Source: Candidatus Hydrogenedentota bacterium (GTDB lineage: Bacteria > Hydrogenedentota > Hydrogenedentia > Hydrogenedentales > JAGMZX01). From it: DNA of 64,000 nt. The stretch lies in the NCBI GenBank assembly GCA_029556545.1, contig JAKQEQ010000019.1, forward strand, positions 65,694 to 129,693. Reading direction: 5' to 3'. Every line of letters begins with the position of its first letter. The first letter of the stretch is position 1. The notes below the pieces were generated by a model, which saw only the letters and a program-made list of their open reading frames with translations, had not been told where the DNA came from and ran no database searches. The position numbers and the translations under genes were made by a program. Positions 1-64,000 of this stretch are shown piece after piece.

Positions 1-1
1 G

Positions 2-331
2 GGCGGCGGCGCGAACATCGGCGTTATCGCCTACACCCACACCGGCTACATCGTGATTCGCGAGCGCTTGACAGCCGCCCGCGTGGCCGCATTCTTCGCG
101 CGGTTGGACCCCGGCACGGTGGAACGCTATGATTTGCCCAATCTGGGCGCGCTGAATTTCGTGCTGCCCCGCGTGCTGGCCGGCGGCGGCAGCCGCAGTT
201 TGCGCATCGACGCCCAAGGCAAGGCCCTCGGCCAGGCGCTGCTTGAAATCCCTATCGAGGTGGACGATGCGCTCTTGCCGAAGTGCCGCAGGCGTGCCAA
301 TGAAAACGCGGGAGGAACAGACCATGACTGA
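2..331 (+). CDS. C-terminal part of AtuA-like (DUF1446-type) protein, cut by window edge
   Basis: The frame is open from the first bases, so the 5' end is missing. The visible ~109 residues match the AtuA-like ferredoxin-fold domain known at the C-terminus of, or as a small companion to, DUF1446/AtuA proteins. The signs are ANIGVIA near the start, LTAARVAAFF, VERYDLPNLGALNFVL, a GGGSRSLRID turn, GKALGQALL and a final acidic strand. The family is linked to acyclic terpene and branched acyl-CoA catabolism, usually beside acyl-CoA carboxylase and enoyl-CoA hydratase genes. Its stop overlaps the next gene's start by 8 bases, so the two are translationally coupled. The domain is a confident match; the substrate cannot be read from this fragment. 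Confidence 0.75.
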   Translation, partial: GGGANIGVIAYTHTGYIVIRERLTAARVAAFFARLDPGTVERYDLPNLGALNFVLPRVLAGGGSRSLRIDAQGKALGQALLEIPIEVDDALLPKCRRRANENAGGTDHD

Positions 332-1094
332 ATTGGTTATGCTCCGAAAGGGCCCGGATACGGTCGCCGAAATCACGATAAACCGGCCGCGGAAACGAAA
401 CGCGCTGAGTATCCCTGTGTTGCGCGCCTTGAGCGATGCCTTCGAGGCCGCGAACCACGACGCGGCGCTCCGAGTGATCGTGCTCCGCGGCAGCGGCCCC
501 GTATTCTGCGCGGGACTCGACCTCGAGGAGGCGATTGATTCCAGCACGGGCCACGAGTCGGCGGAACAACTAGCGCGGCTACTCGAAACGGTGTACTACT
601 CGCCCAAGGTGACCATTGCCGCGGTGCACGGCGCGGCATTGGCGGGCGGCGCCGGGCTCATGGCCGCCTGCGATTTGGCTGTGGCGACGATCGACAGCGT
701 GTTCGGGTTCCCGGAAGTCCGGCGCGGCCTGGTCCCCGGGCTGATCATGGTTTTTGTCCGCCGCCTGCTCCATGAGCGGCACCTGCGGGAAATGCTATTG
801 CTCGGGGAGATCGTCAGCGCCGAGCGCGCGGTCGAAATCGGCCTTGTTTCGCGTTGCGTGCCCACGGACATGTTCGAAGAACAGATTGAGATGCTGGTTC
901 ACCTCGCGCTTCAGGGCGGCCCCGAGGCTGTAAGCAAGACCAAGGCGTGGCTGGACGAGGTCTGGCATCATCCGCTTACCGATGACCTGCAGCGCGCCCT
1001 CGAAATCCATATGGACGCGCGCGGCTCGGACGAAGCGGCGGAAGGGCTTCGGGCTTTCCTCGAAAAGCGCCAGCCATCTTGGAAGAAAGAGTAG
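324..1094 (+). CDS. Enoyl-CoA hydratase/isomerase (crotonase) family protein
   Basis: A 256-residue crotonase-fold protein, which normally hydrates or isomerises acyl-CoA thioesters in the cytoplasm. The CoA/oxyanion segment FCAGLDLEEA lies near residues 61-70 and AGGAGLMAACDLAVA near 108-121. The usual first catalytic Glu of hydratases (GGGCEL type) is Gly here, while the second Glu is kept in GFPEVRRGLVPG (about residue 131). The exact reaction is therefore uncertain; isomerase, hydratase or lyase are all possible. The ATG at 324 is preferred over the longer open frame because GGAGG lies at 311-315 and it overlaps the AtuA-like stop. That neighbour suggests branched or terpenoid acyl-CoA degradation. 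Confidence 0.88.
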   Translation: MTELVMLRKGPDTVAEITINRPRKRNALSIPVLRALSDAFEAANHDAALRVIVLRGSGPVFCAGLDLEEAIDSSTGHESAEQLARLLETVYYSPKVTIAAVHGAALAGGAGLMAACDLAVATIDSVFGFPEVRRGLVPGLIMVFVRRLLHERHLREMLLLGEIVSAERAVEIGLVSRCVPTDMFEEQIEMLVHLALQGGPEAVSKTKAWLDEVWHHPLTDDLQRALEIHMDARGSDEAAEGLRAFLEKRQPSWKKE

Positions 1095-1130
1095 GCGATC
1101 GTTCGGAGAGCGGACTCCAGGCCGCATCCT

Positions 1131-1234
1131 GCACCCTGAAGGGTGCGCTACATTCGAGTTCGTAGTTCAGGCTTTAGCCTGTCCTCAAGACAGCCTGAAG
1201 GCTGCACTACAAACAGGTGCGGGCTTTAGCCCGC
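1131..1234. repeat. Family A palindromic repeat array (four hairpins)
   Basis: Four short hairpins lie in a row: 1131-1146, 1168-1181, 1191-1204 and 1219-1234. Each has a 5-6 bp GC-rich stem and a conserved TTTA or TGAA tetraloop closed by C-G. The middle two sit inside a 57-base core (1158-1214) bounded by GTAGT and ACTAC inverted arms. The same core recurs at 20603-20659 with compensating changes in the stems, so this looks like a REP/BIME-like intergenic repeat. Confidence 0.8.
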
Positions 1235-1267
1235 CGCCAATAAGTTGAAACCACGGAGTAGGCGTCA

Positions 1268-2212
1268 GTGTTCTCACAGGTGTTCCCTAACGGCAGTATC
1301 CCTGACCTCCTTAAGGCTTACCACGTCATCCTTGAACCGGATGAAGACACCCCCGAGTGGTGGGCCGGCGCGCCGTCGGTCGCCCGCGCGCAAGACGGGA
1401 CCTTCTACCTGGCCGCGCGCATGCGCGAGGGGAATTCGCCGCGCGGTAAGCGCGGCTACGAGGTGCGCACCCTCAAGAGCGACGACGGCAAACATTTCAC
1501 TTCCATCAACAGCCTGAAGCGCGAGGATGCGGGCGTGTCCGGCTTCGAGCGCCCGGCGCTCGTGCGCATGCCGGACTCGGGAAAATTCCGTCTCTATGGC
1601 TGCTCCGGTCTCAAAGAAGGCTGGTCTATCCTGATCTTCGACGACGTGGACAACCCCGCGGAGTTTGACGCGCGCACGGCCCGGGTCGTGCTTGCGCCCG
1701 ACGCACCCGACGACCAAACCTGCCGCGTGCGCGGCTACAAGGACCCGGTCCTCCACTGGGATGGTGTGCAATGGCACATGTTCGTCATCGGCAGCGACGC
1801 GGTCGAGCGCATCCACCACTTCACCAGCCCCGACGGCGTCGCGTGGACAAGCGCCAACGACACGCCGGTCTTGCAGAACACCGGTTGGCACGACTTCTAC
1901 ACGCGCCCGGCGTGCGTCCTGCCCCTGCCGGTGGGAAACCTCTTCATATACGAAGGGTCGCACCACACCTGGTACGACCCCGTGTACAATATAGCCACCG
2001 GCCTTGCCTACTCGCTCGACTTGAGAACCTTCATCGATCTCACGCCCGACAAGCCGCTACTCTACAGCACCACGCCGGGCGCATGTCACACGTGGCGCTA
2101 CTCGCACTGGTTGTGCGTCGGCGATGAGGTCTACGTGTACTTTGAGGCCGCGCGCCCGAACGCCACCAACGAAATCCGCCTCGGCATTTTACCCGCGCCC
2201 GTCTGGCCGTAG
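1268..2212 (+). CDS. Five-bladed beta-propeller glycosidase-like protein (GH43/GH130 type)
   Basis: A 314-residue protein with no signal peptide. It is rich in propeller-blade patterns: GAPSVARAQDGTFYLAAR, GFERPALVRMPDSGKFRLY, GYKDPVLHWDGVQWHMF, GWHDFYTRPACVLPL and HTWRYSHWLCVGDEVYVYFEAA. The repeated D-P/R-P strand starts and the W-x-M-F turns resemble GH43, GH117 and GH130 folds, which hydrolyse or phosphorolyse glycosides. The start is a GTG at 1268 with a weak upstream site. It stands alone between a repeat array and a convergent aminotransferase gene. The fold is likely; the substrate is not known. Confidence 0.65.
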   Translation: MFSQVFPNGSIPDLLKAYHVILEPDEDTPEWWAGAPSVARAQDGTFYLAARMREGNSPRGKRGYEVRTLKSDDGKHFTSINSLKREDAGVSGFERPALVRMPDSGKFRLYGCSGLKEGWSILIFDDVDNPAEFDARTARVVLAPDAPDDQTCRVRGYKDPVLHWDGVQWHMFVIGSDAVERIHHFTSPDGVAWTSANDTPVLQNTGWHDFYTRPACVLPLPVGNLFIYEGSHHTWYDPVYNIATGLAYSLDLRTFIDLTPDKPLLYSTTPGACHTWRYSHWLCVGDEVYVYFEAARPNATNEIRLGILPAPVWP

Positions 2213-2224
2213 GCAAGCGCCGCT

Positions 2225-3538
2225 TCAGATGGCCAGCGGACGATACCGGCGGCCCGCGCCGCCCTTCACCCGTTTCAGTTCGTCCTTATGGTCCACCAGT
2301 TTTCGGACCGCCTCCGCGATCTGGTCCATTTCCTTCTTCGTGTTCATGAGCATAACGTGATGCACGCACACGCCCGACTGGAAGTGGGCGTCCTCGCACA
2401 CCGGCAGCCGGAACCGCTTCGGGTCGATTGCCTTCACGTATTGCTTGCTAAGGTTGTACCGCGCCTTGGTCAGCGGTTGGTACAAGCCGCATTTGTTCAG
2501 CGGCTCGTAGGGCGGCTCGAAGGCGTCGCCCGTGCTCAATTCCGCGTTGAGCGCGGCGCAGAACGCGCGGTTGTCCACGCCCAGTTCCTTCGGGTCGATC
2601 TTGAACGCGAAATTGAAGTAACTCTGCTGCGTAATCTGCGGCCGGCGGCCCATGGGCGACACGCCGGGAGTCTCCGCGAGCAGGCCGTTCAGATAGATGG
2701 CGTTCTTGTCCCGCAGCTTGACCTGCCGGTCCATCCGCCGCAGTCCGCCGAGCAAGAGCGCCGCCTGCCACTCCGTGAGCCGGTAGTTGCCCGAATGCAA
2801 GGCCGTTTCCATCGCGGACGGCTTCTTCATTCCGAACACGGGCGGACACGCGGGATAGGGCCGCCCGCAATTCCGCAGCGCGTACAACTTCTCGAACAGG
2901 TCCTTCGTCTTGCACATATTGAAGCCGCCTTCGCCCGACGGCAGCACCTTCGACTCCTGGAAACTCCACGAACTCACGTCGCCGAACGAGCCCACGCCCT
3001 TGCCCTTCCAGAAGGTCCCGTGCTGATGCGCGCAATCCTCGATCAGATAGAGGTTGTGCTGCTTGCACAGTCGCACGAGCGCGTCGATATCGCACGTGCT
3101 CCCGTACAGGTGCACCACGACGACCGCTTTCGTGCGCGGCGTGATGTTCGCTTGGACCTGATCGAGGTCGAGGCACCACGTCTCCGGCTCGACGTCCGTC
3201 AATACCGCGACAGCGTTTACATCGAGGCACGCCGACGCCGTGGCCTGCCACGTGATCCCCGGCACGATTACCTCGTCATACGCGCCGATACCGAGGGCCT
3301 CGAGCGCGAGCTGGATGCCGACCGTGCCGTTCGCGCAGCATAGCCCGTACTTCGCCGTCTGGTACTTCGTGAACTTCTCCGCGAACTCCCACTCGTACTT
3401 CCCGTCGAACGACCACCGGTTCGACTTCGTAATACGCGCCACCAGCGCCGCGTCCACCGGATCGCTGACCGGCCACGTGGCAAGTTTGCCGCCCGGCGCG
3501 CGCACGGGCTTTCCACCGTTAATGGCGAGCTTGGCCAT
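2225..3538 (-). CDS. DegT/DnrJ/EryC1/StrS family PLP-dependent aminotransferase
   Basis: A 437-residue fold-type I aminotransferase. Family features are the N-terminal GGKPVR, the GTVGIQLALEALG phosphate-binding region (about 71-83), IEDCAHQHG (Asp about 168 contacts the PLP pyridine) and WSFQESKVLPSGEGG, with Lys197 as the likely Schiff-base residue. These enzymes transfer an amino group to keto-sugars, or act in aminocyclitol formation. The ATG at 3538 is chosen over a start 16 codons upstream because AGGAGGAAG precedes it at 7-8 bases. No sugar-nucleotide genes lie next to it, and the longer StrS/AHBA-like length makes the exact substrate unclear. Confidence 0.88.
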   Translation of the reverse strand: MAKLAINGGKPVRAPGGKLATWPVSDPVDAALVARITKSNRWSFDGKYEWEFAEKFTKYQTAKYGLCCANGTVGIQLALEALGIGAYDEVIVPGITWQATASACLDVNAVAVLTDVEPETWCLDLDQVQANITPRTKAVVVVHLYGSTCDIDALVRLCKQHNLYLIEDCAHQHGTFWKGKGVGSFGDVSSWSFQESKVLPSGEGGFNMCKTKDLFEKLYALRNCGRPYPACPPVFGMKKPSAMETALHSGNYRLTEWQAALLLGGLRRMDRQVKLRDKNAIYLNGLLAETPGVSPMGRRPQITQQSYFNFAFKIDPKELGVDNRAFCAALNAELSTGDAFEPPYEPLNKCGLYQPLTKARYNLSKQYVKAIDPKRFRLPVCEDAHFQSGVCVHHVMLMNTKKEMDQIAEAVRKLVDHKDELKRVKGGAGRRYRPLAI

Positions 3539-3764
3539 CGGATGCTTCCTCCTGGTTGTGCCGATTCCGAAACGTCCCCCGACCAACGCGAGACGCTTGA
3601 TTCTACCGAGACTTGCGTCGAGGCTTCAATAATTCGGTCCGAGGTTGAACCGGCCGCGCTGGACGACGAGAAGTCGTGTGAATCCTGAAAGACGCCGGGA
3701 CAGTCCAATCCGCCGAGTGTTGCCGGAGTCGAGTTCTGAAAACAACAGACGGAGGTTCAATTAC

Positions 3765-4331
3765 ATGATTACACGCACATTGACTGGCATCGCACTGGTT
3801 GCGGCGGCGGGGTTCTTGGGGAGTTGGTTCGTGGTGTGTGGCGGCACGGCGGATGCCGCGGATAAGGACGATGTGGGCCCGAAGCTGCATGCGCTGGTCG
3901 ACCAATTGACCCCGGAGCAGCAGGCGGCGCTCTTACTGTTGCTCTCGGACCTGACCGCCAAGTCCGGTCAAGCGGAAGCTGCGGCGCAAGACCCGCTGGG
4001 GATTGCGAAGGAAGGCATGGCGGCTTTTGTCGAGGCGGCGAAGAAGGGCGACATCGACGCCATGATGGCCAATATATCGAGCGATTTTGAGCATTATCAG
4101 TTGGGCGACAAGGAGGGCCTTCGCGGCTTTCTCCAGAATGCGGCCGCGATGGGATACCTGGATGAGCTTAAGATCAGTCTGGAAGATACGGAAGCCGAGA
4201 AGGACGGCGATCTGGTCATCCTCTATCCCGTCGAGGTTGAAGGCGCTTTCGGGACCGCCGTCTTCGAGTTCGAGGCGAAGCAAGAAGGCGGGAAGTGGGT
4301 GATATCGGGCCTGGACGCCAGCGGTATCTAA
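3765..4331 (+). CDS. Exported NTF2/SnoaL-like hypothetical protein
   Basis: A 188-residue protein. An N-terminal signal peptide (MITRTLTGIALVAAAGFLG) ends around residue 30 near ADAADK. After an acidic helical linker, residues ~85-188 read like an NTF2/SnoaL cone fold: a helix AAFVEAAKKGDIDAMMANIS, then a helix-strand pattern ending in EFEAKQEGGKWVISGL. Similar exported folds bind small ligands or act as lipocalin-like chaperones, but nothing here fixes a role. The ATG at 3765 is supported by GGAGG at 3751-3755. It converges on the symporter gene downstream; GGAGGCGTG and CACGCCTCC (4360-4368/4400-4408) form an inverted repeat between them. Confidence 0.7.
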   Translation: MITRTLTGIALVAAAGFLGSWFVVCGGTADAADKDDVGPKLHALVDQLTPEQQAALLLLLSDLTAKSGQAEAAAQDPLGIAKEGMAAFVEAAKKGDIDAMMANISSDFEHYQLGDKEGLRGFLQNAAAMGYLDELKISLEDTEAEKDGDLVILYPVEVEGAFGTAVFEFEAKQEGGKWVISGLDASGI

Positions 4332-4398
4332 AGCACGCATTTACGGCTTTGCGGCACACGGAGGCGTGCGGGAATCGCATTCGTAAAGAAGGCGTCCC

Positions 4399-6024
4399 TC
4401 ACGCCTCCGGTTCGCCAAGGCCGATATCGCGGTAGGTCCAGCGTGGTTGCTCGCGGCCGCGGTCGAGGATCAGACTCAAGCCGTAGCCGATCACAAGGGT
4501 CGCGATGAGTCCGACGGCGCTGGTCCAGAGGAACCCGATATCGAGCGCCGCAAAGAATCGGCTCAGGGCGGAGGACTGCCCGCCGTTCCAGGCGAGGCTC
4601 CACGCGGCGAGGTTTCTCGCAAGCACGACTAAGGCCGTGATCACGCCGCCAATCACGCCGCCCCAGAAGACGCCGCGCGCGCCCGCGCGCCGCGTGAACA
4701 GCCCGAGCAGGAACAGCGCGAACAGTTCGCCGAGGAAACAGTTGACGACCTTGAGGGCGAGTTCGAAGACAGTGCCCAGCGATCCGACGACGCTGCCGCA
4801 CGCGATCACGAGCGCGCCGAGTCCGACGCAACTGTACCGCGCGAGCCGCACACGCGCGCGGACGGCCTCCGCGTCGTTCGCCGCGCTTTCCATGTTGTGT
4901 TCGCCGCGCCAGGCGCGATAGTAGAAGTCGTTCGTGATCGCGCCGATGCAGGCGTTGACCCCGGAATCCATGCTCGACATGGCCGCCGCCATGATCGCGC
5001 TCAGCATCAGGCCCGCCGCGCCCACGGGCATGTAATTCGCGATGAAGTGGGGGAATACGGCGTCCGCCTTGAGCCCCTCCGGCAGGGGCGTGTGCGCGCG
5101 GAACGCAAACAACGCCAAACCGACGCAAATCATCAACGTGAAGTAAGAGGCGAAGGTGACGCAATTCAGCAGGAAGCCGCGCCGGGCCGTCTCGATCGAA
5201 CGGGCGCTCAGGTATCGCTGAATCATCGTCTGGTCCACGCAGTAATTGCCGAACTTGTCCAGGGTGAAGCTGACGATGATGGCGAGCACCGTAAAGTCCG
5301 TGTACAGATACAGTTTGAACTTCTCGCCGAATGTGGCGCCGTCCCAACCCGGCACGGACGCCGCGATCGCGGTCTTGCCGGCGCTGGCGGCCGTTTCGAT
5401 CACGCCCGCCACGCCGCCGGGGACGTGGGCCGTCACGGTGTACAAGGCCACGCCGACGCCGCTGAACATGACGATGAACTGGGCGATATCGGTCCAGATG
5501 ACCGCGCGCAGACCGCCGAACGTGGTATAGACTGTGGCCGCGGCCCCCAGCACAATGACCGCCGCCGCGATGGGCACGGCGCCGTCGCTGGCCACGTGCA
5601 ACACCATCGCCGGCACGTAGAGCGTGACTGCCATCCACGTTACGCGCCAGAGAATGAACAGCGCGCTTGCGAGCAGGCGTACGCGCAGGCTGAACCGGTG
5701 TTCGAGGTATTCGTAAGCCGTGTAGACGCGCAGGTTGCGAAACAGCGGCATGAAGAGGCGCGTCACCAGCGGGTACGACACCGGCAGCGCCACCAGGCTC
5801 CACAGCATGATCGTTCCCGCGCCGAGGGCGGCAGTCGGAGCGCCGATGAACCCGATGCTGCTCGCCATCGTGGCCATCAGCGACACGCCGACCACGACCC
5901 AGCCCAGGCCGCGCCCCGCCAGGAAGTATTCGCGTGAGGATTTCTGACTGCGGAAGAAGAACGCGCCGATGGCCAGCACCGCGACCAGATACCCCCCGCA
6001 CAGACTATAATCGAGCGCCGTCAT
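4399..6024 (-). CDS. Sodium:solute symporter (SSS/SLC5) family transporter
   Basis: A 541-residue inner-membrane transporter with about 13-14 hydrophobic helices. Helix 1 is LCGGYLVAVLAIGAFFF, followed by SSREYFLAGRGLGW and a long AASSIGFIGAP segment characteristic of SSS family helices 1-2. Other typical pieces are TVYTTFGGLRAVIWTDIAQF and NACIGAITNDFYYRAW. The family couples sodium influx to uptake of sugars, inositol, sialic acid or amino acids. It starts 4 bases after the lysS stop on the same strand, so it is probably co-transcribed with lysS although the functions are not obviously linked. The substrate is not predictable from motifs. Confidence 0.92.
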   Translation of the reverse strand: MTALDYSLCGGYLVAVLAIGAFFFRSQKSSREYFLAGRGLGWVVVGVSLMATMASSIGFIGAPTAALGAGTIMLWSLVALPVSYPLVTRLFMPLFRNLRVYTAYEYLEHRFSLRVRLLASALFILWRVTWMAVTLYVPAMVLHVASDGAVPIAAAVIVLGAAATVYTTFGGLRAVIWTDIAQFIVMFSGVGVALYTVTAHVPGGVAGVIETAASAGKTAIAASVPGWDGATFGEKFKLYLYTDFTVLAIIVSFTLDKFGNYCVDQTMIQRYLSARSIETARRGFLLNCVTFASYFTLMICVGLALFAFRAHTPLPEGLKADAVFPHFIANYMPVGAAGLMLSAIMAAAMSSMDSGVNACIGAITNDFYYRAWRGEHNMESAANDAEAVRARVRLARYSCVGLGALVIACGSVVGSLGTVFELALKVVNCFLGELFALFLLGLFTRRAGARGVFWGGVIGGVITALVVLARNLAAWSLAWNGGQSSALSRFFAALDIGFLWTSAVGLIATLVIGYGLSLILDRGREQPRWTYRDIGLGEPEA

Positions 6025-6028
6025 CGCG

Positions 6029-7534
6029 TTACTTGAGGGGCCGCAACTGCGGGAACAGAATCACCTCGCGGATCGACGCCGAGTCCGTCAGCAGCATCGT
6101 CAACCGGTCGATGCCGATCCCGAGGCCCGCCGTGGGCGGCATGCCGACCTCGAGCGCGGTAATGTAATCCTCGTCGAGGTATTGCGCCTCGTCGTCGCCC
6201 GCCTCGCGCAGCCGCACCTGCTCGACGAAGCGCTCCCGCTGGTCCATCGGGTCGTTCAACTCGGAGAAGGCGTTGCCGATTTCGAGCCGCGCTACAAACG
6301 GCTGGAACCGCTCTGTCAGCGCTGGATTTCCGCGCTTCTTCTTCGCGAGGGGCGACAACTCGATGGGGTAATCGTACAGAAACGTCGGCTGCACAAGCTG
6401 CGGACGCACCTTCGCCGCCATCACCTCGTCCACAATAGCGCCGTAGCCCATCTCGGGCGCAACCTCGACGCCTGCGCTTTGCGCCAGCCGCCCCGCGCCG
6501 TCCCGCTCGCGAGTCGCTTCGAGATCGATGCCCGCGTGTTCGCGGATGGCCTCGAAGAGCGTCATCCGCTTCCACGGGCGCGCGGCGTCGATGGTTTCGC
6601 CCTGGTACGTGAACGCCGCGCCGCCCGCCACGTTCTCGATGATATGCACGAGCAGTTCTTCCGTCTCGTCCATGAGGCCGAGATAGTCCTGGTACGCCTC
6701 GTACAACTCCATCATCGTGAACTCGGGATTGTGCCGCGTGTCCACGCCCTCGTTGCGGAAACACCGGTTGATCTCGAAGACCTTCTCGAAGCCGCCCACG
6801 ATCAGCCGCTTCAGATACAGTTCCGGCGCGATGCGGAGATACAGATCGGTGTCATAGGTGTTGTGATGCGTGATAAACGGACGCGCCGTCGCCCCGCCGG
6901 GGATCGGATGCAGCATCGGCGTCTCGACTTCGAGAAACCCGCGATCGGCGAGCCAACGCCGCATCAGGTCGATGACCCGCGCCCGCGCGCGGAAACGGTC
7001 GAGCGTCTCCGGGTTCGCCACGAGATCCAGATAGCGCTGCCGATACCGCGTCTCTACGTCCGTCAGACCGTGGTACTTTTCGGGCAGCGCGCGCAACGAC
7101 TTGGTGAGAATCTCATAGCGGTCCGCGAAAAGGGTGATCTCGCCCGCGCGCGTCCGGCGCACCATGCCGTGCGCGCCGATGAAATCGCCGATATCGACGT
7201 CCTTCAGAGCCGTATACGCCTCCTCGCCCACCTGCCGCTGGCCGAAGAACACCTGTATCTTGCCCGTCTCGTCGCGGAGGTCCGCGAACGTGCTCTTGCC
7301 CTGCCCCCGCCGCGACACGAGCCGTCCCGCCAGCGCCGCGGCGGTCTCGGCGGGCGCGTCCGGCGTCGCCGCCGTTTCAGCCTTCTCAAACGATGCGCGC
7401 GCCTCGGCAATCGCGTGCGTGCGCGCGAACGTGTACTTGAACGGCTCGTCGCCGCGCGCGCGAATCCGCTCGAGTTTCGCGATGCGGTGCTGCCGCAGTT
7501 CTTCTTCCGTCGAATGATGCAGTTCGTCGGTCAT
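6029..7534 (-). CDS. lysS: Lysyl-tRNA synthetase, class II
   Basis: A 501-residue enzyme that charges tRNA-Lys in the cytoplasm. The N-terminal OB-fold anticodon domain (to about residue 170) carries GRLVSRRGQGKSTFADL. The class II core has motif 1 around FLEVETPMLHPIPGGATARPF, motif 2 FRNEGVDTRHNPEFTMMELY (from about 262) and motif 3 GLGIGIDRLTML (from about 473). The length is typical of bacterial LysS. An ATG start at 7534 fits the family N-terminus. It is the first gene of a two-gene unit with the downstream SSS transporter. Confidence 0.96.
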   Translation of the reverse strand: MTDELHHSTEEELRQHRIAKLERIRARGDEPFKYTFARTHAIAEARASFEKAETAATPDAPAETAAALAGRLVSRRGQGKSTFADLRDETGKIQVFFGQRQVGEEAYTALKDVDIGDFIGAHGMVRRTRAGEITLFADRYEILTKSLRALPEKYHGLTDVETRYRQRYLDLVANPETLDRFRARARVIDLMRRWLADRGFLEVETPMLHPIPGGATARPFITHHNTYDTDLYLRIAPELYLKRLIVGGFEKVFEINRCFRNEGVDTRHNPEFTMMELYEAYQDYLGLMDETEELLVHIIENVAGGAAFTYQGETIDAARPWKRMTLFEAIREHAGIDLEATRERDGAGRLAQSAGVEVAPEMGYGAIVDEVMAAKVRPQLVQPTFLYDYPIELSPLAKKKRGNPALTERFQPFVARLEIGNAFSELNDPMDQRERFVEQVRLREAGDDEAQYLDEDYITALEVGMPPTAGLGIGIDRLTMLLTDSASIREVILFPQLRPLK

Positions 7535-7634
7535 AGGATTGTCTTTCCGCCGTGTTATTGAAGACGCCGCCTATAGGAGTGGCGTAATGCATACCTCGAA
7601 CGCCTGAGATCGTGGGCGAAGCATAGCATAAGCG

Positions 7635-7653
7635 CCGCGCGGCCGGCACGCGG
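7635..7653 (+). repeat. 19-bp direct repeat, left copy, flanking a TA pair
   Basis: The 19 bases CCGCGCGGCCGGCACGCGG occur here and again in the same orientation at 8433-8451. The DUF433/DUF5615 pair (7720-8321) lies between them. The unit is itself an imperfect palindrome (CCGCG...CGCGG). Confidence 0.7.
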
Positions 7654-7719
7654 CATATTGACTCAGCGGAATGATGACCTGACGGTGATACTGTTAGTGC
7701 GCCGTGATGGTGTGCGGGT

Positions 7720-8085
7720 TCAGACCTCCCCGCTGAGTAGCCGACGCACACGAAGGGCGCCGTTGGTGACCGTAACGAAGTGATTCGGCGCCGCGTTGGC
7801 TATTGCGGGAAAGTGCTGTTGCACGAGATCAATGAATTCCCGGCGCGATGCTGTGTGCAGGCGTAGCAGTATGACGCCCGCCGCGCTACGCCGTTGGCGA
7901 AAGACGAGTTCTCCGAAGTCCTTATCCGCGGTAAGAAGCACCCGCTTTGTATCCAATGCCAGCCGAAGGACCTCCGAATCACCAGATCCGCGATTCGTTT
8001 CCCGAACACTGAGTACAGCGTGGCCTGCTGTGCGTAACCATGTCACCAAGAACGGCTCGATGTTTTCATCGGCGAGGATTCTCAC
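7720..8085 (-). CDS. DUF5615 PIN-like toxin
   Basis: A 121-residue protein beginning RILADENIEPFLVTWLRTAGH, the hallmark N-terminus of the DUF5615 PIN-like family. Acidic residues in LADEN, RGSGDSEVL and TADKDFGEL fit the metal site of PIN-fold ribonucleases. It is the likely toxin of a type II toxin-antitoxin pair. The GTG at 8085 overlaps the upstream DUF433 stop by 4 bases (GTGA), and the DUF5615 domain starts exactly at the second codon, so this start is preferred over a longer frame. RNase activity is inferred from the family, not shown here. Confidence 0.88.
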   Translation of the reverse strand: MRILADENIEPFLVTWLRTAGHAVLSVRETNRGSGDSEVLRLALDTKRVLLTADKDFGELVFRQRRSAAGVILLRLHTASRREFIDLVQQHFPAIANAAPNHFVTVTNGALRVRRLLSGEV

Positions 8086-8321
8086 CGCGTGCCTTCGGTG
8101 AGAAACACCGCCTCCTCGCGGGCAAGATAACACGCGGCGTAACTTTGCGCTGCCCGGATGTGTTCCGCGCTCAGATCAGGATAGGCTTCCAACAACTCCG
8201 TTACGGACCAGCCGTCGCCCAAGCGTTCGAGAACAAGCTCGACGGTGATGCGCGTGCCCATGAACACGGGTTTGCCAAGCATGACTTCCGGACGCTGTTC
8301 GATGTACTCTTGCCAATTCAT
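8082..8321 (-). CDS. DUF433 antitoxin
   Basis: A 79-residue DUF433 protein with a compact winged-helix-like fold: WQEYIEQRPEVMLGKPVFMGTR, then ITVELVLERLGDGWSVTELLEAYP and a final helix DLSAEHIRAAQSYAA. The GKPVFxGTRI stretch is the family signature. DUF433 proteins are antitoxins placed directly upstream of DUF5615 PIN-like toxins, as seen here with a 4-base overlap. The ATG at 8321 begins the conserved domain with no spare N-terminus. It probably neutralises the toxin and represses its own promoter. Confidence 0.9.
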   Translation of the reverse strand: MNWQEYIEQRPEVMLGKPVFMGTRITVELVLERLGDGWSVTELLEAYPDLSAEHIRAAQSYAACYLAREEAVFLTEGTR

Positions 8322-8432
8322 GCGGCTATGTCTCCATGACCGAAGAATACCAGAGGATGAGGTCCTGGGAAAAGAACAAACCGAGGAAGTCGCCTCGAAG
8401 GTGGGGCTCGCCCGAGCAGGATGCCCACGAAC

Positions 8433-8451
8433 CCGCGCGGCCGGCACGCGG
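8433..8451 (+). repeat. 19-bp direct repeat, right copy
   Basis: Identical to 7635-7653. It lies between the DUF433/DUF5615 and HicBA pairs. Just upstream, 8401-8428 is a GTGGGGCTCGCCC...GATGCCCAC dyad that looks like a degenerate family-B palindrome. Confidence 0.65.
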
Positions 8452-8514
8452 GGGCACGCGGGAAAGTGCGGATTTGCGTAGTGAGAGGCAACAAGGGTGT
8501 TGTTTCGTGCCTGC

Positions 8515-8715
8515 TTACTGGGGATTGTGCTCGGGTTTGCATGTAGTGAGCGTGCGGAGAATCCTCCTGGCCAAGCGTTCAGAAATCTCCGCATGGCGTG
8601 GCACCGCCTCAACGCGCCCAGTGTCCGGATTGTACCACAGCGAATGCGACGCGCCTTCTCGCTTCAGGCAGCAACCCGACCTGCGCAGGACCTTGAGAAG
8701 CGCTTCCCGCTTCAT
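8515..8715 (-). CDS. hicA: HicA family mRNA interferase toxin
   Basis: A 66-residue HicA protein with a double-stranded RNA-binding-like fold: MKREALLKVLRRSGCCLKREG, then ASHSLWYNPDTGRVEAVPRH. The conserved catalytic His is in GASHSLW, and the PRHAEI turn is typical. HicA toxins cleave mRNA when not bound by HicB. The start ATG overlaps the hicB stop by 4 bases (ATGA). Here the antitoxin gene comes first, opposite to the hicA-hicB order of E. coli, but this order is common among other HicBA pairs. Confidence 0.88.
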   Translation of the reverse strand: MKREALLKVLRRSGCCLKREGASHSLWYNPDTGRVEAVPRHAEISERLARRILRTLTTCKPEHNPQ

Positions 8716-8927
8716 TCAAGCGTGACCACTTCCCGTCGGGAATCCGGGGGGACGCCGCGGAGCATGTCCTCGCGCCGGTCTTCAAGGATTAGCGCAATGG
8801 CTTCGGCAAGGTTCTTCTTGCATTCCTCGACCGTGCGGCCTTGTCCATTTGCTCCGGGTACTTCCAGGCAATAGGCGACGTACCAGTCACCATCCTGCTC
8901 TACAATCGCGGTGAATTCGTTGTGCAT
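8712..8927 (-). CDS. hicB: HicB family antitoxin
   Basis: A 71-residue HicB protein with the partial RNase H-like fold: FTAIVEQDGDWYVAYCLEVPGANGQGRT, then VEECKKNLAEAIALILEDRRED. There is no obvious C-terminal DNA-binding helix-turn-helix, so this is the short HicB type. It should bind and mask HicA. The ATG at 8927 is favoured because an extended -10 element (8950-8958) sits just upstream, and an alternative Met eight codons earlier would lie in that promoter. GGAG precedes the ATG by about 10 bases. Confidence 0.87.
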   Translation of the reverse strand: MHNEFTAIVEQDGDWYVAYCLEVPGANGQGRTVEECKKNLAEAIALILEDRREDMLRGVPPDSRREVVTLE

Positions 8928-8949
8928 ATCCCATATCTCCGGCCACCGC

Positions 8950-8958
8950 ATTATAGCA
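8950..8958 (-). promoter_or_regulatory. Extended -10 promoter of hicBA
   Basis: On the minus strand the bases read TGCTATAAT, a perfect -10 hexamer with the extended TGn motif, about 22 bases before the hicB ATG. No good -35 lies at the usual distance, as expected for extended -10 promoters. A leader of about 16 nt is predicted. Confidence 0.5.
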
Positions 8959-9045
8959 TGTATTCCGCGCGGTGGTTTCTTTGCGCAGGTGGACAAACAC
9001 GGACACACATGGACCGAGACGGACGCCGCGCCGTGCGCTTTCCAA

Positions 9046-9798
9046 TTAGGACGCCCAGAGGTCCGCGTGGGCCGCGGCGCGGATGCGACAGCCCCATTCG
9101 AGGCGGAGCGAGGATTCGAGGTCCACGTGGCCGCCCGCCGCGCGGACCAACGCCGCGCCCGCCGCAACGTCCCAGAACATGATGTCGTCCTCGGCGTAGG
9201 CCTCGTAGCGGCCGCAGGCGACGTAAGCGAGCATGATCGCGGCGCTCCCCAGCAGCCGCAGTTTCTTGAACCTCTGCGCGTGTCGCACGAATTCCAGCAA
9301 CGACTCCTCCGAGTACGAGCGGTTCGTGGGAAACCCCGTGCTAAGAATCGACCGCGAACGCTCGCGAACCGCGGAAACGCGCATCGGCGCGCCGTTCAGC
9401 CACGCCCCTTCACTCACGACGCCGGTGAACAACTCGTCACGGTTGAAATCGTAGATGACACCGAGCAGCGGCTCGTTACCGCGCGCAAGCGCAATCGACA
9501 CCGCGCAGACCGGCGCGCCGCGTTGGAAATTCAGCGTGCCGTCGAGCGGGTCCACGATCCACGCGTCCACGTCCGCGCCGTAAGCGCCGTGCGTCCCGCT
9601 TTCCTCGGTCAGCACGGGGTGGGGGAGATCGCGCAGGACCTCGAGTATCCGCGCCTCGGCCTCGCGGTCCGCCTGCAGTTTGATGTCGCGGCCCTCTTCC
9701 TTGAGCACGACGCGCGGTTGCTGTATCGCATCGGCAAGGAACGCGCCCGCGTTCCGCGCCGCCGTTATCGCAAGGTCCAATTCGGCTTGATACCGCAT
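9046..9798 (-). CDS. Inositol monophosphatase family phosphatase
   Basis: A 250-residue FIG-superfamily phosphatase. The metal-binding motifs are present: LTEESGTHG (Glu-Glu pair, about 69-71), WIVDPLDGTLNF (about 80-91) and the C-terminal WDVAAGAALVRAAGG. Family members remove phosphate from inositol-1-P, PAP, fructose-1,6-bisphosphate or histidinol-P with Mg2+. It is the last gene of a five-gene minus-strand run and its ATG shares one base with the preceding dehydrogenase stop. With the GmhA-like isomerase in the same run it could be the sugar-phosphate phosphatase of that pathway; that role is inferred. Confidence 0.9.
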   Translation of the reverse strand: MRYQAELDLAITAARNAGAFLADAIQQPRVVLKEEGRDIKLQADREAEARILEVLRDLPHPVLTEESGTHGAYGADVDAWIVDPLDGTLNFQRGAPVCAVSIALARGNEPLLGVIYDFNRDELFTGVVSEGAWLNGAPMRVSAVRERSRSILSTGFPTNRSYSEESLLEFVRHAQRFKKLRLLGSAAIMLAYVACGRYEAYAEDDIMFWDVAAGAALVRAAGGHVDLESSLRLEWGCRIRAAAHADLWAS

Positions 9799-10727
9799 CA
9801 GGCGATTTCCAGGTCGCGCAACAGGTTCCGCACCGCCTGTATTTCCATGTCGCGTCGGCATTGGCGCGTGTACGTCCCCGCGTGCGGCGTGAGCAGCACC
9901 TGCGGATAGCGCGTGAGCGGACCTTCGTAGGGCTCGCTCCAGAAGGCGTCGAACCACGCCGCGCCCACTTTGCCCATATCGAGCGCCGCAACAAGCGCCG
10001 CCTCGTCCACAAGCTCGCCCCGCGCCGCATTGAGCAGCACGACGCCGTCGCGCATCCCCGCGAATTGGTCCGAACCCAGGATGCAGTCGGTTCCCGCGGC
10101 GTGCAACGACACAACGGCGGCTTCCGCCAGGCCGTTCTCGAGACGCGCCACGCGCGCGCCGATATCCGCCGCCGTCGCCTCCACATGCGGGTCGTACCAC
10201 AGGACCCGCGCGCCGAACGCCTCGATCAGCCGCGCAACGCGCCGCCCGATGTGCCCATAGCCGATCAGCAGCACCGACGTGCCCTCGAGGCCGAACCCGA
10301 TCATTTTCTTCCAGACGCCGCCGTGCAGCGCCTCGTTCATCGGGATCAGGTTGCGCGCCAGCGCCAACAGCGCCCCGACCGTCATCTCGGCGACCGCGCT
10401 TGCCGGGCCGTCCGGCGTACTCGACACGCGAATGCCCAGTTCCCGCGCGGCCTCGATGTCCACGTTGGTCATGCCGACGCCGACGCGCGCAATGGCTTTC
10501 AGGCGCGGCGCGGCGGACTCGAGCACCGCCCGGTTCAACGGTTCGAGACCTGCGAGCAACCCGTCCACACCTTGAAGATGCGCGATGGTTTCCCCTTCCG
10601 TGAGCCGCCGCCCGACCGGATTCGGCTTTACGGTTGCGCCCGTCTCCGCTAGCATGCACAGCGGGGTCGCGTCTTCTTTCGCAAAGGAAGACGGGCCTAT
10701 CGCGATACACAAGGGCGCATTGCGCAT
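9798..10727 (-). CDS. D-isomer specific 2-hydroxyacid dehydrogenase
   Basis: A 309-residue NAD-dependent dehydrogenase of the SerA/phosphoglycerate dehydrogenase family. The Rossmann motif is LLIGYGHIGRRVARL. The catalytic Arg lies in LNAARGELVDE, the Glu in SEPYEGPL and the His in TPHAGTYT, so the active site looks intact. It oxidises a D-2-hydroxyacid or reduces the matching 2-keto acid. The ATG at 10727 begins a normal-length family N-terminus and has a GGAGAGG-type site; the longer open frame upstream is not needed. It lies between the Gfo/Idh/MocA gene and the phosphatase. Confidence 0.9.
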   Translation of the reverse strand: MRNAPLCIAIGPSSFAKEDATPLCMLAETGATVKPNPVGRRLTEGETIAHLQGVDGLLAGLEPLNRAVLESAAPRLKAIARVGVGMTNVDIEAARELGIRVSSTPDGPASAVAEMTVGALLALARNLIPMNEALHGGVWKKMIGFGLEGTSVLLIGYGHIGRRVARLIEAFGARVLWYDPHVEATAADIGARVARLENGLAEAAVVSLHAAGTDCILGSDQFAGMRDGVVLLNAARGELVDEAALVAALDMGKVGAAWFDAFWSEPYEGPLTRYPQVLLTPHAGTYTRQCRRDMEIQAVRNLLRDLEIA

Positions 10728-10837
10728 GTCTCGCCGCCTCTCCATCGTTCCTGTTGTTCTGGCCACTCTCCTGCTCTTGTTCTGGCCGGTCTCCTGACCG
10801 AGCCAGTTACCGACCGCAGGTCTCCAACTATCAACCC

Positions 10838-11905
10838 TCAACTCGCGCCTCTCCCTCGGGGAGAGGGAGCACCAGGCGCCGAGGGCGACGCCATGAACGC
10901 GAGGTCATTCTCGTATATCGCAAACACCAATCGCATAGCCTTGAGCGCCTGTTCGCTGTTTCCCGTCGCAACCGGCGTGTCTTCGATCACGTGGCGGAGA
11001 AACTCATCCACTTCGCGTTCCCACGAAGGATCGGCGTCGAAGTAGATGACTTCCTCGCGCGGTGTGCCTTGCGCGAAACCGCTGTCGAACTGCCGCCGCG
11101 CCACGGAAATAGTCTCATCCCCGTAACTACGCGTCGAGGAGAGGATGCCGTTCACCGTCAGATAGCCCTCGCTGAGAAAGACCTCGAGACTGAAGCGATG
11201 CCGCCAATGGGTGCTCGAACTGTGCAGCATGGCGATACGGCCCGCCGCATCGCGGAGCAGGGCGAAAGCGTTGTCTTCGACCGCGATGTTCCAGTACGCG
11301 GTCGTCACCATGCTCTTCACCTCGACAAAGTCGCCGCAGAACATGCGCAGCAGATCGAGCATGTGAATGCCCTGGTCCAGGAGAATGCCCGCGCCGCTCA
11401 GTGCCTTGTCGCTCCGCCACTCTTGCTCGAACGCGGTCCCGCCCGACTTGCCGTAAACGCCGCGTAGCCAGAGGATGCGCCCGAGGCGGCCGCTGTCGAC
11501 GATGCGCTTTGCTTCTTGAATGCCCGCGTGGTAGCGGTGGTTGAATCCAAACTTGAGCTTGAGGCCGGGGGCGCGTCGTTCCGCGGCGATGATGTTCTCG
11601 ATGTCTTGGAGATTGCGACCCGGCGGCTTCTCCGAGAACACGTGCTTGCCCGCCTCGAGCGCGGCGATGACCACCTCCGGCGTATACCGGTTTGGCGTGC
11701 AGACACATACGGCGTCCACGTCCGCGTCCAATACCGCGCGATAGTCGCTCATGACGCGGACATGCGGAAACTCCCGAGAGAAGGCGTCCGGCCGCGGGTC
11801 CGCCCCGCAGACGAGCCGCGCCGCCGGGTGCTGTGCAAGCACGCGGGCGCGAATTCCGCCCATCTTCCCGAGGCCGATAATGCCGACTTTGATCACCTGA
11901 CTCAC
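10838..11905 (-). CDS. Gfo/Idh/MocA family oxidoreductase
   Basis: A 355-residue dehydrogenase with an N-terminal Rossmann motif (VGIIGLGKMGGIRARVL), the EKPPG motif (about residue 93) with the catalytic-type Lys, and the C-terminal substrate domain starting near FGFNHRYHAGIQEA. Family members oxidise or reduce sugars, inositols or their phosphates with NAD(P). The start is a GTG at 11905. The last ~12 residues (SPSAPGAPSPRGRG) are encoded by a palindromic repeat (10845-10879), so the C-terminus seems to have been extended by repeat insertion. It is co-directional with gmhA-like and hydroxyacid dehydrogenase genes. Confidence 0.92.
   Translation of the reverse strand: MSQVIKVGIIGLGKMGGIRARVLAQHPAARLVCGADPRPDAFSREFPHVRVMSDYRAVLDADVDAVCVCTPNRYTPEVVIAALEAGKHVFSEKPPGRNLQDIENIIAAERRAPGLKLKFGFNHRYHAGIQEAKRIVDSGRLGRILWLRGVYGKSGGTAFEQEWRSDKALSGAGILLDQGIHMLDLLRMFCGDFVEVKSMVTTAYWNIAVEDNAFALLRDAAGRIAMLHSSSTHWRHRFSLEVFLSEGYLTVNGILSSTRSYGDETISVARRQFDSGFAQGTPREEVIYFDADPSWEREVDEFLRHVIEDTPVATGNSEQALKAMRLVFAIYENDLAFMASPSAPGAPSPRGRGAS
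10845..10879. repeat. Palindromic repeat inside the 3' end of the Gfo/Idh/MocA gene
   Basis: CTCCCTC (10851-10857) and GAGGGAG (10863-10869) form a perfect 7-bp stem with a GGGGA loop. The outer GCGCCT/AGGCGC pair (10845-10850/10874-10879) can extend it. The element resembles the CCCTCTCCC...GGGAGAGGG palindromes scattered through many GC-rich genomes. Confidence 0.6.
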
Positions 11906-11914
11906 GTTCTCTTT

Positions 11915-11970
11915 CGTGGCATGGGCGTCTCTCCCATCGTTTCGAAATCACGGGCGATACGCCCGCGCCG
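11915..11970. repeat. Family B twin-hairpin palindromic repeat, copy 1
   Basis: A GTGGCATGGGCGTC...CCCAT half is followed by TCACGGGCGATACGCCCG. It lies between the GmhA-like and Gfo/Idh/MocA genes, inside the presumed operon. Better-preserved copies are at 16058-16115 and 35394-35448. Confidence 0.7.
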
Positions 11971-11973
11971 TGC

Positions 11974-12594
11974 TCAGTGGTGCAGCATCTTCCCGTGCCG
12001 CATGGTGAGGAAGCCGCAGAGGATATGCCCAAGCACTGAAAAGGCGTCCTCGACCGGGCCGTATTCATCCTTCGTCGTGGGCACGTGCGCCACGAGGTCG
12101 CATGCCTCCGCCAGACGTCCCCCCTCGAAACCGCACCAGCCAAGCGTGGTCGCGCCGCGCTCGCGCGCGAACACTATCGCGCGGACCACGTTTTCGCTGT
12201 TCCCGCTGACGGACATGGCCAGCACCACGTCGCCGGGTTCGAGGTGGACGCGCAACTGCCGCTCGAACACGTTGTCATAGCCCGCGTCGTTGGCTAGCGC
12301 CGTGACCGAAGGCACGTTGTCGCTCAGGCAAAGCGCCCGAAACGGTGGCGTGCCTTCCGCGTAGCCGCCAGCCACCAGATCATTCACGATGTGCGCCGCC
12401 ACGCCCGCGCTGCCGCCGTTCGCGACGAGATACAGTCTGTGCCCCGCGCGTGACGCTTGGTCGATGCAGTCCACCATGCTGTCGAGGATGCCTACGTCGA
12501 TACCGCCCAGCACCTCGTGCAGCCGTTCTACGTATTTCGGCGCATAGTCGGCCACCGAAGCCGACGACGCATACAATTCCGCGAGTTTGTACAA
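11974..12594 (-). CDS. SIS-domain sugar-phosphate isomerase, GmhA-like
   Basis: A 206-residue SIS protein resembling sedoheptulose-7-phosphate isomerase GmhA. The phosphate-binding motif is YLVANGGSAGVAAHIVNDL (about 55-73), and there is a second SIS Ser/Thr loop AMSVSGNSENVV. GmhA converts sedoheptulose 7-P to D-glycero-manno-heptose 7-P, the first step of heptose synthesis for surface glycans. The start is a TTG at 12594 supported by AAGGAG six bases upstream; no better ATG exists. It begins 3 bases after the methyltransferase stop. No kinase or GmhB/HldE partner is visible, so the exact pathway is unproven. Confidence 0.85.
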   Translation of the reverse strand: MYKLAELYASSASVADYAPKYVERLHEVLGGIDVGILDSMVDCIDQASRAGHRLYLVANGGSAGVAAHIVNDLVAGGYAEGTPPFRALCLSDNVPSVTALANDAGYDNVFERQLRVHLEPGDVVLAMSVSGNSENVVRAIVFARERGATTLGWCGFEGGRLAEACDLVAHVPTTKDEYGPVEDAFSVLGHILCGFLTMRHGKMLHH

Positions 12595-12597
12595 CGG

Positions 12598-13638
12598 TCA
12601 CTCCTTGGTCTTGCGCGCGGCAACCCGCACGTGCGAACTGAGACGGTGCTTCTGCAGGAACGCCTGAAAGTCCTCGTGCGCGAGCGCATCGCGCTCCTCG
12701 ATCAGGTATCGGACAAAGGCCGGCAACTCGATAGACGGGTCCTGTCGCGCGGCATGCTCGACCAGTTGAAGGTCCAGTTGGCCCGGTGTACTCAACTCGA
12801 TCAGCTCCATGCCGCAGCGCGCCACCAATTGGCCGAGCCCTTCGATGGACATGAGGTTCAGATGCTCCGGCGCGAAGATGTACGGCGTCTTGTCCCACAG
12901 CACCTGCAAGTCGAACCCGCTGATCGTGCGCGTCGTGAAGAAGAACAGTCCGCCCGGCGCGAGCATCGCCGCCGCCGCACGCAAGAACGCCGCGGGCGCG
13001 AACTGGTGCTCCATCTTCTCGAAGGCGCTCACCGCGCCCAAGCCCCGCGCCGCGCTCTCCGCGACCACCCGCACGGGCGCCTGGGTCTCGCCTTGCGGCG
13101 ACAAGATTGGATCGACGCTGTAGAGCGTGTCGAAGACGCCGAGCGCGTGGACCTCATCGAAGATAAGCGGCGAATGGGTGTACAGGTCGGCGTAGACGCG
13201 CGCCTCGCGGTTGCCCGCCTCGTCATAGGCCTGGCACATCCAACTGGCGTGGGAACTCAAGAGGTGGTAGCGCCGCGCCTTCGCCGTGTCCCGCGAAAAG
13301 TGCTCGACGCGGAACCGACTCGCGTTCGAATGGGTGTAATAGTTCTCAAGCGCCTCCGCGGTGGGTCGGGGGGACACAAAGACACTACCGCAGGCACGGC
13401 ATCGGTTGTACTGGAAACCGTACTTGTCAAACGCGGGGTCCCGGTCCGCGCCGTCGCAGGCGGGGCACGCCGTCTCGACGCGTGAGGCCGGATCGCGGAA
13501 ATACTCCGCTGCGTCGTGGACCGAAAGTCGCTTGAATTCGGACATGAGCGCGGGGGGACGGATGTCCGCCTCGCGCAGGCCGCTCGAAACGACGACGCGC
13601 TTCATAAGCCGCGGGGAGTTCGGTGTTTGTTGCTGCAT
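12598..13638 (-). CDS. Class I SAM methyltransferase with N-terminal zinc-ribbon
   Basis: A 346-residue protein. A four-cysteine knuckle (CPACDG and CRACGS, about residues 58-86) is followed by a methyltransferase core in which the usual GxGxG motif is hard to see. Later motifs FEKMEHQFAPAAFLRAAAAMLAPGGLFFFTT and PEHLNLMS are clear. This layout is found in sugar C- and N-methyltransferases and in methyltransferases of surface-polysaccharide clusters. The ATG at 13638 gives a 30-residue lead; later Mets are possible starts. As the first gene of the minus-strand run that includes the GmhA-like isomerase, it probably modifies a nucleotide-sugar or glycan. Confidence 0.75.
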   Translation of the reverse strand: MQQQTPNSPRLMKRVVVSSGLREADIRPPALMSEFKRLSVHDAAEYFRDPASRVETACPACDGADRDPAFDKYGFQYNRCRACGSVFVSPRPTAEALENYYTHSNASRFRVEHFSRDTAKARRYHLLSSHASWMCQAYDEAGNREARVYADLYTHSPLIFDEVHALGVFDTLYSVDPILSPQGETQAPVRVVAESAARGLGAVSAFEKMEHQFAPAAFLRAAAAMLAPGGLFFFTTRTISGFDLQVLWDKTPYIFAPEHLNLMSIEGLGQLVARCGMELIELSTPGQLDLQLVEHAARQDPSIELPAFVRYLIEERDALAHEDFQAFLQKHRLSSHVRVAARKTKE

Positions 13639-13722
13639 GGGTGTTTCTCGACGTCGCGCCGCTCCTGAAAGAGCGATTACAGCAGAACACTTTCAGGCAA
13701 GTCAATCGGCGAACCACTCCGA

Positions 13723-14955
13723 TCAGGGCCGCGCGCGGACCACGCTCAGCTCGAATACCCTGCCGCGCCGCACCCGCCGAACCGTGAATTCGAGGCCCTG
13801 CGCCGTGTGGGTATCGCCCGGTCTCGGGGCCCGATCAAGACGACGCAACAGCCAATCCGAGAGCACGCCGTGAATGTCCTCAAGCGAAACCCCCAAGTGT
13901 CGTGCCGCCTCGGCCACCGGCAGTCCGCCGCCGAGTATCCACACCCCGCCGCTGAGCGCGTGGCACATCCGCGGAAGCCGGTCGAACTCGTCCTCGATCT
14001 CGCCGACCAATTCCTCGACGATGTCCTCCAACGTGACCATCCCTAGCGCCGTCCCGTCTGCGCCTCGCACCATGGCCAAGTGGATATGCTGATCGACAAA
14101 ACGCGCGAGAAGCTCCGCGGCCGTGTCCTCCCGGTCCACAAAGGCTATCGGGCGGATGATCCCGCCGAAGTTCGGCTCGTTCGGATTGGTGCGCATGAAG
14201 TACACCATCTCCTTGAAATTCACGTAACCGACAACGCGTCCGCGATCCTCCCCTTCGCACACGGGAAAGCGCGTGTGCGCGTCCATGTGCGCCGCGACGA
14301 TCGCGTCCATGATCGTTTGCGACGTCGACAAGAAGGAGACCTGATCGAGCGGAATCATGACCTGGCGCACGCGCACCCGCGAAAGCCGCATCGCGCGCGT
14401 GATGATCCGTTCCTGGTACGCCCCCAGTTCATTCGAAAGCCGCGCCAAGCCGACAAGCGCGGCGATCTCCTCGACCGTCGCGTGCTCGGTGCGCGCCGCG
14501 GCGCGCCCCTCGAAGGGCCGGTTCATGAAACGAATGAATCGGAGCACAGGCGACAGCACGGTAATGGCGGCGCTGAGTGGATTCGCGAACAGCCCCGCGA
14601 AGAACACGTTGAATCGCACCCCCAATGTCTTCGGCAGTATCTCCGTGAATTGCAGCATCAGGAACGTGAACACGAGCGAAAAGACCCAAATCCACCGGTC
14701 CCCGAACAGGTCGTCGAATTCCGATCCGGCGATGGACGCGCCGATGGTGTGCGCCGCCGTGTTCAGGATCAGAATCACGGCGATCGGGCGCTGAATGTCG
14801 CTCTTGAACGCCCGCCAGATGCCGCCCAGACGCGGGTGCCGCGTCGAAATAGCCGCTAGCTGCGCGGGCGTCAGACTCAGCAGGGTTGCCTCCATCAGCG
14901 AACATAGGGCCGAGACCCCGAGCGCCAGGAAAACGCTTGCCAAAAACAACGCCAT
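13723..14955 (-). CDS. CNNM/CBS-domain membrane protein (hemolysin C/CorC family)
   Basis: A 410-residue inner-membrane protein. An N-terminal CNNM transmembrane domain with four hydrophobic helices (about 1-180) is followed by a CBS pair (VMIPLDQVSFLSTSQTIMDAIVAA and GMVTLEDIVEELVGEIEDEFD). A CorC_HlyC transporter-associated domain lies at the C-terminus (about 320-405). Relatives act in Mg2+/Co2+ efflux or cation homeostasis. The ATG at 14955 has AAGGAG upstream. It is a single-gene unit. Confidence 0.92.
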   Translation of the reverse strand: MALFLASVFLALGVSALCSLMEATLLSLTPAQLAAISTRHPRLGGIWRAFKSDIQRPIAVILILNTAAHTIGASIAGSEFDDLFGDRWIWVFSLVFTFLMLQFTEILPKTLGVRFNVFFAGLFANPLSAAITVLSPVLRFIRFMNRPFEGRAAARTEHATVEEIAALVGLARLSNELGAYQERIITRAMRLSRVRVRQVMIPLDQVSFLSTSQTIMDAIVAAHMDAHTRFPVCEGEDRGRVVGYVNFKEMVYFMRTNPNEPNFGGIIRPIAFVDREDTAAELLARFVDQHIHLAMVRGADGTALGMVTLEDIVEELVGEIEDEFDRLPRMCHALSGGVWILGGGLPVAEAARHLGVSLEDIHGVLSDWLLRRLDRAPRPGDTHTAQGLEFTVRRVRRGRVFELSVVRARP

Positions 14956-15080
14956 GACTCAAGCTCCTTGGGCGGCGCGTCGGCGGCGCCTTGAAGCCGC
15001 TAACCGTTACGCCATTGCAGGAAAGGAAGTCACGAAATACACCCGTCGCCCCGGCTGGACATCCGCATGGGCGCGTGCGG

Positions 15081-15893
15081 TCATCCGGAGGCACGCCTCG
15101 GAGCCCGCGCGGCCGAGCGCTCGTTGCGTCGCCGGTCGGCTGCCTTCGCGGATGCGGTCCCGGCAACCTCGAAGTCGCACACAATCGGCAAGTGGTCGGA
15201 AAACCGCACATGGGGCACGGAAAAGCGCCTGATCTTGATTTGGGGACTGTGCAGAATGAAGTCGATCTCGCGCTTCGGCGACCAACTGGGGAACGTGGGC
15301 GCGCCCTCGTGATTCGCGTTGATCAGCCCCGACGCCGCAAGGAACAGATGGAGTTCCCGATCGCCCCAAAGCACGTTGAAATCCCCGGCAACCAGCATCG
15401 GCTTATTTATCGCCGCGAACATGCTGTACAAATCGCTCAGTTGATACTGCCGGTGTCGATATTTCAGGGACAAGTGGACGAGGAAGATGACGAAATCCGA
15501 GAATTCGAGTTCGATTACGAGCCGTTTAATGCCTCTGTCGAAGTAGTGAAAGCCTTGGGTCTCGATGCGCTGATTAGTCAGGAAAGCGTTGCCCTGTTCT
15601 TTGAGCACGGGCACCCGCCGCGCGATGGAAGTCTGGGGATACTTGGACTCGTAAACGTGCGAAAAGCCCAGATCGCCCGCAATTGCCTCGGCTTGGCTCA
15701 CCTTCTCGGCAAGGTATGAGCCGTTATCCACCTCGACCAAACCGACGATGTCCGGGTCCAGCGAGCGCAGGAACCCGCTCAAGGCCCGCAGATTATCCTG
15801 GGGGCGACGAAAATACCCGCTGAACGGTACGGGAAGATGAAAGTGCCATCCCGACCCCGTACCATAGCGAATGTTGTAAAGCACAAACCGCAT
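15081..15893 (-). CDS. Endonuclease/exonuclease/phosphatase (EEP) family protein
   Basis: A 270-residue protein of the DNase I/EEP superfamily. It has LYNIRYGTG at the N-terminus, the metal-binding Glu in IVGLVEVDNGS (about residue 52), AGDFNVLWGD with the catalytic Asp and Asn, and the terminal SDHLPIVCDFEV with the Asp-His pair, so the full active site is visible. Members hydrolyse phosphodiester or phosphomonoester bonds in DNA, RNA, lipids or sugars. There is no signal peptide. The C-terminal 25 residues are Arg/Ala-rich. The substrate is unknown. Confidence 0.88.
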   Translation of the reverse strand: MRFVLYNIRYGTGSGWHFHLPVPFSGYFRRPQDNLRALSGFLRSLDPDIVGLVEVDNGSYLAEKVSQAEAIAGDLGFSHVYESKYPQTSIARRVPVLKEQGNAFLTNQRIETQGFHYFDRGIKRLVIELEFSDFVIFLVHLSLKYRHRQYQLSDLYSMFAAINKPMLVAGDFNVLWGDRELHLFLAASGLINANHEGAPTFPSWSPKREIDFILHSPQIKIRRFSVPHVRFSDHLPIVCDFEVAGTASAKAADRRRNERSAARAPRRASG

Positions 15894-15950
15894 CAGCTTA
15901 TCCGCGGTACTCCAACAAAACTGCCCATGGCGTGGTCCGCCGCCGCCGGA

Positions 15951-16115
15951 CTTGAATCACGGGCCAAACGCCCGCGTCACCGCAGCCGGCCCGCCAGCCG
16001 CGCCAGCCACCACATATTATGCCACCAGACCGCAGGAAAGCGCATTCGGGCTTGTTCGTGGCATGGGCGTCTTGCCTATGGACTCGAAATCACGGGCAAG
16101 ATGCCCGTGCCACCG
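15951..16115. repeat. Family B palindromic repeats: degenerate copy plus copy 2
   Basis: Positions 16058-16115 hold a GTGGCATGGGCGTC...GCCTATG half, then CACGGGCAAGATGCCCGTGCCAC. GTGGC and GCCAC outer arms enclose two hairpins. A degenerate half (AATCACGGGCCAAACGCCCG) lies at 15955-15974. The rest of 15894-16152 has no gene. The repeat ends 37 bases before the EamA transporter start. Confidence 0.75.
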
Positions 16116-16152
16116 CTTGCATCCCCCGGAACCGCCTCGTATAGTGCCCGCC

Positions 16153-17082
16153 ATGTCGGCCCCGCCTCCTTCCCTCGTACAGGTGTCCGCCGCCGCGAAT
16201 CGGCGCGCCGCGCGCGACATGCTGCTGGCATCGTTCGGATTCGCGACGATGTCGTGCATCGCCCATGGATTCCGCGGCCAGGCCCCGTGGCCGGCGGTGG
16301 CGCTCGCGCGGATGGCCGTCACGCCCCTCCTGATGTACGCGTTGCTTGCGATGCACGGCATCCCGATGGTCTGGTTCGGCTCGCGGGCGCTCTGGTGGCG
16401 CAGCCTCAGCGGCACGATTGGGCTGCTCTGTAACTTCTACGCGCTGACTCGCCTGCCGATCACGGACGTGGTGACCGTGCTGTCCACGAGCCCCGTCTGG
16501 GTCGCCGTGATTCTCGCGACCGTCTTCCGGTGGCCCATGCCGCGCGGCGTGTGGATTCATGCCGCCCTGGCCGTCGTCGGCGTCTATATCATGCACCGGC
16601 CCTCCTTCAACGCCGACGCTCTGCCGCTCCTGGTCATCCTGTTGGGCGCGATGGTCATTGCCACCACGAAGGTAAGCCTGAGTTTCTGCGGCCATCTGCA
16701 TCCCTACGCCGTCGTCGCGCACTACTCGACCTGCGCCACCTTGATTTCGCTGGTCCTCTGCTTCGTGGTGACCGACCCACGCGTCGGCCACGTGAACACG
16801 TCGCTCGGGCTGTGGTGGTGGCTTGTGCCGATGGGACTCGCCGGCACCGGCGCGCAAATTTTCATGACCCGCGCCTACGCGCGCGGCGCGACCGCGATGG
16901 TGGCGCTCGTCAGCATCAGTCAGATTGCCTTCGCCGCAGCCTATGATCTCGTCGTTTGGGGACATGGCTTTGACCTGTGGAAGGCTGCGGGCGTGTCGGT
17001 CATCGCGGGCGCCATCGCTTTGAGCGTGCGCGCCAACGCGGCCCTACGTTCGGAGCAGGCGGCGCTCACAGCTTTAGAATGA
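16153..17082 (+). CDS. EamA/DMT-family transporter
   Basis: A 309-residue integral membrane protein with about ten hydrophobic helices arranged as two EamA repeats. The first repeat carries LARMAVTPLLMYALL and LCNFYALTRLPITDVVTVLSTSPVWVAVILA. The second contains GLAGTGAQIFMTRAYARGATAMVALVSISQIAFAA. The family exports amino acids, nucleosides or other metabolites. The ATG at 16153 is chosen because earlier in-frame codons run through the family-B repeat. Its 3' end overlaps the convergent acyltransferase gene by 17 bp. Confidence 0.88.
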   Translation: MSAPPPSLVQVSAAANRRAARDMLLASFGFATMSCIAHGFRGQAPWPAVALARMAVTPLLMYALLAMHGIPMVWFGSRALWWRSLSGTIGLLCNFYALTRLPITDVVTVLSTSPVWVAVILATVFRWPMPRGVWIHAALAVVGVYIMHRPSFNADALPLLVILLGAMVIATTKVSLSFCGHLHPYAVVAHYSTCATLISLVLCFVVTDPRVGHVNTSLGLWWWLVPMGLAGTGAQIFMTRAYARGATAMVALVSISQIAFAAAYDLVVWGHGFDLWKAAGVSVIAGAIALSVRANAALRSEQAALTALE

Positions 17083-18034
17083 TCCCGCGCCGGTCCAGCG
17101 CACGTCCAACGGTGTACACCACGCCGTAATTCATGAGAAACGCCGCGAAGGCGATGAACATGGGCGCGTCTTGGCGGACCACCACCTCGATCAGGATGCA
17201 GAGACCCGCCTGAATCAGGTAAAGGACCAGCGGGTTCTTCCCAAGTACACCAAGATGAGGCAAGCGGACGCGCGCGATATCGCAGAGGAGATAGAACGCG
17301 GCGAGCGTCAGGAAACACAAGCCTGTGGAATATAGAACGTAGGGCGAGGTCATCGCGTACTGCGAAAAGGGCCAGAACGGCTTGAATTCTCCCCAGGCCG
17401 CGCCGAAGAGCCACCCCATCCCGACTAGAACGGCGCCGAGCCCCAAGGTCGCGGTCAGGATGCGCCGCCGCTCGCCCGTGGCAACGATGTCCCACGCGAC
17501 TGTGCCGAGCAGGATCACCAGTGTGTAGCTCAGCGTCCCGAGGGGCCCGCCGTTGATCGTGTTCGCCAGCGCCCACGCGCCGTAGCCCGTGAGACGGAAT
17601 ACGGCCTCGTACAAAACGAGATACACGCACCCGGCCAGCACGCGGACGCACATGGACCGCTCCAGGAACGGCAAGGCCAGAAACCCCGCGCAGCCGATGT
17701 CCATGAGCGCATCCCAAATACCTACCTTGAGATCAAACCCGCCGTAGAGGAGTCCGAGCACCATGAGCAGGCCGTAGCGGCGCGCGGCGTGCAGATAGGC
17801 CGCCTTGCGCCCGTCCGCCGCGACCCGACGCGGCAGCGAGATGCGAAAGCCCATGCCCACGACGAAGACGAACAGCGGCGCGATGGTATCCGCATAGGAA
17901 TAGCCCTCGCGGTGATGCTTGAACACCCACGGCATCGCGTCGAAGATGCCGAGCGAGTTCACGAGCACCATGCCGAAGATGGCGTAACCGCGCAGTTGGT
18001 CAATGGCGATGACGCGCGTGGTCGTGGAGATCAT
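17066..18034 (-). CDS. Heparan-alpha-glucosaminide N-acetyltransferase-like membrane protein (DUF1624/DUF5009 type)
   Basis: A 322-residue membrane protein with about nine helices. It opens with IDQLRGYAIFGMVLVNSLG, the signature of HGSNAT/DUF1624/DUF5009-type membrane acyltransferases, followed by the PLFVFVVGMGFRISLPRR loop. Relatives move acyl groups from CoA across the membrane onto glycans. The ATG at 18034 overlaps the stop of the secreted sugar-binding protein gene by 4 bases, so the two are coupled. That suggests a joint role in glycan processing, which is an inference. Confidence 0.78.
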   Translation of the reverse strand: MISTTTRVIAIDQLRGYAIFGMVLVNSLGIFDAMPWVFKHHREGYSYADTIAPLFVFVVGMGFRISLPRRVAADGRKAAYLHAARRYGLLMVLGLLYGGFDLKVGIWDALMDIGCAGFLALPFLERSMCVRVLAGCVYLVLYEAVFRLTGYGAWALANTINGGPLGTLSYTLVILLGTVAWDIVATGERRRILTATLGLGAVLVGMGWLFGAAWGEFKPFWPFSQYAMTSPYVLYSTGLCFLTLAAFYLLCDIARVRLPHLGVLGKNPLVLYLIQAGLCILIEVVVRQDAPMFIAFAAFLMNYGVVYTVGRALDRRGIILKL

Positions 18035-20556
18035 GGCGTCCAGAACGGCTGCACCTCGACAAAATTGAAGGCGGTCTTGTGTCCGACCGAGCCGCCGGGC
18101 GCGCCCTCGGGCCAGTCCGTGATGCTGAGCATGGCCGTCTCCCCGTGCGCGCGGAACACGATACGATGGAAATTGAACCATGCCGGGTTTGCGCTGTTGT
18201 ACGGCCCGAGTTCATGGGAGTAGCAACTGGGATAGGCGTATTGGAACCCATATTCGTCCAGCGATTCGCTGCCTTCGACCGTGATCGCGATCCCAAGCGT
18301 CTGGCGCGCATCGAGATTATCCCGATCGGCGCTGATGAGCTTCACCGAATACAGCCGCCCCGGTTCGAGTTCGCGCAGCGTTTGGCGCACGGTATTCGGG
18401 CCTTTTGCCGACCGGGTCATCACACAGTAGTGGTCGCCCTGGCGTGTGCGCGGATACCGCCCTTGAAGCCAACTGAACCCCTCGAACGATTCGCTATGGA
18501 TGGCCGTCTCTTCCGCCTTGTGGACCTCCCAGTCATCAAAACCGTAGGCGAAGTCGCCATTCTTGAGGTGTGGCAGCATGTAAGGGTCCCGCGAAAAGCG
18601 CGTGCGATTTCCCTCGATGCAGTAATGGCGCAGCAGCTTGTGCGCGAAACGCAGCGATTCCTCGTCCGCGTAGGCGGCCATGTACTCCATGATGCCGTAG
18701 AGCCCCTCGAACGTCGGGTCCGTCGCCAGCGTGTGGAATTGCATGTCGAGAAAAACGTGGTAGTCCACGCCGGGGTTGACGTTCAGCGTCTCGGGCGGCG
18801 CGGACAGGTAGCCGAGGCAAACGACAAGACGTTCATTCACGTCTGTTTGTCGCTCGCGCCATTGAGTGAGTGCGCGCGTGATCTCGCGCTGGATGTCCAG
18901 TCGCGCCCGCTGTTCGGACGGCTCTTCCGACAAGTATTTCTCCCACGAGAACTTGCCGCCCGAGGCCGCGACCAGATTCAAGAAATCCAGGCCCGTCCGG
19001 TCTCGGAAAATATCCGTGCACCAGGCGTAGAAGGTCTTGCCCGCGAATTTGGGGCTGTCGCAAAGCCGCCGCAACGCCTCGCTCCATGCTGCGTAATGCG
19101 CCTCGCTCGCGTACAGAAACTCGTCCACCATAATGCCGCTGAACCCCGGTTGCGTCACCGCCGGATTTGCGGCCCACGCCTCGTAGACCGCATCCGCCGT
19201 GGGCGCGTCCGCCGCGCCGAGTCCCGGCAGCGAGGCATTGCCGATCCAGCGCCTGCCCTCGCGCAGCCACTGCTCGAACTCCTCCGGCGGCACGTCGCTC
19301 CGCGTGATCAACACGTTCACGTGCGGCAGCACGTGGCGCTCCATATAGGCCCAGTCGTATTCCGGGTACGCCTCGATGTGCCGCGTGGAAGGGTAGTAAC
19401 AGAACAGGATTTCCGGAATCGCGCGGACGATCACCCGCGCACCCGCGCCGTTCTCGATGCGCAGGCGGTGCGCGGCCGCATCAAGGAACCGCATGGCCTC
19501 CGACGCGCCCGTCTCCGGATTCACGCGCCACACGATCGGCGTGGCCTCCTCATCAAGCGTCACAGGCGCGGGGGCATCTTGCCCCCCATTGCACGCGAAA
19601 AACACCCAACCCTCGCGCGGATTCTCGAAAGACAACGTCGTGGATGCCGCGTCTCCGACCGCCACATCGAGAAGTTCCGTGACGAAGTTGTTAAGGACCT
19701 TGCCGTTTGTTCGCGCGGGCGGGTCTTCATCGGGCCAAGTGTAGGTAATTGTACCGGGAATCTCGGCAATTAGCGCGTCGTCCTTGTCCCGCGCGCGCGC
19801 GACAAGTTCGATACGCGCAATCTCCCCGGGCTGGATGTTGCCCATGCCCGCCACGATGGGCGTCGTGGTCCACGCCCTCGGTTCCTTGTTGTTGTGTTCG
19901 ATCCAACCGCTCTTGTGGCCGTCGCGGAAATGCTCGGCGCGAACTTCCTTCCTTGCGTCATCCATTCCCAGTATCTTCAGGTCTATTTCAAAGATGAGCG
20001 TGCTGTTCTTGAAGTCCGGCGCATGAGCAAGGTAATGCGCCGTCGGCAGGTCCTCGGCCCGCGTCGTCAACAGGCACGGCGCGCGCCACAGCCCCCCGTT
20101 CCCGCCCCAGTCATACACGGATACCGCGATCAGATTGCGCGCGCCGAAGCGAAGAAACGCGGTCAAGTCCACAATAATCGGTGTATCGGCGCAGGTGATC
20201 TCCGTCGCGTCCCCGTAGGCGTTAACCCGCGCGCCGTTGCAGTAGACGACGCAGGCGTCGTTTACCGCGCCGATCACGAACCAGACGCGACGCCCTTCCC
20301 ATTCGGCGGGAAGGTCCGCCGTTCGCCGGTACCACGCATGGCCGTCCACCGCCGGATAACCCTGCGTCTCCCAGGACCGCCCCGCGCTCATCACGGCCCA
20401 CGCCGCGTCGTCGAATTCCGGCGCATGCCAACCCGCCTGCTCGCCCGTGCCCTCCGGGTCCGGCGCGAAGCGCCAGTCCGCAATCAGATCGAGGGACGCC
20501 GGCTCGACGGCGCCGGCAAGCCCCAGCACGATGAGGGATGCTGCTGATAAGAACAT
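18031..20556 (-). CDS. Large exported protein with GH2-like sugar-binding N-domain
   Basis: An 841-residue protein with a short signal peptide (MFLSAASLIVLGLAGAVEPA). Residues ~20-170 look like the GH2-type jelly-roll: WRFAPDPEG, WHAPEFDDAAWAVM, HAWYRRTADLP, VYCNGARVNAYGD and LIAVSVYDWGGNGGLW. A central ~400-residue part (YDWAYMERHVLPHVNVLITR, GIMVDEFLYASEAHYAAW) resembles a TIM-barrel-like or unassigned glycosidase region. The C-terminal ~180 residues look like a carbohydrate-binding jelly-roll. GGAGG precedes the ATG. A 17-bp family-B hairpin core (19570-19586) lies in frame within the gene. No catalytic pair could be assigned. Confidence 0.72.
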   Translation of the reverse strand: MFLSAASLIVLGLAGAVEPASLDLIADWRFAPDPEGTGEQAGWHAPEFDDAAWAVMSAGRSWETQGYPAVDGHAWYRRTADLPAEWEGRRVWFVIGAVNDACVVYCNGARVNAYGDATEITCADTPIIVDLTAFLRFGARNLIAVSVYDWGGNGGLWRAPCLLTTRAEDLPTAHYLAHAPDFKNSTLIFEIDLKILGMDDARKEVRAEHFRDGHKSGWIEHNNKEPRAWTTTPIVAGMGNIQPGEIARIELVARARDKDDALIAEIPGTITYTWPDEDPPARTNGKVLNNFVTELLDVAVGDAASTTLSFENPREGWVFFACNGGQDAPAPVTLDEEATPIVWRVNPETGASEAMRFLDAAAHRLRIENGAGARVIVRAIPEILFCYYPSTRHIEAYPEYDWAYMERHVLPHVNVLITRSDVPPEEFEQWLREGRRWIGNASLPGLGAADAPTADAVYEAWAANPAVTQPGFSGIMVDEFLYASEAHYAAWSEALRRLCDSPKFAGKTFYAWCTDIFRDRTGLDFLNLVAASGGKFSWEKYLSEEPSEQRARLDIQREITRALTQWRERQTDVNERLVVCLGYLSAPPETLNVNPGVDYHVFLDMQFHTLATDPTFEGLYGIMEYMAAYADEESLRFAHKLLRHYCIEGNRTRFSRDPYMLPHLKNGDFAYGFDDWEVHKAEETAIHSESFEGFSWLQGRYPRTRQGDHYCVMTRSAKGPNTVRQTLRELEPGRLYSVKLISADRDNLDARQTLGIAITVEGSESLDEYGFQYAYPSCYSHELGPYNSANPAWFNFHRIVFRAHGETAMLSITDWPEGAPGGSVGHKTAFNFVEVQPFWTP
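19570..19586. repeat. Family B hairpin core inside a coding sequence
   Basis: GGGGGC-ATCTT-GCCCCC is a perfect 6-bp stem. Its core is the reverse complement of the second hairpin of the intergenic family-B repeats (GGGCAAGATGCCC). It is read in frame as part of GGQDAPAP in the 841-residue exported protein. Confidence 0.6.
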
Positions 20557-20570
20557 GGTTCAAGCCTCCA

Positions 20571-20660
20571 CTCGTTCGCAGTTCACGCTTCAGGGTGCTC
20601 TTGTTCGTAGTTCACACTTTAGTGTGTCTTCAAGACAGCCTGAAGGCTGTACTACAAACC
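20571..20660. repeat. Family A palindromic repeat array, copy 2
   Basis: The core at 20603-20659 matches 1158-1214: GTTCGTAGTTCA, hairpin CACACTTTAGTGTG, linker, hairpin CAGCCTGAAGGCTG, then ACTACAAAC. The first hairpin stem differs from copy 1 at several positions but stays fully paired. A partial hairpin precedes it at 20584-20599. It fills the gap between the exported protein and the Tat-type oxidoreductase. Confidence 0.8.
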
Positions 20661-20677
20661 CGTTCGCAGTGCACGCT

Positions 20678-21970
20678 CTACGCGCGAAACTCCGCGGGCA
20701 ACTCATATCCCTCGCGATACGTGCGCCCCAGCAGCGCGGTCGCCTCGGCGTCGCCGACGCATTCGCACCGGTCCTCGTCAAACACAACGCGCCGCTGTAC
20801 CCGCGTCGCGATATTCCCCAGATGACAAAGCGCGGACGACACGACGCCTTCCCTTATCGGCGCTTGCAGTTTCGTCGGGTCGTTCGCCTTGACGCAATCA
20901 AGGAAGTTGCGCACGTGCGCGTCCTTGTCCGCGCCTCCGCCGAGGGGTTTCTTCTCCTCGCCGATCAACGTGACTTCACAGCCGCCTCGCCCGATATCGA
21001 GCGTGCCCTTGTCGCCATAGAAAATCACGCCGTTGTCGTGGCCGTCCATCGGGTAATCCGTCCACAGGCGCATCTCGAAGACCAGATAGGCGTCGTCATA
21101 CTCGTAAGTGACCAATTGCGTGTCCGGCGTCTCGTGGTCGTCATCGTAGTAAAGCTGCCCGCCCGCCGCCGTCACCGCCTTCGGCAATCCCGCGCCCAGT
21201 CCCCAGCGCGCCTGGTCAATCTGATGAATGCCGTCATTCGCGATGTCGCCGCAGCCGTAGTCCCAGAACCAGTGCCACTGGTAGTGCCAGCGGTTCTTCG
21301 TGAAGGGCCGCTTCGGCGCGGGGCCCAGCCACATGTCGTAGTTGACGTTCGGCGGCGGGTCGGTCTCCGGCTCGCGCCCGATGGCCCCGCGCAATTGATG
21401 ATTTATCGCCTTCGCGAGGCGCACCTTGCCCAGGCCGCCGTCCCGCAAGAACGCCACGGCCTCCCGGATGCCGCCGCTGCTTCTGCCCTGCGTGCCGTGT
21501 TGTACGCACTTGCCGTGCTTCTTCGCCGCCGCCTCGATCGCGTAGCCCTCGCGGATGTTGTGCGAACACGGCTTCTCGACATACACGTGCTTGCCCGCCT
21601 GCAACGCGAGAATGGCCAGCAGCGTGTGCCAGTGGTCGGGCGTCGCGATGCTGACGCTGTCCACCTCCGGGTCGTCGAGTATCACGCGAAAATCGTCGAG
21701 CAATCGCGTCCGCGCCGGCTCGCGCAGTTCCCGCGTGATGCGCACCCGGCGCTCCGGGTCCACGTCGCAGATGGCGACAATTTCGCAGTCCGAGAATGCG
21801 CCAAAGGCTTGCGTGTGTCGTTTCCCCTGATTGCCCGCGCCGATGATGGCATGACGCACCCGTTCGCTGGGCGCAGCCTTTGCCCCGCGCGCCCCCGCCG
21901 CCAACAGCCCCGAGGCGACAAGCGCCTTGCCCGTGCTTCGCAGAAACTCCTTGCGCGATAACCCGCTCAT
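20678..21970 (-). CDS. Tat-exported Gfo/Idh/MocA family oxidoreductase
   Basis: A 430-residue protein. The N-terminus SRKEFLRSTGKALVASGLLAAG is a Tat-like signal (single Arg variant, RK instead of RR) ending near AKA. The mature part has VRHAIIGAGNQGKRH (Rossmann), the EKPCSHN motif with the family Lys, and the conserved WHWFWDYGCGDIANDGIHQID segment typical of the large exported Gfo/Idh/MocA subfamily common in planctomycete-type genomes. Members act on sugars or glycan units outside the cytoplasm with tightly bound NAD(P). The ATG at 21970 has AAGGAAGG upstream. It is divergent from the sugar isomerase-like gene. Confidence 0.9.
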   Translation of the reverse strand: MSGLSRKEFLRSTGKALVASGLLAAGARGAKAAPSERVRHAIIGAGNQGKRHTQAFGAFSDCEIVAICDVDPERRVRITRELREPARTRLLDDFRVILDDPEVDSVSIATPDHWHTLLAILALQAGKHVYVEKPCSHNIREGYAIEAAAKKHGKCVQHGTQGRSSGGIREAVAFLRDGGLGKVRLAKAINHQLRGAIGREPETDPPPNVNYDMWLGPAPKRPFTKNRWHYQWHWFWDYGCGDIANDGIHQIDQARWGLGAGLPKAVTAAGGQLYYDDDHETPDTQLVTYEYDDAYLVFEMRLWTDYPMDGHDNGVIFYGDKGTLDIGRGGCEVTLIGEEKKPLGGGADKDAHVRNFLDCVKANDPTKLQAPIREGVVSSALCHLGNIATRVQRRVVFDEDRCECVGDAEATALLGRTYREGYELPAEFRA

Positions 21971-22167
21971 GACGCCTTCCTTTCGGTTAAACCCACCTGC
22001 CGTATGATAAGCCAACGCGCGCCGAATACGAAATTCACTGTGACGTGTTTTTCCCGTGCCGGAGATGTGCTATCGTAGCCGCGAGTCCCGTCTCCGCGCA
22101 CCGGGCGCGCCGACGGTGCTCATGGGAACCGGTACGCAGCCGCGCACGGCGCGGGGGAGTAGTCGTC

Positions 22168-23748
22168 ATGCACGATCACAAGCATCATTTGGGGTGTTGC
22201 GGGTGTCACTTGGAGCCGATGAAGCGGCGCACGTTTCTGGCCGCGCTCGGTGGAACCGCCGCGAGCGCCGCCGCGGTAAGCGGCTGCGCCACGACGGGCG
22301 CGCGGCGCGCTCCCGTCGCCGCGGCGCGCGGCGAAGCCCGTATACGCCCCACGCGCCCGCGCAAGACCCTGGTGGTGCAGCCCGCGCTGGCGTATCACCT
22401 GTTCCACCGCCACGAACAGACGAGTTGGCGGCCCTGGGGCGGCCTGCACACCGAGGACGACGTGCAACAGGAGATCGCGCGCATCGACGGGGAGTTGAAA
22501 GCCCTGAAAGCACGCACGGAATTCCCCGTCGAGTTCCGGTCCGTCGCGCGCGTGACGAATAAGGCGGAAGCCGTGGTCCTGCGCGACGGCGACGCGGACG
22601 TGATGCTGGTCTACGCCGCGACCGGCGGTCTCGACGAAATCGAGACGCTGCTTTCGCCGGACCGGCGCAACCTGGTCTTCGTGCGCCACGAATCCGGCCC
22701 CGTGTATCTGTGGTACGAGATTGCCCATCCCCGTCTCCTGCGGAAAACCGTGGACGAGTACGGCCAGCCCGGCCTCGAACCCGCCGACGTCGTCGTGGAC
22801 GAACCCGCTGACCTGCTCTGGCGGTTACGGTCTTTTTACGCGCTGAAAAACACCGTCGGCTCTCGGATCGTCTGTATCGGCGGCGCAAGCGGTTGGGGCG
22901 AGGGCGGCCAGGTCGCGCCGCAAGTAGCCGCCGAACTCTGGAAGATGGAACTGATCGACGAGCCTTACGAAGACCTGGGAAAGCGCATTGTCGCCGCGCG
23001 CAACGACCCCGATCGCGTGGCTCGCGCCGAGGCTGCGACCGACGCCTACCTGGACCTGCCCGGGACCAAACTCGAAACGGACCGCGGCTTCATCGCGCGC
23101 GCGTTCCTGCTCACCGAGATTTTCGAGGACCTCATGGAGGAGATGAACGCTCCGGCCATCACCGTCAACCATTGCATGGGCACCATCATGCCGCTGTCCG
23201 AGACAACGGCCTGCATGCCCCTCACCTTCATCAACGACGATGGCGGCATGGCCTTCTGCGAGTCGGATTTCGCCGTGATCCCGTCCGGCATCCTCTTACA
23301 CCACATCGCGCAGACGCCCGTGTTCCTGCAAGACCCGACCTATCCGCATCACGGCATAGTCACGGTCGCCCACTGCACCGCGCCGCGCAAGATGGACGGA
23401 AAAACCCTCGAAAAAGTGCGGATTCTTACCCATTTCGAGTCCGATTATGGCGCGGCCCCGAAAGTCGATATGCGACTCGGCCAGACCATCACCATGATCG
23501 ACCCGGACTTCGCGGACAAACGGTGGATCGGCTTTCGCGGCACGATCAAGGCCAACCCGTTCCTCGATATCTGCCGCTCCCAGATTGACGTGGCCATCGA
23601 GGGCGACTGCCATCGACTCGCCGAGGAAATGCGCGGTTTCCACTGGATGCTCGCCTATGGCGACCACCTGAAGGAAACGGGCTACGCCCTGCGCAAACTC
23701 GGCATCGGCTGGTACAACCTCTCCGACGACCGCACCATCGAGGCGTAG
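22168..23748 (+). CDS. Tat-exported L-fucose/arabinose isomerase-fold protein
   Basis: A 526-residue protein. Residues ~18-42 (MKRRTFLAALGGTAASAAAVSGC) form a twin-arginine signal followed by a lipobox-like SGC, so export and lipidation are likely. The mature part resembles the FucI/AraA superfamily: NHCMGTIMPLSETTACMPLTFIND, then CESDFAVIPSGIL and VFLQDPTYP, with acidic residues and His at positions expected for the metal site. A His/Cys-rich lead (HDHKHHLGCCGCH) precedes the signal. An alternative start at 22219 has GGAG at 6 bases and would drop it. It is followed 5 bases later by a Gfo/Idh/MocA gene. Isomerase activity is inferred and the substrate unknown. Confidence 0.72.
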   Translation: MHDHKHHLGCCGCHLEPMKRRTFLAALGGTAASAAAVSGCATTGARRAPVAAARGEARIRPTRPRKTLVVQPALAYHLFHRHEQTSWRPWGGLHTEDDVQQEIARIDGELKALKARTEFPVEFRSVARVTNKAEAVVLRDGDADVMLVYAATGGLDEIETLLSPDRRNLVFVRHESGPVYLWYEIAHPRLLRKTVDEYGQPGLEPADVVVDEPADLLWRLRSFYALKNTVGSRIVCIGGASGWGEGGQVAPQVAAELWKMELIDEPYEDLGKRIVAARNDPDRVARAEAATDAYLDLPGTKLETDRGFIARAFLLTEIFEDLMEEMNAPAITVNHCMGTIMPLSETTACMPLTFINDDGGMAFCESDFAVIPSGILLHHIAQTPVFLQDPTYPHHGIVTVAHCTAPRKMDGKTLEKVRILTHFESDYGAAPKVDMRLGQTITMIDPDFADKRWIGFRGTIKANPFLDICRSQIDVAIEGDCHRLAEEMRGFHWMLAYGDHLKETGYALRKLGIGWYNLSDDRTIEA

Positions 23749-23753
23749 CGGCC

Positions 23754-25241
23754 ATGCTCAACGTGGGGTTCATTGGCTGCGGCAGGATCGCGGACCTGCA
23801 TGCGCGGGGCTACGAAAACAACCCGGACGCGCGCATCTACGCGCTATGCGACAACGACGCGGACCGGCTCGCCGCCCGCGTGAGCGCGTGGGGCGCGGAT
23901 CGCGCCTATCGCGACTACCGCGAGTTGCTGGCGGACCCGAACGTGGACGCCGTCGAGGTACTGGTTCCCTACGATCTGCACGAGGAGGTCGTCGTCGCGG
24001 CACTGCGCGCGGGCAAGCACGTCGCCTGTCAGAAGCCGATGACGACCAGCCTCGCCAGCGCGGACCGCATGATCGCCGCCGCGCGCCGGGCCGGGGTGCT
24101 CTTCAAGGTGACGGAAATCTACGTCACCTATCCGCCCATCGCGTTTGCGAAGAAACTCATCGACGACGGCGCCATCGGCGAACCCGTCGGCATGCGCATC
24201 AACTACATTGCCAGTCCCAAGGGCGGCTGGAGAGTCGAGGCGCATACCTACGAGCAGCAGGTCCGCATCGCCGCACAAGGGTTCGGCCTCGAAACCTTCG
24301 ACCACGGCCACCACGAGTGGGCCGCGGCCTGGTATCTGCTCGGTGAGGCGGAACGGGTTGCCGCGTGGATCGACTCGCTCAACGGCGTGGTCGACGGCCC
24401 AGCCACAGCCATGTGGAAGTGCCGCGGTAATAAGCGCTACGGCGTCATCGACTTTATGTTCGCGCCAGACCTGCACATTCCGACCAAATACTACTCGAAC
24501 GACGAGTTGTACCAGATTGTCGGGTCGAAGGGCGTCATCTTCATCCATCGCGGCACGGGCGAAATGATGGACCGGCCCCCGGTCAGCCTTTTCGACGGTC
24601 ACAAATGGACGCATTTCGAAGACGTCGCCGGCGACTGGGGCTTGGGCTTCGTCCACTCCACGCACAACTTCATCCGCGCGGTCCGGGGCGTCGAGAGACC
24701 GCTGCTCACGGCGGACGAGGGCCGGGAAGTGCTGCGTTTCGCCCTGGCGGTGATGAAGGCGGCCCGTTTGCGCCGGGAAGTCTACCTGGACGAGTTGGAG
24801 CGCCCCCTGCCGTGGTTGTACTACCAGTGGCGCCGCCTGCGCGAACGTCGCGACTGCGTTGTCCGCCCGAAGCGGAAGTCCCGCTGGGGCGCGCGGCTCG
24901 CGAAGTACGCCCCGCAAGCGCACGATCTCACCCTCGGCCTGAAGGACCGCTTCGACGGCGCGGCGGCGGGCGACTGGGCTTGCCTCATCGCACTGCATCT
25001 GGTGGGGGAGGGCGGTGTCGCGGACGAACACTTCGCGTTCGACATCAAGGACGGTCACCTTGACGTACGGCCCGGCGAGTTTCCGTTGAGCGCCGACCTG
25101 ACCCTGCACATTCCCGCCGGCGTGTGGGCCGCGATGATCCTCGGCAAGAAGCGCATCGAGGCGGCGGTATTACAGGGCTTGATCAAGTACGACGGCGTCG
25201 TCGAGAAGGCGCTGCCGCTGCGCGACGCCTTCAAACTGTGA
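23754..25241 (+). CDS. Gfo/Idh/MocA oxidoreductase fused to SCP2-like sterol-carrier domain
   Basis: A 495-residue protein without a signal peptide. Residues 1-~360 are a Gfo/Idh/MocA enzyme: VGFIGCGRIADLHARGYE Rossmann motif, QKPMTTSL in place of the usual EKP (Gln for Glu), and substrate-domain motifs FDHGHHEWAAAWYL. Residues ~400-495 read as an SCP2 domain: FAFDIKDGHLDVRPGEFPLSADLTLHI, AAMILGKKRIEAAVLQGLIKYDG. SCP2 domains bind lipid-like or hydrophobic ligands, and the pairing with a sugar-type dehydrogenase is unusual. It is 5 bases after the isomerase-like gene and overlaps the transporter gene by 4 bases, so these three form one operon. Confidence 0.82.
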   Translation: MLNVGFIGCGRIADLHARGYENNPDARIYALCDNDADRLAARVSAWGADRAYRDYRELLADPNVDAVEVLVPYDLHEEVVVAALRAGKHVACQKPMTTSLASADRMIAAARRAGVLFKVTEIYVTYPPIAFAKKLIDDGAIGEPVGMRINYIASPKGGWRVEAHTYEQQVRIAAQGFGLETFDHGHHEWAAAWYLLGEAERVAAWIDSLNGVVDGPATAMWKCRGNKRYGVIDFMFAPDLHIPTKYYSNDELYQIVGSKGVIFIHRGTGEMMDRPPVSLFDGHKWTHFEDVAGDWGLGFVHSTHNFIRAVRGVERPLLTADEGREVLRFALAVMKAARLRREVYLDELERPLPWLYYQWRRLRERRDCVVRPKRKSRWGARLAKYAPQAHDLTLGLKDRFDGAAAGDWACLIALHLVGEGGVADEHFAFDIKDGHLDVRPGEFPLSADLTLHIPAGVWAAMILGKKRIEAAVLQGLIKYDGVVEKALPLRDAFKL

Positions 25242-26527
25242 GCGCGCCCGCCGTGCCGCCGCGCCAGCGGGTCTTCTACGGAATGGGGGGCCTGACGGTC
25301 GTACTCCCCGACCTTGTCATCATGCAGTGGCTCCTGGTGCGCTACCTTCCCGCCGACGGACCGCCCCTCGTTACCCCCGCCGTCTTCGGGACGCTGGTGT
25401 TGCTCGGGCGGCTTGTCGAGGGCGTAGCCAACCCGCTGGTCGGGCATTGGAGCGACGTGTGCCGGCACCGCTGGGGGAGGCGCATGCCCTTTCTGCGACT
25501 CGGCATCCTCCCGTTCGTCCTTGCGTTCTTCCTGCTGTTTCATCCGCCGGTGGGGGAGACGCATTGGCTGAACGCGGTCTACGCGGCAGGGCTGCTCGTC
25601 GCCTACTTCACGCTGTTCGCCGCCGTCGGCACACCCTATCTGGCGCTCATGCCCGAGATCAGCGCCAGTTCCCGCGAACGCGTCGACCTCATGACCATTC
25701 AATCTGTCTTCATGATGCTGGGCACCTTCGTATTCGCCGGCGCGGGCGCGCTGCGCGACTATTGCGGCTGGACCGCCATGGCCGGGATGATCGCCCTCCT
25801 GGCGGCCGTGTTCCTCCTGCCTACGATCGCGACCACCAAGGAACGATCCGGATCCGCCGCCGCAAGTACCCCTTTCGGCCTGCGGCGATCCGTCGGCCTC
25901 ACCCTGCGCAATCGCCCGTTTCGCTATGTCGTGGCCGCCACGTCCGTCTACTGGTTCGGACTCAGCGGGATGCTGGCGCTGATCCCCATGTGGGTCCGCG
26001 TCGGGCTTTCCGGACGAGACTCCGATGTCACCCTGCTCATGATTCCCTACCTGCTGATGAACCTCGCGTTCTTCTTCGTGTTCAACGCCCTGTCCCGCCG
26101 TTTCGGCAAGTATCCGCTCATGCTGGCCGCCTTTCTCGGGACGGCGCTCGTGGTCGCGCTGTTCCCCTTCGTGGGCCGGTTCCCGCTGGGAAGCCCCTTC
26201 CTGCAAACCGCGATCCTCTTGACCGCCGCGGGCGCGCCCGTGGCCGGATTCGTGGTCTTGCCCTACGTTGTGCTGGCTGACGTCGTGGACGACGACGCGC
26301 GGACCACCGGCAGACGACGCGAGGCCGTCTTCTTCGGCACGCAAGGCATCTTTCAGAAAGTCGGCATCGGTCTAGCCACTATGGCGTTTGCGGTCGTGCC
26401 CTACCTCGGCGGCGACGGTCACGCAATGACGCCGGCCGGCCTGAAGGTCATGGCGCTCTTCTGCGCGCTGGCCGGCCTCGTTGCGTTCTTGATATTCCTC
26501 GGTTATCCTCTGCGCGAAACCGAGTAG
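25238..26527 (+). CDS. MFS transporter, GPH (glycoside-pentoside-hexuronide) type
   Basis: A 429-residue protein with about 12 hydrophobic helices. The GPH/MelB-type loop motif is visible: NPLVGHWSDVCRHRWGRRMPFLRLG, followed by VGTPYLALMPEIS. GPH carriers use Na+ or H+ symport to take up sugars and sugar acids. The GTG start at 25238 overlaps the oxidoreductase stop (GTGA). Its position at the end of the isomerase/oxidoreductase operon points to uptake of the same carbohydrate. Confidence 0.9.
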   Translation: MSAPAVPPRQRVFYGMGGLTVVLPDLVIMQWLLVRYLPADGPPLVTPAVFGTLVLLGRLVEGVANPLVGHWSDVCRHRWGRRMPFLRLGILPFVLAFFLLFHPPVGETHWLNAVYAAGLLVAYFTLFAAVGTPYLALMPEISASSRERVDLMTIQSVFMMLGTFVFAGAGALRDYCGWTAMAGMIALLAAVFLLPTIATTKERSGSAAASTPFGLRRSVGLTLRNRPFRYVVAATSVYWFGLSGMLALIPMWVRVGLSGRDSDVTLLMIPYLLMNLAFFFVFNALSRRFGKYPLMLAAFLGTALVVALFPFVGRFPLGSPFLQTAILLTAAGAPVAGFVVLPYVVLADVVDDDARTTGRRREAVFFGTQGIFQKVGIGLATMAFAVVPYLGGDGHAMTPAGLKVMALFCALAGLVAFLIFLGYPLRETE

Positions 26528-26626
26528 GTGCTCATACATGGTGCTCCCACCGGGACGCTAGGTCGGGTATTCGCGTCTTTAGTAGCGGCTTGGTATGCGC
26601 CGTTCCCATAGTCTGGAAGGATACAC

Positions 26627-26977
26627 ATGAACGACTTCGCTCACGGTCGGCTCGAGCGCGAGTTCAAGACTATCCGTTGCATGATTCGCCTGTATTGCCG
26701 CGCCCACCACGGGGGACACGGCGAGTTCTGCGCCTCCTGCGCGGACCTCCTCGAATACGCACGGGTGCGTCTGGGCAGGTGTCCGTACCAGGAGGGCAAG
26801 ACCACCTGTGCCAAGTGCCCCATCCACTGCTACAAACCGGTAATGCGCGAACAGACCCGCGCCGTCATGCGCTACGCCGGCCCCCGCATGTTGTTCCGGC
26901 ATCCATGGCTTACCGTGATGCACTACGTCGACGGCCTGCGGCGGGCCCCCCTGGGGCGCGCCCCTCGGCGCGAGTAA
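26627..26977 (+). CDS. Nitrous oxide-stimulated promoter family protein (YgbA-like)
   Basis: A 116-residue protein of the YgbA/NO-stimulated-promoter family. It has an N-terminal helix EREFKTIRCMIRLYCRAHHG, then Cys clusters in FCASCADLLEYARVRLGRCPY and TTCAKCPIHCYKP, ending in GPRMLFRHPWLTVMHYVDGLR. The conserved Cys set suggests metal or Fe-S binding. In E. coli ygbA is induced by nitric oxide; the biochemical role is unknown. AAGGA lies about 6 bases before the ATG. Confidence 0.85.
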   Translation: MNDFAHGRLEREFKTIRCMIRLYCRAHHGGHGEFCASCADLLEYARVRLGRCPYQEGKTTCAKCPIHCYKPVMREQTRAVMRYAGPRMLFRHPWLTVMHYVDGLRRAPLGRAPRRE

Positions 26978-27131
26978 CACAAAAACGGGCGCGTCTTGGC
27001 TCCGAAAGTGTTTCCCGCGCCGCGCCACCGTTTGACTTTGCCGCCGCCGCTTTGGTCCAATGCAGTTTCTCCCGATTGGGGGGCGGCGCGCCGACTGTCC
27101 GTGCGGCGCGCTGTCGGAACTGAGTGACGCA

Positions 27132-27782
27132 ATGAATCGTTTCAGCGGAGCCGTGCATTTGAGAGAAGCCCCCTCGAATCCTGACTTGTGGCGGGTTCCC
27201 GCGTTTCTCCTGTGGCTTCTGCTGTTTCTGGGCGGTCTCGCGCCGGACCGCGTGTTTCTGCTCCTGCGGGAATGGGGCCACGTCAAGACGCAGTCGGCTC
27301 TGATTAATTCCCACTATCTCATTACGCTGGCACTGGCCGGGTTCTACGGCTACTTCACGTATCAGCGCTGCATTGACGCCGGTTGCAGCGAACTCCTCGC
27401 GCGCGGCAAGGCGTTGCAGGCCACGGTCATCGGCCTCGTCGCATTTCTGGCCGTTCCGTGGTCCCTGTTGCGCGTACTGTCCGAACTTCCCAGGCTGGAA
27501 CTGCGCCTCGTTGTCGTGCTGGCCTGCTCGCTCAAGGCGGGCGCGTGGATTTACCTTATGACGGTTCTCGTGCGTTATTACTTCTGGAGCGGCCAAGCCG
27601 TGTACCACGGTATGCCGTCGCTGTTGCCAAGCACCCATGTGGAAACCGACGCAACTGGGGGACTTCGGTCACAGCGAAATGCAGATCTCGTGCAGCCTCG
27701 GGACGAACACGCTGCGCACAATATTTGTGGTGAATTGCGGGCCGGGCCCGTTGAATCCAGTGACGACGACGGAGCTTGCTAG
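27132..27782 (+). CDS. Hypothetical membrane protein, four predicted helices
   Basis: A 216-residue protein of no recognised family. Hydrophobic segments are VPAFLLWLLLFLGGLAPDRVFLLL, SHYLITLALAGFYGYFTY, ATVIGLVAFLAVPWSLL and LRLVVVLACSLKAGAWIYLMTVLVRYYF, so it is an inner-membrane protein of about four passes. The last ~45 residues are hydrophilic and acidic. The ATG at 27132 is used; a longer frame to 27060 has no better site. The codon usage looks coding up to the last helix; the tail is less certain. Confidence 0.6.
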   Translation: MNRFSGAVHLREAPSNPDLWRVPAFLLWLLLFLGGLAPDRVFLLLREWGHVKTQSALINSHYLITLALAGFYGYFTYQRCIDAGCSELLARGKALQATVIGLVAFLAVPWSLLRVLSELPRLELRLVVVLACSLKAGAWIYLMTVLVRYYFWSGQAVYHGMPSLLPSTHVETDATGGLRSQRNADLVQPRDEHAAHNICGELRAGPVESSDDDGAC

Positions 27783-27816
27783 CGCTTCGGGTTTTACCGG
27801 GTGGCGACCCTCTATT

Positions 27817-27832
27817 TGTAATATAGATTACA
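27817..27832. promoter_or_regulatory. Inverted repeat, possible operator
   Basis: TGTAAT-ATAG-ATTACA is a perfect 6-bp inverted repeat in an AT-rich patch of an otherwise GC-rich region, 102 bases upstream of the cohesin-like gene. Nothing else is recognised in 27783-27933. Confidence 0.4.
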
Positions 27833-27933
27833 TAATCATCGCGACGCCACGTGTGCGAATGTTGTGACGCTCCAACGACCTCGGGTTGTTCTAAGAGTTT
27901 GTACCAATTTGTAAGTCTCTGAAAGGAAATAAC

Positions 27934-29061
27934 TTGCAGATATCGCTACAGGATGCGCGAAAAGGTGTTACAGGGGTCTTGCACTGTAACACATTCTCGC
28001 GTAGACTGGCTTCGGAATCAGTTGATCGGGTGTGTGACTTCCGCTGGCACTGGGGTGTAAGGGGGTCACAAACACTAGTGACGCTGTACTGCGTATGGAT
28101 TTCGAGCATTGCCATGGCGGGCGTCCTCGAAATCGGCGCGCCGAGAGTTGAAGATGCGCGGTACTTGATACCGGTAATTCTGGCTGGCGGCATTGAAAAT
28201 GTTGCGGCGTTGAATTTTCGAATGACCTATGACCCGCAAGTTTTCGAACCCGTCAACGTCATCACCGGCCCTGCGGCCGCTGCGGCGCAAAAGCACGTCG
28301 CCGGTAACGTTGCCGGTCCCGGCGAGTATATTGTGGTAATGCTGGGCCTGAACCAGAACACCGTATCGCAGGGAGAAGTCGCCCGAATCGTGTTTCGCCA
28401 AGTGGGCGAAGCCGAAGACGGCATGTCCCGGTTGACGGTGCTGGATACGGCGTGCGCGACGTGGGAGGGACAAGAGATTCCCTCCGAAGGTGGAACGCGC
28501 GTGGTGCGCTTTGGGGAGTCTTCCGAAGAGAATCCAGCAGCGGATCAGGATCGCGACACCGAGGAAGCAGCGCCGGCGCTTGAAGAGGAAGCGGATGCCG
28601 GGATCGGCGACCGTGAAGGACGGCGGATACTCGGTAGTTTACTGGCGGCAGCGGGCGGCGATCGGGCGGACGCGCGGCGAGCGACGGATGATGAAGTGCC
28701 GACCGTGCGCGCGGAAGCGGGAACCAGTGCCCCGAAGGTCGCCGAGGCGGATGCAGCGGCGGCGGCCGCGCGAGAAAGAGAAGCAGCGCTTACCGTGGCG
28801 CCTGTACCGGCAAGCGCGGGCCGCGATGACAGCGGCCCACGCGAGGGACAGCGCGACGGTTACGATAGAGTAAGCGACTCGTCGTCAGTAACGGCGACGC
28901 GGACAGTTGAAAGTGGCATAGGGGACGAAGTTCCCGGGGCAAGGACGCACCACGAGATCGGACGTCACAGTGATGCAACGTGGTGGGTGTGGACGGCGGT
29001 GGCGGTGGTGCTCGTAGTGTGCGGTCTGCTCTTTATAGCACGCGGAAGATTCTTCCCCTGA
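27934..29061 (+). CDS. Cohesin-like domain protein with acidic stalk and C-terminal membrane anchor
   Basis: A 375-residue open frame. A hydrophobic export segment (LVTLYCVWISSIAMAG, about 48-63) precedes a cohesin/beta-sandwich pattern: YLIPVILAGGIENVAALNFRMTYDPQVFEPVNV, then VMLGLNQNTVSQGEVARIVFR. Residues ~195-340 are a low-complexity Ala/Glu/Asp/Arg stalk, followed by one transmembrane helix WWVWTAVAVVLVVCGLLFIA and a short basic tail. Cohesin domains bind dockerins in extracellular complexes. The TTG at 27934 has AAAGGA upstream, but a GTG at 28078 directly before the export segment is an alternative that would leave the 27965-27992 hairpin in the leader. Confidence 0.65.
   Translation: MQISLQDARKGVTGVLHCNTFSRRLASESVDRVCDFRWHWGVRGSQTLVTLYCVWISSIAMAGVLEIGAPRVEDARYLIPVILAGGIENVAALNFRMTYDPQVFEPVNVITGPAAAAAQKHVAGNVAGPGEYIVVMLGLNQNTVSQGEVARIVFRQVGEAEDGMSRLTVLDTACATWEGQEIPSEGGTRVVRFGESSEENPAADQDRDTEEAAPALEEEADAGIGDREGRRILGSLLAAAGGDRADARRATDDEVPTVRAEAGTSAPKVAEADAAAAAAREREAALTVAPVPASAGRDDSGPREGQRDGYDRVSDSSSVTATRTVESGIGDEVPGARTHHEIGRHSDATWWVWTAVAVVLVVCGLLFIARGRFFP
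27965..27992. promoter_or_regulatory. Perfect 9-bp inverted repeat at the start of the cohesin-like gene
   Basis: GTGTTACAG (27965-27973) and CTGTAACAC (27984-27992) pair perfectly around a 10-base loop. Like 27817-27832 it carries a TGTAA element. It may be an operator or leader hairpin; if so, translation starts at the later GTG (28078). Confidence 0.4.
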
Positions 29062-29080
29062 AGCCAAGACAAGACTAAAT

Positions 29081-29224
29081 CCTCTCTGTTCCGGGCAGGC
29101 TCCCAAATGGCCGGCCCGTCAGGAAGAGAGGTAAGAGCCTCAGCGGAGCTCTAGCGCCCTGCTAGAGCAACGCACCTCACCGGAGATGCCGGCCGCCCCC
29201 TACCGGCATCTCCCCTCCTTTTTT
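29081..29224 (+). ncRNA. Candidate structured RNA ending in a terminator
   Basis: Three hairpins follow in order. The first is closed by CCTCTCT/AGAGAGG (29081-29087/29125-29131) with inner CGGGC/GCCCG. The second is GCTCTAGC/GCTAGAGC (29148-29155/29161-29168). The third is an 11-bp terminator stem followed by a T-run. No open frame fits. It could be a 3' UTR element of the cohesin-like gene, a small RNA or a riboswitch-like leader; it matches no class I recognise by eye. Confidence 0.4.
29182..29224 (+). terminator. Rho-independent terminator
   Basis: GGAGATGCCGG (29182-29192) pairs with CCGGCATCTCC (29203-29213), followed by CCTCCTTTTTT. It ends the transcript of the cohesin-like gene and/or the structured RNA. 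Confidence 0.8.
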
Positions 29225-29475
29225 AGGGCGGATTGCCAACGTATTCTCAAGCGGTTTTTTCCCGCTCCGGCATGGTGCGCCGCCGACTTCCCGCTAGCTG
29301 TGTACGCCTTGGTATCCTCGCCTCGCGCAGAAATACGAACGTGCGAAGTCCCTTACGTCCTTTGTGTCGTTTAGGTCCTTCGAGTTCCCCGGCTATGCCC
29401 GGCTCTCGGTGCGCGCCCCGCCCCCGTTTGCCGCCTGAAAGGGAATGGACCCGCCCGGGGACATGTTTACTTGAC
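29225..29475. other. Intergenic region without recognised gene
   Basis: No convincing gene, tRNA or repeat was seen. Short open frames here lack ribosome binding sites and family resemblance. The lipoprotein promoter begins at the right end. Confidence 0.6.
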
Positions 29476-29505
29476 TTGCAATCTGTAATCTGTTGCAGGT
29501 ACTAT
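29476..29505 (+). promoter_or_regulatory. Sigma-70-like promoter of the lipoprotein gene
   Basis: TTGCAA (29476-29481), an 18-bp spacer and TACTAT (29500-29505) lie in a locally AT-rich patch about 90 bases before the lipoprotein ATG. Confidence 0.5.
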
Positions 29506-29597
29506 TAACGCAGACGAGGGAATCGTCGCCGCAACGTGAGGCAGCGGCGAGACATTGTCGGAGTGCGTTGCTCAACCGAATCGAAAGGGTTTGAGAG

Positions 29598-30632
29598 ATG
29601 AGGCAAGTGTATCTGGTTCTAACTGTACTTCTGGCGGTTGCCAGCCTGTCGCTGACGGGCTGCCCGAAGCGCCCGGCGCTCGGGGTCACCGCCACCGTTC
29701 ATCATTTCGGCGTGGACGGCCTTGGAAATTACGAGACTACCTGGCAATTTGACGTCTTCAACGATGGCGCCAAGGGCACCACGCTCGTGTTCAACGTCAC
29801 GGCGGACCGCGGGTGGATTCAGGTCAGTCCGGCTTCCGGCCAAAGCACCGGCAAGACGGATCCGGTGACCGTGACCGTGACCATTGACCGCGACTACGCC
29901 GAGGCGGCCAAACTGATCCCGCCGTTCGCGATGGGCAATGTGAATGTCGGCTCAAGCGTGGGAAACAAGCGCATCGCCATCACGACCGCTCCGAACTACT
30001 TTACGGAGGAATTCGACGAGAACGTGGACCTCGAAGGCCGTTCGATTACCTTCTCGCCAAACGGCAGCCTGAGTTTCTACGGTGCCACGCAGGAAGAAGG
30101 CATCACGGACTTTCCGACGGATCCCACCGGCGGGCTAATCCTCAACTTCAATAACGTCTACGGCGACCCTGTCCGGGCGGTGCCCCTGGGCGGCAAGAAG
30201 ATTCCCTACTACGAAGGGAATTTCGAGTCGATCTACATCTCGAGTCAGGGCCATGTCGGCATGGGCAATCCCGGCTCCTCCGCTGCGGCGCCGGAAGACC
30301 ACTTCGCGCAGCCGCAAATCTCGGTATTCCCCTTGAACGCCAAGGATGGCGGCCAGGTCAGCCTTCTGCAGGACGCGCAGAAGGTCATCATTACCTATGA
30401 AGGCGTGCCTACCCGCGACCAACTCAAGCAGGGACCGCCCGTAACCAACGACATCCAACTCGAGCTGTTCTTCAACGGCGACATCCGCGTCAGCTATCTC
30501 GAAGTTGATCCGGCGGCCGTCGGCGTCGTCGGACTCTCGTCGGGCGCGGGCGAGAACGGACAGTTGCCCCCGGGCTTCGTCGGCACGGATTTCTCGAACG
30601 TGAACACCGGGCCCGCGAAGGTCGCTCTGTAA
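29598..30632 (+). CDS. Exported lipoprotein with BACON-like beta-sandwich, function unknown
   Basis: A 344-residue lipoprotein. The signal MRQVYLVLTVLLAVASLSLTGC ends in a clear LTGC lipobox with Cys22. The first mature part (FDVFNDGAKGTTLVFNVTADRGWIQVSPASGQSTG) looks like a BACON/Ig-type beta-sandwich, often a carbohydrate- or mucin-binding module. The second part (residues ~130-344) has a repeated strand pattern with YYEGNFESIYISSQGHVGMGN and NDIQLELFFNGDIRVSYLEV, resembling a beta-rich sensor or adhesion domain. It has its own promoter and terminator. The cell location is outer membrane or surface; the ligand is unknown. Confidence 0.78.
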   Translation: MRQVYLVLTVLLAVASLSLTGCPKRPALGVTATVHHFGVDGLGNYETTWQFDVFNDGAKGTTLVFNVTADRGWIQVSPASGQSTGKTDPVTVTVTIDRDYAEAAKLIPPFAMGNVNVGSSVGNKRIAITTAPNYFTEEFDENVDLEGRSITFSPNGSLSFYGATQEEGITDFPTDPTGGLILNFNNVYGDPVRAVPLGGKKIPYYEGNFESIYISSQGHVGMGNPGSSAAAPEDHFAQPQISVFPLNAKDGGQVSLLQDAQKVIITYEGVPTRDQLKQGPPVTNDIQLELFFNGDIRVSYLEVDPAAVGVVGLSSGAGENGQLPPGFVGTDFSNVNTGPAKVAL

Positions 30633-30663
30633 GAAGACCGCATCAAAGACATCAGTATTCACG

Positions 30664-30697
30664 GGGCCCTTTCCCGCACGCGGGAAAGGGCCCTTTT
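30664..30697 (+). terminator. Strong rho-independent terminator
   Basis: GGGCCCTTTCCCG (30664-30676) pairs perfectly with CGGGAAAGGGCCC (30681-30693), a 13-bp stem with a 4-base loop and TTTT tail, 32 bases after the lipoprotein stop. Confidence 0.9.
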
Positions 30698-30784
30698 CTG
30701 CTGTGCGCCGGGCCTTGAATTGATCCCCCGAGGTCGGCGACCATGTTCTTACTGCCCGGAGGGACAGATGAACGGGAGAACGCC

Positions 30785-31780
30785 ATGAGCCTCTTGCTTC
30801 TTGCGGCGACCCTATCATTGGGCGCGGATCCAGCGGCGACTGCGCTGGACATCGAGGCGCAACGGCGGGCGCCTCTGGCCGGGATGCAGGCGGTCATGGG
30901 GTCCCTGCCCCAGGCCGCGCGCACAGTCGCGCCTGAAATCGAGGTGATCGAGGAACTGGATTTCCCGAAGTACCTCCGGCGCAAGATTACGTTTGCCGTC
31001 GAAGACTGGGACCGCCTGCCCGCCTACCTGCTCATCCCAAAGAATCTGGTCGCGCCCGCGCCCGCCGTGCTATGCCTGCATCCCACGTCGCCGCTGGGAA
31101 AGGGCGTGGTCGTCGGCTACGGCGAGAAGCCGAACCGCAATTACGCCATGGAACTGGCGGAACAAGGCTACATTGCCCTAGCGCCGGATTATCCGGGTTT
31201 CGGCGACTACGTCGCGACGCGCAAGGAACTCTATGCGCGGGGCTACGTCAGTTGCTCCATGAAAGGCGTCTGGAACCACATGCGCTGCGTGGACCTGCTC
31301 CAGGAAATGCCGGAAGTGGACCCGAATCGCATCGGGTGCATCGGTCACTCGCTCGGCGGGCACAACACGCTCTTCGTCGGCGCGTTCGATCCGCGCATCA
31401 AGGCGTTGGTCACCAGTTGCGGGTTCACAAGCTTCGCGAAGTACAAGGGCGGCGACCTCACCGGTTGGACCCATGACGGATACATGCCGCGCATCGCCGC
31501 GGACTACAACAAGGACCCTGCGCGCATGCCCTTCGACTTCCCCGCGCTGCTCTGCGCGCTTGCGCCGCGCGCCGTCTTCATCAACGCGCCGATGCACGAC
31601 GACAATTTCGACGTCTCCGGCGTCGAGGACTGCGTTCGCGCGGCGCGGCCCTGTTTCGCGCAAACGAACACGGAAGAACATCTGGTCGTCGTGTATCCGG
31701 ACGCCGACCACGATTTTCCGGACGCGGCCCGCGAGGCGGCCTACGCGTTCCTCGACCGCCATCTCCGTTCGGCCCCTTGA
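30785..31780 (+). CDS. Alpha/beta hydrolase (dienelactone hydrolase / acetyl-esterase-like)
   Basis: A 331-residue hydrolase. The nucleophile elbow is GHSLGGH, with Ser189. The oxyanion-side motif is CLHPTSPLGKG, and DADHDF near the C-terminus (His about 315) supplies the catalytic His. A short hydrophobic N-terminus (MSLLLLAATLSLGAD) suggests a signal peptide. In similar genomes this family includes acetyl xylan or 4-O-methylglucuronoyl esterase-like enzymes acting on polysaccharide side groups. The ATG at 30785 is chosen because it starts the signal peptide. Confidence 0.85.
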   Translation: MSLLLLAATLSLGADPAATALDIEAQRRAPLAGMQAVMGSLPQAARTVAPEIEVIEELDFPKYLRRKITFAVEDWDRLPAYLLIPKNLVAPAPAVLCLHPTSPLGKGVVVGYGEKPNRNYAMELAEQGYIALAPDYPGFGDYVATRKELYARGYVSCSMKGVWNHMRCVDLLQEMPEVDPNRIGCIGHSLGGHNTLFVGAFDPRIKALVTSCGFTSFAKYKGGDLTGWTHDGYMPRIAADYNKDPARMPFDFPALLCALAPRAVFINAPMHDDNFDVSGVEDCVRAARPCFAQTNTEEHLVVVYPDADHDFPDAAREAAYAFLDRHLRSAP

Positions 31781-31901
31781 CGCTTCGTTCAGAAACTCCG
31801 CGCCCCGCCCGCGTAACGTTTCGCGCGCGTCGCGGTAGAGTGGGGGAAGCGCCAAGGCGGCGCGCAATCACGAACAGCAAGAGTAACCGAGGAGAATCTT
31901 C

Positions 31902-32018
31902 ATGAACGTGGATGTCAGCAACTTCTTTCAGGGACTTGTCGAGACTGTAATGGTCTACTTGCAGACCTTCCTTCAGAGCCTGCTCACGGGCCTGGTCGAA
32001 AACATTCTCCCCTTCTGA
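31902..32018 (+). CDS. Small 38-residue hydrophobic/amphipathic protein
   Basis: This small gene encodes 38 residues (MNVDVSNFFQGLVETVMVYL..., ending LVENILPF). It has a very good ribosome binding site (GAGGAGA, 7-8 bases before the ATG) and is followed 18 bases later by a strong terminator, so it looks like an independent transcription unit. The peptide is a single hydrophobic, possibly amphipathic helix with few charges, suggesting membrane association. No family is recognised; a regulatory small protein or type I toxin-like peptide are both possible. Confidence 0.6.
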   Translation: MNVDVSNFFQGLVETVMVYLQTFLQSLLTGLVENILPF

Positions 32019-32036
32019 CCGGAAGGGTTCCCCTTG

Positions 32037-32084
32037 GCGCCGCCGCGGGACCGCGCTCCGGTCGCGCGGCGGCGCTCCCTCTTT
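32037..32084 (+). terminator. Rho-independent terminator after the small ORF
   Basis: GCGCCGCCGCG (32037-32047) pairs with CGCGGCGGCGC (32065-32075), an 11-bp GC stem followed by TCCCTCTTT. It lies 8 bases from the convergent pheA stop and may serve both directions. Confidence 0.7.
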
Positions 32085-32092
32085 CCGCCGTT

Positions 32093-33163
32093 CTACTCCT
32101 CGAGTTCACCGCAGGGAAACGACCCGAGAATCTTCACGTCCACCGCAAGTTCCGCCACCTCGTCGAGAACTGCTCGGATGCGCGGTTCGTCCGCGTGCCC
32201 AAGCAGGTCGATGAAGAACACGTACTCCCACGCCTTTCTCCGTGACGGCCGCGATTCGATGCGCGTGAGATTGATGCCCGCATCGGAGAACGGCAGCAGC
32301 AGCTTGTAGAGCGCCCCCGGACGGTCCCGCACGAAGATAATCACCGATGTCTTGTCGTTGCCCGTCTGCTGAACCATCTGCCTGCCGATGACAAAGAACC
32401 GCGTGTAATTGTGCGGCTCGTCCTCGATGCGCTCGGCGACAAGCGGGAGGTTGTACGTCTCCGCCGCCATACGGCTCGCGATGGCCGCCGCGCCCGCTTC
32501 ATTCGCGGCCCGCTGCGCCGCCTCCGCCGTGCTGGAAGTCTCGATGAGTTCCGCGCGCGGCAGGTTCGCGCGCAGCCAGTTTCGGCACTGGAGCAGCGCG
32601 TTATCCTTCGAATACACCTTGGTGATGTCGGCAAGGGCGTGCCTCGACAGCAGGTTTTGGCTGATGTGCAGCAACACCTCGTTCACCACCTTCAACTCGG
32701 AAGTAACGAACCGGTCCAGAATCTCGCCGACGCTGCCGCCCACGGAACTCTCGACCGGTACCACCCCGTAGTCGATGCGCTTGCGCTCGACCTCGGTGAA
32801 GATGTCCGCGAACGACGGCAGCGGGTGGTACTCCGCCGACGCGCCGAACACGCGGAACGCCGCCATGTGGCTGAACGTGTCGCGCGGGCCTAAGAACGCG
32901 ACGCCCGTCGGCTTTTCGAGTGCGCGGACGGCGCTGATGATCTCGCGGTAGATGGCGCGGACGCTCGCGTGGCTTAGCGGACCCGCGTTAATCTCACGCA
33001 GCTTGTCGAATACAGCCTTCTCGCGCTCCGGCACGTAGAACGGAGCGCTCGTGTCGCGCTTGAGCTTGCCGATCTCGCGCGCGCACGCCGCGCGCTCGTT
33101 CAGCAGCCGCACAATCTGCGTGTCCAGGCGGTCGATGCATTCGCGCAGTTCGTCCAGGTTCAC
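32093..33163 (-). CDS. pheA: Bifunctional chorismate mutase / prephenate dehydratase
   Basis: A 356-residue cytoplasmic enzyme of phenylalanine synthesis. The N-terminal AroQ chorismate mutase helices are at 1-85 (LDELRECIDRLDTQIVRLLNER, GKLKR). Then comes prephenate dehydratase (about 90-270) with VAFLGPRDTFSHMAAF, VPVESSVGGSVGEILD and the RFFVIG-type end. A C-terminal ACT domain (about 270-356: FVRDRPGALYKLLLPF, ESRPSRRKAWEYVFF) gives feedback control by Phe. The GTG start overlaps the uvrD-type helicase stop by 4 bases, an unusual operon partner. Confidence 0.95.
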   Translation of the reverse strand: MNLDELRECIDRLDTQIVRLLNERAACAREIGKLKRDTSAPFYVPEREKAVFDKLREINAGPLSHASVRAIYREIISAVRALEKPTGVAFLGPRDTFSHMAAFRVFGASAEYHPLPSFADIFTEVERKRIDYGVVPVESSVGGSVGEILDRFVTSELKVVNEVLLHISQNLLSRHALADITKVYSKDNALLQCRNWLRANLPRAELIETSSTAEAAQRAANEAGAAAIASRMAAETYNLPLVAERIEDEPHNYTRFFVIGRQMVQQTGNDKTSVIIFVRDRPGALYKLLLPFSDAGINLTRIESRPSRRKAWEYVFFIDLLGHADEPRIRAVLDEVAELAVDVKILGSFPCGELEE

Positions 33164-35286
33164 GATTTGCCTCCCTCCAGAATCTCGATGGGCGCCTGAC
33201 TTATCATCAGCGTCGCTACGCGGCCCGTCTTGAACCGGATGCGCGCCTTAGTCTTGCTGCCGCTGCCCGTGGTGAATAGCACGGTGCCCGGACCGAAACG
33301 GGCGTGCCGCACTTGTGTTCCGTATCGCAGAACAATCCCCGCTCCGGACGCCGCCGACGCGGCGCTTCGACTCTTTGCCTCGGCCCCGTCATCCTCCCTG
33401 GCAAGTCGCGTCCGCCCGATCTCGCGGACAAACCGCGACACCGGCCGATCGTCGTGCGTGCGTCCGTAGAGCATGCGCGATTCCGCCGCGGTCAACGTGA
33501 GTGTCTTGCGCGCGCGCGTCATCGCCACGTAGCAGAGTCGGCGCTCCTCCTCGATGTCACGGCTGTCGTCGAACTCGCTCACGAATGGGAACAAGCCGTC
33601 CTCGAGGCCCGCGACGTACACGTGGTCGAATTCGAGGCCCTTCGCGTTGTGGCACGTAATCAACGCAAGGGCCGGAAGCCGCTTGTCCCACTCGTCCACG
33701 TCGGAGACCAGCGCGCGCTCCTGGAGGAATTCCGCCAGCTTCTTATCGCCGTGCGCGTCAAACTGCCGGCAGCTTACGACGAATTCGTCCACGATTTCGA
33801 GACGCGCCCGAAAATCCTTCTCATCGCTGTGCTCGACGTAGTCCCGGTACCCGATGGCTTTAACCAGCTTCTCGACCAGCGGCGCCACCGCCGAGTTCGC
33901 AGCCGCAGCCGCGAATTCATCAATCAGATGGGCAAAGCCGGCGAGGGACTCCCGCGCCCGCGTCGAGAAAGTGGTGTCGCCGCCGATCTCGCGCAGCACC
34001 TGGAAGAGGGCGGTGTTCCGCGCCGCCGCGTACTCCTCGATATGCTCGAGCGTCGCCGCGCCGACGCCGCGGGGCGGAACGTTGATCACGCGCCGAAGCG
34101 ACACGTCGTCCGCCGGGTTCACGACCAGGCGCAGATACGCCAGCAGGTCCTTGATCTCCTTGCGGCTGTAAAAGCGGATGCCGCCAAGAACGACGCAGCG
34201 CAGCCCCCGCAGGCTGCATGCCTCCTCGAAAAGCCGGGACTGCGCGTTCGTGCGGAAGAGCACGGCCACTTCGTTGAGCGGCGCGCCGCGCCGCACGATG
34301 TCGTCCACTACCCAGCGCGCCTCTTCCTCGCCGTCCTCCGCTTGGTGAAAGCGCGGCTTCTCACCCTCCGTCGTCGCGGTCCACAGCCGCTTGCCGAGGC
34401 GCGCCCGGTTGTTCGCGACCACCGCATTGGCCGCATCGAGGATGGGCGCGGTGCTGCGGTAGTTCTGTTCGAGGCGATAGACGCGCGCATTCGGGAAGTC
34501 GCGCTCGAAATCGAGGATATTCCGAATGTCCGCCCCGCGCCAGGCGTAGATACTCTGGTCCTCGTCGCCGACCACGAATACGTTGCCGTGACCTTTGCAG
34601 AGCGCGCGGACAATGCGGTACTGCGCGTGGTTCGTGTCCTGGTATTCATCGACGTGAACGTGCGGAAACCGGTGCTCGTACTTCACGCGGACCGCTTCAT
34701 GTTCTTCGAACAAACGGACCACCAGCACGAGCAGGTCGTCGAAGTCCACCACGTTCGCCCGCGACAGCGCCTCGTGATACTGGTTCCAGAGCGCCTGAAG
34801 CGTGAACTCCTCCGTGCCGTCCGGCGCATCCGCGTCGGGCCGCCCGACGCGCTGTTTCAGGCCGCTGATGTAATCGAGCGCGCCGCGCGGCGTTACCCGC
34901 GCATACGAGCCCGGCAGCCCCTTTACCAGCTTCTTCATTAACGACAACTGGTCCGCGTCGTCGAAAACCGTGAAATGACCCGACCGCCCCAGTTGCTCGA
35001 TCTCGCGTCGCAGCACGTACAAGCCGAAGGAATGAAACGTCCCCATCCAGCACGGAACCCGCTCGACCTCCAACCGCTCCGCGATCCGCTGCCGCATCTC
35101 GTCCGCCGCCTTGTTCGTGAACGTCATGGCCAGCAAGCGCCGCGGGTCGACGCCACGCTCCTCGATCAACCAGAGCATCCGCTCGATAATCACCCGCGTC
35201 TTGCCCGATCCCGCGCCCGCAAGCACGAGCGCGGGACCGTCCGGCGCGGTGACGGCGGCGGTCTGGTCTGGGTTCAAGGAAGTCAT
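33160..35286 (-). CDS. UvrD/PcrA/Rep-family DNA helicase
   Basis: A 708-residue superfamily 1A helicase. Motif I is AGAGSGKT (23-30), motif Ia LAMTFTNKAADEM, motif II VDEYQDTN (212-219), then GDEDQSIYAWRGA (motif III), LEQNYRS (motif IV), a motif V/VI region with TCHNAKGLEFDHVYVAG and RRLCYVAMTRARKTL. The C-terminal ~80 residues contain a Tudor-like UvrD tail (YGTQVRHARFGPGTVL). It unwinds DNA 3'-5' in repair and replication restart. Full length for PcrA/UvrD; these two cannot be told apart without phylogeny. Confidence 0.94.
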   Translation of the reverse strand: MTSLNPDQTAAVTAPDGPALVLAGAGSGKTRVIIERMLWLIEERGVDPRRLLAMTFTNKAADEMRQRIAERLEVERVPCWMGTFHSFGLYVLRREIEQLGRSGHFTVFDDADQLSLMKKLVKGLPGSYARVTPRGALDYISGLKQRVGRPDADAPDGTEEFTLQALWNQYHEALSRANVVDFDDLLVLVVRLFEEHEAVRVKYEHRFPHVHVDEYQDTNHAQYRIVRALCKGHGNVFVVGDEDQSIYAWRGADIRNILDFERDFPNARVYRLEQNYRSTAPILDAANAVVANNRARLGKRLWTATTEGEKPRFHQAEDGEEEARWVVDDIVRRGAPLNEVAVLFRTNAQSRLFEEACSLRGLRCVVLGGIRFYSRKEIKDLLAYLRLVVNPADDVSLRRVINVPPRGVGAATLEHIEEYAAARNTALFQVLREIGGDTTFSTRARESLAGFAHLIDEFAAAAANSAVAPLVEKLVKAIGYRDYVEHSDEKDFRARLEIVDEFVVSCRQFDAHGDKKLAEFLQERALVSDVDEWDKRLPALALITCHNAKGLEFDHVYVAGLEDGLFPFVSEFDDSRDIEEERRLCYVAMTRARKTLTLTAAESRMLYGRTHDDRPVSRFVREIGRTRLAREDDGAEAKSRSAASAASGAGIVLRYGTQVRHARFGPGTVLFTTGSGSKTKARIRFKTGRVATLMISQAPIEILEGGKS

Positions 35287-35357
35287 ACAATCATCCGTTC
35301 CGAGTGGGGCGCATGGAAAGGCTAATCCTATGCAAGCAGGCGCGTGATTTCAAGGCT

Positions 35358-35387
35358 TTGGGAATCGCGCGGCGTACCCGCTATAAT
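35358..35387 (+). promoter_or_regulatory. Sigma-70 promoter of dapB
   Basis: TTGGGA (35358-35363), an 18-bp spacer and a perfect TATAAT (35382-35387). The predicted transcript would begin at or near the first base of the family-B palindrome. Confidence 0.6.
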
Positions 35388-35393
35388 CCGCGC

Positions 35394-35448
35394 CGTGGCA
35401 TGGGCGTCCCGCCCATGTACGAACCACGGGCAAGATGCCCGTGCCACG
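35394..35448. repeat. Family B twin-hairpin palindromic repeat, copy 3 (best preserved)
   Basis: Outer arms GTGGCA (35395-35400) and TGCCAC enclose two hairpins, ATGGGCGTCCCGCCCAT and CACGGGCAAGATGCCCGTG, joined by a short linker. It sits between the dapB -10 box and the ribosome binding site, so the dapB leader RNA would be this element. Confidence 0.85.
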
Positions 35449-35474
35449 CGAAGGCAAACCGGGGAGCATCGTAC

Positions 35475-36272
35475 ATGAAAATCTGTATGGCGGGCGCATG
35501 CGGGCGCATGGGCCGCCGCATTCTTGATATCGCGGCGGCCACGGACGACGTCGTCCCGGCGGGCGTGTTCGATCTGCCACAGTGGGCGGGTACGGAACTC
35601 ACGGTGGGCGCGGAGACGGGGCAGCCGCGGAAGCTCGTGGTCGGCGTGGACCGCGACGCCGAGGTAGCGAAGGCGGACGTGCTCATCGATTTTACGCACG
35701 CGGACGCCGCGCTCCAGAACGCACGCGCCGCCGCCGCGCTCGCGAAACCCGCCGTTGTCGGCACGACCGGTCTCAACAACGAGCAGGTCGCCGAACTGCG
35801 CGCACTGGCGAAGAAGATTGCCATCGTGTACGCCCCGAACATGAGCGTGGGCGTTAACCTGCTCTTCAAGCTAACCGGCGAAGTGGCGCGGGTGCTCGGG
35901 CTCGACTACAACGTCGAGATAGTGGAAATCCACCACAACCAGAAAAAAGACAGCCCCAGCGGGACGGCGAAGCGCCTCGCGGAGTGCGCTGCCGAGGCGC
36001 TGGGCCTCGACTACGATAAAGAGACGCGCCACGGGCGTATCGGCGACGTGGGCAAGCGCCCCCGCAGTGAAATCGGGTTGCACGCCGTCCGCGGCGGCGA
36101 CGTGGTGGGCGAGCACACCGTGAGCTTTATCGGCCAGGGCGAGCGTATTGAACTGACGCACAAGGCCCACAGCCGCGACAATTTCGCGCGCGGCGCCCTT
36201 CTTGCCGCGCGATTCGCCCTCACCGCGGCCCCGGGCCTCTACGATATGCAGGACGTCCTCGGGCTCCGGTAG
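35475..36272 (+). CDS. dapB: 4-hydroxy-tetrahydrodipicolinate reductase
   Basis: A 265-residue enzyme of lysine and diaminopimelate synthesis. It has the N-terminal nucleotide motif GACGRMG (7-13), VGTTGLNNEQ, the APNMSVGVNLLFKL segment, and the catalytic EIHHNQKKDSPSGTAKRL with the His-His pair and substrate-binding Lys. The C-terminal HTVSFIGQGERIELTHKAHSRDNFARGAL stretch is typical. The ATG at 35475 has GGGGAG about 8 bases upstream; the longer open frame would cross a repeat and promoter. It is preceded by a family-B repeat in its leader. Confidence 0.96.
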   Translation: MKICMAGACGRMGRRILDIAAATDDVVPAGVFDLPQWAGTELTVGAETGQPRKLVVGVDRDAEVAKADVLIDFTHADAALQNARAAAALAKPAVVGTTGLNNEQVAELRALAKKIAIVYAPNMSVGVNLLFKLTGEVARVLGLDYNVEIVEIHHNQKKDSPSGTAKRLAECAAEALGLDYDKETRHGRIGDVGKRPRSEIGLHAVRGGDVVGEHTVSFIGQGERIELTHKAHSRDNFARGALLAARFALTAAPGLYDMQDVLGLR

Positions 36273-36335
36273 CGCGCGCACCGCGCCGCTTTCGACCCGT
36301 ATCCGTCGCGCATCGAGAACCAAGGAGTTGCCGTC

Positions 36336-38729
36336 ATGTTGCTGTCATCATCCTGTATCGTGCTGTGCGCATTCCTGGCCTCGCCGCCTGGAGCGGAGTT
36401 CTTCGCGGCGCGGCCCGTATGGGCGCCGGGCCGCGAATCGGAAAAGAACCTGACGCTGGGCTTCCGCGCCGTCCTTGATGCGCCCGGCAACGGCCCCGTA
36501 ACGTTGCGCCTGGCCGCGTCCACGCTGTATCGCGCCTTTGTAAATGGCGAATTCATCGCTCACGGGCCCGCGCGCGCCGCGCACGGTTTCTATCGTGTGG
36601 ATGAATGGGACCTGACGCCGCATTTGAAGCCCGGCGAGAACGTCCTGGCCGTCGAGGTCGCCGGCTACAACGCCAATAGCTACTACGTGCTCGACCAACC
36701 CGCTTTCCTTCAGGCCGAAGTCGTCGCCGGAACGCAGGTACTTGCCGCTACGAACGCCGACGCCGCCGGGTTCGACGCCTGCATCGTCGAGGAGCGTCTA
36801 CAGAAGGTGCAGCGATACAGTTTCCAGCGCCCCTTCATCGAGGTGTATCGCCTTGGGCCGGGCGCTGACCGGTGGCGGGTCGATTCAGAGCATCCTATGC
36901 AGTCTGTTGCGCTGGCGGAGACGGAGCCGAAGGCGCTGCTGCCTCGTGGCGTGCCGTACCCGCGCTTTGACGTTCTCGCGCCGGTCGCGCACACGGCCTG
37001 CGGCGCACTCGAACGCCTCGACCCCGCTCCGAAGTTCTGGAAAGACCGCAGCCTGACCGGTGTCGGTCCGAAACTCGGCGGTTATCCCGAGTCGGAACTT
37101 GATGTCGTTCCTTCGATCGAGATGCAGCAATACCGCAACAAGGCACTGCACGCCATTGACGCCCCGTATCTTTCAGAACGCCCGTTGCCCCTGTCCGCAA
37201 TGGATTTCCACATCCTTGATTTCGGACGCAACTTGAGCGGCTTCCTCCGTTGCCGCGTATCCTGCGCCGTTCCAACGCGGCTCTACGTCCTGTTCGACGA
37301 AATGCTCCTCGATAACGACGTCAACTTCCGGCGTCTCGGCACGGTAAGCGTTCTGACCTATGACCTTGTCGCCGGGGACTACGGCCTGGAAAGCTTCGAA
37401 CCGTACACGCTGCGCTACGCCAAGTTTGTCGTCCTGGAAGGGGCGTGCGAGATCGACCACGTTGGCCTGCGGACCTATGAGAACCCGGATTCCGCCCGCG
37501 CCTACTTCGCGTGTTCCGACCCGCGGCTCAACCGCATCTTCGAGGCCGCCCGTGCCACCTTCGCGCAGAACGCCGTCGATGTATTCATGGACTGTCCGTC
37601 GCGCGAACGCGCCGGTTGGCTCTGCGACTCGTATTTCACCGCGGAGAGCGCGCTGGTCCTGTGCGGAGATACGAAGGTCGAGCGCAACTTCCTCGAAAAC
37701 TTCGCGCTGCCCGAGCGGTTTGCACACCTGCCCGACGGCATGCTGCCTATGTGCTATCCCTCGGACCACTACGACGGCGTCTTCATCCCGAACTGGGCGC
37801 TGTGGTGCGTCGTGCAGGCGGCAGCCTACCTCGATCGCAGCGGAGATCGCGCCACCATAGACGCGCTGCGTCCGAAAGTCCTCGGCCTTTTCGACTACTT
37901 CAAGCGCTTCGAGAACGAAGACGGCCTACTCGAAAAGCTTGAAAGCTGGGTCTTCGTCGAGTGGTCGCGAGCCAATGATTTCACCCAGGACGTAAATTAC
38001 CCCTCGAACATGCTCTACGCCGCCGCGCTCGCCGCCGCCGCCCGCCTCTATGATCTGCCGGAACTCGAGAGCAAGGCGGCCCGCCTCCGCGACACCCTCC
38101 GCGCGCACGCCTTCGACGGCGCGTTCTTCGTGGATAACGCTGTGCGCAAGGACGGCGTCCTGCGGCGCACCGACAACAAATCCGAAGTCTGCCAGTACTT
38201 CGCCCTCTTCTTCGACGTGGCCTCGCCCGAGTCGCATCCCGAGTTGTGGCGCGTGCTTCGCGATGAGTTCGGTCCGAATCGAAAGGAGACCAAGGCCCAC
38301 CCCGACGTCCATTTCGCGAACATGTTCGTCGGCAACATATTGCGCCTCGAACTGCTCTCGCGCTACGGCGCGCACCGCCGACTCGTCGAGGAACTATGTG
38401 GTTACTTCTACCACATGGCGGAAATCACGGGCACGCTTTGGGAGAACGACGGCGACTACGCGAGTCTGAACCACGGGTTCGCCTCGCACGCCGCCGTCTC
38501 ACTGTTCCGTGACGTCCTGGGCGTGCAAGTGGATCCCGTGAAGCGCGGGGTGCGCGTGCAATTTCCCGACACCGGGATTACGTGGTGCGAAGGCGTCATT
38601 CCTGTGGGCGAAGGCGCGGTCCGGCTGCGTTGGGAACGCGACGGCGACCGGGTCCGCTACCGGTTGCGCGTGCCCGAAGGCTATGCGGAGTTCCTGGACG
38701 AGAATCGAGGGGCCATCCGCGAGGAATAG
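36336..38729 (+). CDS. Exported alpha-L-rhamnosidase-like (GH78-type) glycosidase
   Basis: A 797-residue protein. The N-terminus (MLLSSSCIVLCAFLASPPGA) is a signal peptide. Residues ~30-170 form the rhamnosidase N-domain jelly-roll (LYRAFVNGEFIAHGPARAAHGFYRVDEWDLTPHL). The (alpha/alpha)6 barrel (about 395-720) carries DCPSRERAGWLCD, the GH78 acid/base region, and later GFASHAAVSLFRDVLGVQ. A C-terminal beta domain follows. These enzymes remove rhamnose from plant or bacterial polysaccharides. AAGGAG lies 7 bases before the ATG. It may share the dapB transcript (64 bp gap), although the functions differ. Confidence 0.85.
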   Translation: MLLSSSCIVLCAFLASPPGAEFFAARPVWAPGRESEKNLTLGFRAVLDAPGNGPVTLRLAASTLYRAFVNGEFIAHGPARAAHGFYRVDEWDLTPHLKPGENVLAVEVAGYNANSYYVLDQPAFLQAEVVAGTQVLAATNADAAGFDACIVEERLQKVQRYSFQRPFIEVYRLGPGADRWRVDSEHPMQSVALAETEPKALLPRGVPYPRFDVLAPVAHTACGALERLDPAPKFWKDRSLTGVGPKLGGYPESELDVVPSIEMQQYRNKALHAIDAPYLSERPLPLSAMDFHILDFGRNLSGFLRCRVSCAVPTRLYVLFDEMLLDNDVNFRRLGTVSVLTYDLVAGDYGLESFEPYTLRYAKFVVLEGACEIDHVGLRTYENPDSARAYFACSDPRLNRIFEAARATFAQNAVDVFMDCPSRERAGWLCDSYFTAESALVLCGDTKVERNFLENFALPERFAHLPDGMLPMCYPSDHYDGVFIPNWALWCVVQAAAYLDRSGDRATIDALRPKVLGLFDYFKRFENEDGLLEKLESWVFVEWSRANDFTQDVNYPSNMLYAAALAAAARLYDLPELESKAARLRDTLRAHAFDGAFFVDNAVRKDGVLRRTDNKSEVCQYFALFFDVASPESHPELWRVLRDEFGPNRKETKAHPDVHFANMFVGNILRLELLSRYGAHRRLVEELCGYFYHMAEITGTLWENDGDYASLNHGFASHAAVSLFRDVLGVQVDPVKRGVRVQFPDTGITWCEGVIPVGEGAVRLRWERDGDRVRYRLRVPEGYAEFLDENRGAIREE

Positions 38730-38744
38730 CGACGGGGAAGAGGC

Positions 38745-39650
38745 CTATTCGTCTTGGAATTCTTCTTCGGGGGAGATCAGCGGGACCAGCGCGTCCAACG
38801 TAAGGGCCTTGCCAACCGTCGCGGCTTGGCGCGTCCAGAGGGCGCACCATTCTTCGTGTCCTTCCAGCTTCGAGTCTCCGATCTCGGCGGCCCACAGCGT
38901 GCGCAACGCTTCGAGACTCGCGTTACGCATACCACGGTCCGCGCCGCCCAGGAGACTGATAAGCGCGGGGCTCGCAGCTTTGGCGTCCAGGTGTGCCAGC
39001 GCGTATACCGTCCGGAGTTGCACCTCGGGCATGGGGTCCACCAACCCGCGCGTGACAAGGGCCGCGCTGGCCTTGTCCTCGAGAATGCCCAACAGTTCGA
39101 TGGCCTTCGCCCGCGTCCCGAAAAATGGGTGTGTCACAGCCTGCCGGATGGTCCCGAGGACGCGGGGCGCGTCAAGGTAGGCAAGCGTCTCGAGAACCCA
39201 CGGCGAAAGACGGTGCGAGACTTCCTCGAAGCGAAAACTAACATACGGGACTACGTCCAGGTTCGTTTGCATGGCGATGATCTGTTCGCGCACCTGTATC
39301 CGATCCTCCTCGCGCTGCAATTGCTGTATCAACGCATCGACCTTGCGCCGTTGCTCGGCATTCAGGCCAAAGCGCGCCGTGAGCGTCTTATCCTGTTCCG
39401 CCCAGCGGCGAAGTGCCGCCTCACGATCGATACGACCGATGCGGTTGTTCCGCTCGAGGCGCAGGACCTCCGCCTCACGGTACACGACTCGGCGGTGGCC
39501 TATCTCGACTTGGTACGTGCCGTTCGGCAACATCGAGATGGCGCCGTCAATCCGAACGCCGTTCTTCAGATAGAGCGTATCCGCCGGCGCCAGCCCGCCG
39601 CCGAGCGCGCACGCCATCAGCAAGGTTGTGCCCAAACCACGCATAATCAT
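38745..39650 (-). CDS. Exported HEAT-repeat protein of the pilus operon
   Basis: About 301 residues with a short signal peptide (MRGLGTTLLMACALGGGLAPA). The start of the mature part (TLYLKNGVRIDGAISMLPNGTYQVEIG) is a small beta domain seen in related exported HEAT proteins. Then come a charged coiled region and HEAT/PBS-type helical repeats (AYLDAPRVLGTIRQAVTHPFFGTRAKAIELLG, LVTRGLVDPMPEVQLRTVYALAHLD). HEAT arrays are protein-binding scaffolds. It is the last gene of the prepilin/PilX run (51 bp gap), suggesting a periplasmic helper in pilus or surface-complex assembly. AGGAGG supports the ATG at 39650; 39644 is also possible. Confidence 0.75.
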   Translation of the reverse strand: MIMRGLGTTLLMACALGGGLAPADTLYLKNGVRIDGAISMLPNGTYQVEIGHRRVVYREAEVLRLERNNRIGRIDREAALRRWAEQDKTLTARFGLNAEQRRKVDALIQQLQREEDRIQVREQIIAMQTNLDVVPYVSFRFEEVSHRLSPWVLETLAYLDAPRVLGTIRQAVTHPFFGTRAKAIELLGILEDKASAALVTRGLVDPMPEVQLRTVYALAHLDAKAASPALISLLGGADRGMRNASLEALRTLWAAEIGDSKLEGHEEWCALWTRQAATVGKALTLDALVPLISPEEEFQDE

Positions 39651-39701
39651 CCACACCTCCTATTCCTGTCATTCCGTGTTTGCTTGCGTCCGGGGGCCTG
39701 C

Positions 39702-42023
39702 TCATCCTTCGGTCTGCACGGCGTCCGCCCGGGCGTAGTAGAACGCCCCCCGCTCGATGGTTACCATCGTCGCGTCTTGTACCCCGAGGAACCGCTGGAC
39801 TCTCGGGTCGTAATCCAGCCGGAACCCCTCGGGCGCGAACACGCCGAGGTCCGCCGCGATGACGCCGCCCCGGATGTGCATTTTCCCGAGCGTGTTCGAG
39901 TAGTGGCGGGTCTTGCTCCGCACAAGCTGGAAAATCGCGTTGTTGCTGTAGAGCAGCCCGTCGAATTTCCAAGGCCGCCCGCTCGAAGGGCGCGTCATCT
40001 CATCGGCGTGCCAGATTCTCCGCAACGTGTCTTCGGATATCCAGTTACCCTGCGGATTCACATAATGGTATGCCGCGCGGTCCAGGATCGAGAGGTCGTA
40101 GCCCTTCTCGATCATGTAGTCCACAAGCAGCTTCACGCCGCTTTCGTTGTACTTCACCGCGTGCTCGTCGCCGGCGTCATACACGTAGAGCAGGTCCGGC
40201 TGACTCTCGCGCAGGCCATAAAAACGCGGCGTATGGCTCGGGTCGGCGAGCGCCCGCTCGAGTTCCATCATGTTGAAAAGTTTCAGCTCGGAGGTCGTGA
40301 AACTGAATTGCTGGCCCTGCCGCCCCGCCACGATCTCGCCGGAGTCAACGGACCACTGGTCGAAATAGCCCCAATTCAGCGTCTCCGTCTTGCCGCTGAT
40401 GGTGACATTGTTCGAGCGGTTCGCGTCCCGCGCGTGAATGCTGTACTTCGTCCAGTCCGGAAACTTATCATTGTTCCGCTTGCTGTGGTTGACGCCGCGC
40501 ACGGTCAGGTAATCGCCCATCAACACGCTGCCGCCCGCCACAACGGCGAACAGGTTCTCGTTGCCGTGTTCGTCCTGCCCGAATTCGCCGGGCGCGTCCG
40601 CATACGTGACATCGCCCATGACGTACACATTCCCGCGCACGAGCAATTGTCCCCGGCCCTTGATCGGCCCCTTGATGACCAAGTCCCCGTTCACCGCCAC
40701 CTTGTCGCGGATGACAATCGGGTCGTAGTCCGTGCCTACGAGGAACAGGTTGCCGTCGTAAGCGCCCGTGGACTCCAACTGCCCCAGCGCGCCGTTCGAC
40801 GCCGTCGGCAGGCCGTCGCCGGTGTAAGCGTCGCCCGCAGGCACGCCATAGGCGATGCCCGCCGTGATCGCGCCGCCCGCCTCTTCCGGCGGCAGCTCGA
40901 AAGTGATAGCGCCGTTCGCGCTGTTGACGACCACCTCGAACTCGGCCTCGTCCACGTAGCGGTCGTTGTTCTCATCCGGGAAAGGCGCGGGGAACGACTG
41001 AGGGAGCGGCCCGTCCGTCTGCTGCTGCGGATCAAGCGGATAGTCCATATACAGGTTTGCGAAGGGGAGGAGGTCGCCGCTATCATCTGTCGCGCCGTTT
41101 ACCAGCGGCGTCGTAACCATCGCGCCGCTGCCGGTCTGGGTGAGTTTGCCGTCCGTGCCGCTGAATTGGTATCCCTTGAAACGGGTGTCCGACGCGAGTC
41201 CGGCGGGCGAATACAGGCTGCCGTTTTCCTTGTAGACCTTGCCGCGCGTGTAGAGGGTGCCCGCCACGTTTGAATAGGCTTCGTTTTGCCGCACCAGCAT
41301 GGACTCGAGCGAGGCCACCTTGATCCGGTCGAAGCTGCCGTACAAGCCGGGATCCGTATTGCGCTCGAGCAGAAGCGAACGGATTTCGGCGTGGCACAAC
41401 AGACAGCTGATGTTATTTGCGAGCACGGCGAACTGGCTGCCTTCAAAAGGTTGCCCGCCGATGAACAAGCCCTGCACGGCCGCTTTGCGCTTGCCGCCGA
41501 CCTCGGCGGTGGCGCGGATGGTGACGTCGGTCGCTGCGAGGTGGTCGTTCCGCACCACGTGAAGCGACTCGATTCGCGCGATTTCACGCTGTGTGTTCGG
41601 GTCGATCAACGCGACCGGCTCGTTCAGCAGGGAAAAACCGTGGGCTTCATAGGAGGTTGGCCACGACTCCCAACCGTCGCGCCCGTTGTTGTTCGATTCC
41701 CCGGGGTCCTGGACCCCGTTACCGTTCAGGTCCTCCGTGTTTGGTATTCCGCGTTGGGAATCCAAGTAGTAGCGATACGATGCCCAGTTCCCCGTGGTGT
41801 TCCCATTCGTCACAATATACTGATGCCACAATTCCTCGATGGCCAAGTCGATCCCCGCCTTCACCGCCTCATCGAGCACGATGTTGCTGTAAGCGTGGTC
41901 CGCCTCGCGCTTCTCGGTGGTCACGCGGGCCATCATGAGCCCGAGTGCCCCCAGAATGACGATGATGGTGAACATCGCAAAAATCAGGGCCATGCCCTCT
42001 TGGCGTTGTCGATTTGTACTCAT
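39702..42023 (-). CDS. PilX-like type IV pilus protein with CxxCH motif
   Basis: A 773-residue protein. A PilX-type N-terminus (QEGMALIFAMFTIIVILGALGLMMARVTTEKREADHA) acts as a single membrane/pilin-like helix. A large exported region follows, with Ca2+-binding-type Asp loops (DLNGNGVQDPGES, DENNDRYVDEAEF) and beta-rich repeats from ~440 on (RDKVAVNGDLVIKGPIKGRGQLLVRGNVYVMGDV). Residues ~217-221 are CLLCH, a CxxCH heme c attachment motif. PilX-like proteins are minor pilins or tip adhesins. The ATG at 42023 is used since GGAGG precedes it at about 8 bases, whereas the GTG 15 bases earlier sits before the SD. Confidence 0.78.
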   Translation of the reverse strand: MSTNRQRQEGMALIFAMFTIIVILGALGLMMARVTTEKREADHAYSNIVLDEAVKAGIDLAIEELWHQYIVTNGNTTGNWASYRYYLDSQRGIPNTEDLNGNGVQDPGESNNNGRDGWESWPTSYEAHGFSLLNEPVALIDPNTQREIARIESLHVVRNDHLAATDVTIRATAEVGGKRKAAVQGLFIGGQPFEGSQFAVLANNISCLLCHAEIRSLLLERNTDPGLYGSFDRIKVASLESMLVRQNEAYSNVAGTLYTRGKVYKENGSLYSPAGLASDTRFKGYQFSGTDGKLTQTGSGAMVTTPLVNGATDDSGDLLPFANLYMDYPLDPQQQTDGPLPQSFPAPFPDENNDRYVDEAEFEVVVNSANGAITFELPPEEAGGAITAGIAYGVPAGDAYTGDGLPTASNGALGQLESTGAYDGNLFLVGTDYDPIVIRDKVAVNGDLVIKGPIKGRGQLLVRGNVYVMGDVTYADAPGEFGQDEHGNENLFAVVAGGSVLMGDYLTVRGVNHSKRNNDKFPDWTKYSIHARDANRSNNVTISGKTETLNWGYFDQWSVDSGEIVAGRQGQQFSFTTSELKLFNMMELERALADPSHTPRFYGLRESQPDLLYVYDAGDEHAVKYNESGVKLLVDYMIEKGYDLSILDRAAYHYVNPQGNWISEDTLRRIWHADEMTRPSSGRPWKFDGLLYSNNAIFQLVRSKTRHYSNTLGKMHIRGGVIAADLGVFAPEGFRLDYDPRVQRFLGVQDATMVTIERGAFYYARADAVQTEG

Positions 42024-42055
42024 ACGCGTAACCTCCACTATACTCGCGGCGGGTC

Positions 42056-42685
42056 TCAGTTCAGGAACTGTATCTCGCTCTCGAGCTCCTGCCGTGCAAT
42101 CAGCCCATTGCCCGGTCCGTAGCGCACGGTCGCCTCCAGGCGAATCCGTAATCGCGTTGTGCGGTTGTCGTTTGATGCGGCGTTCTCGAGCAGCTCGAAT
42201 TCCACCGCGCTCAGATTGTTTGCGCCGCCTACCGGCGTCGCGACGTCGCCTATCTGGCGAACGATCCGCCGGGTCAGCATCCCGTCGCTATTCGCGTCCT
42301 CGCCCGGGTCCAGAAGAGCGTTGTCATCCGTGTCTTCATGTTCGAACAGAAACGTGATCGGCCCCGTCCACGTAAAGCCCTGTATGGAGGCGTCCGGAAT
42401 TGGGCGATAGAACCGCACCGAGCGCCCGTCAGGCGCCAAGGAAATGGGCTCGACGCCTTCGGGGTTTATCACGGACTGTGCCTTGGGGGGGGCGTAGGCC
42501 AGTTCGAGGTCCGTGGTGAGCGTGCTCATCACGTCGCGTAATTCCCGCTGCGCCTCGCTTTGCGCCGCGATCAGGGATTGCGACTCGTAAGTCGAACGAA
42601 TGGCGATGAAGCCCAACAACGACACGATGCTGAATACCCCCATCGCTACCATGACCTCGATCAATGTAAAGCCGTGCTTGCGCAT
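42056..42685 (-). CDS. Prepilin-like minor pilin, PilW type
   Basis: A 209-residue protein with a clear class III (type IV prepilin) N-terminus: MRKHGFTLIEVMVAMGVFSIVSLLGFIAIRS, cut by the prepilin peptidase after Gly5 so that Phe6 becomes residue 1 and Glu10 is the conserved +5 Glu. The C-terminal part is beta-rich and contains acidic loops (EHEDTDDNALLDPGEDANSDG) like a Ca2+ site. It lies between PilV-like and PilX-like genes with short gaps (12 and 32 bp), so this is a minor-pilin operon. No signs of a frameshift. Confidence 0.88.
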   Translation of the reverse strand: MRKHGFTLIEVMVAMGVFSIVSLLGFIAIRSTYESQSLIAAQSEAQRELRDVMSTLTTDLELAYAPPKAQSVINPEGVEPISLAPDGRSVRFYRPIPDASIQGFTWTGPITFLFEHEDTDDNALLDPGEDANSDGMLTRRIVRQIGDVATPVGGANNLSAVEFELLENAASNDNRTTRLRIRLEATVRYGPGNGLIARQELESEIQFLN

Positions 42686-42697
42686 AACCGGTCCCTC

Positions 42698-43159
42698 CTA
42701 TTGGTCCGTGAGCAGGGTCGCCAATTGCGCTTGCATCGCCCGCCCGCGACGGTCCAGCCACGTGCCGGTTACCAGCACGCGGATGGGGTTATCGTTCGCG
42801 GCGGCGGGACTGCCCTCGGCGTTGAAACACGCGACCGTCAATCGGTGCTCGCGCAACATCGTGCCCCCCTGCTCCAGCTTCAGAAACGCCGGCCACCCCG
42901 CGCTCTCGTGCTCCGCGACCCAGCCGAGGAGAGATTCGGGGAAGTCCGCCGCGTATTCGTGTCGCTTCTCGCGCAGGACGCCCAGAACCGCCCGACACGA
43001 ATTCAGCGCCTCGATGCGCTGCTTTTGTATGTCTATCGACACATAGAAAGATACGAGCGATTGGGCCGTCACCGCCATCACGCCCGCAAGAACCGCCACT
43101 GCCAGCGTGACCTCCATGAGCGACATGCCCCCCTCTGCTCGCACCCGTTCCAGCGACAT
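42698..43159 (-). CDS. Prepilin-like minor pilin, PilV type
   Basis: A 153-residue protein with the prepilin motif GGMSLMEVTLAVAVLAGVMAVTAQSLVSFYV after a 10-residue charged lead. Cleavage after Gly11 leaves Met1 and Glu5, the required +5 Glu. Met in place of the common Phe is tolerated by prepilin peptidase. The remaining sequence is a short globular head with two Cys. It is the first gene of the operon behind the promoter at 43373-43402. Confidence 0.82.
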   Translation of the reverse strand: MSLERVRAEGGMSLMEVTLAVAVLAGVMAVTAQSLVSFYVSIDIQKQRIEALNSCRAVLGVLREKRHEYAADFPESLLGWVAEHESAGWPAFLKLEQGGTMLREHRLTVACFNAEGSPAAANDNPIRVLVTGTWLDRRGRAMQAQLATLLTDQ

Positions 43160-43372
43160 GGCCTATCCTCCGTTCGATATTGTCGCGAGGCGGACGTCGG
43201 GGAGCCTTTAGCCGCCGCCGCACGTATCAAACCACCTCACGACAAACCTACAACCACTGCACCACACCGCTGCCACACATCTATTGGACCCGCCTACATA
43301 GGCCTCGCCGACTCGTCCCCAGTAGCGCATCACTCGCCAATCACTCAACCCTTGATTCGGGTTCCGTAGCGA
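43160..43372. other. Leader region of the pilus operon, no gene seen
   Basis: About 200 bases between the promoter and the PilV-type start. It is C/A-rich on the plus strand, with no convincing frame or hairpin series. Bases 43403-43519 likewise hold no recognised gene. Confidence 0.55.
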
Positions 43373-43402
43373 ATTATACCCCTAAGACGCCGGATTATGC
43401 AA
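43373..43402 (-). promoter_or_regulatory. Sigma-70 promoter of the prepilin operon
   Basis: On the minus strand TTGCAT, an 18-bp spacer and a perfect TATAAT. The predicted leader to the PilV-type gene is about 205 nt. Confidence 0.6.
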
Positions 43403-43519
43403 GTGCCGCCGCCGCCCGCGGCCGCGTCGCCCGCCACACGGGCTCCCGTCATCGCGCACCCCCGCCCCGCCTCGCCGGGCGCTTCGCCAGGCCGCTATTC
43501 CCGAGCCCCGCCGCCATGC

Positions 43520-44617
43520 TCAGCAACCGACCGTAAAGCTGACATCATGTTCAAGCCGTATCTGTTGCGGAACTGCGGTCGGGTGCTCGATGCGCGCTTC
43601 GAGCAACTGCGCCGCGGTCCGGCCCATTTCGTAGGATCGATGCCGCGCACACAGAAGCGGCACATCCACGCGGTCGGCAAGCCTATTATCATCGACAAGC
43701 GCCACCTCGATGTCGCTCGGGATGCCGTAGCCCAACCGCTCCAATTCCTCGATGAGCACCTCCGCGTGCCGCGCGGACGCGCACAGGATGGCCGTCGGGC
43801 GCTGCCGCAACCCGAGCAACGCGAGTATCTGCATGCGCAGCGGTTCGAGATCGTAGAGCGTTTCCGCCACGAGGAAGTCCGGGTTCAACGCCAAATCACT
43901 CGCAGCCAACCCGCGACGGAATCCCGTAAGCAGGTCCTCGTCTACCGTGCTCTCCGGCGGGAAACCGAGGAAGGCAACATCGTCGTGCCCGCGCCGCAGA
44001 AGCTCCCGTGTCAACGCAAACGCCATCTCGTCGTTCCGCGTTACCACGAAATCGGCATCAAAATGGTGCGCATAGCGGTCCACCAACACCAGCGCCCCGC
44101 CGTTCGCCCGGAAATGGCGCAGGAGGCCGATATTCTTCTCCGTGGCTCCGGTCAGCCAGAGTGCCCATCCATCTATACTCCCGCGACACATGTGCACCAA
44201 ATGCTCGAATTCGTCCAGGCCATCGCCCCAATAAGGGGGCACCAACGCCTGATACCCGGATGCGATGGCTTGATGGATGAATCCCTGCATCAGTTTGTCC
44301 GCATGGTCCGATCCCGCCAGTGCACACACGCTGGCAGCAAGTGTGCCGCGCGAGAACGCCTGTGACTCCCCGCTCCGCGGACGCCGTGCCTTCACGAAGG
44401 ACCCCCGGCCCGCCGTCCGAGAAAGATACCCCTCCATCTCCAGCCCTTGCAAGGCCTTACGTGCCGTGGACCGGCTCACGCCCATCTGCTTCGCGAGTTC
44501 AATTTCCGGCAAGATGCGCGCGCCCACCGGGAGTTCGCCTGTCTCGATACGTTCCTGCAGGGCGCGCTTCAATGACTCATAGAGCGGCAAGTCCGTCGAC
44601 AGTTTCACTGCCTGCAA
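43520..44617 (-). CDS. GntR-type regulator with LacI-like ligand domain (AraR type)
   Basis: A 365-residue transcription factor. The N-terminal GntR winged helix (about 8-72) has LPLYESLKRALQERIETGELPVGARI, ELAKQMGVSRSTARKALQGLEMEGYLSR and GRGSFV. The rest is a LacI/periplasmic-binding-like sensor (about 90-360) with FIHQAIASGYQALV, LLRRGHDDVAFLG and PTAILCASARHAEVLIEEL. This AraR-like layout usually senses a sugar and represses catabolic genes. The TTG start at 44617 is preceded by a GGAG. It is divergent from the histidinol phosphatase; a repeated 12-mer in the gap may be its operator. Confidence 0.88.
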   Translation of the reverse strand: MQAVKLSTDLPLYESLKRALQERIETGELPVGARILPEIELAKQMGVSRSTARKALQGLEMEGYLSRTAGRGSFVKARRPRSGESQAFSRGTLAASVCALAGSDHADKLMQGFIHQAIASGYQALVPPYWGDGLDEFEHLVHMCRGSIDGWALWLTGATEKNIGLLRHFRANGGALVLVDRYAHHFDADFVVTRNDEMAFALTRELLRRGHDDVAFLGFPPESTVDEDLLTGFRRGLAASDLALNPDFLVAETLYDLEPLRMQILALLGLRQRPTAILCASARHAEVLIEELERLGYGIPSDIEVALVDDNRLADRVDVPLLCARHRSYEMGRTAAQLLEARIEHPTAVPQQIRLEHDVSFTVGC

Positions 44618-44686
44618 TTGCTCCGTTCCGGCGGTATAACGCCGTCTTGCATTACGCTTTCACTCCCCCCATAATAGCGTCCACCC

Positions 44687-44783
44687 GCGAGCGATTGTAA
44701 CAAGCGCGCGGTCGCCGATACAACTCAAAAGGCCAACCAATAAGCCAAGAGCGGCGATTTGCGCTGTAATCGCGAGCGGTTGT
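44687..44783. promoter_or_regulatory. Repeated 12-mer, possible operator pair in a divergent gap
   Basis: GCGAGCGATTGT (44687-44698) and GCGAGCGGTTGT (44772-44783) are direct copies with one mismatch, 85 bp apart (about eight helical turns). They lie between the GntR-type gene and the phosphatase gene. A TTACAA / 18 bp / TATTAT minus-strand promoter (44671-44700) overlaps the first copy, which fits autorepression. Confidence 0.4.
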
Positions 44784-44828
44784 CGCAACCTTTTCCCAGT
44801 TCAACGGTACAGGCGCGGGCAAATTCCT

Positions 44829-45728
44829 ATGTCTTCTGATTGTCTCTCCCCGTGGCGGGTCTCGCTTCATGGCGGTCATTCGGGCGAATTCTGCGACCAC
44901 GGCGACGGCACGCTCGAGGACGTCGTTCGCGCCGCAGTCGCGGTGGGATGCCCGGTCTACGGTCTCACCGAACACGCCCCGCGCGTCGAATCGCGATTTC
45001 TCTTTGCCGAGGAACGGGAAATGGGCTGGGACGTGCCGTATCTCGAAGACCTATTCGCGCGGTACGCCCGCCGCATGGACGCGCTCGCCGCGGAATACGC
45101 CGACCGCATCGTGCTGCTCAAGGGTTTTGAGGTCGAGGTGGTGCCGAAAAGCCGATACGTCGAGATAATGACTGGTCTGCGCCGAGAACACAATTTCGAG
45201 TACATCGTCGGCTCGGTGCATTACGTCGATGAGGTCATCATCGACTATACCCAGGCGGAATTTGACCGCGCGGTCGCGCGTTGCGGCGGCCTCGAGGCGC
45301 TCGCCGTGCGCTACTACGAAACAGTCGCCGAGATGGTCGTCGCCCTGCGCCCCGAGATCGTCGGCCATTTCGACCTGGTCCGTAAGCAAGCGCCGGATGA
45401 AGCCTCGGTAAGCACCCCGCGCGTCCGCGTCGCGGCCTGTGCGGCCCTGGACACCGTGCGGGACTGTGGCGGCATACTCGATGTCAACACCTCGGGCTAC
45501 CGGCGCGGCCTCGGGCGTCCATATCCTGCCCCCTGGATCGTCGAGGCCGCCCGCGCGCGCGGCATCCCGTTCGCCTTCGGCGACGACAGCCATCGCCCTT
45601 CCGAGGTAGGCGCGGGCATTAACGACGTCCGGGAGTACCTGCTAAGTCTCGGCGTCACGGAAATCGCCGTTCTTGCGCGGGGTCGGGCGGGTTTGGAACA
45701 CCGTGCCGTCTCCTTGCTTGACGATTAA
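44829..45728 (+). CDS. Histidinol-phosphatase, PHP type (HisJ/HisK family)
   Basis: A 299-residue PHP-domain phosphatase. The metal-binding N-terminus is SLHGGHSGEFCDHG (His14, His17, His24). Further motifs are YGLTEHAPR, LKGFEVEVVP, VGSVHYVDEVIIDYT, VGHFDLVRK and the terminal FGDDSHRPSEVG. All expected His/Asp metal ligands are visible. The enzyme converts histidinol phosphate to histidinol in histidine synthesis. No other his genes lie here. The ATG at 44829 has no strong SD, so the start is moderately certain. Confidence 0.87.
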   Translation: MSSDCLSPWRVSLHGGHSGEFCDHGDGTLEDVVRAAVAVGCPVYGLTEHAPRVESRFLFAEEREMGWDVPYLEDLFARYARRMDALAAEYADRIVLLKGFEVEVVPKSRYVEIMTGLRREHNFEYIVGSVHYVDEVIIDYTQAEFDRAVARCGGLEALAVRYYETVAEMVVALRPEIVGHFDLVRKQAPDEASVSTPRVRVAACAALDTVRDCGGILDVNTSGYRRGLGRPYPAPWIVEAARARGIPFAFGDDSHRPSEVGAGINDVREYLLSLGVTEIAVLARGRAGLEHRAVSLLDD

Positions 45729-45830
45729 GTCTGCGTCGGCTACCATCAGGATCGAGCGTGGGGGAGAGGCGGGCGTCCGCCGTGCCCGGGAGGCGGCGGC
45801 GCGGCATCGCGGGCAATGGGAGGACGCAGC

Positions 45831-45941
45831 ATGGGCAAAGGCTTTTTCGACAGTTGCGACATCAGTGACACGGGCAGTATCTGTTTCTGGCTGTTCCTGC
45901 CCATTGCGTTCGTGGTGTATCTTGTCGAAGCGATTACGTGA
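45831..45941 (+). CDS. Small 36-residue single-pass membrane protein
   Basis: The peptide is 36 residues: a polar N-terminus (MGKGFFDSCDISDTGS) followed by one hydrophobic helix (ICFWLFLPIAFVVYLVEA). GGGAGG lies 7-8 bases before the ATG, good evidence for translation. It lies between the histidinol phosphatase and the RRM gene with no obvious partner. Small one-helix proteins of this kind often regulate membrane complexes; no family is recognised. Confidence 0.55.
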   Translation: MGKGFFDSCDISDTGSICFWLFLPIAFVVYLVEAIT

Positions 45942-45970
45942 CCCCCGGGACGCGCGGATTCTTGGGGTGC

Positions 45971-46001
45971 TTGACGGTTGCTTTACGGAACGAAATATGC
46001 T
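45971..46001 (+). promoter_or_regulatory. Possible promoter of the RRM gene
   Basis: TTGACG (45971-45976), a 19-bp spacer and TATGCT (45996-46001). It would give a leader of about 180 nt before the RRM gene, without a convincing ORF inside it. Confidence 0.4.
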
Positions 46002-46184
46002 AACATTCTGCTGCTAAAGTGAGGAGTGGTGCCAGCGGACGCGTAGGTTTCGTGACGATCGAAGACGGACAGATTGGTTCTAGCCGCGTGTCAGTTCCTG
46101 CCGAATTGATGCAATCCTTCGTTGTTCACTCCCGGATTCCGTACGGGCGCCCACTCGCGGACACACGGAAAGGATCGTCTGGAC

Positions 46185-46457
46185 ATGAACATCTACGTCG
46201 GTAACCTGTCGTACAACACCACGGACGCCTCGCTGCGCCAAGCCTTCGAACAGTTCGGCGCCGTCGACTCGGCCAATGTCGTCATGGACCGCGCCACGAA
46301 CCGTTCGCGCGGCTTTGGCTTCGTCGAGATGTCGGATGACAACGCGGCGCGCGCGGCCATCGAGGCTTTGAACGGCAGTGACCTGGACGGGCGCAGCCTC
46401 CGCGTCAACGAGGCGCGGCCTCGTGAAGACCGCCCGCCGCGGCGGGATTACCGCTAG
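46185..46457 (+). CDS. Small RNA-binding protein with one RRM domain
   Basis: A 90-residue single-RRM protein like cyanobacterial and planctomycete Rbp proteins. RNP2 is IYVGNLSY (residues 3-10) and RNP1 is RGFGFVEM (about 42-49), with the usual aromatic residues. A short Arg/Pro-rich tail (EARPREDRPPRRDYR) follows. Such proteins are often cold-induced RNA chaperones. The long leader upstream could allow leader-based control; this is an inference. Confidence 0.92.
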   Translation: MNIYVGNLSYNTTDASLRQAFEQFGAVDSANVVMDRATNRSRGFGFVEMSDDNAARAAIEALNGSDLDGRSLRVNEARPREDRPPRRDYR

Positions 46458-46559
46458 GCCGGTAGCCGGCGTTCCAACGTCATCGCCAGGTTAGCGGCTG
46501 CGTGACAGCGGCGGGAAGGGTGTTGTCGTGCGCCCGCCCGCCGAAGAGGGGTCGGTTGT

Positions 46560-47423
46560 ATGACATCATCCGCCCAAACCGCCACCTTGCGTCTGAATTG
46601 CAGAGACGCAAAGGGCATTGTCTACAATGTCTCGAAGTTCATCTTCGAGCGCGGCGGCAACATCATCGACGCGCAGCAGCACACCGAGGAACTGCACAAT
46701 CGCTTCTTCATGCGCGTTTACTTCGACCGCGCCTCCATGGCCGTCACCAAGAAGGAACTGCGCGACGACCTCGAAAAACTCGCCGTGGAGTTCGACATGC
46801 AGGCCGAATGGTCGTTTTCCGACGAACGCCGCCGCATGGCCGTCATGGTCTCGAAATACGACCATTGTCTTTACGACCTCCTTCTGCGCCATCAATACGG
46901 CGAAATCAACGCCGACATCGCCCTCATCGTCTCGAATCACCCCGACCTCGAGGACGTGGCCGCCCAGTTTCGCGTGCCCTTCGTCCATGTCCTCGTGGAC
47001 GCCGCCCGCAGGGAGGAAGCCGAAAAGCGCACCCTCGAACTGTTGCGGCAACACTACATCGACTTTGTCGTCCTGGCCCGGTACATGCAGGTCCTGTCGC
47101 CGCTCATGGTCGAATCCTTCCGGAACCGCATCATCAACGTGCACCACGGCTTCCTGCCTGCCTTCAAAGGGGCCAAACCTTATCACCAGGCCTATGAGCG
47201 CGGCGTAAAACTCATCGGCGCCACCAGCCACTACGTTACGGAAGAGCTGGACGCCGGGCCTATCATCGCCCAGGAAACCGTGCCGGTCAAACACACCCAC
47301 AGCGTCGCCGAACTCATCGCCATGGGCCGCGATATCGAGAAAAAAGTCCTTGCTGCCGCCGTAAAGGCCCACGCGGAAGACCGAATCATGGTCTACCACC
47401 GGCGCACCATTGTCTTCGAGTAA
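46560..47423 (+). CDS. purU: Formyltetrahydrofolate deformylase
   Basis: A 287-residue PurU-type enzyme. An N-terminal ACT domain (about 8-85: LRLNCRDAKGIVYNVSKFIFERGGNI) is followed by the formyltransferase fold: VSNHPDLEDVA, then NVHHGFLPAFKGAKPYHQAY and TEELDAGPIIAQE with the catalytic Asn/His/Asp pattern. It releases formate and THF from 10-formyl-THF, balancing one-carbon pools and supplying formate for purine synthesis. The length is normal and the ATG at 46560 fits the family. Confidence 0.93.
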   Translation: MTSSAQTATLRLNCRDAKGIVYNVSKFIFERGGNIIDAQQHTEELHNRFFMRVYFDRASMAVTKKELRDDLEKLAVEFDMQAEWSFSDERRRMAVMVSKYDHCLYDLLLRHQYGEINADIALIVSNHPDLEDVAAQFRVPFVHVLVDAARREEAEKRTLELLRQHYIDFVVLARYMQVLSPLMVESFRNRIINVHHGFLPAFKGAKPYHQAYERGVKLIGATSHYVTEELDAGPIIAQETVPVKHTHSVAELIAMGRDIEKKVLAAAVKAHAEDRIMVYHRRTIVFE

Positions 47424-47444
47424 GGGGGTGCGCTCATTATCGCC

Positions 47445-47473
47445 TTGCGACGAAACGGCTTTCCGAGTATAAT
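47445..47473 (+). promoter_or_regulatory. Consensus sigma-70 promoter of the hemolysin III gene
   Basis: TTGCGA (47445-47450), exactly 17 bp, then TATAAT (47468-47473), 44 bases before the ATG. One of the best promoter matches in the window. Confidence 0.7.
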
Positions 47474-47517
47474 ATTCTTGACAAGAGTAAGACGATAAAT
47501 CGACTAAGGATTCACTC

Positions 47518-48162
47518 ATGGCGGAGCGACGGGAAAAGCATTACACCTTGGCGGAGGAGATCGCCAACGCCGTTACCCACGGCGTCGGCGTGGTGTTTGC
47601 CGTAGTGGCCTTGGTGCTGCTGGTCGTGTACGCCAGTTTCGGCGGGGATGCCTGGCGCATCGTCAGCGCGAGTATCTTCGGCTCCGCGCTGGTTCTGCTC
47701 TATCTCGCCTCGACGCTCTATCACGCGCTGCCCCAGCCGTCCATCAAGCGAATCATGCGCGTTTTCGACCACGGCGCAATCTACGTGCTTATCGCGGGCA
47801 CGTACACGCCCTTCCTGTTGGGCGATATGCGGGGACCCTGGGGGTGGGTGCTCTTCGGTGTGCTGTGGGGCGCCGCTGTGGCCGGGATCATTTTCAAGTT
47901 CTTCTGTATCGGCCGCTTCGATTTCGTTGCCACGCTGCTTTACGTCGCGATGGGGTGGACCGCAATCGTCGCGATCAAGCCCGCCCTCACCATGTTGCCC
48001 CCCGGCGCCCTCGTGCTCCTGCTCATCGGCGGCCTTCTCTATACTTCGGGCGTGGTCTTCTACCTGTGGGATCGGCTTCCCTACAACCACGCCATCTGGC
48101 ACCTCTTCGTGCTCGGCGGCAGCGCGCTTCACTTCGCCGCCGTGCTCGCCTTCGCGGTGTGA
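47518..48162 (+). CDS. Hemolysin III / PAQR family membrane protein
   Basis: A 214-residue protein with seven hydrophobic helices. Family motifs are EEIANAVTHGVGVVFA, STLYHALPQPSIKRIMRVFDHGAIYVLIAGTYTPFLL and the terminal HLFVLGGSALHFAAVL; their Glu, His, Ser and Asp residues form the proposed metal site of PAQR proteins. The family includes YqfA/HlyIII and hydrolase-like membrane sensors; it acts in the inner membrane and its substrate is uncertain. AAGGA lies 7 bases before the ATG. Its 3' end is close to the convergent response-regulator gene. Confidence 0.92.
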   Translation: MAERREKHYTLAEEIANAVTHGVGVVFAVVALVLLVVYASFGGDAWRIVSASIFGSALVLLYLASTLYHALPQPSIKRIMRVFDHGAIYVLIAGTYTPFLLGDMRGPWGWVLFGVLWGAAVAGIIFKFFCIGRFDFVATLLYVAMGWTAIVAIKPALTMLPPGALVLLLIGGLLYTSGVVFYLWDRLPYNHAIWHLFVLGGSALHFAAVLAFAV

Positions 48163-48165
48163 CCG

Positions 48166-49101
48166 CTACCGATCGCTGCGGCGCCGATCCACGAATACGA
48201 CGCTCTGGCTGCCCTTCGGCTGCGCCATCTGGCGAACCTGCGCAAGGACCTCGAACATCTTCTTGGCGCTCTTGAATTGCCGGTACTGCGTGTGGGCGAC
48301 CCCGATCGAGAGGCACATGATCGGGCACCGCACCTCCTGGCCGCGCCGATCCAGCGCGGTGAGATAGCCTTGGTCCAGTTCCTGCCGCGAATACAACTCC
48401 GCGACGCGCTGCGAGAAATTCGCGATCAGCGTCGAGCAGAAACGCTCGTAGTCCTCCAACTGCGTCAGCACCACGAAGTGCTCGCCGCCCATGTGCGCCA
48501 GAAAGCTTTCATAGATGCCCATCTGCCGCGTCAGGTTCACGAGCAGCTTGGACATGAACTCGAGGCCGACCCGCTGCCCTTCCTGCCCCCGCGACGCGCA
48601 GTACCCCTTGAATCCCACCATGTCAATATAGATTGCCGCAATCGCCGCGCCTCGCGCCAGCCGGTGGTTGATCTCACGCTTAATCGCATCGGTGCCGGGA
48701 AGATTGGTGATGCGGTTGCGGCTCTCAATGGCCTGAAGCAGCGCGTTCAGCGACGCTATCTTGTCCATCAGGCGGTCGAGCTTGAACGGTTTTGCGAGGT
48801 AATCGTCCGCGCCCTGCTCCAATCCGTGCAACACCTCCGGCTCCTCCCCGAGCGCGGTCAGGATCATGATCGCCATGCGATACAACTCCGGGTCCTTGCG
48901 CAGTCGGCGGCAAATCTGGTACCCCGTAATCCCCGGCAGCATGATGTCGAGTATCGCGATGTCCGGCTTCACCTGCTTGGCGAGTTCGAAGGCCCCTTCC
49001 CCCGTGTTGATGACGTGAGTGGTATGCCCCTCGGCGTTCAACTTCGTCTTGATTAGGTCGGCAAGGTCGATATCGTCATCGACCAGCAATATCTTGCTCA
49101 T
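48166..49101 (-). CDS. Response regulator with degenerate GGDEF output domain
   Basis: A 311-residue PleD-like protein. The receiver (1-120) has acidic residues DDD (8-10), the phosphoacceptor Asp52 in ILDIMLPG and Lys in LAKPFK. The C-terminal part (about 145-305) follows the GGDEF fold (NRITNLPGTDAIKREINHRL, AIYIDMVGFKGY) but the active-site loop reads MGGEHFVVL instead of GGDEF, with Glu-His replacing Asp-Glu. It is probably not an active diguanylate cyclase and may instead sense GTP or c-di-GMP or bind partners. No kinase gene is adjacent. The ATG at 49101 matches the receiver start. Confidence 0.88.
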   Translation of the reverse strand: MSKILLVDDDIDLADLIKTKLNAEGHTTHVINTGEGAFELAKQVKPDIAILDIMLPGITGYQICRRLRKDPELYRMAIMILTALGEEPEVLHGLEQGADDYLAKPFKLDRLMDKIASLNALLQAIESRNRITNLPGTDAIKREINHRLARGAAIAAIYIDMVGFKGYCASRGQEGQRVGLEFMSKLLVNLTRQMGIYESFLAHMGGEHFVVLTQLEDYERFCSTLIANFSQRVAELYSRQELDQGYLTALDRRGQEVRCPIMCLSIGVAHTQYRQFKSAKKMFEVLAQVRQMAQPKGSQSVVFVDRRRSDR

Positions 49102-49238
49102 CCCCGCTACCTCACGGATTAGCGCTGTTCCCTGCGGCGCGACATTCGCGCCGTCAAGCGATTATAGCCGTCCGTCCCTCAGTTCCTCAAACGGCGCGTT
49201 GCGGTGGCATAATAACGCCGCGTATTACGGGAGTCGTC

Positions 49239-50945
49239 ATGGACAAGAAAGCGGTTGCTGCCGTTCTCGAAGAAATAGCCGTCTTGCTCGAACTGACGGG
49301 CGAGAACCCGTTCAAAGTGCGTTCCTACGAAAACGGCGCGCGTGTCATCGCCCAACTGGACGAGGACCTCGAAACGCTGGTCCGCGAGGGTCGGCTCCGG
49401 GCGCTCAAGGGCGTGGGGGAGGCCCTCGAAAAGAAGATCGCCGAACTGGTCACGACCGGACGCCTCGAATTTCACGAAAAACTCAAGGCGCGGTTCCCCG
49501 AGTCCATCTTCGAGTTGTTCGGCATCCAGGGCCTCGGCCCGAAGCGCATCAAGGCGGTTTACGACGAGCTGGGCGTCGACTCCCTCGATAAGCTCGAAGC
49601 CGCCTGCCGCGACGGACGGCTCGCCGCCTTTAAAGGGTTCAGTGACACGCTGCAGCAAAAGATTCTGGACGGGATCGCCTTCGCGCGGCGGCATCAGGGC
49701 TCACACCTCGTGCGGAAAGCCCTCGAAGCCGCGCTCACGGTGCGCGCCCATCTCGCCACGGACAAGTCCGTCCAGCGGATCGAGGTCGCCGGCAGTCTGC
49801 GGAGATGCAAGGAGGTGATCAAGGACATCGACCTGCTCGTCTCCAGCAAGCAACCCGACCACGTGATGCGGCGGTTCGTCGAAGGCCCCGGGGTCGCGCA
49901 AGTCGTCGCGCACGGCGACACGAAGTCGAGTGTCATGCTCGACAGCGGCCTCGCGGCAGACCTCCGGGTCGTCGAGGATGCGCAGTTCCCCTATGCGCTC
50001 GCCTATTTCACCGGAAGCAAGGAGCACAACGTGGTCATGCGGCAGCGCGCCAAGGACCGCGGCCTCAAACTCAACGAATACGGCTTGTTCCGGGAGGATG
50101 GCAGCTTGGTCGCCTGCCGCGACGAGAAGGCTATCTTCGCGGCGCTCGACCTGCCTTACATTCCCCCGGAGTTGCGCGAAGACCGCGGCGAATTCGACCT
50201 CGAACGGACGCCCGAGCTCATCGAGGAAAAGGACCTGCGCGGCATTATTCACGTTCACACGCCGTACAGCGACGGACGCGATACACTTCCGCAAATGGTC
50301 GAGGCGACACGGCGGCTCGGCTACAAGTACCTCGTGGTCTGCGATCACAGCCAGTCCGCGGCCTACGCCAACGGGATGAAACCGGAGACGGTCCTGCGGC
50401 AGCACGAGGAAATCGACGCGCTCAACAAGATACTGCGCGGCTTTCGCGTACTCAAGGGCATCGAATCGGACATACGGGCCAACGGCGCCCTCGATTACGA
50501 CGACGACATCCTGCGGCGCTTCGATTTCATCATCGCCAGCGTCCACAGCAAGCTCGAAATGAGCGAAGACGAGGCCACCGCGCGCATTGTCAAGGCCGTC
50601 GAACACCCGCGCACCGACGCCATCGGCCACCCGACGGGGCGCCTGCTGCTCTCGCGGACCGGATACTCCCTGAATTACGAAAAGGTTTTCGACGCCTGCG
50701 CCGCGAACCGGGTTGCCCTCGAAATAAACTGTAACGAGCACCGGCTCGACGTCGACTGGCGGCATCTGCGCTGCGGCAAGGACAAGGGCGTGAAGTTCGT
50801 TATCGGCCCCGACGCCCACGATGCTGCGGGTCTCGACTGCATCCGGCTCGGCGTCGGCATCGCGCGCAAGGGCTGGCTCGAACCCGGCGACGTCTTGAAC
50901 ACGCTGGACGCGAAGGAATTGCTGGCATGGCGAAAACCGCGTTGA
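49239..50945 (+). CDS. polX: Family X DNA polymerase with PHP exonuclease domain
   Basis: A 568-residue PolX enzyme. HhH regions (about 45-135: LKGVGEALEKKIAEL, IQGLGPKRIKAVYDEL) bind DNA. The polymerase active site has GSLRRCKEVIKDIDLLV (about 185-201; two catalytic Asp) and ADLRVVED for the third. A C-terminal PHP domain (about 335-568) carries HVHTPYSDGRD, VCDHSQS, KGIESDI, SVHSKL and PDAHDAAG, giving 3'-5' exonuclease / AP endonuclease activity. It acts in base excision and gap-filling repair. GGGAG precedes the ATG. The stop overlaps nth by 19 bp, so two repair genes are coupled. Confidence 0.94.
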   Translation: MDKKAVAAVLEEIAVLLELTGENPFKVRSYENGARVIAQLDEDLETLVREGRLRALKGVGEALEKKIAELVTTGRLEFHEKLKARFPESIFELFGIQGLGPKRIKAVYDELGVDSLDKLEAACRDGRLAAFKGFSDTLQQKILDGIAFARRHQGSHLVRKALEAALTVRAHLATDKSVQRIEVAGSLRRCKEVIKDIDLLVSSKQPDHVMRRFVEGPGVAQVVAHGDTKSSVMLDSGLAADLRVVEDAQFPYALAYFTGSKEHNVVMRQRAKDRGLKLNEYGLFREDGSLVACRDEKAIFAALDLPYIPPELREDRGEFDLERTPELIEEKDLRGIIHVHTPYSDGRDTLPQMVEATRRLGYKYLVVCDHSQSAAYANGMKPETVLRQHEEIDALNKILRGFRVLKGIESDIRANGALDYDDDILRRFDFIIASVHSKLEMSEDEATARIVKAVEHPRTDAIGHPTGRLLLSRTGYSLNYEKVFDACAANRVALEINCNEHRLDVDWRHLRCGKDKGVKFVIGPDAHDAAGLDCIRLGVGIARKGWLEPGDVLNTLDAKELLAWRKPR

Positions 50946-51604
50946 CCCTCGAAGCCCAACGCGGCCGCGCGCGACAAGTCTTCGAGCGCCTGCGCGCGGC
51001 CTACCCTGATCTGCGCTGTACCCTTGACTTCAACGGTCCCCTCGAACTACTCATCGCCACCATACTTGCCGCGCAATGCACTGACGCGCGCGTGAACATC
51101 GTTACGAAGAATCTGTTTCGCAAATATCGCAAGCCTGCGGACTACGTGAACGCGCCCATCGAGGAATTGCAGGAGGACATCCGGCCGTGCGGCTTCTACC
51201 GTAGCAAGGCCCGCAGCATCGTCAACACGTGTGCGAAACTCATTGATCGCTTCGACGGCGTCGTGCCCGGCACGATCGAGGAACTCCTCAGCCTCGACGG
51301 CGTCGGGCGCAAGACCGCCAACGTGATCCTCGGCGAATGTTTCGGCATGCAGGGGATCATCGTGGATACCCATTGCACGCGCATCAACCGCCGCCTCGGT
51401 TTCACGAAGCACGCGGACCCCGTCAAGATCGAGCGCGACCTCATGAAGGTCTGGCCCGAGGATCATTGGACCCTGTTCTCGCACGCGATGGTGTTTCATG
51501 GCCGCGCCGTGTGCACCGCCCGCGCGCCGCGATGCTCCCAATGTCCCGTGGCGGACCTCTGCCCGTTCCCGAGTTCCAAGGAAGGAAAACGCATTGCGAA
51601 ATGA
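50927..51604 (+). CDS. nth: Endonuclease III (DNA glycosylase/AP lyase)
   Basis: A 225-residue HhH-GPD glycosylase. The HhH region LLSLDGVGRKTANVILGE contains the catalytic Lys; VDTHCTRINRRLG carries the catalytic Asp. The C-terminal CTARAPRCSQCPVADLC binds a [4Fe-4S] cluster with the expected C-x6-C-x2-C-x5-C spacing. It removes oxidised pyrimidines in base excision repair. The start overlaps polX by 19 bp, with AAGGA upstream. It is followed by an overlapping CPBP-type membrane protein gene. Confidence 0.95.
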   Translation: MAKTALTLEAQRGRARQVFERLRAAYPDLRCTLDFNGPLELLIATILAAQCTDARVNIVTKNLFRKYRKPADYVNAPIEELQEDIRPCGFYRSKARSIVNTCAKLIDRFDGVVPGTIEELLSLDGVGRKTANVILGECFGMQGIIVDTHCTRINRRLGFTKHADPVKIERDLMKVWPEDHWTLFSHAMVFHGRAVCTARAPRCSQCPVADLCPFPSSKEGKRIAK

Positions 51605-52304
51605 TCCCGGAGATCACCGGCGGCGGGAGGAACGTCCTCAGCGACCGGCAACGCACCTACCACTCGCAACCGTGGTTGTGGCCTACGTCATCGTAGTCCT
51701 TGGCGTAGATACCCTCGCGGCCCTCGGCCTCGACTGGCCCCTTCGCTGGTCCTGGTTTCAATGGCAAGGACGCAACGGCTTCGACCTGTTCAAGTTCATC
51801 TTCTGGTTTGTTGTCCCGTTCCTCTGTTGCGTGCCGCGTATGGACTGGGACTGGTTCGGCATAAAACGATGGAAGCGTATAGATGCGATATTGCTCGCGC
51901 TGCTCGTGGCGTGCTGCGTCGGCGCGGTCCTGCTGGTCCCGTACCTCCCCGGCGTCCGCGACTACTACCGCCAATTCGGCGGCGCGCTATCCGCCGCACA
52001 GAAGTGGAACTTCTTCATTTTCCACCTGGTATGGACCTTCTCCTGGCTAATCGGCTGGGAGTTCCTGCACCGCTACGCGCTGCTGCGTCGCGCCGACGCC
52101 GCGTGGCCCCGCTTCGGCTGGCTCCTGGTGCCCCTCTCCGAAACGCTCTACCACCTGCAAAAGCCGCCCATCGAGGCCGCCGGCATGGCGCTGTTCGCCC
52201 TCGTCGCCACTGCCTGGACCCGCAACCGCCGCAATATGCTCGCCCCCTTCATCGCGCATCTCGCCATCGAAATCGCGCTCGGCCTCTTCCTCCTACTCGG
52301 CTGA
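51594..52304 (+). CDS. CPBP-type intramembrane protease-like protein
   Basis: A 236-residue protein with about six helices (TVVVAYVIVVLGVDTL, LFKFIFWFVVPFLCC, AILLALLVACCVGAVLLV and a C-terminal pair). WEFLHRYALL resembles motif 1 (ExxxR) of CPBP/Abi proteases, SETLYHLQKPPIEAAG gives the motif 2 His, and FIAHLAIEIALG the motif 3 His. The family includes CAAX-like proteases and bacteriocin-immunity proteins. The TTG at 51594 is favoured: AAGGAAGG lies 7 bases upstream and it overlaps the nth stop. The last 12 bases overlap an antisense Rieske-tail duplicate. Confidence 0.72.
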   Translation: MRNDPGDHRRREERPQRPATHLPLATVVVAYVIVVLGVDTLAALGLDWPLRWSWFQWQGRNGFDLFKFIFWFVVPFLCCVPRMDWDWFGIKRWKRIDAILLALLVACCVGAVLLVPYLPGVRDYYRQFGGALSAAQKWNFFIFHLVWTFSWLIGWEFLHRYALLRRADAAWPRFGWLLVPLSETLYHLQKPPIEAAGMALFALVATAWTRNRRNMLAPFIAHLAIEIALGLFLLLG

Positions 52305-52385
52305 CGCTTCCGTATCAATCGGCTGCGGCGACATGTAGATGTCGTCCCCCTCGACCGAGGAAGACAACGCGCTGGCGTCCGACAT
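52293..52385 (-). pseudogene. Duplicated 3' end of the Rieske gene (remnant)
   Basis: On the minus strand this 30-codon frame encodes VEGDDIYMSPQPIDTEASAE-stop, nearly the C-terminus of the Rieske protein at 52976-53311. Over about 55 bases (52301-52355 against 52983-53037) only about five differ, and the stop codon falls at the same place. The first ten codons are unrelated. It is a remnant of a duplicated Rieske 3' end, or of a second Rieske gene lost when the 52.4-52.95 kb segment arrived. Confidence 0.65.
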
Positions 52386-52398
52386 TGTATTCGCCCTA

Positions 52399-52407
52399 TG
52401 TTATACT
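52399..52407 (+). promoter_or_regulatory. Extended -10 promoter for the coupled small-gene pair
   Basis: TGTTATACT, an extended -10 element, 68 bases before the first small gene. A convincing -35 is absent. Confidence 0.4.
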
Positions 52408-52474
52408 TGGTTCGCTGAAGCGCAGCGGCTGCTTTCCGGCCCTCGACAGCGCAAGAATAAAGGGATAGTCATGC

Positions 52475-52708
52475 ATGGATTTCAAGATAGTCGGGAGGAT
52501 TGAATCTGTCGAAACGTTCGCTGTGGGGAAAGGGATACGAGAGATTCGGCGGCTCCAAAGAGCCTACGGCAACGGAAGGTGGCGGAAGCGAAAAGGTATC
52601 GCGTGGGTGAAGTTGGCGGACAATTCAGCTCGGCTGGCCGAGTTACATTGGTACGAAGCATCTGGAATTGGCAAGAAGGAATTCAAAATAAAGCGGTACC
52701 TGGAGTAA
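52475..52708 (+). CDS. Small basic protein of a widespread unknown family (first of a pair)
   Basis: A 77-residue protein. It has a basic, mixed alpha/beta pattern: VETFAVGKGIREIRRLQRAYG, then GRWRKRKGIAWVKLADNSARLAELHWYEA and GIGKKEFKIKRYLE. I know similar proteins as short conserved hypotheticals in cyanobacteria, chloroflexi and deltaproteobacteria-type genomes, but no function is established. AAGGGA supports the ATG. Its stop shares bases with the next start (TAATG). The basic surface suggests RNA or DNA binding. The pair is flanked by a duplicated Rieske 3' end. Confidence 0.72.
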   Translation: MDFKIVGRIESVETFAVGKGIREIRRLQRAYGNGRWRKRKGIAWVKLADNSARLAELHWYEASGIGKKEFKIKRYLE

Positions 52709-52947
52709 TGGCGATGACGCATTCAAGCGAGCACCGATTCGTGATCTGCATTCGTAACGAGGATTACCCGGCTTCGCTCGAGAAGCGAAAGATATATGTG
52801 GCGTTGCCTGACGCGGACGCGGAGAAGCACCATCAAGTGAGGGTGATAGACGAGTCCGGGGAGGATTACCTCTACCCGAACGAATGTTTTCTCCCGGTGG
52901 ACTTGCCGGAAGCCACGGAGCGAGCGTTGGTGGGCGTCGAGACATAG
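52708..52947 (+). CDS. Small acidic protein of unknown family (second of a pair)
   Basis: A 79-residue protein with RFVICIRNEDYPASLEKRKIYVALPDADAEKHHQVRVIDESGEDYLYPNECFLPVDLP, a compact beta-rich fold. Short relatives with ICI(R/K)N, SLE..K.Y and DESGEDYLYP motifs occur as conserved hypotheticals. The ATG at 52708 overlaps the preceding stop (TAATG) with GGAG just upstream, showing translational coupling. An acidic partner after a basic one recalls toxin-antitoxin pairs, but neither protein matches a known toxin or antitoxin. Confidence 0.72.
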   Translation: MAMTHSSEHRFVICIRNEDYPASLEKRKIYVALPDADAEKHHQVRVIDESGEDYLYPNECFLPVDLPEATERALVGVET

Positions 52948-52975
52948 CCGCGCGTCATTTGCGGCGCGCCTACAC

Positions 52976-53311
52976 TTAATCCGCTGACGCTTCCGTATCG
53001 ATCGGACGCAGCGACACGTAGATGTCGTCCCCCTCGACTTTCACGGCATATCGCCGCAGCGGCGCGTCGCCGCCGCGAAGACAATCCCCGGTGCGCAGAT
53101 CGTATTGCCAGCCGTGGCGCGGGCACGTCACCACATCCCCCTGACGGCTGCCCGTGCTCAGGTCCGCCCCCTGGTGCCGGCAGCCAATCTCCATCGCCCG
53201 AAAAGACCCGTCGGCCTCGCGAAACACCGCCACTGGCCGCGTCAACACGCGATAGACCCGCATCGGTTTACCCTCGAAGTCCTTCCGCGACGCTAACTTC
53301 ACATAGTCCAT
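52976..53311 (-). CDS. Rieske-type [2Fe-2S] ferredoxin
   Basis: A 111-residue protein with the Rieske cluster motif: EIGCRHQGADLSTG (Cys44, His46) and VTCPRHGWQYDL (Cys63, His66), spaced as in Rieske ferredoxins of dioxygenase systems. GxCLxG follows. Probably a soluble electron carrier in the cytoplasm. The ATG at 53311 starts the conserved fold and has GGGAG 6 bases upstream; the longer frame is not used. Its C-terminal ~20 codons are duplicated at 52293-52355. It is divergent from the DUF1858/IscA/YgfZ genes. Confidence 0.9.
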   Translation of the reverse strand: MDYVKLASRKDFEGKPMRVYRVLTRPVAVFREADGSFRAMEIGCRHQGADLSTGSRQGDVVTCPRHGWQYDLRTGDCLRGGDAPLRRYAVKVEGDDIYVSLRPIDTEASAD

Positions 53312-53471
53312 GCACGGCTCCCGCAAGGCGCGCCCGCCGCGGTACGGTCCAGGAATGGTTTCGGACCCGCGAATGTTAAGCATACAGAACGCATTGTGCG
53401 CGTACTTCCTTGATTTCGCGGGGATTATACTTCATGCTAGCCCCCACGAGAACAAGGAGCTTTGGATACCC

Positions 53472-53714
53472 ATGTTGGAAGCAGAAAACCGCTATTTTCG
53501 TCCCGATATGACCGTCGGCAACGCGATGGAACTTCACCCCCGCGTAGCCGAGGTCTTTGCCGCGTTCCATCTCGGCGGCTGCTCGCACTGCGGCATCCGT
53601 CAGTACGAGACCATCGAGCAGGTCTGCATGGCCTATGGCGTCGACCTCGAAACGCTGCTCGAAGTGCTCGAAAGCCTGATGGAACAACCGGAGGACGAGG
53701 CGGCCAAGGAATAG
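53472..53714 (+). CDS. DUF1858 domain protein
   Basis: An 80-residue DUF1858 protein (ScdA N-terminal-like): [59 protein letters not shown]. The conserved CSHCG pair and hydrophobic pattern fit the family, which is linked to repair of Fe-S or di-iron proteins and to hybrid-cluster proteins. It is the first gene of a plus-strand run with an A-type Fe-S carrier (7 bp gap) and a YgfZ-like protein, which supports a role in Fe-S metabolism. Confidence 0.85.
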
Positions 53715-53721
53715 GCGCCCC

Positions 53722-54075
53722 ATGTCCCACACCGAGACGTCCCCGACGAAGGCCCTAATCACCGCGACCCCCGAAGCCGTCGCGGAACTGAAAAGGCTTG
53801 CCGAAACTGAAGGCAGAGGAAAAGACGGCGTGCGCCTCGGCGTGAAAGGGGGCGGGTGTTCCGGCTTTTCTTACGTGCTCGACTTCGACGCCCGCCGCGA
53901 CGGCGACAACGTCGTCGAGCAGGACGGCGTCGCATTCCTCATCGACCGAAAATCGGCCATCTACCTCAAGGGAATCGAGCTCGACTTCCGCAGCGGGTTG
54001 CGCGGCAAGGGCTTCGTGTTCCAGAACCCGAACGCCTCAAGCACCTGCGGCTGCGGAGAGTCCTTCGCCGTCTGA
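53722..54075 (+). CDS. A-type iron-sulfur cluster carrier (IscA/SufA/ErpA family)
   Basis: A 117-residue HesB-like protein with the three cluster Cys: GGGCSGFSY (Cys46) and CGCGESF (Cys109, Cys111). A-type carriers pass [2Fe-2S] or [4Fe-4S] clusters from scaffolds to target proteins. Length and motif spacing are typical. It starts 7 bases after the DUF1858 stop and ends 4 bases before the YgfZ-type gene, so the three genes form an operon for Fe-S protein maturation. Confidence 0.95.
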
Positions 54076-54079
54076 TTCC

Positions 54080-55864
54080 ATGGGTATCCTCCAGGAAATC
54101 GAAGCCGTTCGCCGCGGCGTTGGGCTGTGGCGGCGCGTAGACCACACGGTGCTTCGTGTCACGGGCAACGACGCCGGTCCGTGGCTCCAGTCCCAGACGA
54201 CCAACGACGTGCTCGCGCTCCGCGACGGCGAAGGGTTGCGCAACGCGCTGCTGGACCGGCAGGGCCGCGTTCTGGCCCATTTCACCACCCATCGCTTCGA
54301 AGATGAGTTCTGGCTGATCATCGAGAAGGCATGTGTCACCGCCGTCCTCGATCGCGTCGCAACCCACGTGTTTCTCGAAGATGTTCACGTCGAGGACGTC
54401 GGCGGCGACGCGCCCCAGTTGCTCGTGGAGGGGCCGCGCAGCTTGCTTTTCCTCAACACGCTGTCCGCCCCCTCCGTCAGACCGCCCGAAGAAGCGACGG
54501 CCCTGCTCCCGACCGCGCCGTTCGCCTTCGCGCCCGCGATCCTGCTGGGATACGAGGCGCTGGTCTTCCGCATGAGCGAGTCCGGCGAAGATGGCTTTCT
54601 GATTGTGACCGCGACGGAGCAAGCCGAAACGCTGTTCAGCGCCATCGAGGCGCGGGGCCCCGAGTTCACCGCCGAAGTCGTGGGCGAGGCCGCGCGCGAC
54701 GTGCTGCGCATTGAGGCGGCCACCCCGCGTTACGGCCTCGATCTAGATGTCCATTCCGTAATCGCCGAAACACCCCTCGCGCAGGACGCCGTGAGCTACA
54801 CGAAAGGTTGCTATCTCGGCCAAGAGGTCGTAGCCCGCCTCAAAGCCTACGGCGCGCCCAAGTTTGCCCTCATGGGACTCATCGTCGAGGACCGGAACGT
54901 GTCGTTGCCGGGACCCGGCGCGACGCTGGTAGTTGGGGGCAAACGCGTTGGCGTGCTGCGCAGCGCGGCCTTCTCGCCCGCGCGCGACCGCTGGATCGCC
55001 TTGGCTTCCCTTGATCGCGACCATCGCGCGCCCGGCGCGTCGCTGGATCTGGCGGCGCGGGAGCGGGGGCGTCCCGCCCCCGAAACAACAGCCCTGCGCG
55101 CGCGCGTCGTCGCGCTTCCCTTCCACACCCCCCCGTCGCGCGTCGAATACGCCCAGAGCCTGTACGAACAGGCGCTCGAACGCTTTCAGCAGGACCCCGA
55201 AGACCGGGACCAGACGGCCATCCATCTATTGCAGAACGCCGTGTCGTTGCACCCGACCTACGAGGACGCGTACGAGGCGCTGGGCGTCATCCTGCACCGC
55301 CAGTGCCGCACCGAAGAAGCCATCCGGCACATGCGCACGCTCGCGAAGCTGAATCCGAATGCCGTCATGGCCCACACGAACCTCTCCGTCTTCTACGTGG
55401 CCAAGGGCATGATCCGCGAAGCCGAGGAGGAGAAGGCCCTCGCGCGGCAACTCGAAATGAAATCGCAACTCGATGCCCGTGCCGCGCGACAAACCGCGGA
55501 CCGGGAGCGCGCGCGTATTCGCCGGGAAGCCGAGGATCGCGTCGCTATGTTTCTCGAGGTGCTCGACATCGACCCCGAGGACCCCGTCGCCACCCTCGGC
55601 CTTGGCGGCGCATACATGCAATTGGAGCAATACGCCGAAGCCGCGCCGTTCCTCGAAACAGCCGTCCGCGTCAAGAAAGACTATAGCGCGGCCTACCTCA
55701 AGCTGGGCGAATGCCGCGAACGTCTCGGCGACCTGGCTGCCGCCGCGCGTGTCTATCGCCGCGGCATCGAGGCGGCAAGCCGGAAGGGAGACCTCATGCC
55801 CCTGCGGGAGATGGAGCGCCGCCTCGCGGCAATCGAGGCAACGTCGGAAACAGCCGGTCTTTAG
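54080..55864 (+). CDS. YgfZ/GcvT-like folate-binding protein fused to TPR repeats
   Basis: A 594-residue protein. Residues ~1-340 are the YgfZ/IbaG57 type: VLRVTGNDAGPWLQSQTTNDV, LLDRQGRVLAHFTTHRF, LRIEAATPRYGLDLD and the signature KGCYLGQEVVARLKAYG (about 242-258). YgfZ/Iba57 works with A-type carriers in [4Fe-4S] assembly, matching the IscA gene 4 bases upstream. Residues ~355-590 are TPR motifs (YEDAYEALGVILHRQCRTEEAIRHM, PVATLGLGGAYMQLEQYAEAAPFL). The fusion may let it bind partners. A 17-bp family-B hairpin core (55065-55081) is in frame at about residue 329. Confidence 0.88.
   Translation: MGILQEIEAVRRGVGLWRRVDHTVLRVTGNDAGPWLQSQTTNDVLALRDGEGLRNALLDRQGRVLAHFTTHRFEDEFWLIIEKACVTAVLDRVATHVFLEDVHVEDVGGDAPQLLVEGPRSLLFLNTLSAPSVRPPEEATALLPTAPFAFAPAILLGYEALVFRMSESGEDGFLIVTATEQAETLFSAIEARGPEFTAEVVGEAARDVLRIEAATPRYGLDLDVHSVIAETPLAQDAVSYTKGCYLGQEVVARLKAYGAPKFALMGLIVEDRNVSLPGPGATLVVGGKRVGVLRSAAFSPARDRWIALASLDRDHRAPGASLDLAARERGRPAPETTALRARVVALPFHTPPSRVEYAQSLYEQALERFQQDPEDRDQTAIHLLQNAVSLHPTYEDAYEALGVILHRQCRTEEAIRHMRTLAKLNPNAVMAHTNLSVFYVAKGMIREAEEEKALARQLEMKSQLDARAARQTADRERARIRREAEDRVAMFLEVLDIDPEDPVATLGLGGAYMQLEQYAEAAPFLETAVRVKKDYSAAYLKLGECRERLGDLAAAARVYRRGIEAASRKGDLMPLREMERRLAAIEATSETAGL
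55065..55081. repeat. Family B hairpin core inside the ygfZ-TPR gene
   Basis: GGGGGC-GTCCC-GCCCCC is a perfect stem whose core GGGCGTCCCGCCC is identical to the first hairpin of the family-B copy at 35394-35448. Read in frame it gives RGRPAPE, a linker just before the TPR part. Confidence 0.6.
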
Positions 55865-55867
55865 AAT

Positions 55868-56194
55868 CTATCCCCGCCGCAGGCGTTTCAGAATCGCGTA
55901 GGCTTCGTTCAAAGCGCGCATGGCGTCCTCATCGCCGCCGAGATCGGGATGATGTATCTTCGCCTTGCGCCGGTACGCGCGCTCGACCTCTTCCCACGGC
56001 GCGGACGGTGAAACTCCCAGCAGGCGACAGCAGACTTCGACGTCGTGCTTGCTTGGCGGCGGAGGATCCTCGACCGCTTCGCCGCGCAACTGTCGCAACG
56101 CGCGCAACACCACGGGCCACAGACCCGACCAACTCAGCACGATGATGATGAGCAGCAGGAACATGAACTCGTTGAAACCGGTCGTGGGCAACAT
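55868..56194 (-). CDS. Membrane-anchored J-domain protein
   Basis: About 108 residues. An N-terminal hydrophobic helix (FMFLLLIIIVLSWSGLWPVVL) is followed by a short basic linker and a J domain at the C-terminus: CRLLGVSPSAPWEEVERAYRRKAKIHHPDLGGDEDAMRALNEAYAIL with the HPD tripeptide. Such DjlA/TerB-like or TIM14-like small proteins recruit DnaK to the membrane. The ATG at 56194 is chosen (5 bp after the rhomboid stop); a GTG at 56209 would overlap that gene. Confidence 0.85.
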   Translation of the reverse strand: MLPTTGFNEFMFLLLIIIVLSWSGLWPVVLRALRQLRGEAVEDPPPPSKHDVEVCCRLLGVSPSAPWEEVERAYRRKAKIHHPDLGGDEDAMRALNEAYAILKRLRRG

Positions 56195-56199
56195 GTCCC

Positions 56200-57027
56200 T
56201 TACTTCCACTCCTTGTCCTTGAACTTCAGGATATTGTCGATGATCTTGCCCAGTTCCTCATCCTCTTCGCCCGGCGGCGCGGGCGGCGCGGGCCGGGCGC
56301 GCACCCGCCGTTCGCGCGCCCACCGATTGTACGCCGGCAACAGCCGCATATAGACGTAGCCGAAAGCCATCCCCCCGAAATGCGTCGCCACGGACACATT
56401 CGTCTGCATCAAGGCGTAGAGCACGTTAATCACCACGAGGATCAGCAGCAGCGCGCGCCCGTTCACCGGAACGGGAAACGGAAACAGGAGATACTCCCGG
56501 TCCAGGTCAATCAACACAAACGCGACGACTACCCCCATCACCGCGCCGCTTGCCCCCGTCACCGACGGAAACCGGTGCAGCGCGCCGACCGACAGAAAAT
56601 CGGGGATCAGGTTCGCCAGCACGGCCACGGCCCCGCACACCACGTAGAAACGGAGAAAGCGCCGCGACCCGACGGTCCGCTCCAGGCCGGGACCGAAAAA
56701 GAACAGCAGCAGCATGTTCCAGAACAGGTGAGAAAGCCCCCCGTGCAGAAACTGGTACGTTAGCGGCTTCCAGACATGGCCCCGAACGAACAAGTCGGAC
56801 TGAAAGCCCAGCCAGGTGTTCACCACGTCGCCGCCCGGCGCATGTTGCGGATAGAACCCGGTGAACCGCCCCGCAAGCGCCCCGTCAATCCACAGGCTTG
56901 ACGGAATATCCAGCACAAGCTGCCACGCGAAGACAACGGTATTCAGCAGAATAAGCCGCTGCACCGCCCACGTGATGGGCGGCCTTAGAAAACGAATCGG
57001 CTCGTGATACTCGTATGGTCGGGTCAT
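56200..57027 (-). CDS. Rhomboid-family intramembrane serine protease
   Basis: A 275-residue protein with six helices. The catalytic Ser160 is in GASGAVMG and His216 in THFGGMAFG, giving the rhomboid Ser-His dyad. The helix 2 motif FLHGGLSHLFWNM (His95, His100, Asn104) supplies the oxyanion side. It cleaves transmembrane proteins in the lipid bilayer. The C-terminal ~45 residues form a charged, Pro-rich cytoplasmic tail ending in a predicted helix. It is followed by a J-domain protein gene 5 bp downstream. Confidence 0.94.
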   Translation of the reverse strand: MTRPYEYHEPIRFLRPPITWAVQRLILLNTVVFAWQLVLDIPSSLWIDGALAGRFTGFYPQHAPGGDVVNTWLGFQSDLFVRGHVWKPLTYQFLHGGLSHLFWNMLLLFFFGPGLERTVGSRRFLRFYVVCGAVAVLANLIPDFLSVGALHRFPSVTGASGAVMGVVVAFVLIDLDREYLLFPFPVPVNGRALLLILVVINVLYALMQTNVSVATHFGGMAFGYVYMRLLPAYNRWARERRVRARPAPPAPPGEEDEELGKIIDNILKFKDKEWK

Positions 57028-57101
57028 CGCACGCTGCTTCGCCACTCGATTGCGCGGACATTATAGAACACGGAAACCGCCCAATGCCCCATGAGTCACT
57101 G

Positions 57102-57668
57102 TTACTCGCCCCGCATATTCGTCAGCAGGTAGGACGGCGCCCGACCCCAGCGGTCGTAAGGGTAATAGCGGAAACACACCCGCCCCACAATGCCGTGTTG
57201 CGGCTGCGCCTGCCGCGTCAGATGGTCGTCGTCGCTGGCGTTGCGGTTGTCGCCGAGTAGAAAGACGAAGCCTTCCGGTACGCGCACTTTGTTCAGTACG
57301 TACGCCATCGGCTCGCGAATATACGGCTCCGACGCATACGCGCCGTTGAGGAACAGCGCCCCGTCCACCACCGCGATATCGTCGCCCGGCACGCCGATGA
57401 TGCGCTTGACTGCGTAGCCATCGGCGTCCTCAAACACCACAATGTCCCCGCGCCCGTATTCCGTTGCGTTCAACGTGACCAAGTGGTCGCCTGGCAGCAG
57501 CGTCGGCTCCATCGACCGGCTCGGCACCTCGAAAAAACGCATTCCGCGAAATCCAAAGAAATAGATGCCGACCAGACACAAAGCCAGAATAACGATCAGC
57601 CCCACCTGGTGACTGGTGAGGAAGCTCCACAAGGCCCCCCTCAGACGCCGCATCCTTGGCGCACTCAT
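57102..57668 (-). CDS. lepB: Signal peptidase I
   Basis: A 188-residue type I signal peptidase. One N-terminal transmembrane helix (VGLIVILALCLVGIYFFGF) is followed by box B PSRSMEPTL with catalytic Ser52, box C/D YGRGDIVVF and YAVKRIIGVPGD with catalytic Lys88, and box E GDNRNASDD (Asn instead of the usual Ser). It cleaves signal peptides outside the membrane. The length is on the short side but complete. The ATG overlaps the preceding TPR gene stop by 4 bases. Confidence 0.93.
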   Translation of the reverse strand: MSAPRMRRLRGALWSFLTSHQVGLIVILALCLVGIYFFGFRGMRFFEVPSRSMEPTLLPGDHLVTLNATEYGRGDIVVFEDADGYAVKRIIGVPGDDIAVVDGALFLNGAYASEPYIREPMAYVLNKVRVPEGFVFLLGDNRNASDDDHLTRQAQPQHGIVGRVCFRYYPYDRWGRAPSYLLTNMRGE

Positions 57669-58585
57669 CGGATGGGCTCGCCCCGACGAAGCCCCTCGAG
57701 CAGCGTCCGCGCCGAATCGTTCCCCGGATGCCGCCGCAGGCTCTCCGCAAGCGTCCGTTCAGCCCGTGCGTCCTGCCCCGCCCAAATCCAGGCCCGGCCC
57801 TCGTTCAGCCACGTGAAAAACACCTCGTTCCGGTCGCGCGCACAGGGCCGCGCCTGCCGCCATGCCGCCGCCGCGCGCGTCCAGTCCGGCGTTACGCCGA
57901 ACTGTTCCGCCGCGAAAAAATTGACCGCGTAATCCTGAAGGAGTTCGAAGTCGCCCGGCGCCAGTCGCACGGCGCGCTCCAGGAGTTTCATGGCTTCCTT
58001 ATATACGCGGTCCTTCTTCCATTCCCGCGCGCCGCCCACGGCTTCTGGGATGTTTAGGTATATTTGCGATAGGTTACAGATGAATTCGGCGCTTTTCGGC
58101 GCCAATTCGACCGCGCGATCCATATAATCCAGCCCCAGGCGCACCTGACCCGTTCGGCACAGGTGCATCCCGAAATTGTTGTAGGCCGCCGCATTCCCCC
58201 CGTCCAGCGAAATGGCCTTGGTCCAGGATGCCACCGCCCCCGCCGCGTCGCCGTAGCGGTCGTACAGCAACTCGCCGTAGTAAGTCCGCAGCCGTGCGTT
58301 CGCCCCGTATCGATGGAGGCCGAATTCATACGCCTGTCGCAGCGCGTCGAAAGACTCACGGGCCTCCCGCCGCAGCGTCTCCGCAGCCGTTGCGTTGCCC
58401 GCCCGCTCCTCGATATCGGCCCGGGCGTTCGCCAGGCGCGCGCGTTGTTGGCACAGCTTGTCCGCCGCGCGCAAGGCGTCCACGAAGGCCGATTCCTGCC
58501 CGACGACCGGCGCCAGATGTTCGAGGGTCGGCGGCAACGCCGGGCCTTGGGCGCAAAGCATCAAGAGCAAGAGTTCGGTAAGCAT
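57665..58585 (-). CDS. TPR-repeat protein
   Basis: A 306-residue protein. The hydrophobic N-terminus (MLTELLLLMLCAQGPAL) looks like a signal peptide. Tetratricopeptide units follow: AYEFGLHRYGANARLRTYYGELLYDRYGDAAGAVASW, AISLDGGNAAAYNNFGMHLCRTGQVRLGLDYM, AVELAPKSAEFICNLSQIYL and LLERAVRLAPGDFELLQDYAVNFFAAEQF. They mediate protein contacts in the periplasm. Coupling to lepB is by a 4-base overlap. Function unknown. The ATG at 58585 and a GTG at 58588 are adjacent start choices. Confidence 0.82.
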   Translation of the reverse strand: MLTELLLLMLCAQGPALPPTLEHLAPVVGQESAFVDALRAADKLCQQRARLANARADIEERAGNATAAETLRREARESFDALRQAYEFGLHRYGANARLRTYYGELLYDRYGDAAGAVASWTKAISLDGGNAAAYNNFGMHLCRTGQVRLGLDYMDRAVELAPKSAEFICNLSQIYLNIPEAVGGAREWKKDRVYKEAMKLLERAVRLAPGDFELLQDYAVNFFAAEQFGVTPDWTRAAAAWRQARPCARDRNEVFFTWLNEGRAWIWAGQDARAERTLAESLRRHPGNDSARTLLEGLRRGEPIR

Positions 58586-58667
58586 CACGTCATTCCCGTT
58601 GGCTGAGGAGCGTCCCCCGCATGGTATCAGAACCGTGCTGTGCCGCCCAAGCGATGACCGTGTGCTC

Positions 58668-59912
58668 TCAAGCGGGCTCGTAAACGGGATGCGGGTTAAT
58701 CAGTCGGCCGTCGCGCGGCTCGACCACAACGATGCCGTTCGGCGTGATTCGGAAGTCGCGCGCGTCTTTATCGAGATCGTAGCCGATGATGGCGTTCTCG
58801 GGAATGCGCACGTTCTTCTCGATGATGGCGCGTCGGATGCGAGCATGCCGCCCCACGCGGACCCCGTGGAGAAGGATGGATTCCTCGACGTGCGAGTAGC
58901 TGTTTACGCGCACCTCCGGTGAAAGAACGCATCGCCGAACCATGCCGCCGCTGACGATGCAGCCCGGGCTCACGATGGAATCCACCGCGACCCCGAAGCG
59001 CTGACCTTCGTCCGCGAACACGAACTTCGCCGGCGGCAATTGAGGCATGTGCGTGCGCAATGGCCAATCCCTGTCGTAGAGATTGAACAACGGGTCCACC
59101 TCAACCAAGTCCATGTTAGATTCCCAGTAGGCGTCGATGGTCCCAACGTCGCGCCAGTACTGAGCCTGCTTCTTGTTCTCGTCCAGGAAGTTGTAAGCGA
59201 ATACCATATGCGTATCGACGAGCTTCGGAATGACATCCTTCCCGAAATCGTGCGACGTGAGATCCGCGTCCGCGTCCGCGAGTACCGACCGCTTCAGCAC
59301 CTCGGTCTCGAATACATAGATGCCCATTGAGGCCAGCGCCGTATCCGGTCGGCCCGGCATCGGCTTCGGGTCGTCCGGCTTCTCCTCGAAGCCCAACACC
59401 CGTCCGTCGGAGTCCGTCTCCATGATCCCGAATCGGCCGCCCTCGGCGATGGGCACCTCGATGGTCGCGATCGTCAGGTCGGCCTCGTGCTCCTTATGAA
59501 ACGCGAGCATCTTGCCGTAGTCCATCTTGTAAATATGGTCCCCTGAGAGGATAAGCACGTATTTCGGGTCTTCCTGGTCTATCGAGTAGAGGTTCTGGTA
59601 AATGGCGTCCGCCGTGCCCAGGTACCAGTGGTGGTTCACGCGCATTTGCGGCGGGATGATGTCGATGTATTCCCCGTATTCCGGGCGCAAGACGTCCCAG
59701 GCGGAGCGAATGTGGCGGACCAGCGAATTCGACTTGTACTGCACCAGCACGTGGACGCGGCGCACACCCGAATTCATGCAGTTCGACAGGGTGAAGTCGA
59801 TAATTCGATAGGTGCCGCCGAAAGGCACCGCAGGCTTCGCGCGGTTCTTCGTCAGCGGATACAGCCGCTCCCCGGCCCCCCCGGCCAGCAGTACGGCAAG
59901 CACATCCTTCAT
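58668..59912 (-). CDS. glgC: Glucose-1-phosphate adenylyltransferase
   Basis: A 414-residue ADP-glucose pyrophosphorylase. The N-terminal nucleotidyltransferase has LLAGGAGERLYPLTKNRAKPAVPFGG (about 8-33), YLGTADAIYQNLY and SGDHIYKMDYGKML; FGIMETDSDGRVLGFEEKP and YWRDVGTIDAYWESNMDL are family-specific. A left-handed beta-helix C-domain (about 320-414) carries hexapeptide repeats such as VRRCVLSPEVRV. It makes ADP-glucose for glycogen synthesis. The ATG at 59912 is right for the family; earlier in-frame codons are shadow. GGGGAGG lies upstream. Confidence 0.95.
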   Translation of the reverse strand: MKDVLAVLLAGGAGERLYPLTKNRAKPAVPFGGTYRIIDFTLSNCMNSGVRRVHVLVQYKSNSLVRHIRSAWDVLRPEYGEYIDIIPPQMRVNHHWYLGTADAIYQNLYSIDQEDPKYVLILSGDHIYKMDYGKMLAFHKEHEADLTIATIEVPIAEGGRFGIMETDSDGRVLGFEEKPDDPKPMPGRPDTALASMGIYVFETEVLKRSVLADADADLTSHDFGKDVIPKLVDTHMVFAYNFLDENKKQAQYWRDVGTIDAYWESNMDLVEVDPLFNLYDRDWPLRTHMPQLPPAKFVFADEGQRFGVAVDSIVSPGCIVSGGMVRRCVLSPEVRVNSYSHVEESILLHGVRVGRHARIRRAIIEKNVRIPENAIIGYDLDKDARDFRITPNGIVVVEPRDGRLINPHPVYEPA

Positions 59913-60024
59913 CGCGTACCACCCTCCCCGCCGTCGTACAGGCACGGCGTTATTTCCACTGCGCCTCTGCCCTGCCGTCACAACGTGCCGCGCCCGTCCG
60001 GGCGCATTCCGACCCCACCCATTA

Positions 60025-60033
60025 ATTATAACA
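60025..60033 (-). promoter_or_regulatory. Extended -10 promoter of glgC
   Basis: On the minus strand TGTTATAAT, an extended -10 with perfect TATAAT, about 115 bases before the glgC ATG in a locally AT-rich patch. No good -35. Confidence 0.45.
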
Positions 60034-60109
60034 TCAATTCCGGCAATTTGTCTTCCGAGCCCTGGTCCACGCAAGCGACCTCAGAACGGGAGCCTTCCCC
60101 GCCCACGTC

Positions 60110-60131
60110 CCGTTCCATGTCGGAACAGCGT
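60110..60131 (+). repeat. 22-bp repeat, left copy, flanking the RelE/Phd pair
   Basis: CCGTTCCATGTCGGAACAGCG plus T. It matches 60767-60788 at 21 of 22 positions in the same orientation. The unit contains a GTTCC...GGAAC palindrome. The RelE/Phd pair lies between the copies. Confidence 0.75.
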
Positions 60132-60166
60132 CGAGTGCTCTGCAACGCCGTGGCGAGACGAGGCGG

Positions 60167-60412
60167 CTAGCGACGGGACTTTGGGGCAGGTGGGCGATTT
60201 TCCAAGCCCAACACCTTCTTGGCGCGACGGAGGGGAACCGTCGGTGCGTCGGCCTCTTCGGCTTTCGCGATACGCAGTTGCTTAATGTCTTCGTACTCTT
60301 GAAGATGCTCCTCGATTGCGACGAATTCGTCGTAAGTAAGCACCACAAATGCCTTTTTACCGTCGTATTCGAGTATCTTGGGATGAATGGCCTGCATGTC
60401 CGTTTTCCTCAT
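60167..60412 (-). CDS. Phd/YefM-like antitoxin
   Basis: An 81-residue protein with AIHPKILEYDGKKAFVVLTYDEFVAIEEHLQEYEDIKQLRIAKAEE. The strand-turn-strand followed by an amphipathic helix is typical of Phd/YefM-type antitoxins or short relatives. The stretch after it (VPLRRAKKVLGLENRPPAPKSRR) is basic. Its ATG overlaps the toxin stop by 4 bases (ATGA), so the toxin gene comes first, an order also seen in HigBA. A second start at 60397 has a good GAGGA site. It should bind and block the RelE-type toxin. Confidence 0.75.
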   Translation of the reverse strand: MRKTDMQAIHPKILEYDGKKAFVVLTYDEFVAIEEHLQEYEDIKQLRIAKAEEADAPTVPLRRAKKVLGLENRPPAPKSRR

Positions 60413-60684
60413 GGCCTATAGACTTCCCGCCTGTGGCGTACGCGGTACACCACGGCGCGATGGTTGTCCGCTAACTCGAAAAGCACGCGATATACCCCTA
60501 CGCGCAGCCGGTATTCGGGCGTGAAGTTCGTTAAGCGCTTCACGTCACCGGTCAGGTTGTGTTCTAGTCGTTCTAATGCTGTGACGACTCGACGTTGGTC
60601 GCCCTTCGAAAGCACCCTCAAGTCCTTGAGGGCTTGTGGTTTCAACTCGACGACATACCGCACGACGCCAGTGTACCATCTCAT
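60409..60684 (-). CDS. RelE/ParE-family toxin
   Basis: A 91-residue RelE-fold protein: YVVELKPQALKDLRVLSKGDQRRVVTALERLEHNL, then VKRLTNFTPEYRLRVGVYRVLFEL and AVVYRVRHRREVYRP. The RLRVGVYRVLFE strand pair and the final RHRREVY with basic/aromatic residues match RelE toxins, which cut mRNA in the ribosomal A site. The partner is the Phd/YefM-like gene overlapping by 4 bases. The ATG at 60684 is used; no strong SD is visible. 22-bp repeats flank the pair. Confidence 0.85.
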   Translation of the reverse strand: MRWYTGVVRYVVELKPQALKDLRVLSKGDQRRVVTALERLEHNLTGDVKRLTNFTPEYRLRVGVYRVLFELADNHRAVVYRVRHRREVYRP

Positions 60685-60766
60685 GATTCGTTGGGCAAGG
60701 TGGTGTTCACGTCGGTGTTGATGCTCACGTCGGGATTCAATGAGGGCGTTCCCCCTATAGCATTTT

Positions 60767-60788
60767 CCGTTCCATGCCGGAACAGCGT
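60767..60788 (+). repeat. 22-bp repeat, right copy
   Basis: CCGTTCCATGCCGGAACAGCG plus T, the partner of 60110-60131 with one difference. It lies between the RelE start and the surface-protein gene. Confidence 0.75.
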
Positions 60789-60825
60789 TGGTCGTCACGA
60801 CGAGAATCGCCCAAGACACCGTATG

Positions 60826-60852
60826 GGTCGGATCGGTCGGCTCGGTCGGATC
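60826..60852 (+). repeat. Three tandem 9-bp units
   Basis: GGTCGGATC, GGTCGGCTC and GGTCGGATC in direct tandem, between the RelE/Phd cassette and the end of the surface-protein gene. A possible slippage-prone tract; no coding role seen. Confidence 0.6.
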
Positions 60853-60925
60853 AGTCCCGATCCTCGCAGCCCTCTCTCTTCGCGGAGCCGCTCGTGCCGC
60901 TGAGCGATTCTACGTTGGCGCCTCG

Positions 60926-63900
60926 CTACTTCCGCCGGCGCGTGGCGACCGCCGCGGCGCAGGCAAGGGCGCAGGCGAGGGCCGCCAGCCCGAACGCGCC
61001 GCCCACGGGAATGCCCGCGCTCACGAGCAGGTACGCGGCGTCGGATTCGATCGACTCTTCGAGATCGAAGACCTCGACCCAGTAGTAGCCGGTATCGCTA
61101 AGTTCGGTCACGTCGATTGTGTATTCCGGCGCATCGGGACCGACGGTCTCGACGAGCTTGGGATCGGGGACAGGCACGTCTCGAAGACTCGCTTGTGCCA
61201 GTCCCCGCTTCCAGACGTATCGCAAGTCGCGCAGGCCGCCCGTAACGACGACGGAGAAGGTGAAGGAATCCCCTTTCCGCACGTCGCCGCCGCGCGGTTG
61301 CGACTGGAAGGCCATGTGCTGGGCGAACAACACTTCGGCAACGTCGGACTGGACCTCGGTGACGCCATCCGATACCACGCAGAAATACCAGCCGTGACTG
61401 CTCTCGGGCGGCGCGGGCACAGTGTAGCTCGGGCCGCTGCCCACAAGGACCGGCAAGGCGCCGGTTCCCAAATCGAGGTACCAATCGAAGGTGAGCGCGT
61501 CCAGACCGCCAGACGCGGCGACTTCGAGCACATGATTGCCTTCATCAACGTACCGGTCCGCGCCAACAGGCTGCTGCGTGATTGTGATCCGGTCGCCGAA
61601 ACGCACCTGCGCCACATCGGACTCGATGCTGCCCACGTCGTCCGTGGCGACACACCAGTACGCGCCGCTATCGGCCAAGGTCGGTGATGTAATGATGTAG
61701 CTGCCGCCCGTGCCGATTGAAACCGGGCCGCCGCCGAGCCCGTCGTCGAACCACCACGCGAGCGTGACCGGACCGTCCCCGCCCGCTACCGCCGCCTCAA
61801 GCGTGTAGTCGCCTTCATCGACGTAGCGCGTGACGCCTGCGGGCTGCATGACAAACGCCAGCGGTGCGCCGCGCACCACGACCGACGCCAGGTCGGACGT
61901 GACCTCGTCCGTGCCGTTGTCCTCGACGACAAGGTCGTAGTCGCCGGCGTCCGATGCATCCACGGATAGCAGGGTGAGCTCCGGGCCGCCCGGCTGTTCG
62001 CCCGGCGACAGAGGGGCGGTGTCCTTGCGCCACGTGTAAATGAGCGGCGGGATGCCGCCGGTGACCGTCGCATCGAGGGTCACGTCATCGCCGGGGTTGA
62101 CGCCCACGCTTTGCGGATGGGCCGTAATGGCAAGATGCGGATAGACCGTAAGCTTGCCCTGACCCGAATCACGCACCGTCGGCGGCGTGTCGCTGTCCGT
62201 CACCGCGCAGCGGTAGAGGCCCGGCTGCAGCGGTTGCGTCAGTTCAAGCAGCGCCGCGCCGGGCTGCGGAATCGCCGGAACAAGGTCTTCGAGCAGCACG
62301 CCGTCCTTGCGCCAACTGTACGTATACGGCGGCACGCCGCCCGAGGCCGTGATCTGGAACGGCACGAGCGCCACGTCGTCATAGACGGTCGCGTCGTTCG
62401 GTCCCGCCACGGCCAGCGGCGAATTGACCGTTATGATCGCGACGTCCGACGTGACAAGACCATAGGGCGCAAGACCGAGCGCGTCGGCGACGACCACGTC
62501 GTAGTTGCCTGCGTCCGTGGAGGAAACCGGCCCCAAAGACAGGAATGGGGCGCTCGGCGCGCCGAGGCTGCCGCCGTCCTTGCGCCAGTCGTAGTGCAGC
62601 GCACCCTTGCCGCCCAGGGCGAAGACCGTCAGCACAGTGGTATCACCGGCAATCAAGGTTTCGCCGACGGGATGCACCGTGATGCTTACCGGCGGGTCCA
62701 CCGTGACGACCGCAACGTTGTCGCTTCCTTCCGCGTGGGTCTGATCGTTCACATAGACCTCGTATGTGCCCGCATGGTCCGTCGTAACGGACGGGACCGT
62801 ATAGGAGTTCTCGGAATCACTGAAGTGCGCCACCTGGGTGTCCAGCAACCAGAGATAGGTCTTGTTTCCCCTGCCGCCGACCACCGTCGCCGTCAGCGTG
62901 AGCGGTTCGCCCACGTACAGGTCCGCAGTCTCCGGAGCGATCGTGATATCCATCCCGACATCGACAAAGACCGTTGCCGTATTCGTAACACATGTCGTCC
63001 AGATTTTGCCGTCGGGGATCGCGCCGATGTTGTAATTGGGCGACCCTTGCACGCGGAGCACCACGTCTTTGGCATCGCCGCCGCCGTTGTTGACCAGGAA
63101 AATCTGTCGGAAGCCCGCGAACGGCGTCGAGGACCCGAGATCGACCACTTCGAGGCGGTCGACGCCGGGCGTGGCCACACTGGCCTTGTTCCAGAAATTC
63201 GTTTGGCAGAAACCGCCCGTGGCCGTGCCGCCTTCGAGTTGCGGGATCAAGGGCGTGATGACTGTCACGTTGTACGGCGCGGGCGCGCGCAATACCGCGT
63301 TGTTCGTCGTTGTGCCCGTCACAATGTCGTCGCTGAACGCGGGCAGCGTGATATGCGCACTCGCGAGATTGGTGACCGTCGTATAGCGCCCGGTGAGGTC
63401 GCTCGTCGAAATGGACGAGTGATTATTGCAGGTGACCGTCCCGCCCGCAGCCAGCACGACCGACCCGTGCAGTTTCACCATGCCCGGCGCGGCAAGACCG
63501 CCCGCGCCGCCGCCGCCCGAAGTTCCGCTTGGGCCGCCTTGGCCGCCTGTGCCGCCTTGACCCCCTTGGCCGCCCGTGCCGCCCGTGCCGCCGTACACGA
63601 ATACGGGCCAACACCAAGCGACCGGGTCCGACCACGCTCCTTGTCCACCGCCCGCGCCGCCGTTGGGCCCGCCGCCAGTCGACCCGCCCGAACCACCCGC
63701 CCCGCTGTTGGCGGGGCGTTGCGGCTCCGGTGCGGTCGAGGCGCTCGCTGAGACGTCAAGATTGCCGCTGACATTGAGGAGCCCCCGGGCTGATAGCACG
63801 ACCACGCCGCCGCCGTTGCCGCCATCGCCGCCGCGGCCACCTTGGGCAGCGACGCCGCCAAGACCGCCGTTGCCACCCGTGCCGCCCGCGCCGCCGTTGC

Positions 63901-64000
63901 CGCCGTTACCGCCGCGGCCGTCAATGTTCGTGCATCCGTTAGACAGCCATGCACAGGCTGCAAGGCCGCCGCCGCCACCGCCCGCGCCGCTCGAACCGCC
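60926..64000 (-). CDS. Ig-repeat surface protein with Gly-rich N-part and IPTL-like anchor (5' end outside window)
   Basis: The frame is open to the right edge, so at least 1024 residues are present. The outermost ~120 residues are a Gly/Asn-rich collagen- or PGRS-like tract (repeats such as GGNGGAGGTGGNGG). Then come a beta-helix-like part (GRYTTVTNLASAHITLPAF) and at least six Ig-like domains of about 85 residues (YSWRKDGVLLED, YTWRKDTAPLSPG, each with DAGDYDLVVED/GLYRCAV endings). The C-terminus (SAGIPVGGAFGLAALACALACAAAVATRRRK) is an IPTL/PEP-CTERM-like sorting tail: motif, hydrophobic helix, Arg cluster. It is probably a cell-surface or matrix adhesin exported and processed by an exosortase-like system. 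No sortase gene is in the window. Confidence 0.85.
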   Translation of the reverse strand, partial: GGSSGAGGGGGGLAACAWLSNGCTNIDGRGGNGGNGGAGGTGGNGGLGGVAAQGGRGGDGGNGGGVVVLSARGLLNVSGNLDVSASASTAPEPQRPANSGAGGSGGSTGGGPNGGAGGGQGAWSDPVAWCWPVFVYGGTGGTGGQGGQGGTGGQGGPSGTSGGGGAGGLAAPGMVKLHGSVVLAAGGTVTCNNHSSISTSDLTGRYTTVTNLASAHITLPAFSDDIVTGTTTNNAVLRAPAPYNVTVITPLIPQLEGGTATGGFCQTNFWNKASVATPGVDRLEVVDLGSSTPFAGFRQIFLVNNGGGDAKDVVLRVQGSPNYNIGAIPDGKIWTTCVTNTATVFVDVGMDITIAPETADLYVGEPLTLTATVVGGRGNKTYLWLLDTQVAHFSDSENSYTVPSVTTDHAGTYEVYVNDQTHAEGSDNVAVVTVDPPVSITVHPVGETLIAGDTTVLTVFALGGKGALHYDWRKDGGSLGAPSAPFLSLGPVSSTDAGNYDVVVADALGLAPYGLVTSDVAIITVNSPLAVAGPNDATVYDDVALVPFQITASGGVPPYTYSWRKDGVLLEDLVPAIPQPGAALLELTQPLQPGLYRCAVTDSDTPPTVRDSGQGKLTVYPHLAITAHPQSVGVNPGDDVTLDATVTGGIPPLIYTWRKDTAPLSPGEQPGGPELTLLSVDASDAGDYDLVVEDNGTDEVTSDLASVVVRGAPLAFVMQPAGVTRYVDEGDYTLEAAVAGGDGPVTLAWWFDDGLGGGPVSIGTGGSYIITSPTLADSGAYWCVATDDVGSIESDVAQVRFGDRITITQQPVGADRYVDEGNHVLEVAASGGLDALTFDWYLDLGTGALPVLVGSGPSYTVPAPPESSHGWYFCVVSDGVTEVQSDVAEVLFAQHMAFQSQPRGGDVRKGDSFTFSVVVTGGLRDLRYVWKRGLAQASLRDVPVPDPKLVETVGPDAPEYTIDVTELSDTGYYWVEVFDLEESIESDAAYLLVSAGIPVGGAFGLAALACALACAAAVATRRRK

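Follow-up and report, generated by a model that had tools for sequence, protein, structure and literature searches.

Toxin-antitoxin modules bracketed by copies of neighboring gene ends in a Hydrogenedentota chromosome and elsewhere in the phylum

Results

Small toxin-antitoxin (TA) modules in the phylum Hydrogenedentota recur between direct repeats that differ from locus to locus, and at the best-resolved loci these repeats duplicate one end of a neighboring gene. We interpret this arrangement as the probable trace of entry into the chromosome on donor DNA that carried, together with the module, the end of a homolog (G') of the resident neighboring gene (G). The window analyzed here, a 64,000-nucleotide stretch of a Candidatus Hydrogenedentota chromosome, contains three small-gene pairs between direct repeats (sites 1 to 3). 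A first-pass annotation of the window had suggested that the modules were captured, duplicated, or excised through these repeats. The recurring architecture, the locus-specific repeats, the lack of any recombinase within the brackets, the empty state of site 2 in relatives, and the recurrence with other TA families at further loci of the genome and of the phylum agree with this proposal. It is refined in one respect: in the best-resolved cases, the repeats are copies of the neighboring gene's end and not signals that were recombined.

At site 1, an exact 19-mer (CCGCGCGGCCGGCACGCGG) is found at 7635-7653, upstream of lysS (start at 7534, minus strand), and again at 8433-8451 (both read on the plus strand), precisely where the first-pass annotation had placed the two copies. 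Between them on the minus strand lie a putative toxin ORF of the PIN-like DUF5615 family (7720-8133; Pfam PF18480, E = 1e-24), whose frame is GTG-started and whose true start is perhaps further downstream, and a putative DUF433 antitoxin (8082-8321, with ATG at 8321; Pfam PF04255, E = 8.4e-21). Judged by family, this pair is predicted to be TA-like. A HicA gene (8515-8715; Pfam HicA, E = 2.6e-8) and a HicB-like gene (8712-8927; UPF0150-like match, E = 6e-4, below cut-off) adjoin the site, together spanning 8515-8927 on the minus strand, and thus two TA modules occupy one interval between lysS and the inositol monophosphatase gene.

The repeats of site 3 are 22-mers with one mismatch between copies, again at the positions first described: 60110-60131, on the 5' side of a glmU-type gene (58668-60074, minus strand), and 60767-60788, both read on the plus strand. 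They enclose, on the minus strand, a putative antitoxin (60167-60412) and a ParE/RelE-type toxin (60409-60684; PHROG RelE-like, E = 1.6e-12), which in Pfam matches the type II TA toxin family ParE (PF05016, E = 4.5e-9). The pair had been read as RelE/Phd in the first-pass annotation; the putative antitoxin has no Pfam match and a weak RelB-like match in NCBIfam that falls below cut-off.

Chance in GC-rich DNA was ruled out as the source of the repeats at the three sites by an order-5 Markov null: the window holds two exact direct repeats of at least 19 nt within 2 kb, against an expected mean of 0.017 per window. The remaining long local repeats of the window are all coding, and most belong to low-complexity sequence between 61.7 and 64 kb. 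The repeats of sites 1 and 3 (19 and 22 nt) are noncoding and contain short inverted repeats. Across the 6,116,581-base genome, the site 1 19-mer and the 20-mer core of the site 3 repeat each occur exactly twice, in the bracketing positions only, and no near-copy stood out against shuffled controls in a 740-kb genome sample (stretches of the window's genome, the window included). With only two genomic copies each, the repeats of sites 1 and 3 are not the genome-wide REP-type elements that the first-pass annotation had raised as an alternative. Its statement that the repeats do not belong to one transposon family also holds, as their sequences and lengths (19, 22, and 63 nt) differ among the three sites.

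At site 2, the repeats are pieces of a gene. The left copy (52293-52355 on the plus strand) is an orphan 3' end of a Rieske gene, oriented on the minus strand and ending in TAG, at the native junction with an Rce1-like gene (51498-52304, plus strand) whose stop falls within the repeat; the orphan Rieske frame still closes with this TAG, which shares sequence with the last part of the Rce1-like gene. The other copy, on the right (52976-53038, plus-strand coordinates), is the 3' end, with stop codon TAA, of the intact Rieske [2Fe-2S] gene (52976-53383, minus strand; Pfam E = 1.4e-17). The copies are 63 nt long and 89% identical over 62 nt, with uninterrupted identity over stretches of 17 nt and 21 nt. 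That two Rieske 3' ends bracket the pair was recognized in the first-pass annotation; the end of the right copy is corrected from 53037 to 53038, and the repeat extends as far as the Rieske stop codon. The enclosed plus-strand genes encode two uncharacterized proteins, P1 (52475-52708, 77 amino acids) and P2 (52708-52947, 79 amino acids), the latter starting at ATG 52708, which replaces GTG 52579 as the start of the second gene. Neither has a match in Pfam, NCBIfam, or PADLOC. The P1 model has a beta-alpha-beta-beta-beta fold with no match among those listed in the fold search, and the P2 model is an SH3-like barrel whose listed matches are weak (best E = 0.003), with no confident family.

In five relatives (G010, G014, G016, G030, and G037), the Rce1-like and Rieske genes are in convergent orientation, their 3' ends adjoin, and no insert separates them, which answers the call of the first-pass annotation for empty sites. 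Given that the left copy sits at the native junction and the right copy is the working gene end, the insert consists of P1-P2 plus a second Rieske end. A genome of the same genus (G001) was dropped as a near comparison. Its contigs break off close to site 2 and, 110 bp before the lysS start, close to site 1, and the genes upstream of its glmU are different. Beside its Rieske end are other small genes, and the contig stops there; a search of G001 for a second Rieske end found one copy only, but the contig breaks at that place.

We surveyed toxin loci in four genomes of the phylum (G000, G001, G004, and G014) by aligning the left flank of each toxin gene to its right flank. Flank scores of at least 18 were obtained at 5 of 13 DUF5615, 6 of 26 ParE, and 7 of 28 PIN loci; in a cross-locus null, the 99th percentile was 15 to 15.5, with one outlier, a score of 57, in the PIN set. 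Direct repeats bracketed 18 of these 67 top-scoring loci versus 61 of 1,500 random intervals (Fisher P = 9e-10), an imperfectly matched control in that the random intervals lie mostly inside genes. Of the random intervals, drawn from 740 kb of the same genome as the window, 4.1% reached a score of 19; by reading, these appear to be REP-like palindromes, tandem paralogs, or repeats within coding sequence. Some 10 of the 18 brackets are clean and locus specific, the count being lowered by loci whose repeats are TA paralogs, REP-like, or of low complexity (L141, L166, L169, L179, L194, L200/L157 in the ispG stack described below, and L203). Repeats of the REP-type or dispersed-palindrome, low-complexity, or chance-like kind bracket L203, L216, L121, L179, and L229. 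Bracketing as a universal property of TA loci was not supported: 33 weaker PIN loci yielded one match, a terminator-like repeat, and none of nine TA loci in Escherichia coli K-12 had bracketing repeats, so the scar is not universal.

Many of the repeats correspond to the last 29 to 300 bp of an adjacent gene, with homology ending at its stop codon. In G014, a VapBC module (L217) is bracketed by two 207-bp copies of the 3' end of a sulfatase gene that are 98% identical, and two genomes of the same genus (G026 and G034) are without about 1 kb between the sulfatase and a histidine kinase gene. G004 carries DUF433/DUF5615 modules between 76-bp (L212) and 300-bp (L211) copies of gene 3' ends. At the first of these, the same-genus genome G029 has a single gene end and no module, but its downstream region differs; the second is adjoined by a VapBC module between copies of another gene's 5' region, giving two adjacent bracketed modules. 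A 29-bp gene end with its stop is repeated at L210 (G000, contig C192). In all six gene-end cases (site 2, L096, L210, L211, L212, and L217), homology reaches the stop codon and has no useful extension past it. At several loci, the opposite boundary of the repeat falls within G at no particular position, the copy that adjoins the module completes G, and the copy that adjoins the native neighbor is the orphan. At site 2, L096, L217, and L212, the last gene of the module is convergent with the duplicated gene, with 12 to 28 nt between the stops. Orphan gene fragments also occur in arrays, as with ispG at L209; on contig C122 of G000, the order is VapBC, ispG 5' fragment, VapBC, ispG 5' fragment, ParDE, and intact ispG. 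The 42-bp repeat of L103 duplicates a gene start region, with P1 truncated, and the repeats of L218 and L219 are not clear gene ends.

Over the six gene-end loci, the copies differ by 29 synonymous and 16 nonsynonymous codons. This synonymous share (29 of 45) exceeds both the roughly 24% expected for neutral change (P = 1e-8) and the roughly 37% expected for a pair in which one copy drifts as an orphan (P = 2e-4), the latter figure presupposing that neutral rates are equal and that the working copy is strongly constrained. With L211 left out, 16 of 23 codons are synonymous (P = 0.002 against the decaying-duplicate expectation). Differences at L212 and L096 are synonymous only, and those at L211 are patchy, with a longest identical run of 95 of 300 nt (P = 5e-4), as after gene conversion. 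Site 2 taken alone, with three synonymous and four nonsynonymous differences, fits simple duplication and decay of the orphan. Because the copies differ mostly synonymously, they probably diverged as working genes, and this pattern of sequence divergence suggests that the homologous flanks were imported and that one copy may derive from a donor. At L217, 98% identity implies that the donor, if any, was very close. We found no donor genome in which G' is directly followed by the module.

Relatives of P1-P2 are present in unrelated bacteria, most of them without a bracketing repeat. In an alphaproteobacterium (L096), P1-P2, with P1 damaged, is flanked on either side by a 55-bp copy of the 18 terminal codons of a convergent gene, and both copies include a stop codon. 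The Candidatus Aquicultor locus (L103) has P2 and only the end of P1 between the 42-nt repeats.

Discussion

The observations at gene-end loci are probably best explained by entry of TA modules on donor DNA that also held the end of G'. G' would pair with the resident G, with homologous recombination on one side, and the far end of the donor fragment would join illegitimately inside G; alternatively, a small circle carrying the G' end and the module might integrate by a single crossover. Either route would leave G intact, and repeated rounds would stack modules with orphan gene ends in between. The resulting direct repeats would normally allow deletion of the insert, and TA addiction may select against its loss. 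Sites 1 and 3 may share this origin with the gene-end loci.

A break-and-fill account strikes us as unlikely overall. In it, fill-in at paired nicks or at a staggered break, followed by joining to foreign DNA, would duplicate 19 to 300 bp of resident sequence. The same architecture is described for restriction-modification complexes of Helicobacter pylori, which insert with a long and variable target duplication (Nobusato et al. 2000, Gene 259:99, as cited in PMC3031569 and PMC1643837). Variable repeat lengths are what break and fill predicts; sites 1 and 3, L219, and L103 fit it well, and the differences at site 2 agree with decay of an orphan copy. However, a random stagger should usually overrun the stop codon at which homology halts in six of six gene-end cases, and the pooled copy differences are mostly synonymous. 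On these two grounds, simple target duplication of resident DNA is disfavored for the gene-end cases and kept as a rival. A stagger of random length needs no boundary at a stop codon, whereas homology between lineages naturally ends there. Import is the simplest reading.

The other explanations are far less probable. Integrative elements at gene 3' ends typically leave long imperfect repeats that restore the gene, and the brackets could accordingly be attL/attR scars of elements since reduced to a TA module. We regard this as improbable: repeat sequence and target gene both differ from locus to locus, so that many independent integrases would be needed; the inserts are 0.6 to 1 kb and hold TA genes only; and for ispG and a DUF1801-type gene it is the 5' end, rather than the 3' end, that is duplicated. 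That the repeats are REP-type or dispersed palindromes, low-complexity sequence, or chance is very improbable: some brackets elsewhere are of this kind, and short inverted repeats are present in those of sites 1 and 3, but the latter have only their two genomic copies, and site 2 consists of gene coding sequence, for which REP elements and chance are already refuted. The least probable account is that the gene end was first duplicated in tandem and the TA module later inserted between the copies; this would yield the same final structure but demands two events per locus, and 740 kb of the genome contained no tandem gene-end duplication free of a TA module.

Several known systems resemble these loci in part. 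As far as the cited descriptions of the long-target-duplication restriction-modification insertions extend, both have a small addictive module, long and variable repeats that match local sequence, an empty site in relatives, and no recombinase in the insert; across our loci, repeats span 19 to 300 bp, and empty relatives exist for site 2, L217, and in part L212. The cargo here differs, comprising TA modules of several families in another phylum, with repeat ends that coincide with stop codons and copies that differ mainly synonymously. Effector-immunity displacement arrays of the Vibrio cholerae type VI secretion system have been explained by homology-facilitated illegitimate recombination (PMC5361080). 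As we propose for our loci, a module in those arrays arrives with a homologous gene-part anchor and displaces the old gene end as an orphan, building arrays as in the ispG stack. The Vibrio anchor is functionally part of the module, whereas the putative anchors at our loci belong to core genes unrelated to it (Rieske, sulfatase, and ispG). The ccd locus between folA and apaH in E. coli O157:H7 is a chromosomal type II TA module in an intergenic islet, and the mechanism of TA integration was called unelucidated in a 2020 review (PMC7167474). Our loci resemble such islets as small TA insertions between conserved genes that are absent from relatives; the nine K-12 loci differ in lacking bracketing repeats. 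Like integron cassettes, the modules are small, promoter-poor, often TA, and sometimes tandem; unlike them, they have no common attC-like site, and the repeats are copies of neighboring genes. They differ from insertion sequences and transposons in having no short target duplication of fixed length: the repeats measure 19, 22, and 63 nt in the window, and at other loci they reach 300. The repeats of sites 1 and 3 differ from REP/BIME elements in not having many extragenic copies genome-wide. A search of titles and abstracts, with subscription literature mostly outside its scope, returned no report of long target duplication for TA modules.

More broadly, and tentatively, TA modules may hitchhike on gene ends without a recombinase in this phylum and sporadically elsewhere, moved by general homologous recombination at adjacent core genes and leaving these genes intact on entry and exit. 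Addiction would preserve inserts that the repeats around them would otherwise delete, and only addictive cargo would survive between direct repeats, which might account for the over-representation of TA modules. The gene-end copies would then be a readable scar of TA entry without a recombinase of its own. Such scars give dated examples with empty sites, enable tests for donor alleles and deletion, and offer a practical route to the insertion boundaries of uncharacterized pairs such as P1-P2. They also tie TA modules to the long-target-duplication insertions of restriction-modification systems, the other classic addiction modules.

Distribution of the P1-P2 unit

The small-gene pair between the two copies of the Rieske 3' end (P1-P2, window 52475-52947) is an uncharacterised two-gene unit scattered widely across bacteria, with carriers (loci L094-L107 and the window) in Alphaproteobacteria, Gammaproteobacteria, Nitrospira, Aquicultor, and others. 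P1 shares the conserved motifs HWYEA-GIGKKE-KIK and P2 the motif DESGEDYLYP; neither protein matched a family in Pfam, NCBIfam, or PADLOC. At the alphaproteobacterial locus L096, the first part of P1 is replaced by a hairpin element (L096 301-405) with the ends TTTCGGTGACAGTGCAC and GTGCACTGTCACCGAAA.

Repeats and stacked modules

Immediately right of the ParE/RelE-type toxin site lies a GGTCGGATC-type tandem sequence (window 60820-60865), which is found again between genes in many of the phylum's genomes. In the relative G037, a copy sits at the Rce1/Rieske junction that lacks the small-gene pair. Late in the Ig-domain gene, close to its 3' end, a 46-51 bp stretch (window 61157-61207) has 98-100% identical copies at several further sites in the genome and is perhaps a C-terminal sorting tail shared between them.

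In genome G000, a 198-aa open reading frame (L056 6846-7576, contig C9) is flanked on both sides by REP-like palindromes that begin with a GTAG lead (GTAGACGAGGCTTCCAGCCTCGT), an arrangement that looks to us like a candidate REP-associated tyrosine transposase unit. This genome has further palindromic repeats at L090 10520-12407, L076 293-3079, and L070 5626-8742, the types being CTCGTTCCCAAGTTGCACTTGGGAACG, GGCACGGGCGTCTCGCCCGTG, and GGAGACC-rich repeats. Upstream of ispG in the same genome (L209 3350-7143, contig C122), two VapBC modules and then one ParDE module are stacked, separated from one another by ispG 5' fragments.

Follow-up and report, generated by a model that had tools for sequence, protein, structure and literature searches.

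How a pair of small genes came to lie between two copies of the 3′ end of another gene is the question raised by a locus in the draft genome (G000, contig C9) of a Candidatus Hydrogenedentota bacterium. The locus lies in a stretch of 64,000 nucleotides, referred to here as the window, and its two genes, A and B, are bounded on both sides by the end of a gene for a Rieske protein. A sequence-only reading of this DNA had offered two answers: an insertion that duplicated the end of its target, or an older tandem Rieske gene that was split by the arrival of the pair. The direct repeat itself is beyond doubt, as 55 of its 62 nt are identical at a spacing of 683, and the local alignment of the copies scores 48, whereas the best of 500 shuffles reaches 16. 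Since the copies differ at 11% of their positions, an assembly duplicate can be ruled out. The match of about 55 bp first described is thus real and contains exactly five differences, although its right copy had been placed one position off (52301-52355 pairs with 52984-53038). It had also been claimed that the stop codon occupies the same position in both copies, that the left one forms a 30-codon remnant frame, and that nothing but an extended −10 promoter and two genes coupled by TAATG is enclosed between them; the stop codons (TAG on the left, TAA on the right), the minus-strand frame, the promoter-like site and both genes were all found as described (Table 1). With the only congener (G001) as the outgroup, the differences that change an amino acid (V>M, L>P, R>Q) fall for the most part in the left copy, while those of the right copy are mainly at third positions, and the left copy reads as a decaying vestige and the right one as the working gene.

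Table 1. Features of the window locus and gene-end repeats around A–B pairs
Feature	Coordinates	Strand	Length	Basis or remark
CPBP (Rce1-like) gene, left neighbour	51603..52304	+		PF02517, E=0.00019, 22.1 bits (just below the 22.4-bit Pfam cut-off), orthologues in six relatives; 51603 is the start of the searched stretch, not a start codon
Left copy of the probable target duplication, apparently vestigial Rieske 3′ end	52294..52355	−		Within 30-codon frame 52293-52385, stop TAG
Probable inserted unit (promoter, gene A and gene B)	52356..52976	+	621 bp	Six genomes of the order lack it at the syntenic locus
Extended −10 sigma-70-like promoter, putative	52379..52407	+		CCGACA-17-TATACT with TG, consensus match only
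Gene A, unnamed conserved family, putative toxin	52475..52708	+	77 aa	Predicted beta-alpha-beta-beta-beta fold, pLDDT 94
Gene B, putative antitoxin	52708..52947	+	79 aa	Overlaps A by TAATG; predicted SH3-like barrel, pLDDT 86
Rieske [2Fe-2S] protein gene, right neighbour	52976..53383	−		Pfam PF00355, E=1.4e-17
Right copy of the probable target duplication, 3′ end of the apparently functional Rieske gene	52977..53038	−		Repeat comparison
Gene-end repeat, window			62 bp	
Gene-end repeat, L083 (Bradyrhizobium erythrophlei)	3683-3938 and 4475-4730		256 bp	Gene SRAP-type by eye
Gene-end repeat, L091			138 bp	Ends of two convergent genes
Gene-end repeat, L062			74 bp	
Gene-end repeat, L074/L081			45 and 26 bp	Same gene in two Nitrospirae

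The first piece of evidence on the origin of this arrangement came from the relatives of the host. The Rieske gene was matched in 36 of the 40 genomes searched, and several genomes of the bacterial order keep polX, nth and CPBP on one strand facing the Rieske gene on the other, with DUF1858, HesB and YgfZ behind the latter wherever the fetched stretch extends far enough; in the window, this conserved neighbourhood spans 49239-55864. In six genomes (G014, G012, G016, G015, G037 and G008, with a different spacing or polX in G016 and G015), CPBP and the Rieske gene meet tail to tail, with a single Rieske end and no pair between them. This is the outcome that the sequence-only reading had proposed to look for by comparing synteny. 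The tails of the two genes even overlap in at least one genome (G015). The empty junction is read here at the level of the order, the closest at which it is readable: the assembly of the sole congener is broken inside CPBP and again 782 bp behind the Rieske gene, so it is indecisive. Those 782 bp (L132:6802-7583) contain no CPBP and end, at the contig end, in a ribbon-helix-helix/HicB-like frame, and the junction may have taken up another insert in that genome; a reading frame behind its Rieske gene that appeared PIN-like by eye gave no match in Pfam.

Because six genomes of the order possess one Rieske end and no pair, we take the window pair to have been inserted, as a unit of about 621 bp, with a long duplication of its target on the two sides, and assign this reading a probability of roughly 0.8. 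It coincides with the first of the two answers mentioned above, and the same arrangement recurs around relatives of the pair elsewhere. The stop codon of CPBP (52302-52304) sits within the left copy, as had been recognized when the remnant was said to overlap the end of that gene. The accompanying suggestion that this stop might have been changed did not hold: the CPBP C-terminus ends at the same residue, plus or minus one or two, in the window and in six relatives (for instance, HLAIEIALGLFLLLG in the window and HLIIEVELLLFLTFFG in G014, each followed by the stop), and the stop is therefore ancestral.

The second answer, in which the left copy is what remains of an older tandem Rieske gene whose 5′ part was later replaced by the pair, would account for a vestige that is in frame and has its stop at the same position. 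However, the similarity to the Rieske gene breaks off abruptly at 52355, and the 119 bp that follow are no more similar to the rest of that gene than shuffled sequence (score 11, shuffle mean 10.5, P=0.44). Moreover, the syntenic loci of the six genomes hold one Rieske gene abutting CPBP, and gene-end repeats also flank the pair at unrelated genes, which leaves a tandem ancestor very improbable.

The flanks of the pair were compared across the family by aligning the 500-bp stretches that precede A and follow B at 89 pair loci. A flanking direct repeat above threshold was found at 16 of them, compared with 18 of 690 control windows (2.6%; Fisher p=9e-8), the controls being drawn randomly from these loci, and those within one locus not being independent; an ungapped version of the test was also run. 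The notion that such repeats are a general rule of toxin loci was rejected, as such a repeat was seen at only 1 of the 30 ParE-type toxin loci examined in the order. Flanking repeats are, thus, a feature of the A–B family. At six loci, representing five independent sites, the repeat derives from an ordinary neighbour gene, of which it is the 3′ end, stop codon included (Table 1), and the unit inserted there measures 503-621 bp and consists of the pair and its promoter region. Other repeats are of different kinds: integron attC arrays of six are present at L070 and L048, an attC signature was recognized by eye at L067, L043 and L109, and at L118, L121 and L136 the repeats may be of a dispersed, intergenic kind. 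As a general cause of the flanking repeats, attC was discarded, because it fits some loci and not the window.

A single-copy counterpart of a duplicated gene end was found at two of these sites. At L091, the pair lies within a 138-bp duplication, whereas in the relatives G317 and G318 a single copy joins both flanks, whose alignments overlap on it by 135 and 137 bp, respectively. The repeat copies of L091 are 96% alike and only about 70-80% like those relatives, and the duplication thus arose within the lineage or from a close strain. At L062, three relatives have a single gene end and lack the pair at that position. L083 was set aside as an empty-site test and is a weaker case, since its SRAP-like gene is multi-copy in the genus and the comparison is not clean.

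The insert of L091 also ends, behind B, in an attC-like sequence (4467-4545) that recurs in the genomes of relatives, although the site is not an integron, and this cassette-like copy appears, from its sequence, to have moved out of one. For an integron cassette to escape in this way, leaving a long target duplication, would to our knowledge be unusual. This end, together with the pair relatives found in attC arrays (L048 and L070, and by eye L067, L043 and L109), could favour the view that the window pair entered a secondary site in the form of an integron gene cassette. However, the distance from B to the right repeat is only 29 bp, which is too short for an attC, the window locus contains no attC remnant, and its repeats are host gene sequence. 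We know of no cassette insertion that duplicates 62-256 bp of its target, and consider this route very unlikely for the window, even if some A–B relatives resemble gene cassettes in their placement between attC sites.

What was inserted belongs to a large family. A scan of GTDB genomes yielded at least 548 confirmed relatives of A, which, among the matches listed, are spread over Proteobacteria, Cyanobacteria, Chloroflexota, Nitrospirota, Acidobacteriota and other groups, and in 79 of the best 80 loci (of the at least 548), A is immediately followed by B, the exception being at a contig end. Despite this breadth, the family is unnamed. No convincing family was found in Pfam for 40 members each of A and B, nor a convincing match in NCBIfam or PADLOC for the members tested; the two window genes had none in Pfam, PHROGs or PADLOC, and neither A nor B had one among PDB sequences. 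A literature search on the A motif returned nothing relevant. The pair was found in none of the phage records and in 1 of 72,556 plasmid records, where both genes are labelled hypothetical. The predicted fold of A weakly resembles cystatin-like proteins (best Z 4.6), and RelE/ParE-type folds were not among its matches, which is no evidence of their absence; that of B resembles SH3 domains (best Z 7.2), again as weak matches to solved structures. No function can be assigned to either protein from these fold matches.

The distribution of the family is patchy (5 of the 68 genomes in the order, counted by A, and 29 of the 242 in the genus of G068), and in the tree the window pair groups with copies from Thioalkalivibrio and Chromatiales (support 92/85), while the two copies from its own order that were included group with those of Cyanobacteria and Acidobacteriota. 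Both observations indicate that the pair spreads horizontally, and the window copy was itself gained in this way, its nearest kin being gammaproteobacterial among the matches listed.

This provenance bears on a further explanation, in which the resident gene recombined, in a Campbell-type integration, with a circle that bore A–B together with a homologous Rieske end, so that the repeat would represent donor homology rather than duplicated target. Such an event also yields direct repeats of variable length, and a circle model has been proposed for transposed Arabidopsis genes, around which flanking repeats are likewise in excess (PMC2869330). Nevertheless, with the closest A–B copies being gammaproteobacterial (among the matches listed), a donor circle provided with the Rieske end of this order needs an extra step, and the 96% likeness of the L091 copies, against about 70-80% to relatives, speaks for a duplication within the lineage or from a close strain. 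Integration of this type is therefore unlikely, while retaining a small share of the probability.

As for the nature of the pair, a clue was derived from its decay. In the order and in the genus of G068, a truncated or frameshifted A accompanied an intact B in about 14 instances (some of those in Bradyrhizobium may go back to a single event), and the reverse was found 0 times. The loss of A while B stays is what would be expected if A were the toxin and B the antitoxin, and A–B is probably a toxin–antitoxin-like addiction pair of that polarity, as far as sequence can tell. It resembles type II toxin–antitoxin modules in that its genes are small and overlapping, share a promoter, spread horizontally and decay starting with the first one, and also in its occurrence as cassettes in chromosomal integrons, where toxin–antitoxin cassettes are found (PMC11023631). 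On the other hand, A and B have no convincing match to a known toxin or antitoxin family in Pfam, NCBIfam or PADLOC, and their fold matches are weak. It is quite possible, if less likely, that they constitute another kind of coupled pair, such as a small regulatory or repair one, that spreads horizontally; this would agree with the absence of a convincing sequence or fold match to known toxins or antitoxins and is compatible with the insertion as described, but small overlapping genes under one promoter, a sporadic distribution, placement in integron arrays and the loss of A but not of B all argue against it. In the host genome, an intact B without A (G000:C66, L150:8112 onwards) and a B fragment (G000:C34, L032) are relics of earlier pairs. 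Elsewhere in the window, at 60418-60651 on the minus strand (G000:C9:126111-126344), there is a match to a ParE-type toxin (PF05016, 38 bits).

The closest precedent for the arrangement is the insertion with long target duplication described for restriction-modification genes in Helicobacter by Nobusato, Uchiyama, Ohashi and Kobayashi in 2000. As summarized in PMC3031569 and PMC1643837, it concerns a unit that is not a transposon, is bounded by a long direct duplication of its target, variable in length, and is recognized by comparison with an empty site. The window case works in the same way and displays the features tested: the insert lies between long direct target repeats, as do other pairs at gene-end sites (26-256 nt); a single-copy empty site exists (at the order level for the window, and in G317 and G318 for L091); and the insert contains A and B and no IS or recombinase. 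The known cargo of such insertions consists of restriction-modification genes, which are addiction modules, and A–B is toxin–antitoxin-like by its decay pattern only; a review of toxin–antitoxin systems, which cites the 2000 study in connection with restriction-modification systems, states that the latter have addiction and apparent mobility in common with toxin–antitoxin systems (PMC2654758). The differences are that A–B is an unnamed unit of about 0.5 kb with no recognizable nuclease or methylase, that many phyla are concerned here and Helicobacter there, and that what is duplicated is a neighbour gene's 3′ end. What is new is, therefore, the cargo, an unnamed and widespread toxin–antitoxin-like pair, and its breadth across phyla. 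Insertion sequences and composite transposons also duplicate their target, though usually by a few bp and not by the 62 bp seen in the window, whose insert contains no transposase-like ORF and is not bounded by a pair of inverted repeats.

Returning to insertion with target duplication as the preferred reading, the following course of events can be proposed. A horizontally acquired A–B module would have entered the tail-to-tail junction of CPBP and Rieske, where about 62 bp of the target were doubled, leaving one copy on each side. The absence of a recognizable recombinase, the differing targets and a duplication length that varies from 26 to 256 bp suggest that the insertion took place by illegitimate joining during repair or replication and not by a recombinase of its own. 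In a compact genome, joinings that delete part of the target would harm the neighbours, and those that duplicate it would survive, as neither of the convergent genes loses its 3′ end. The repeats could recombine and excise the pair cleanly, but A–B addiction would punish loss of the pair and thereby retain it, and the left Rieske end would now be decaying as a vestige. A bolder version, to which we attach very little weight, is that A–B directs its own insertion as a recombinase-less mobile unit of about 0.5 kb, with its products, or the DNA damage that results from them, opening a widely staggered break; were this so, long and variable target duplications at gene 3′ ends would follow from such a break.

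The movement of genes without a transposase has been an open question since long target duplications were found around restriction-modification genes. Being present in many phyla, about 0.5 kb in size and accompanied by readable scars and empty sites, A–B makes the mechanism amenable to study across many independent insertions, and it points to a large and unannotated toxin–antitoxin-like family.

Two further observations concern the fate of the pair in particular lineages. Most Bradyrhizobium pairs occupy one common inherited locus at which no repeats are detectable, and the pair is thus not highly active in that genus. In the congener of the host, an in-frame deletion appears to have fused the start of A to B (L026:1-950), and just upstream of this fusion there are repeated stretches that resemble fragments of a REP-associated transposase (RAYT).
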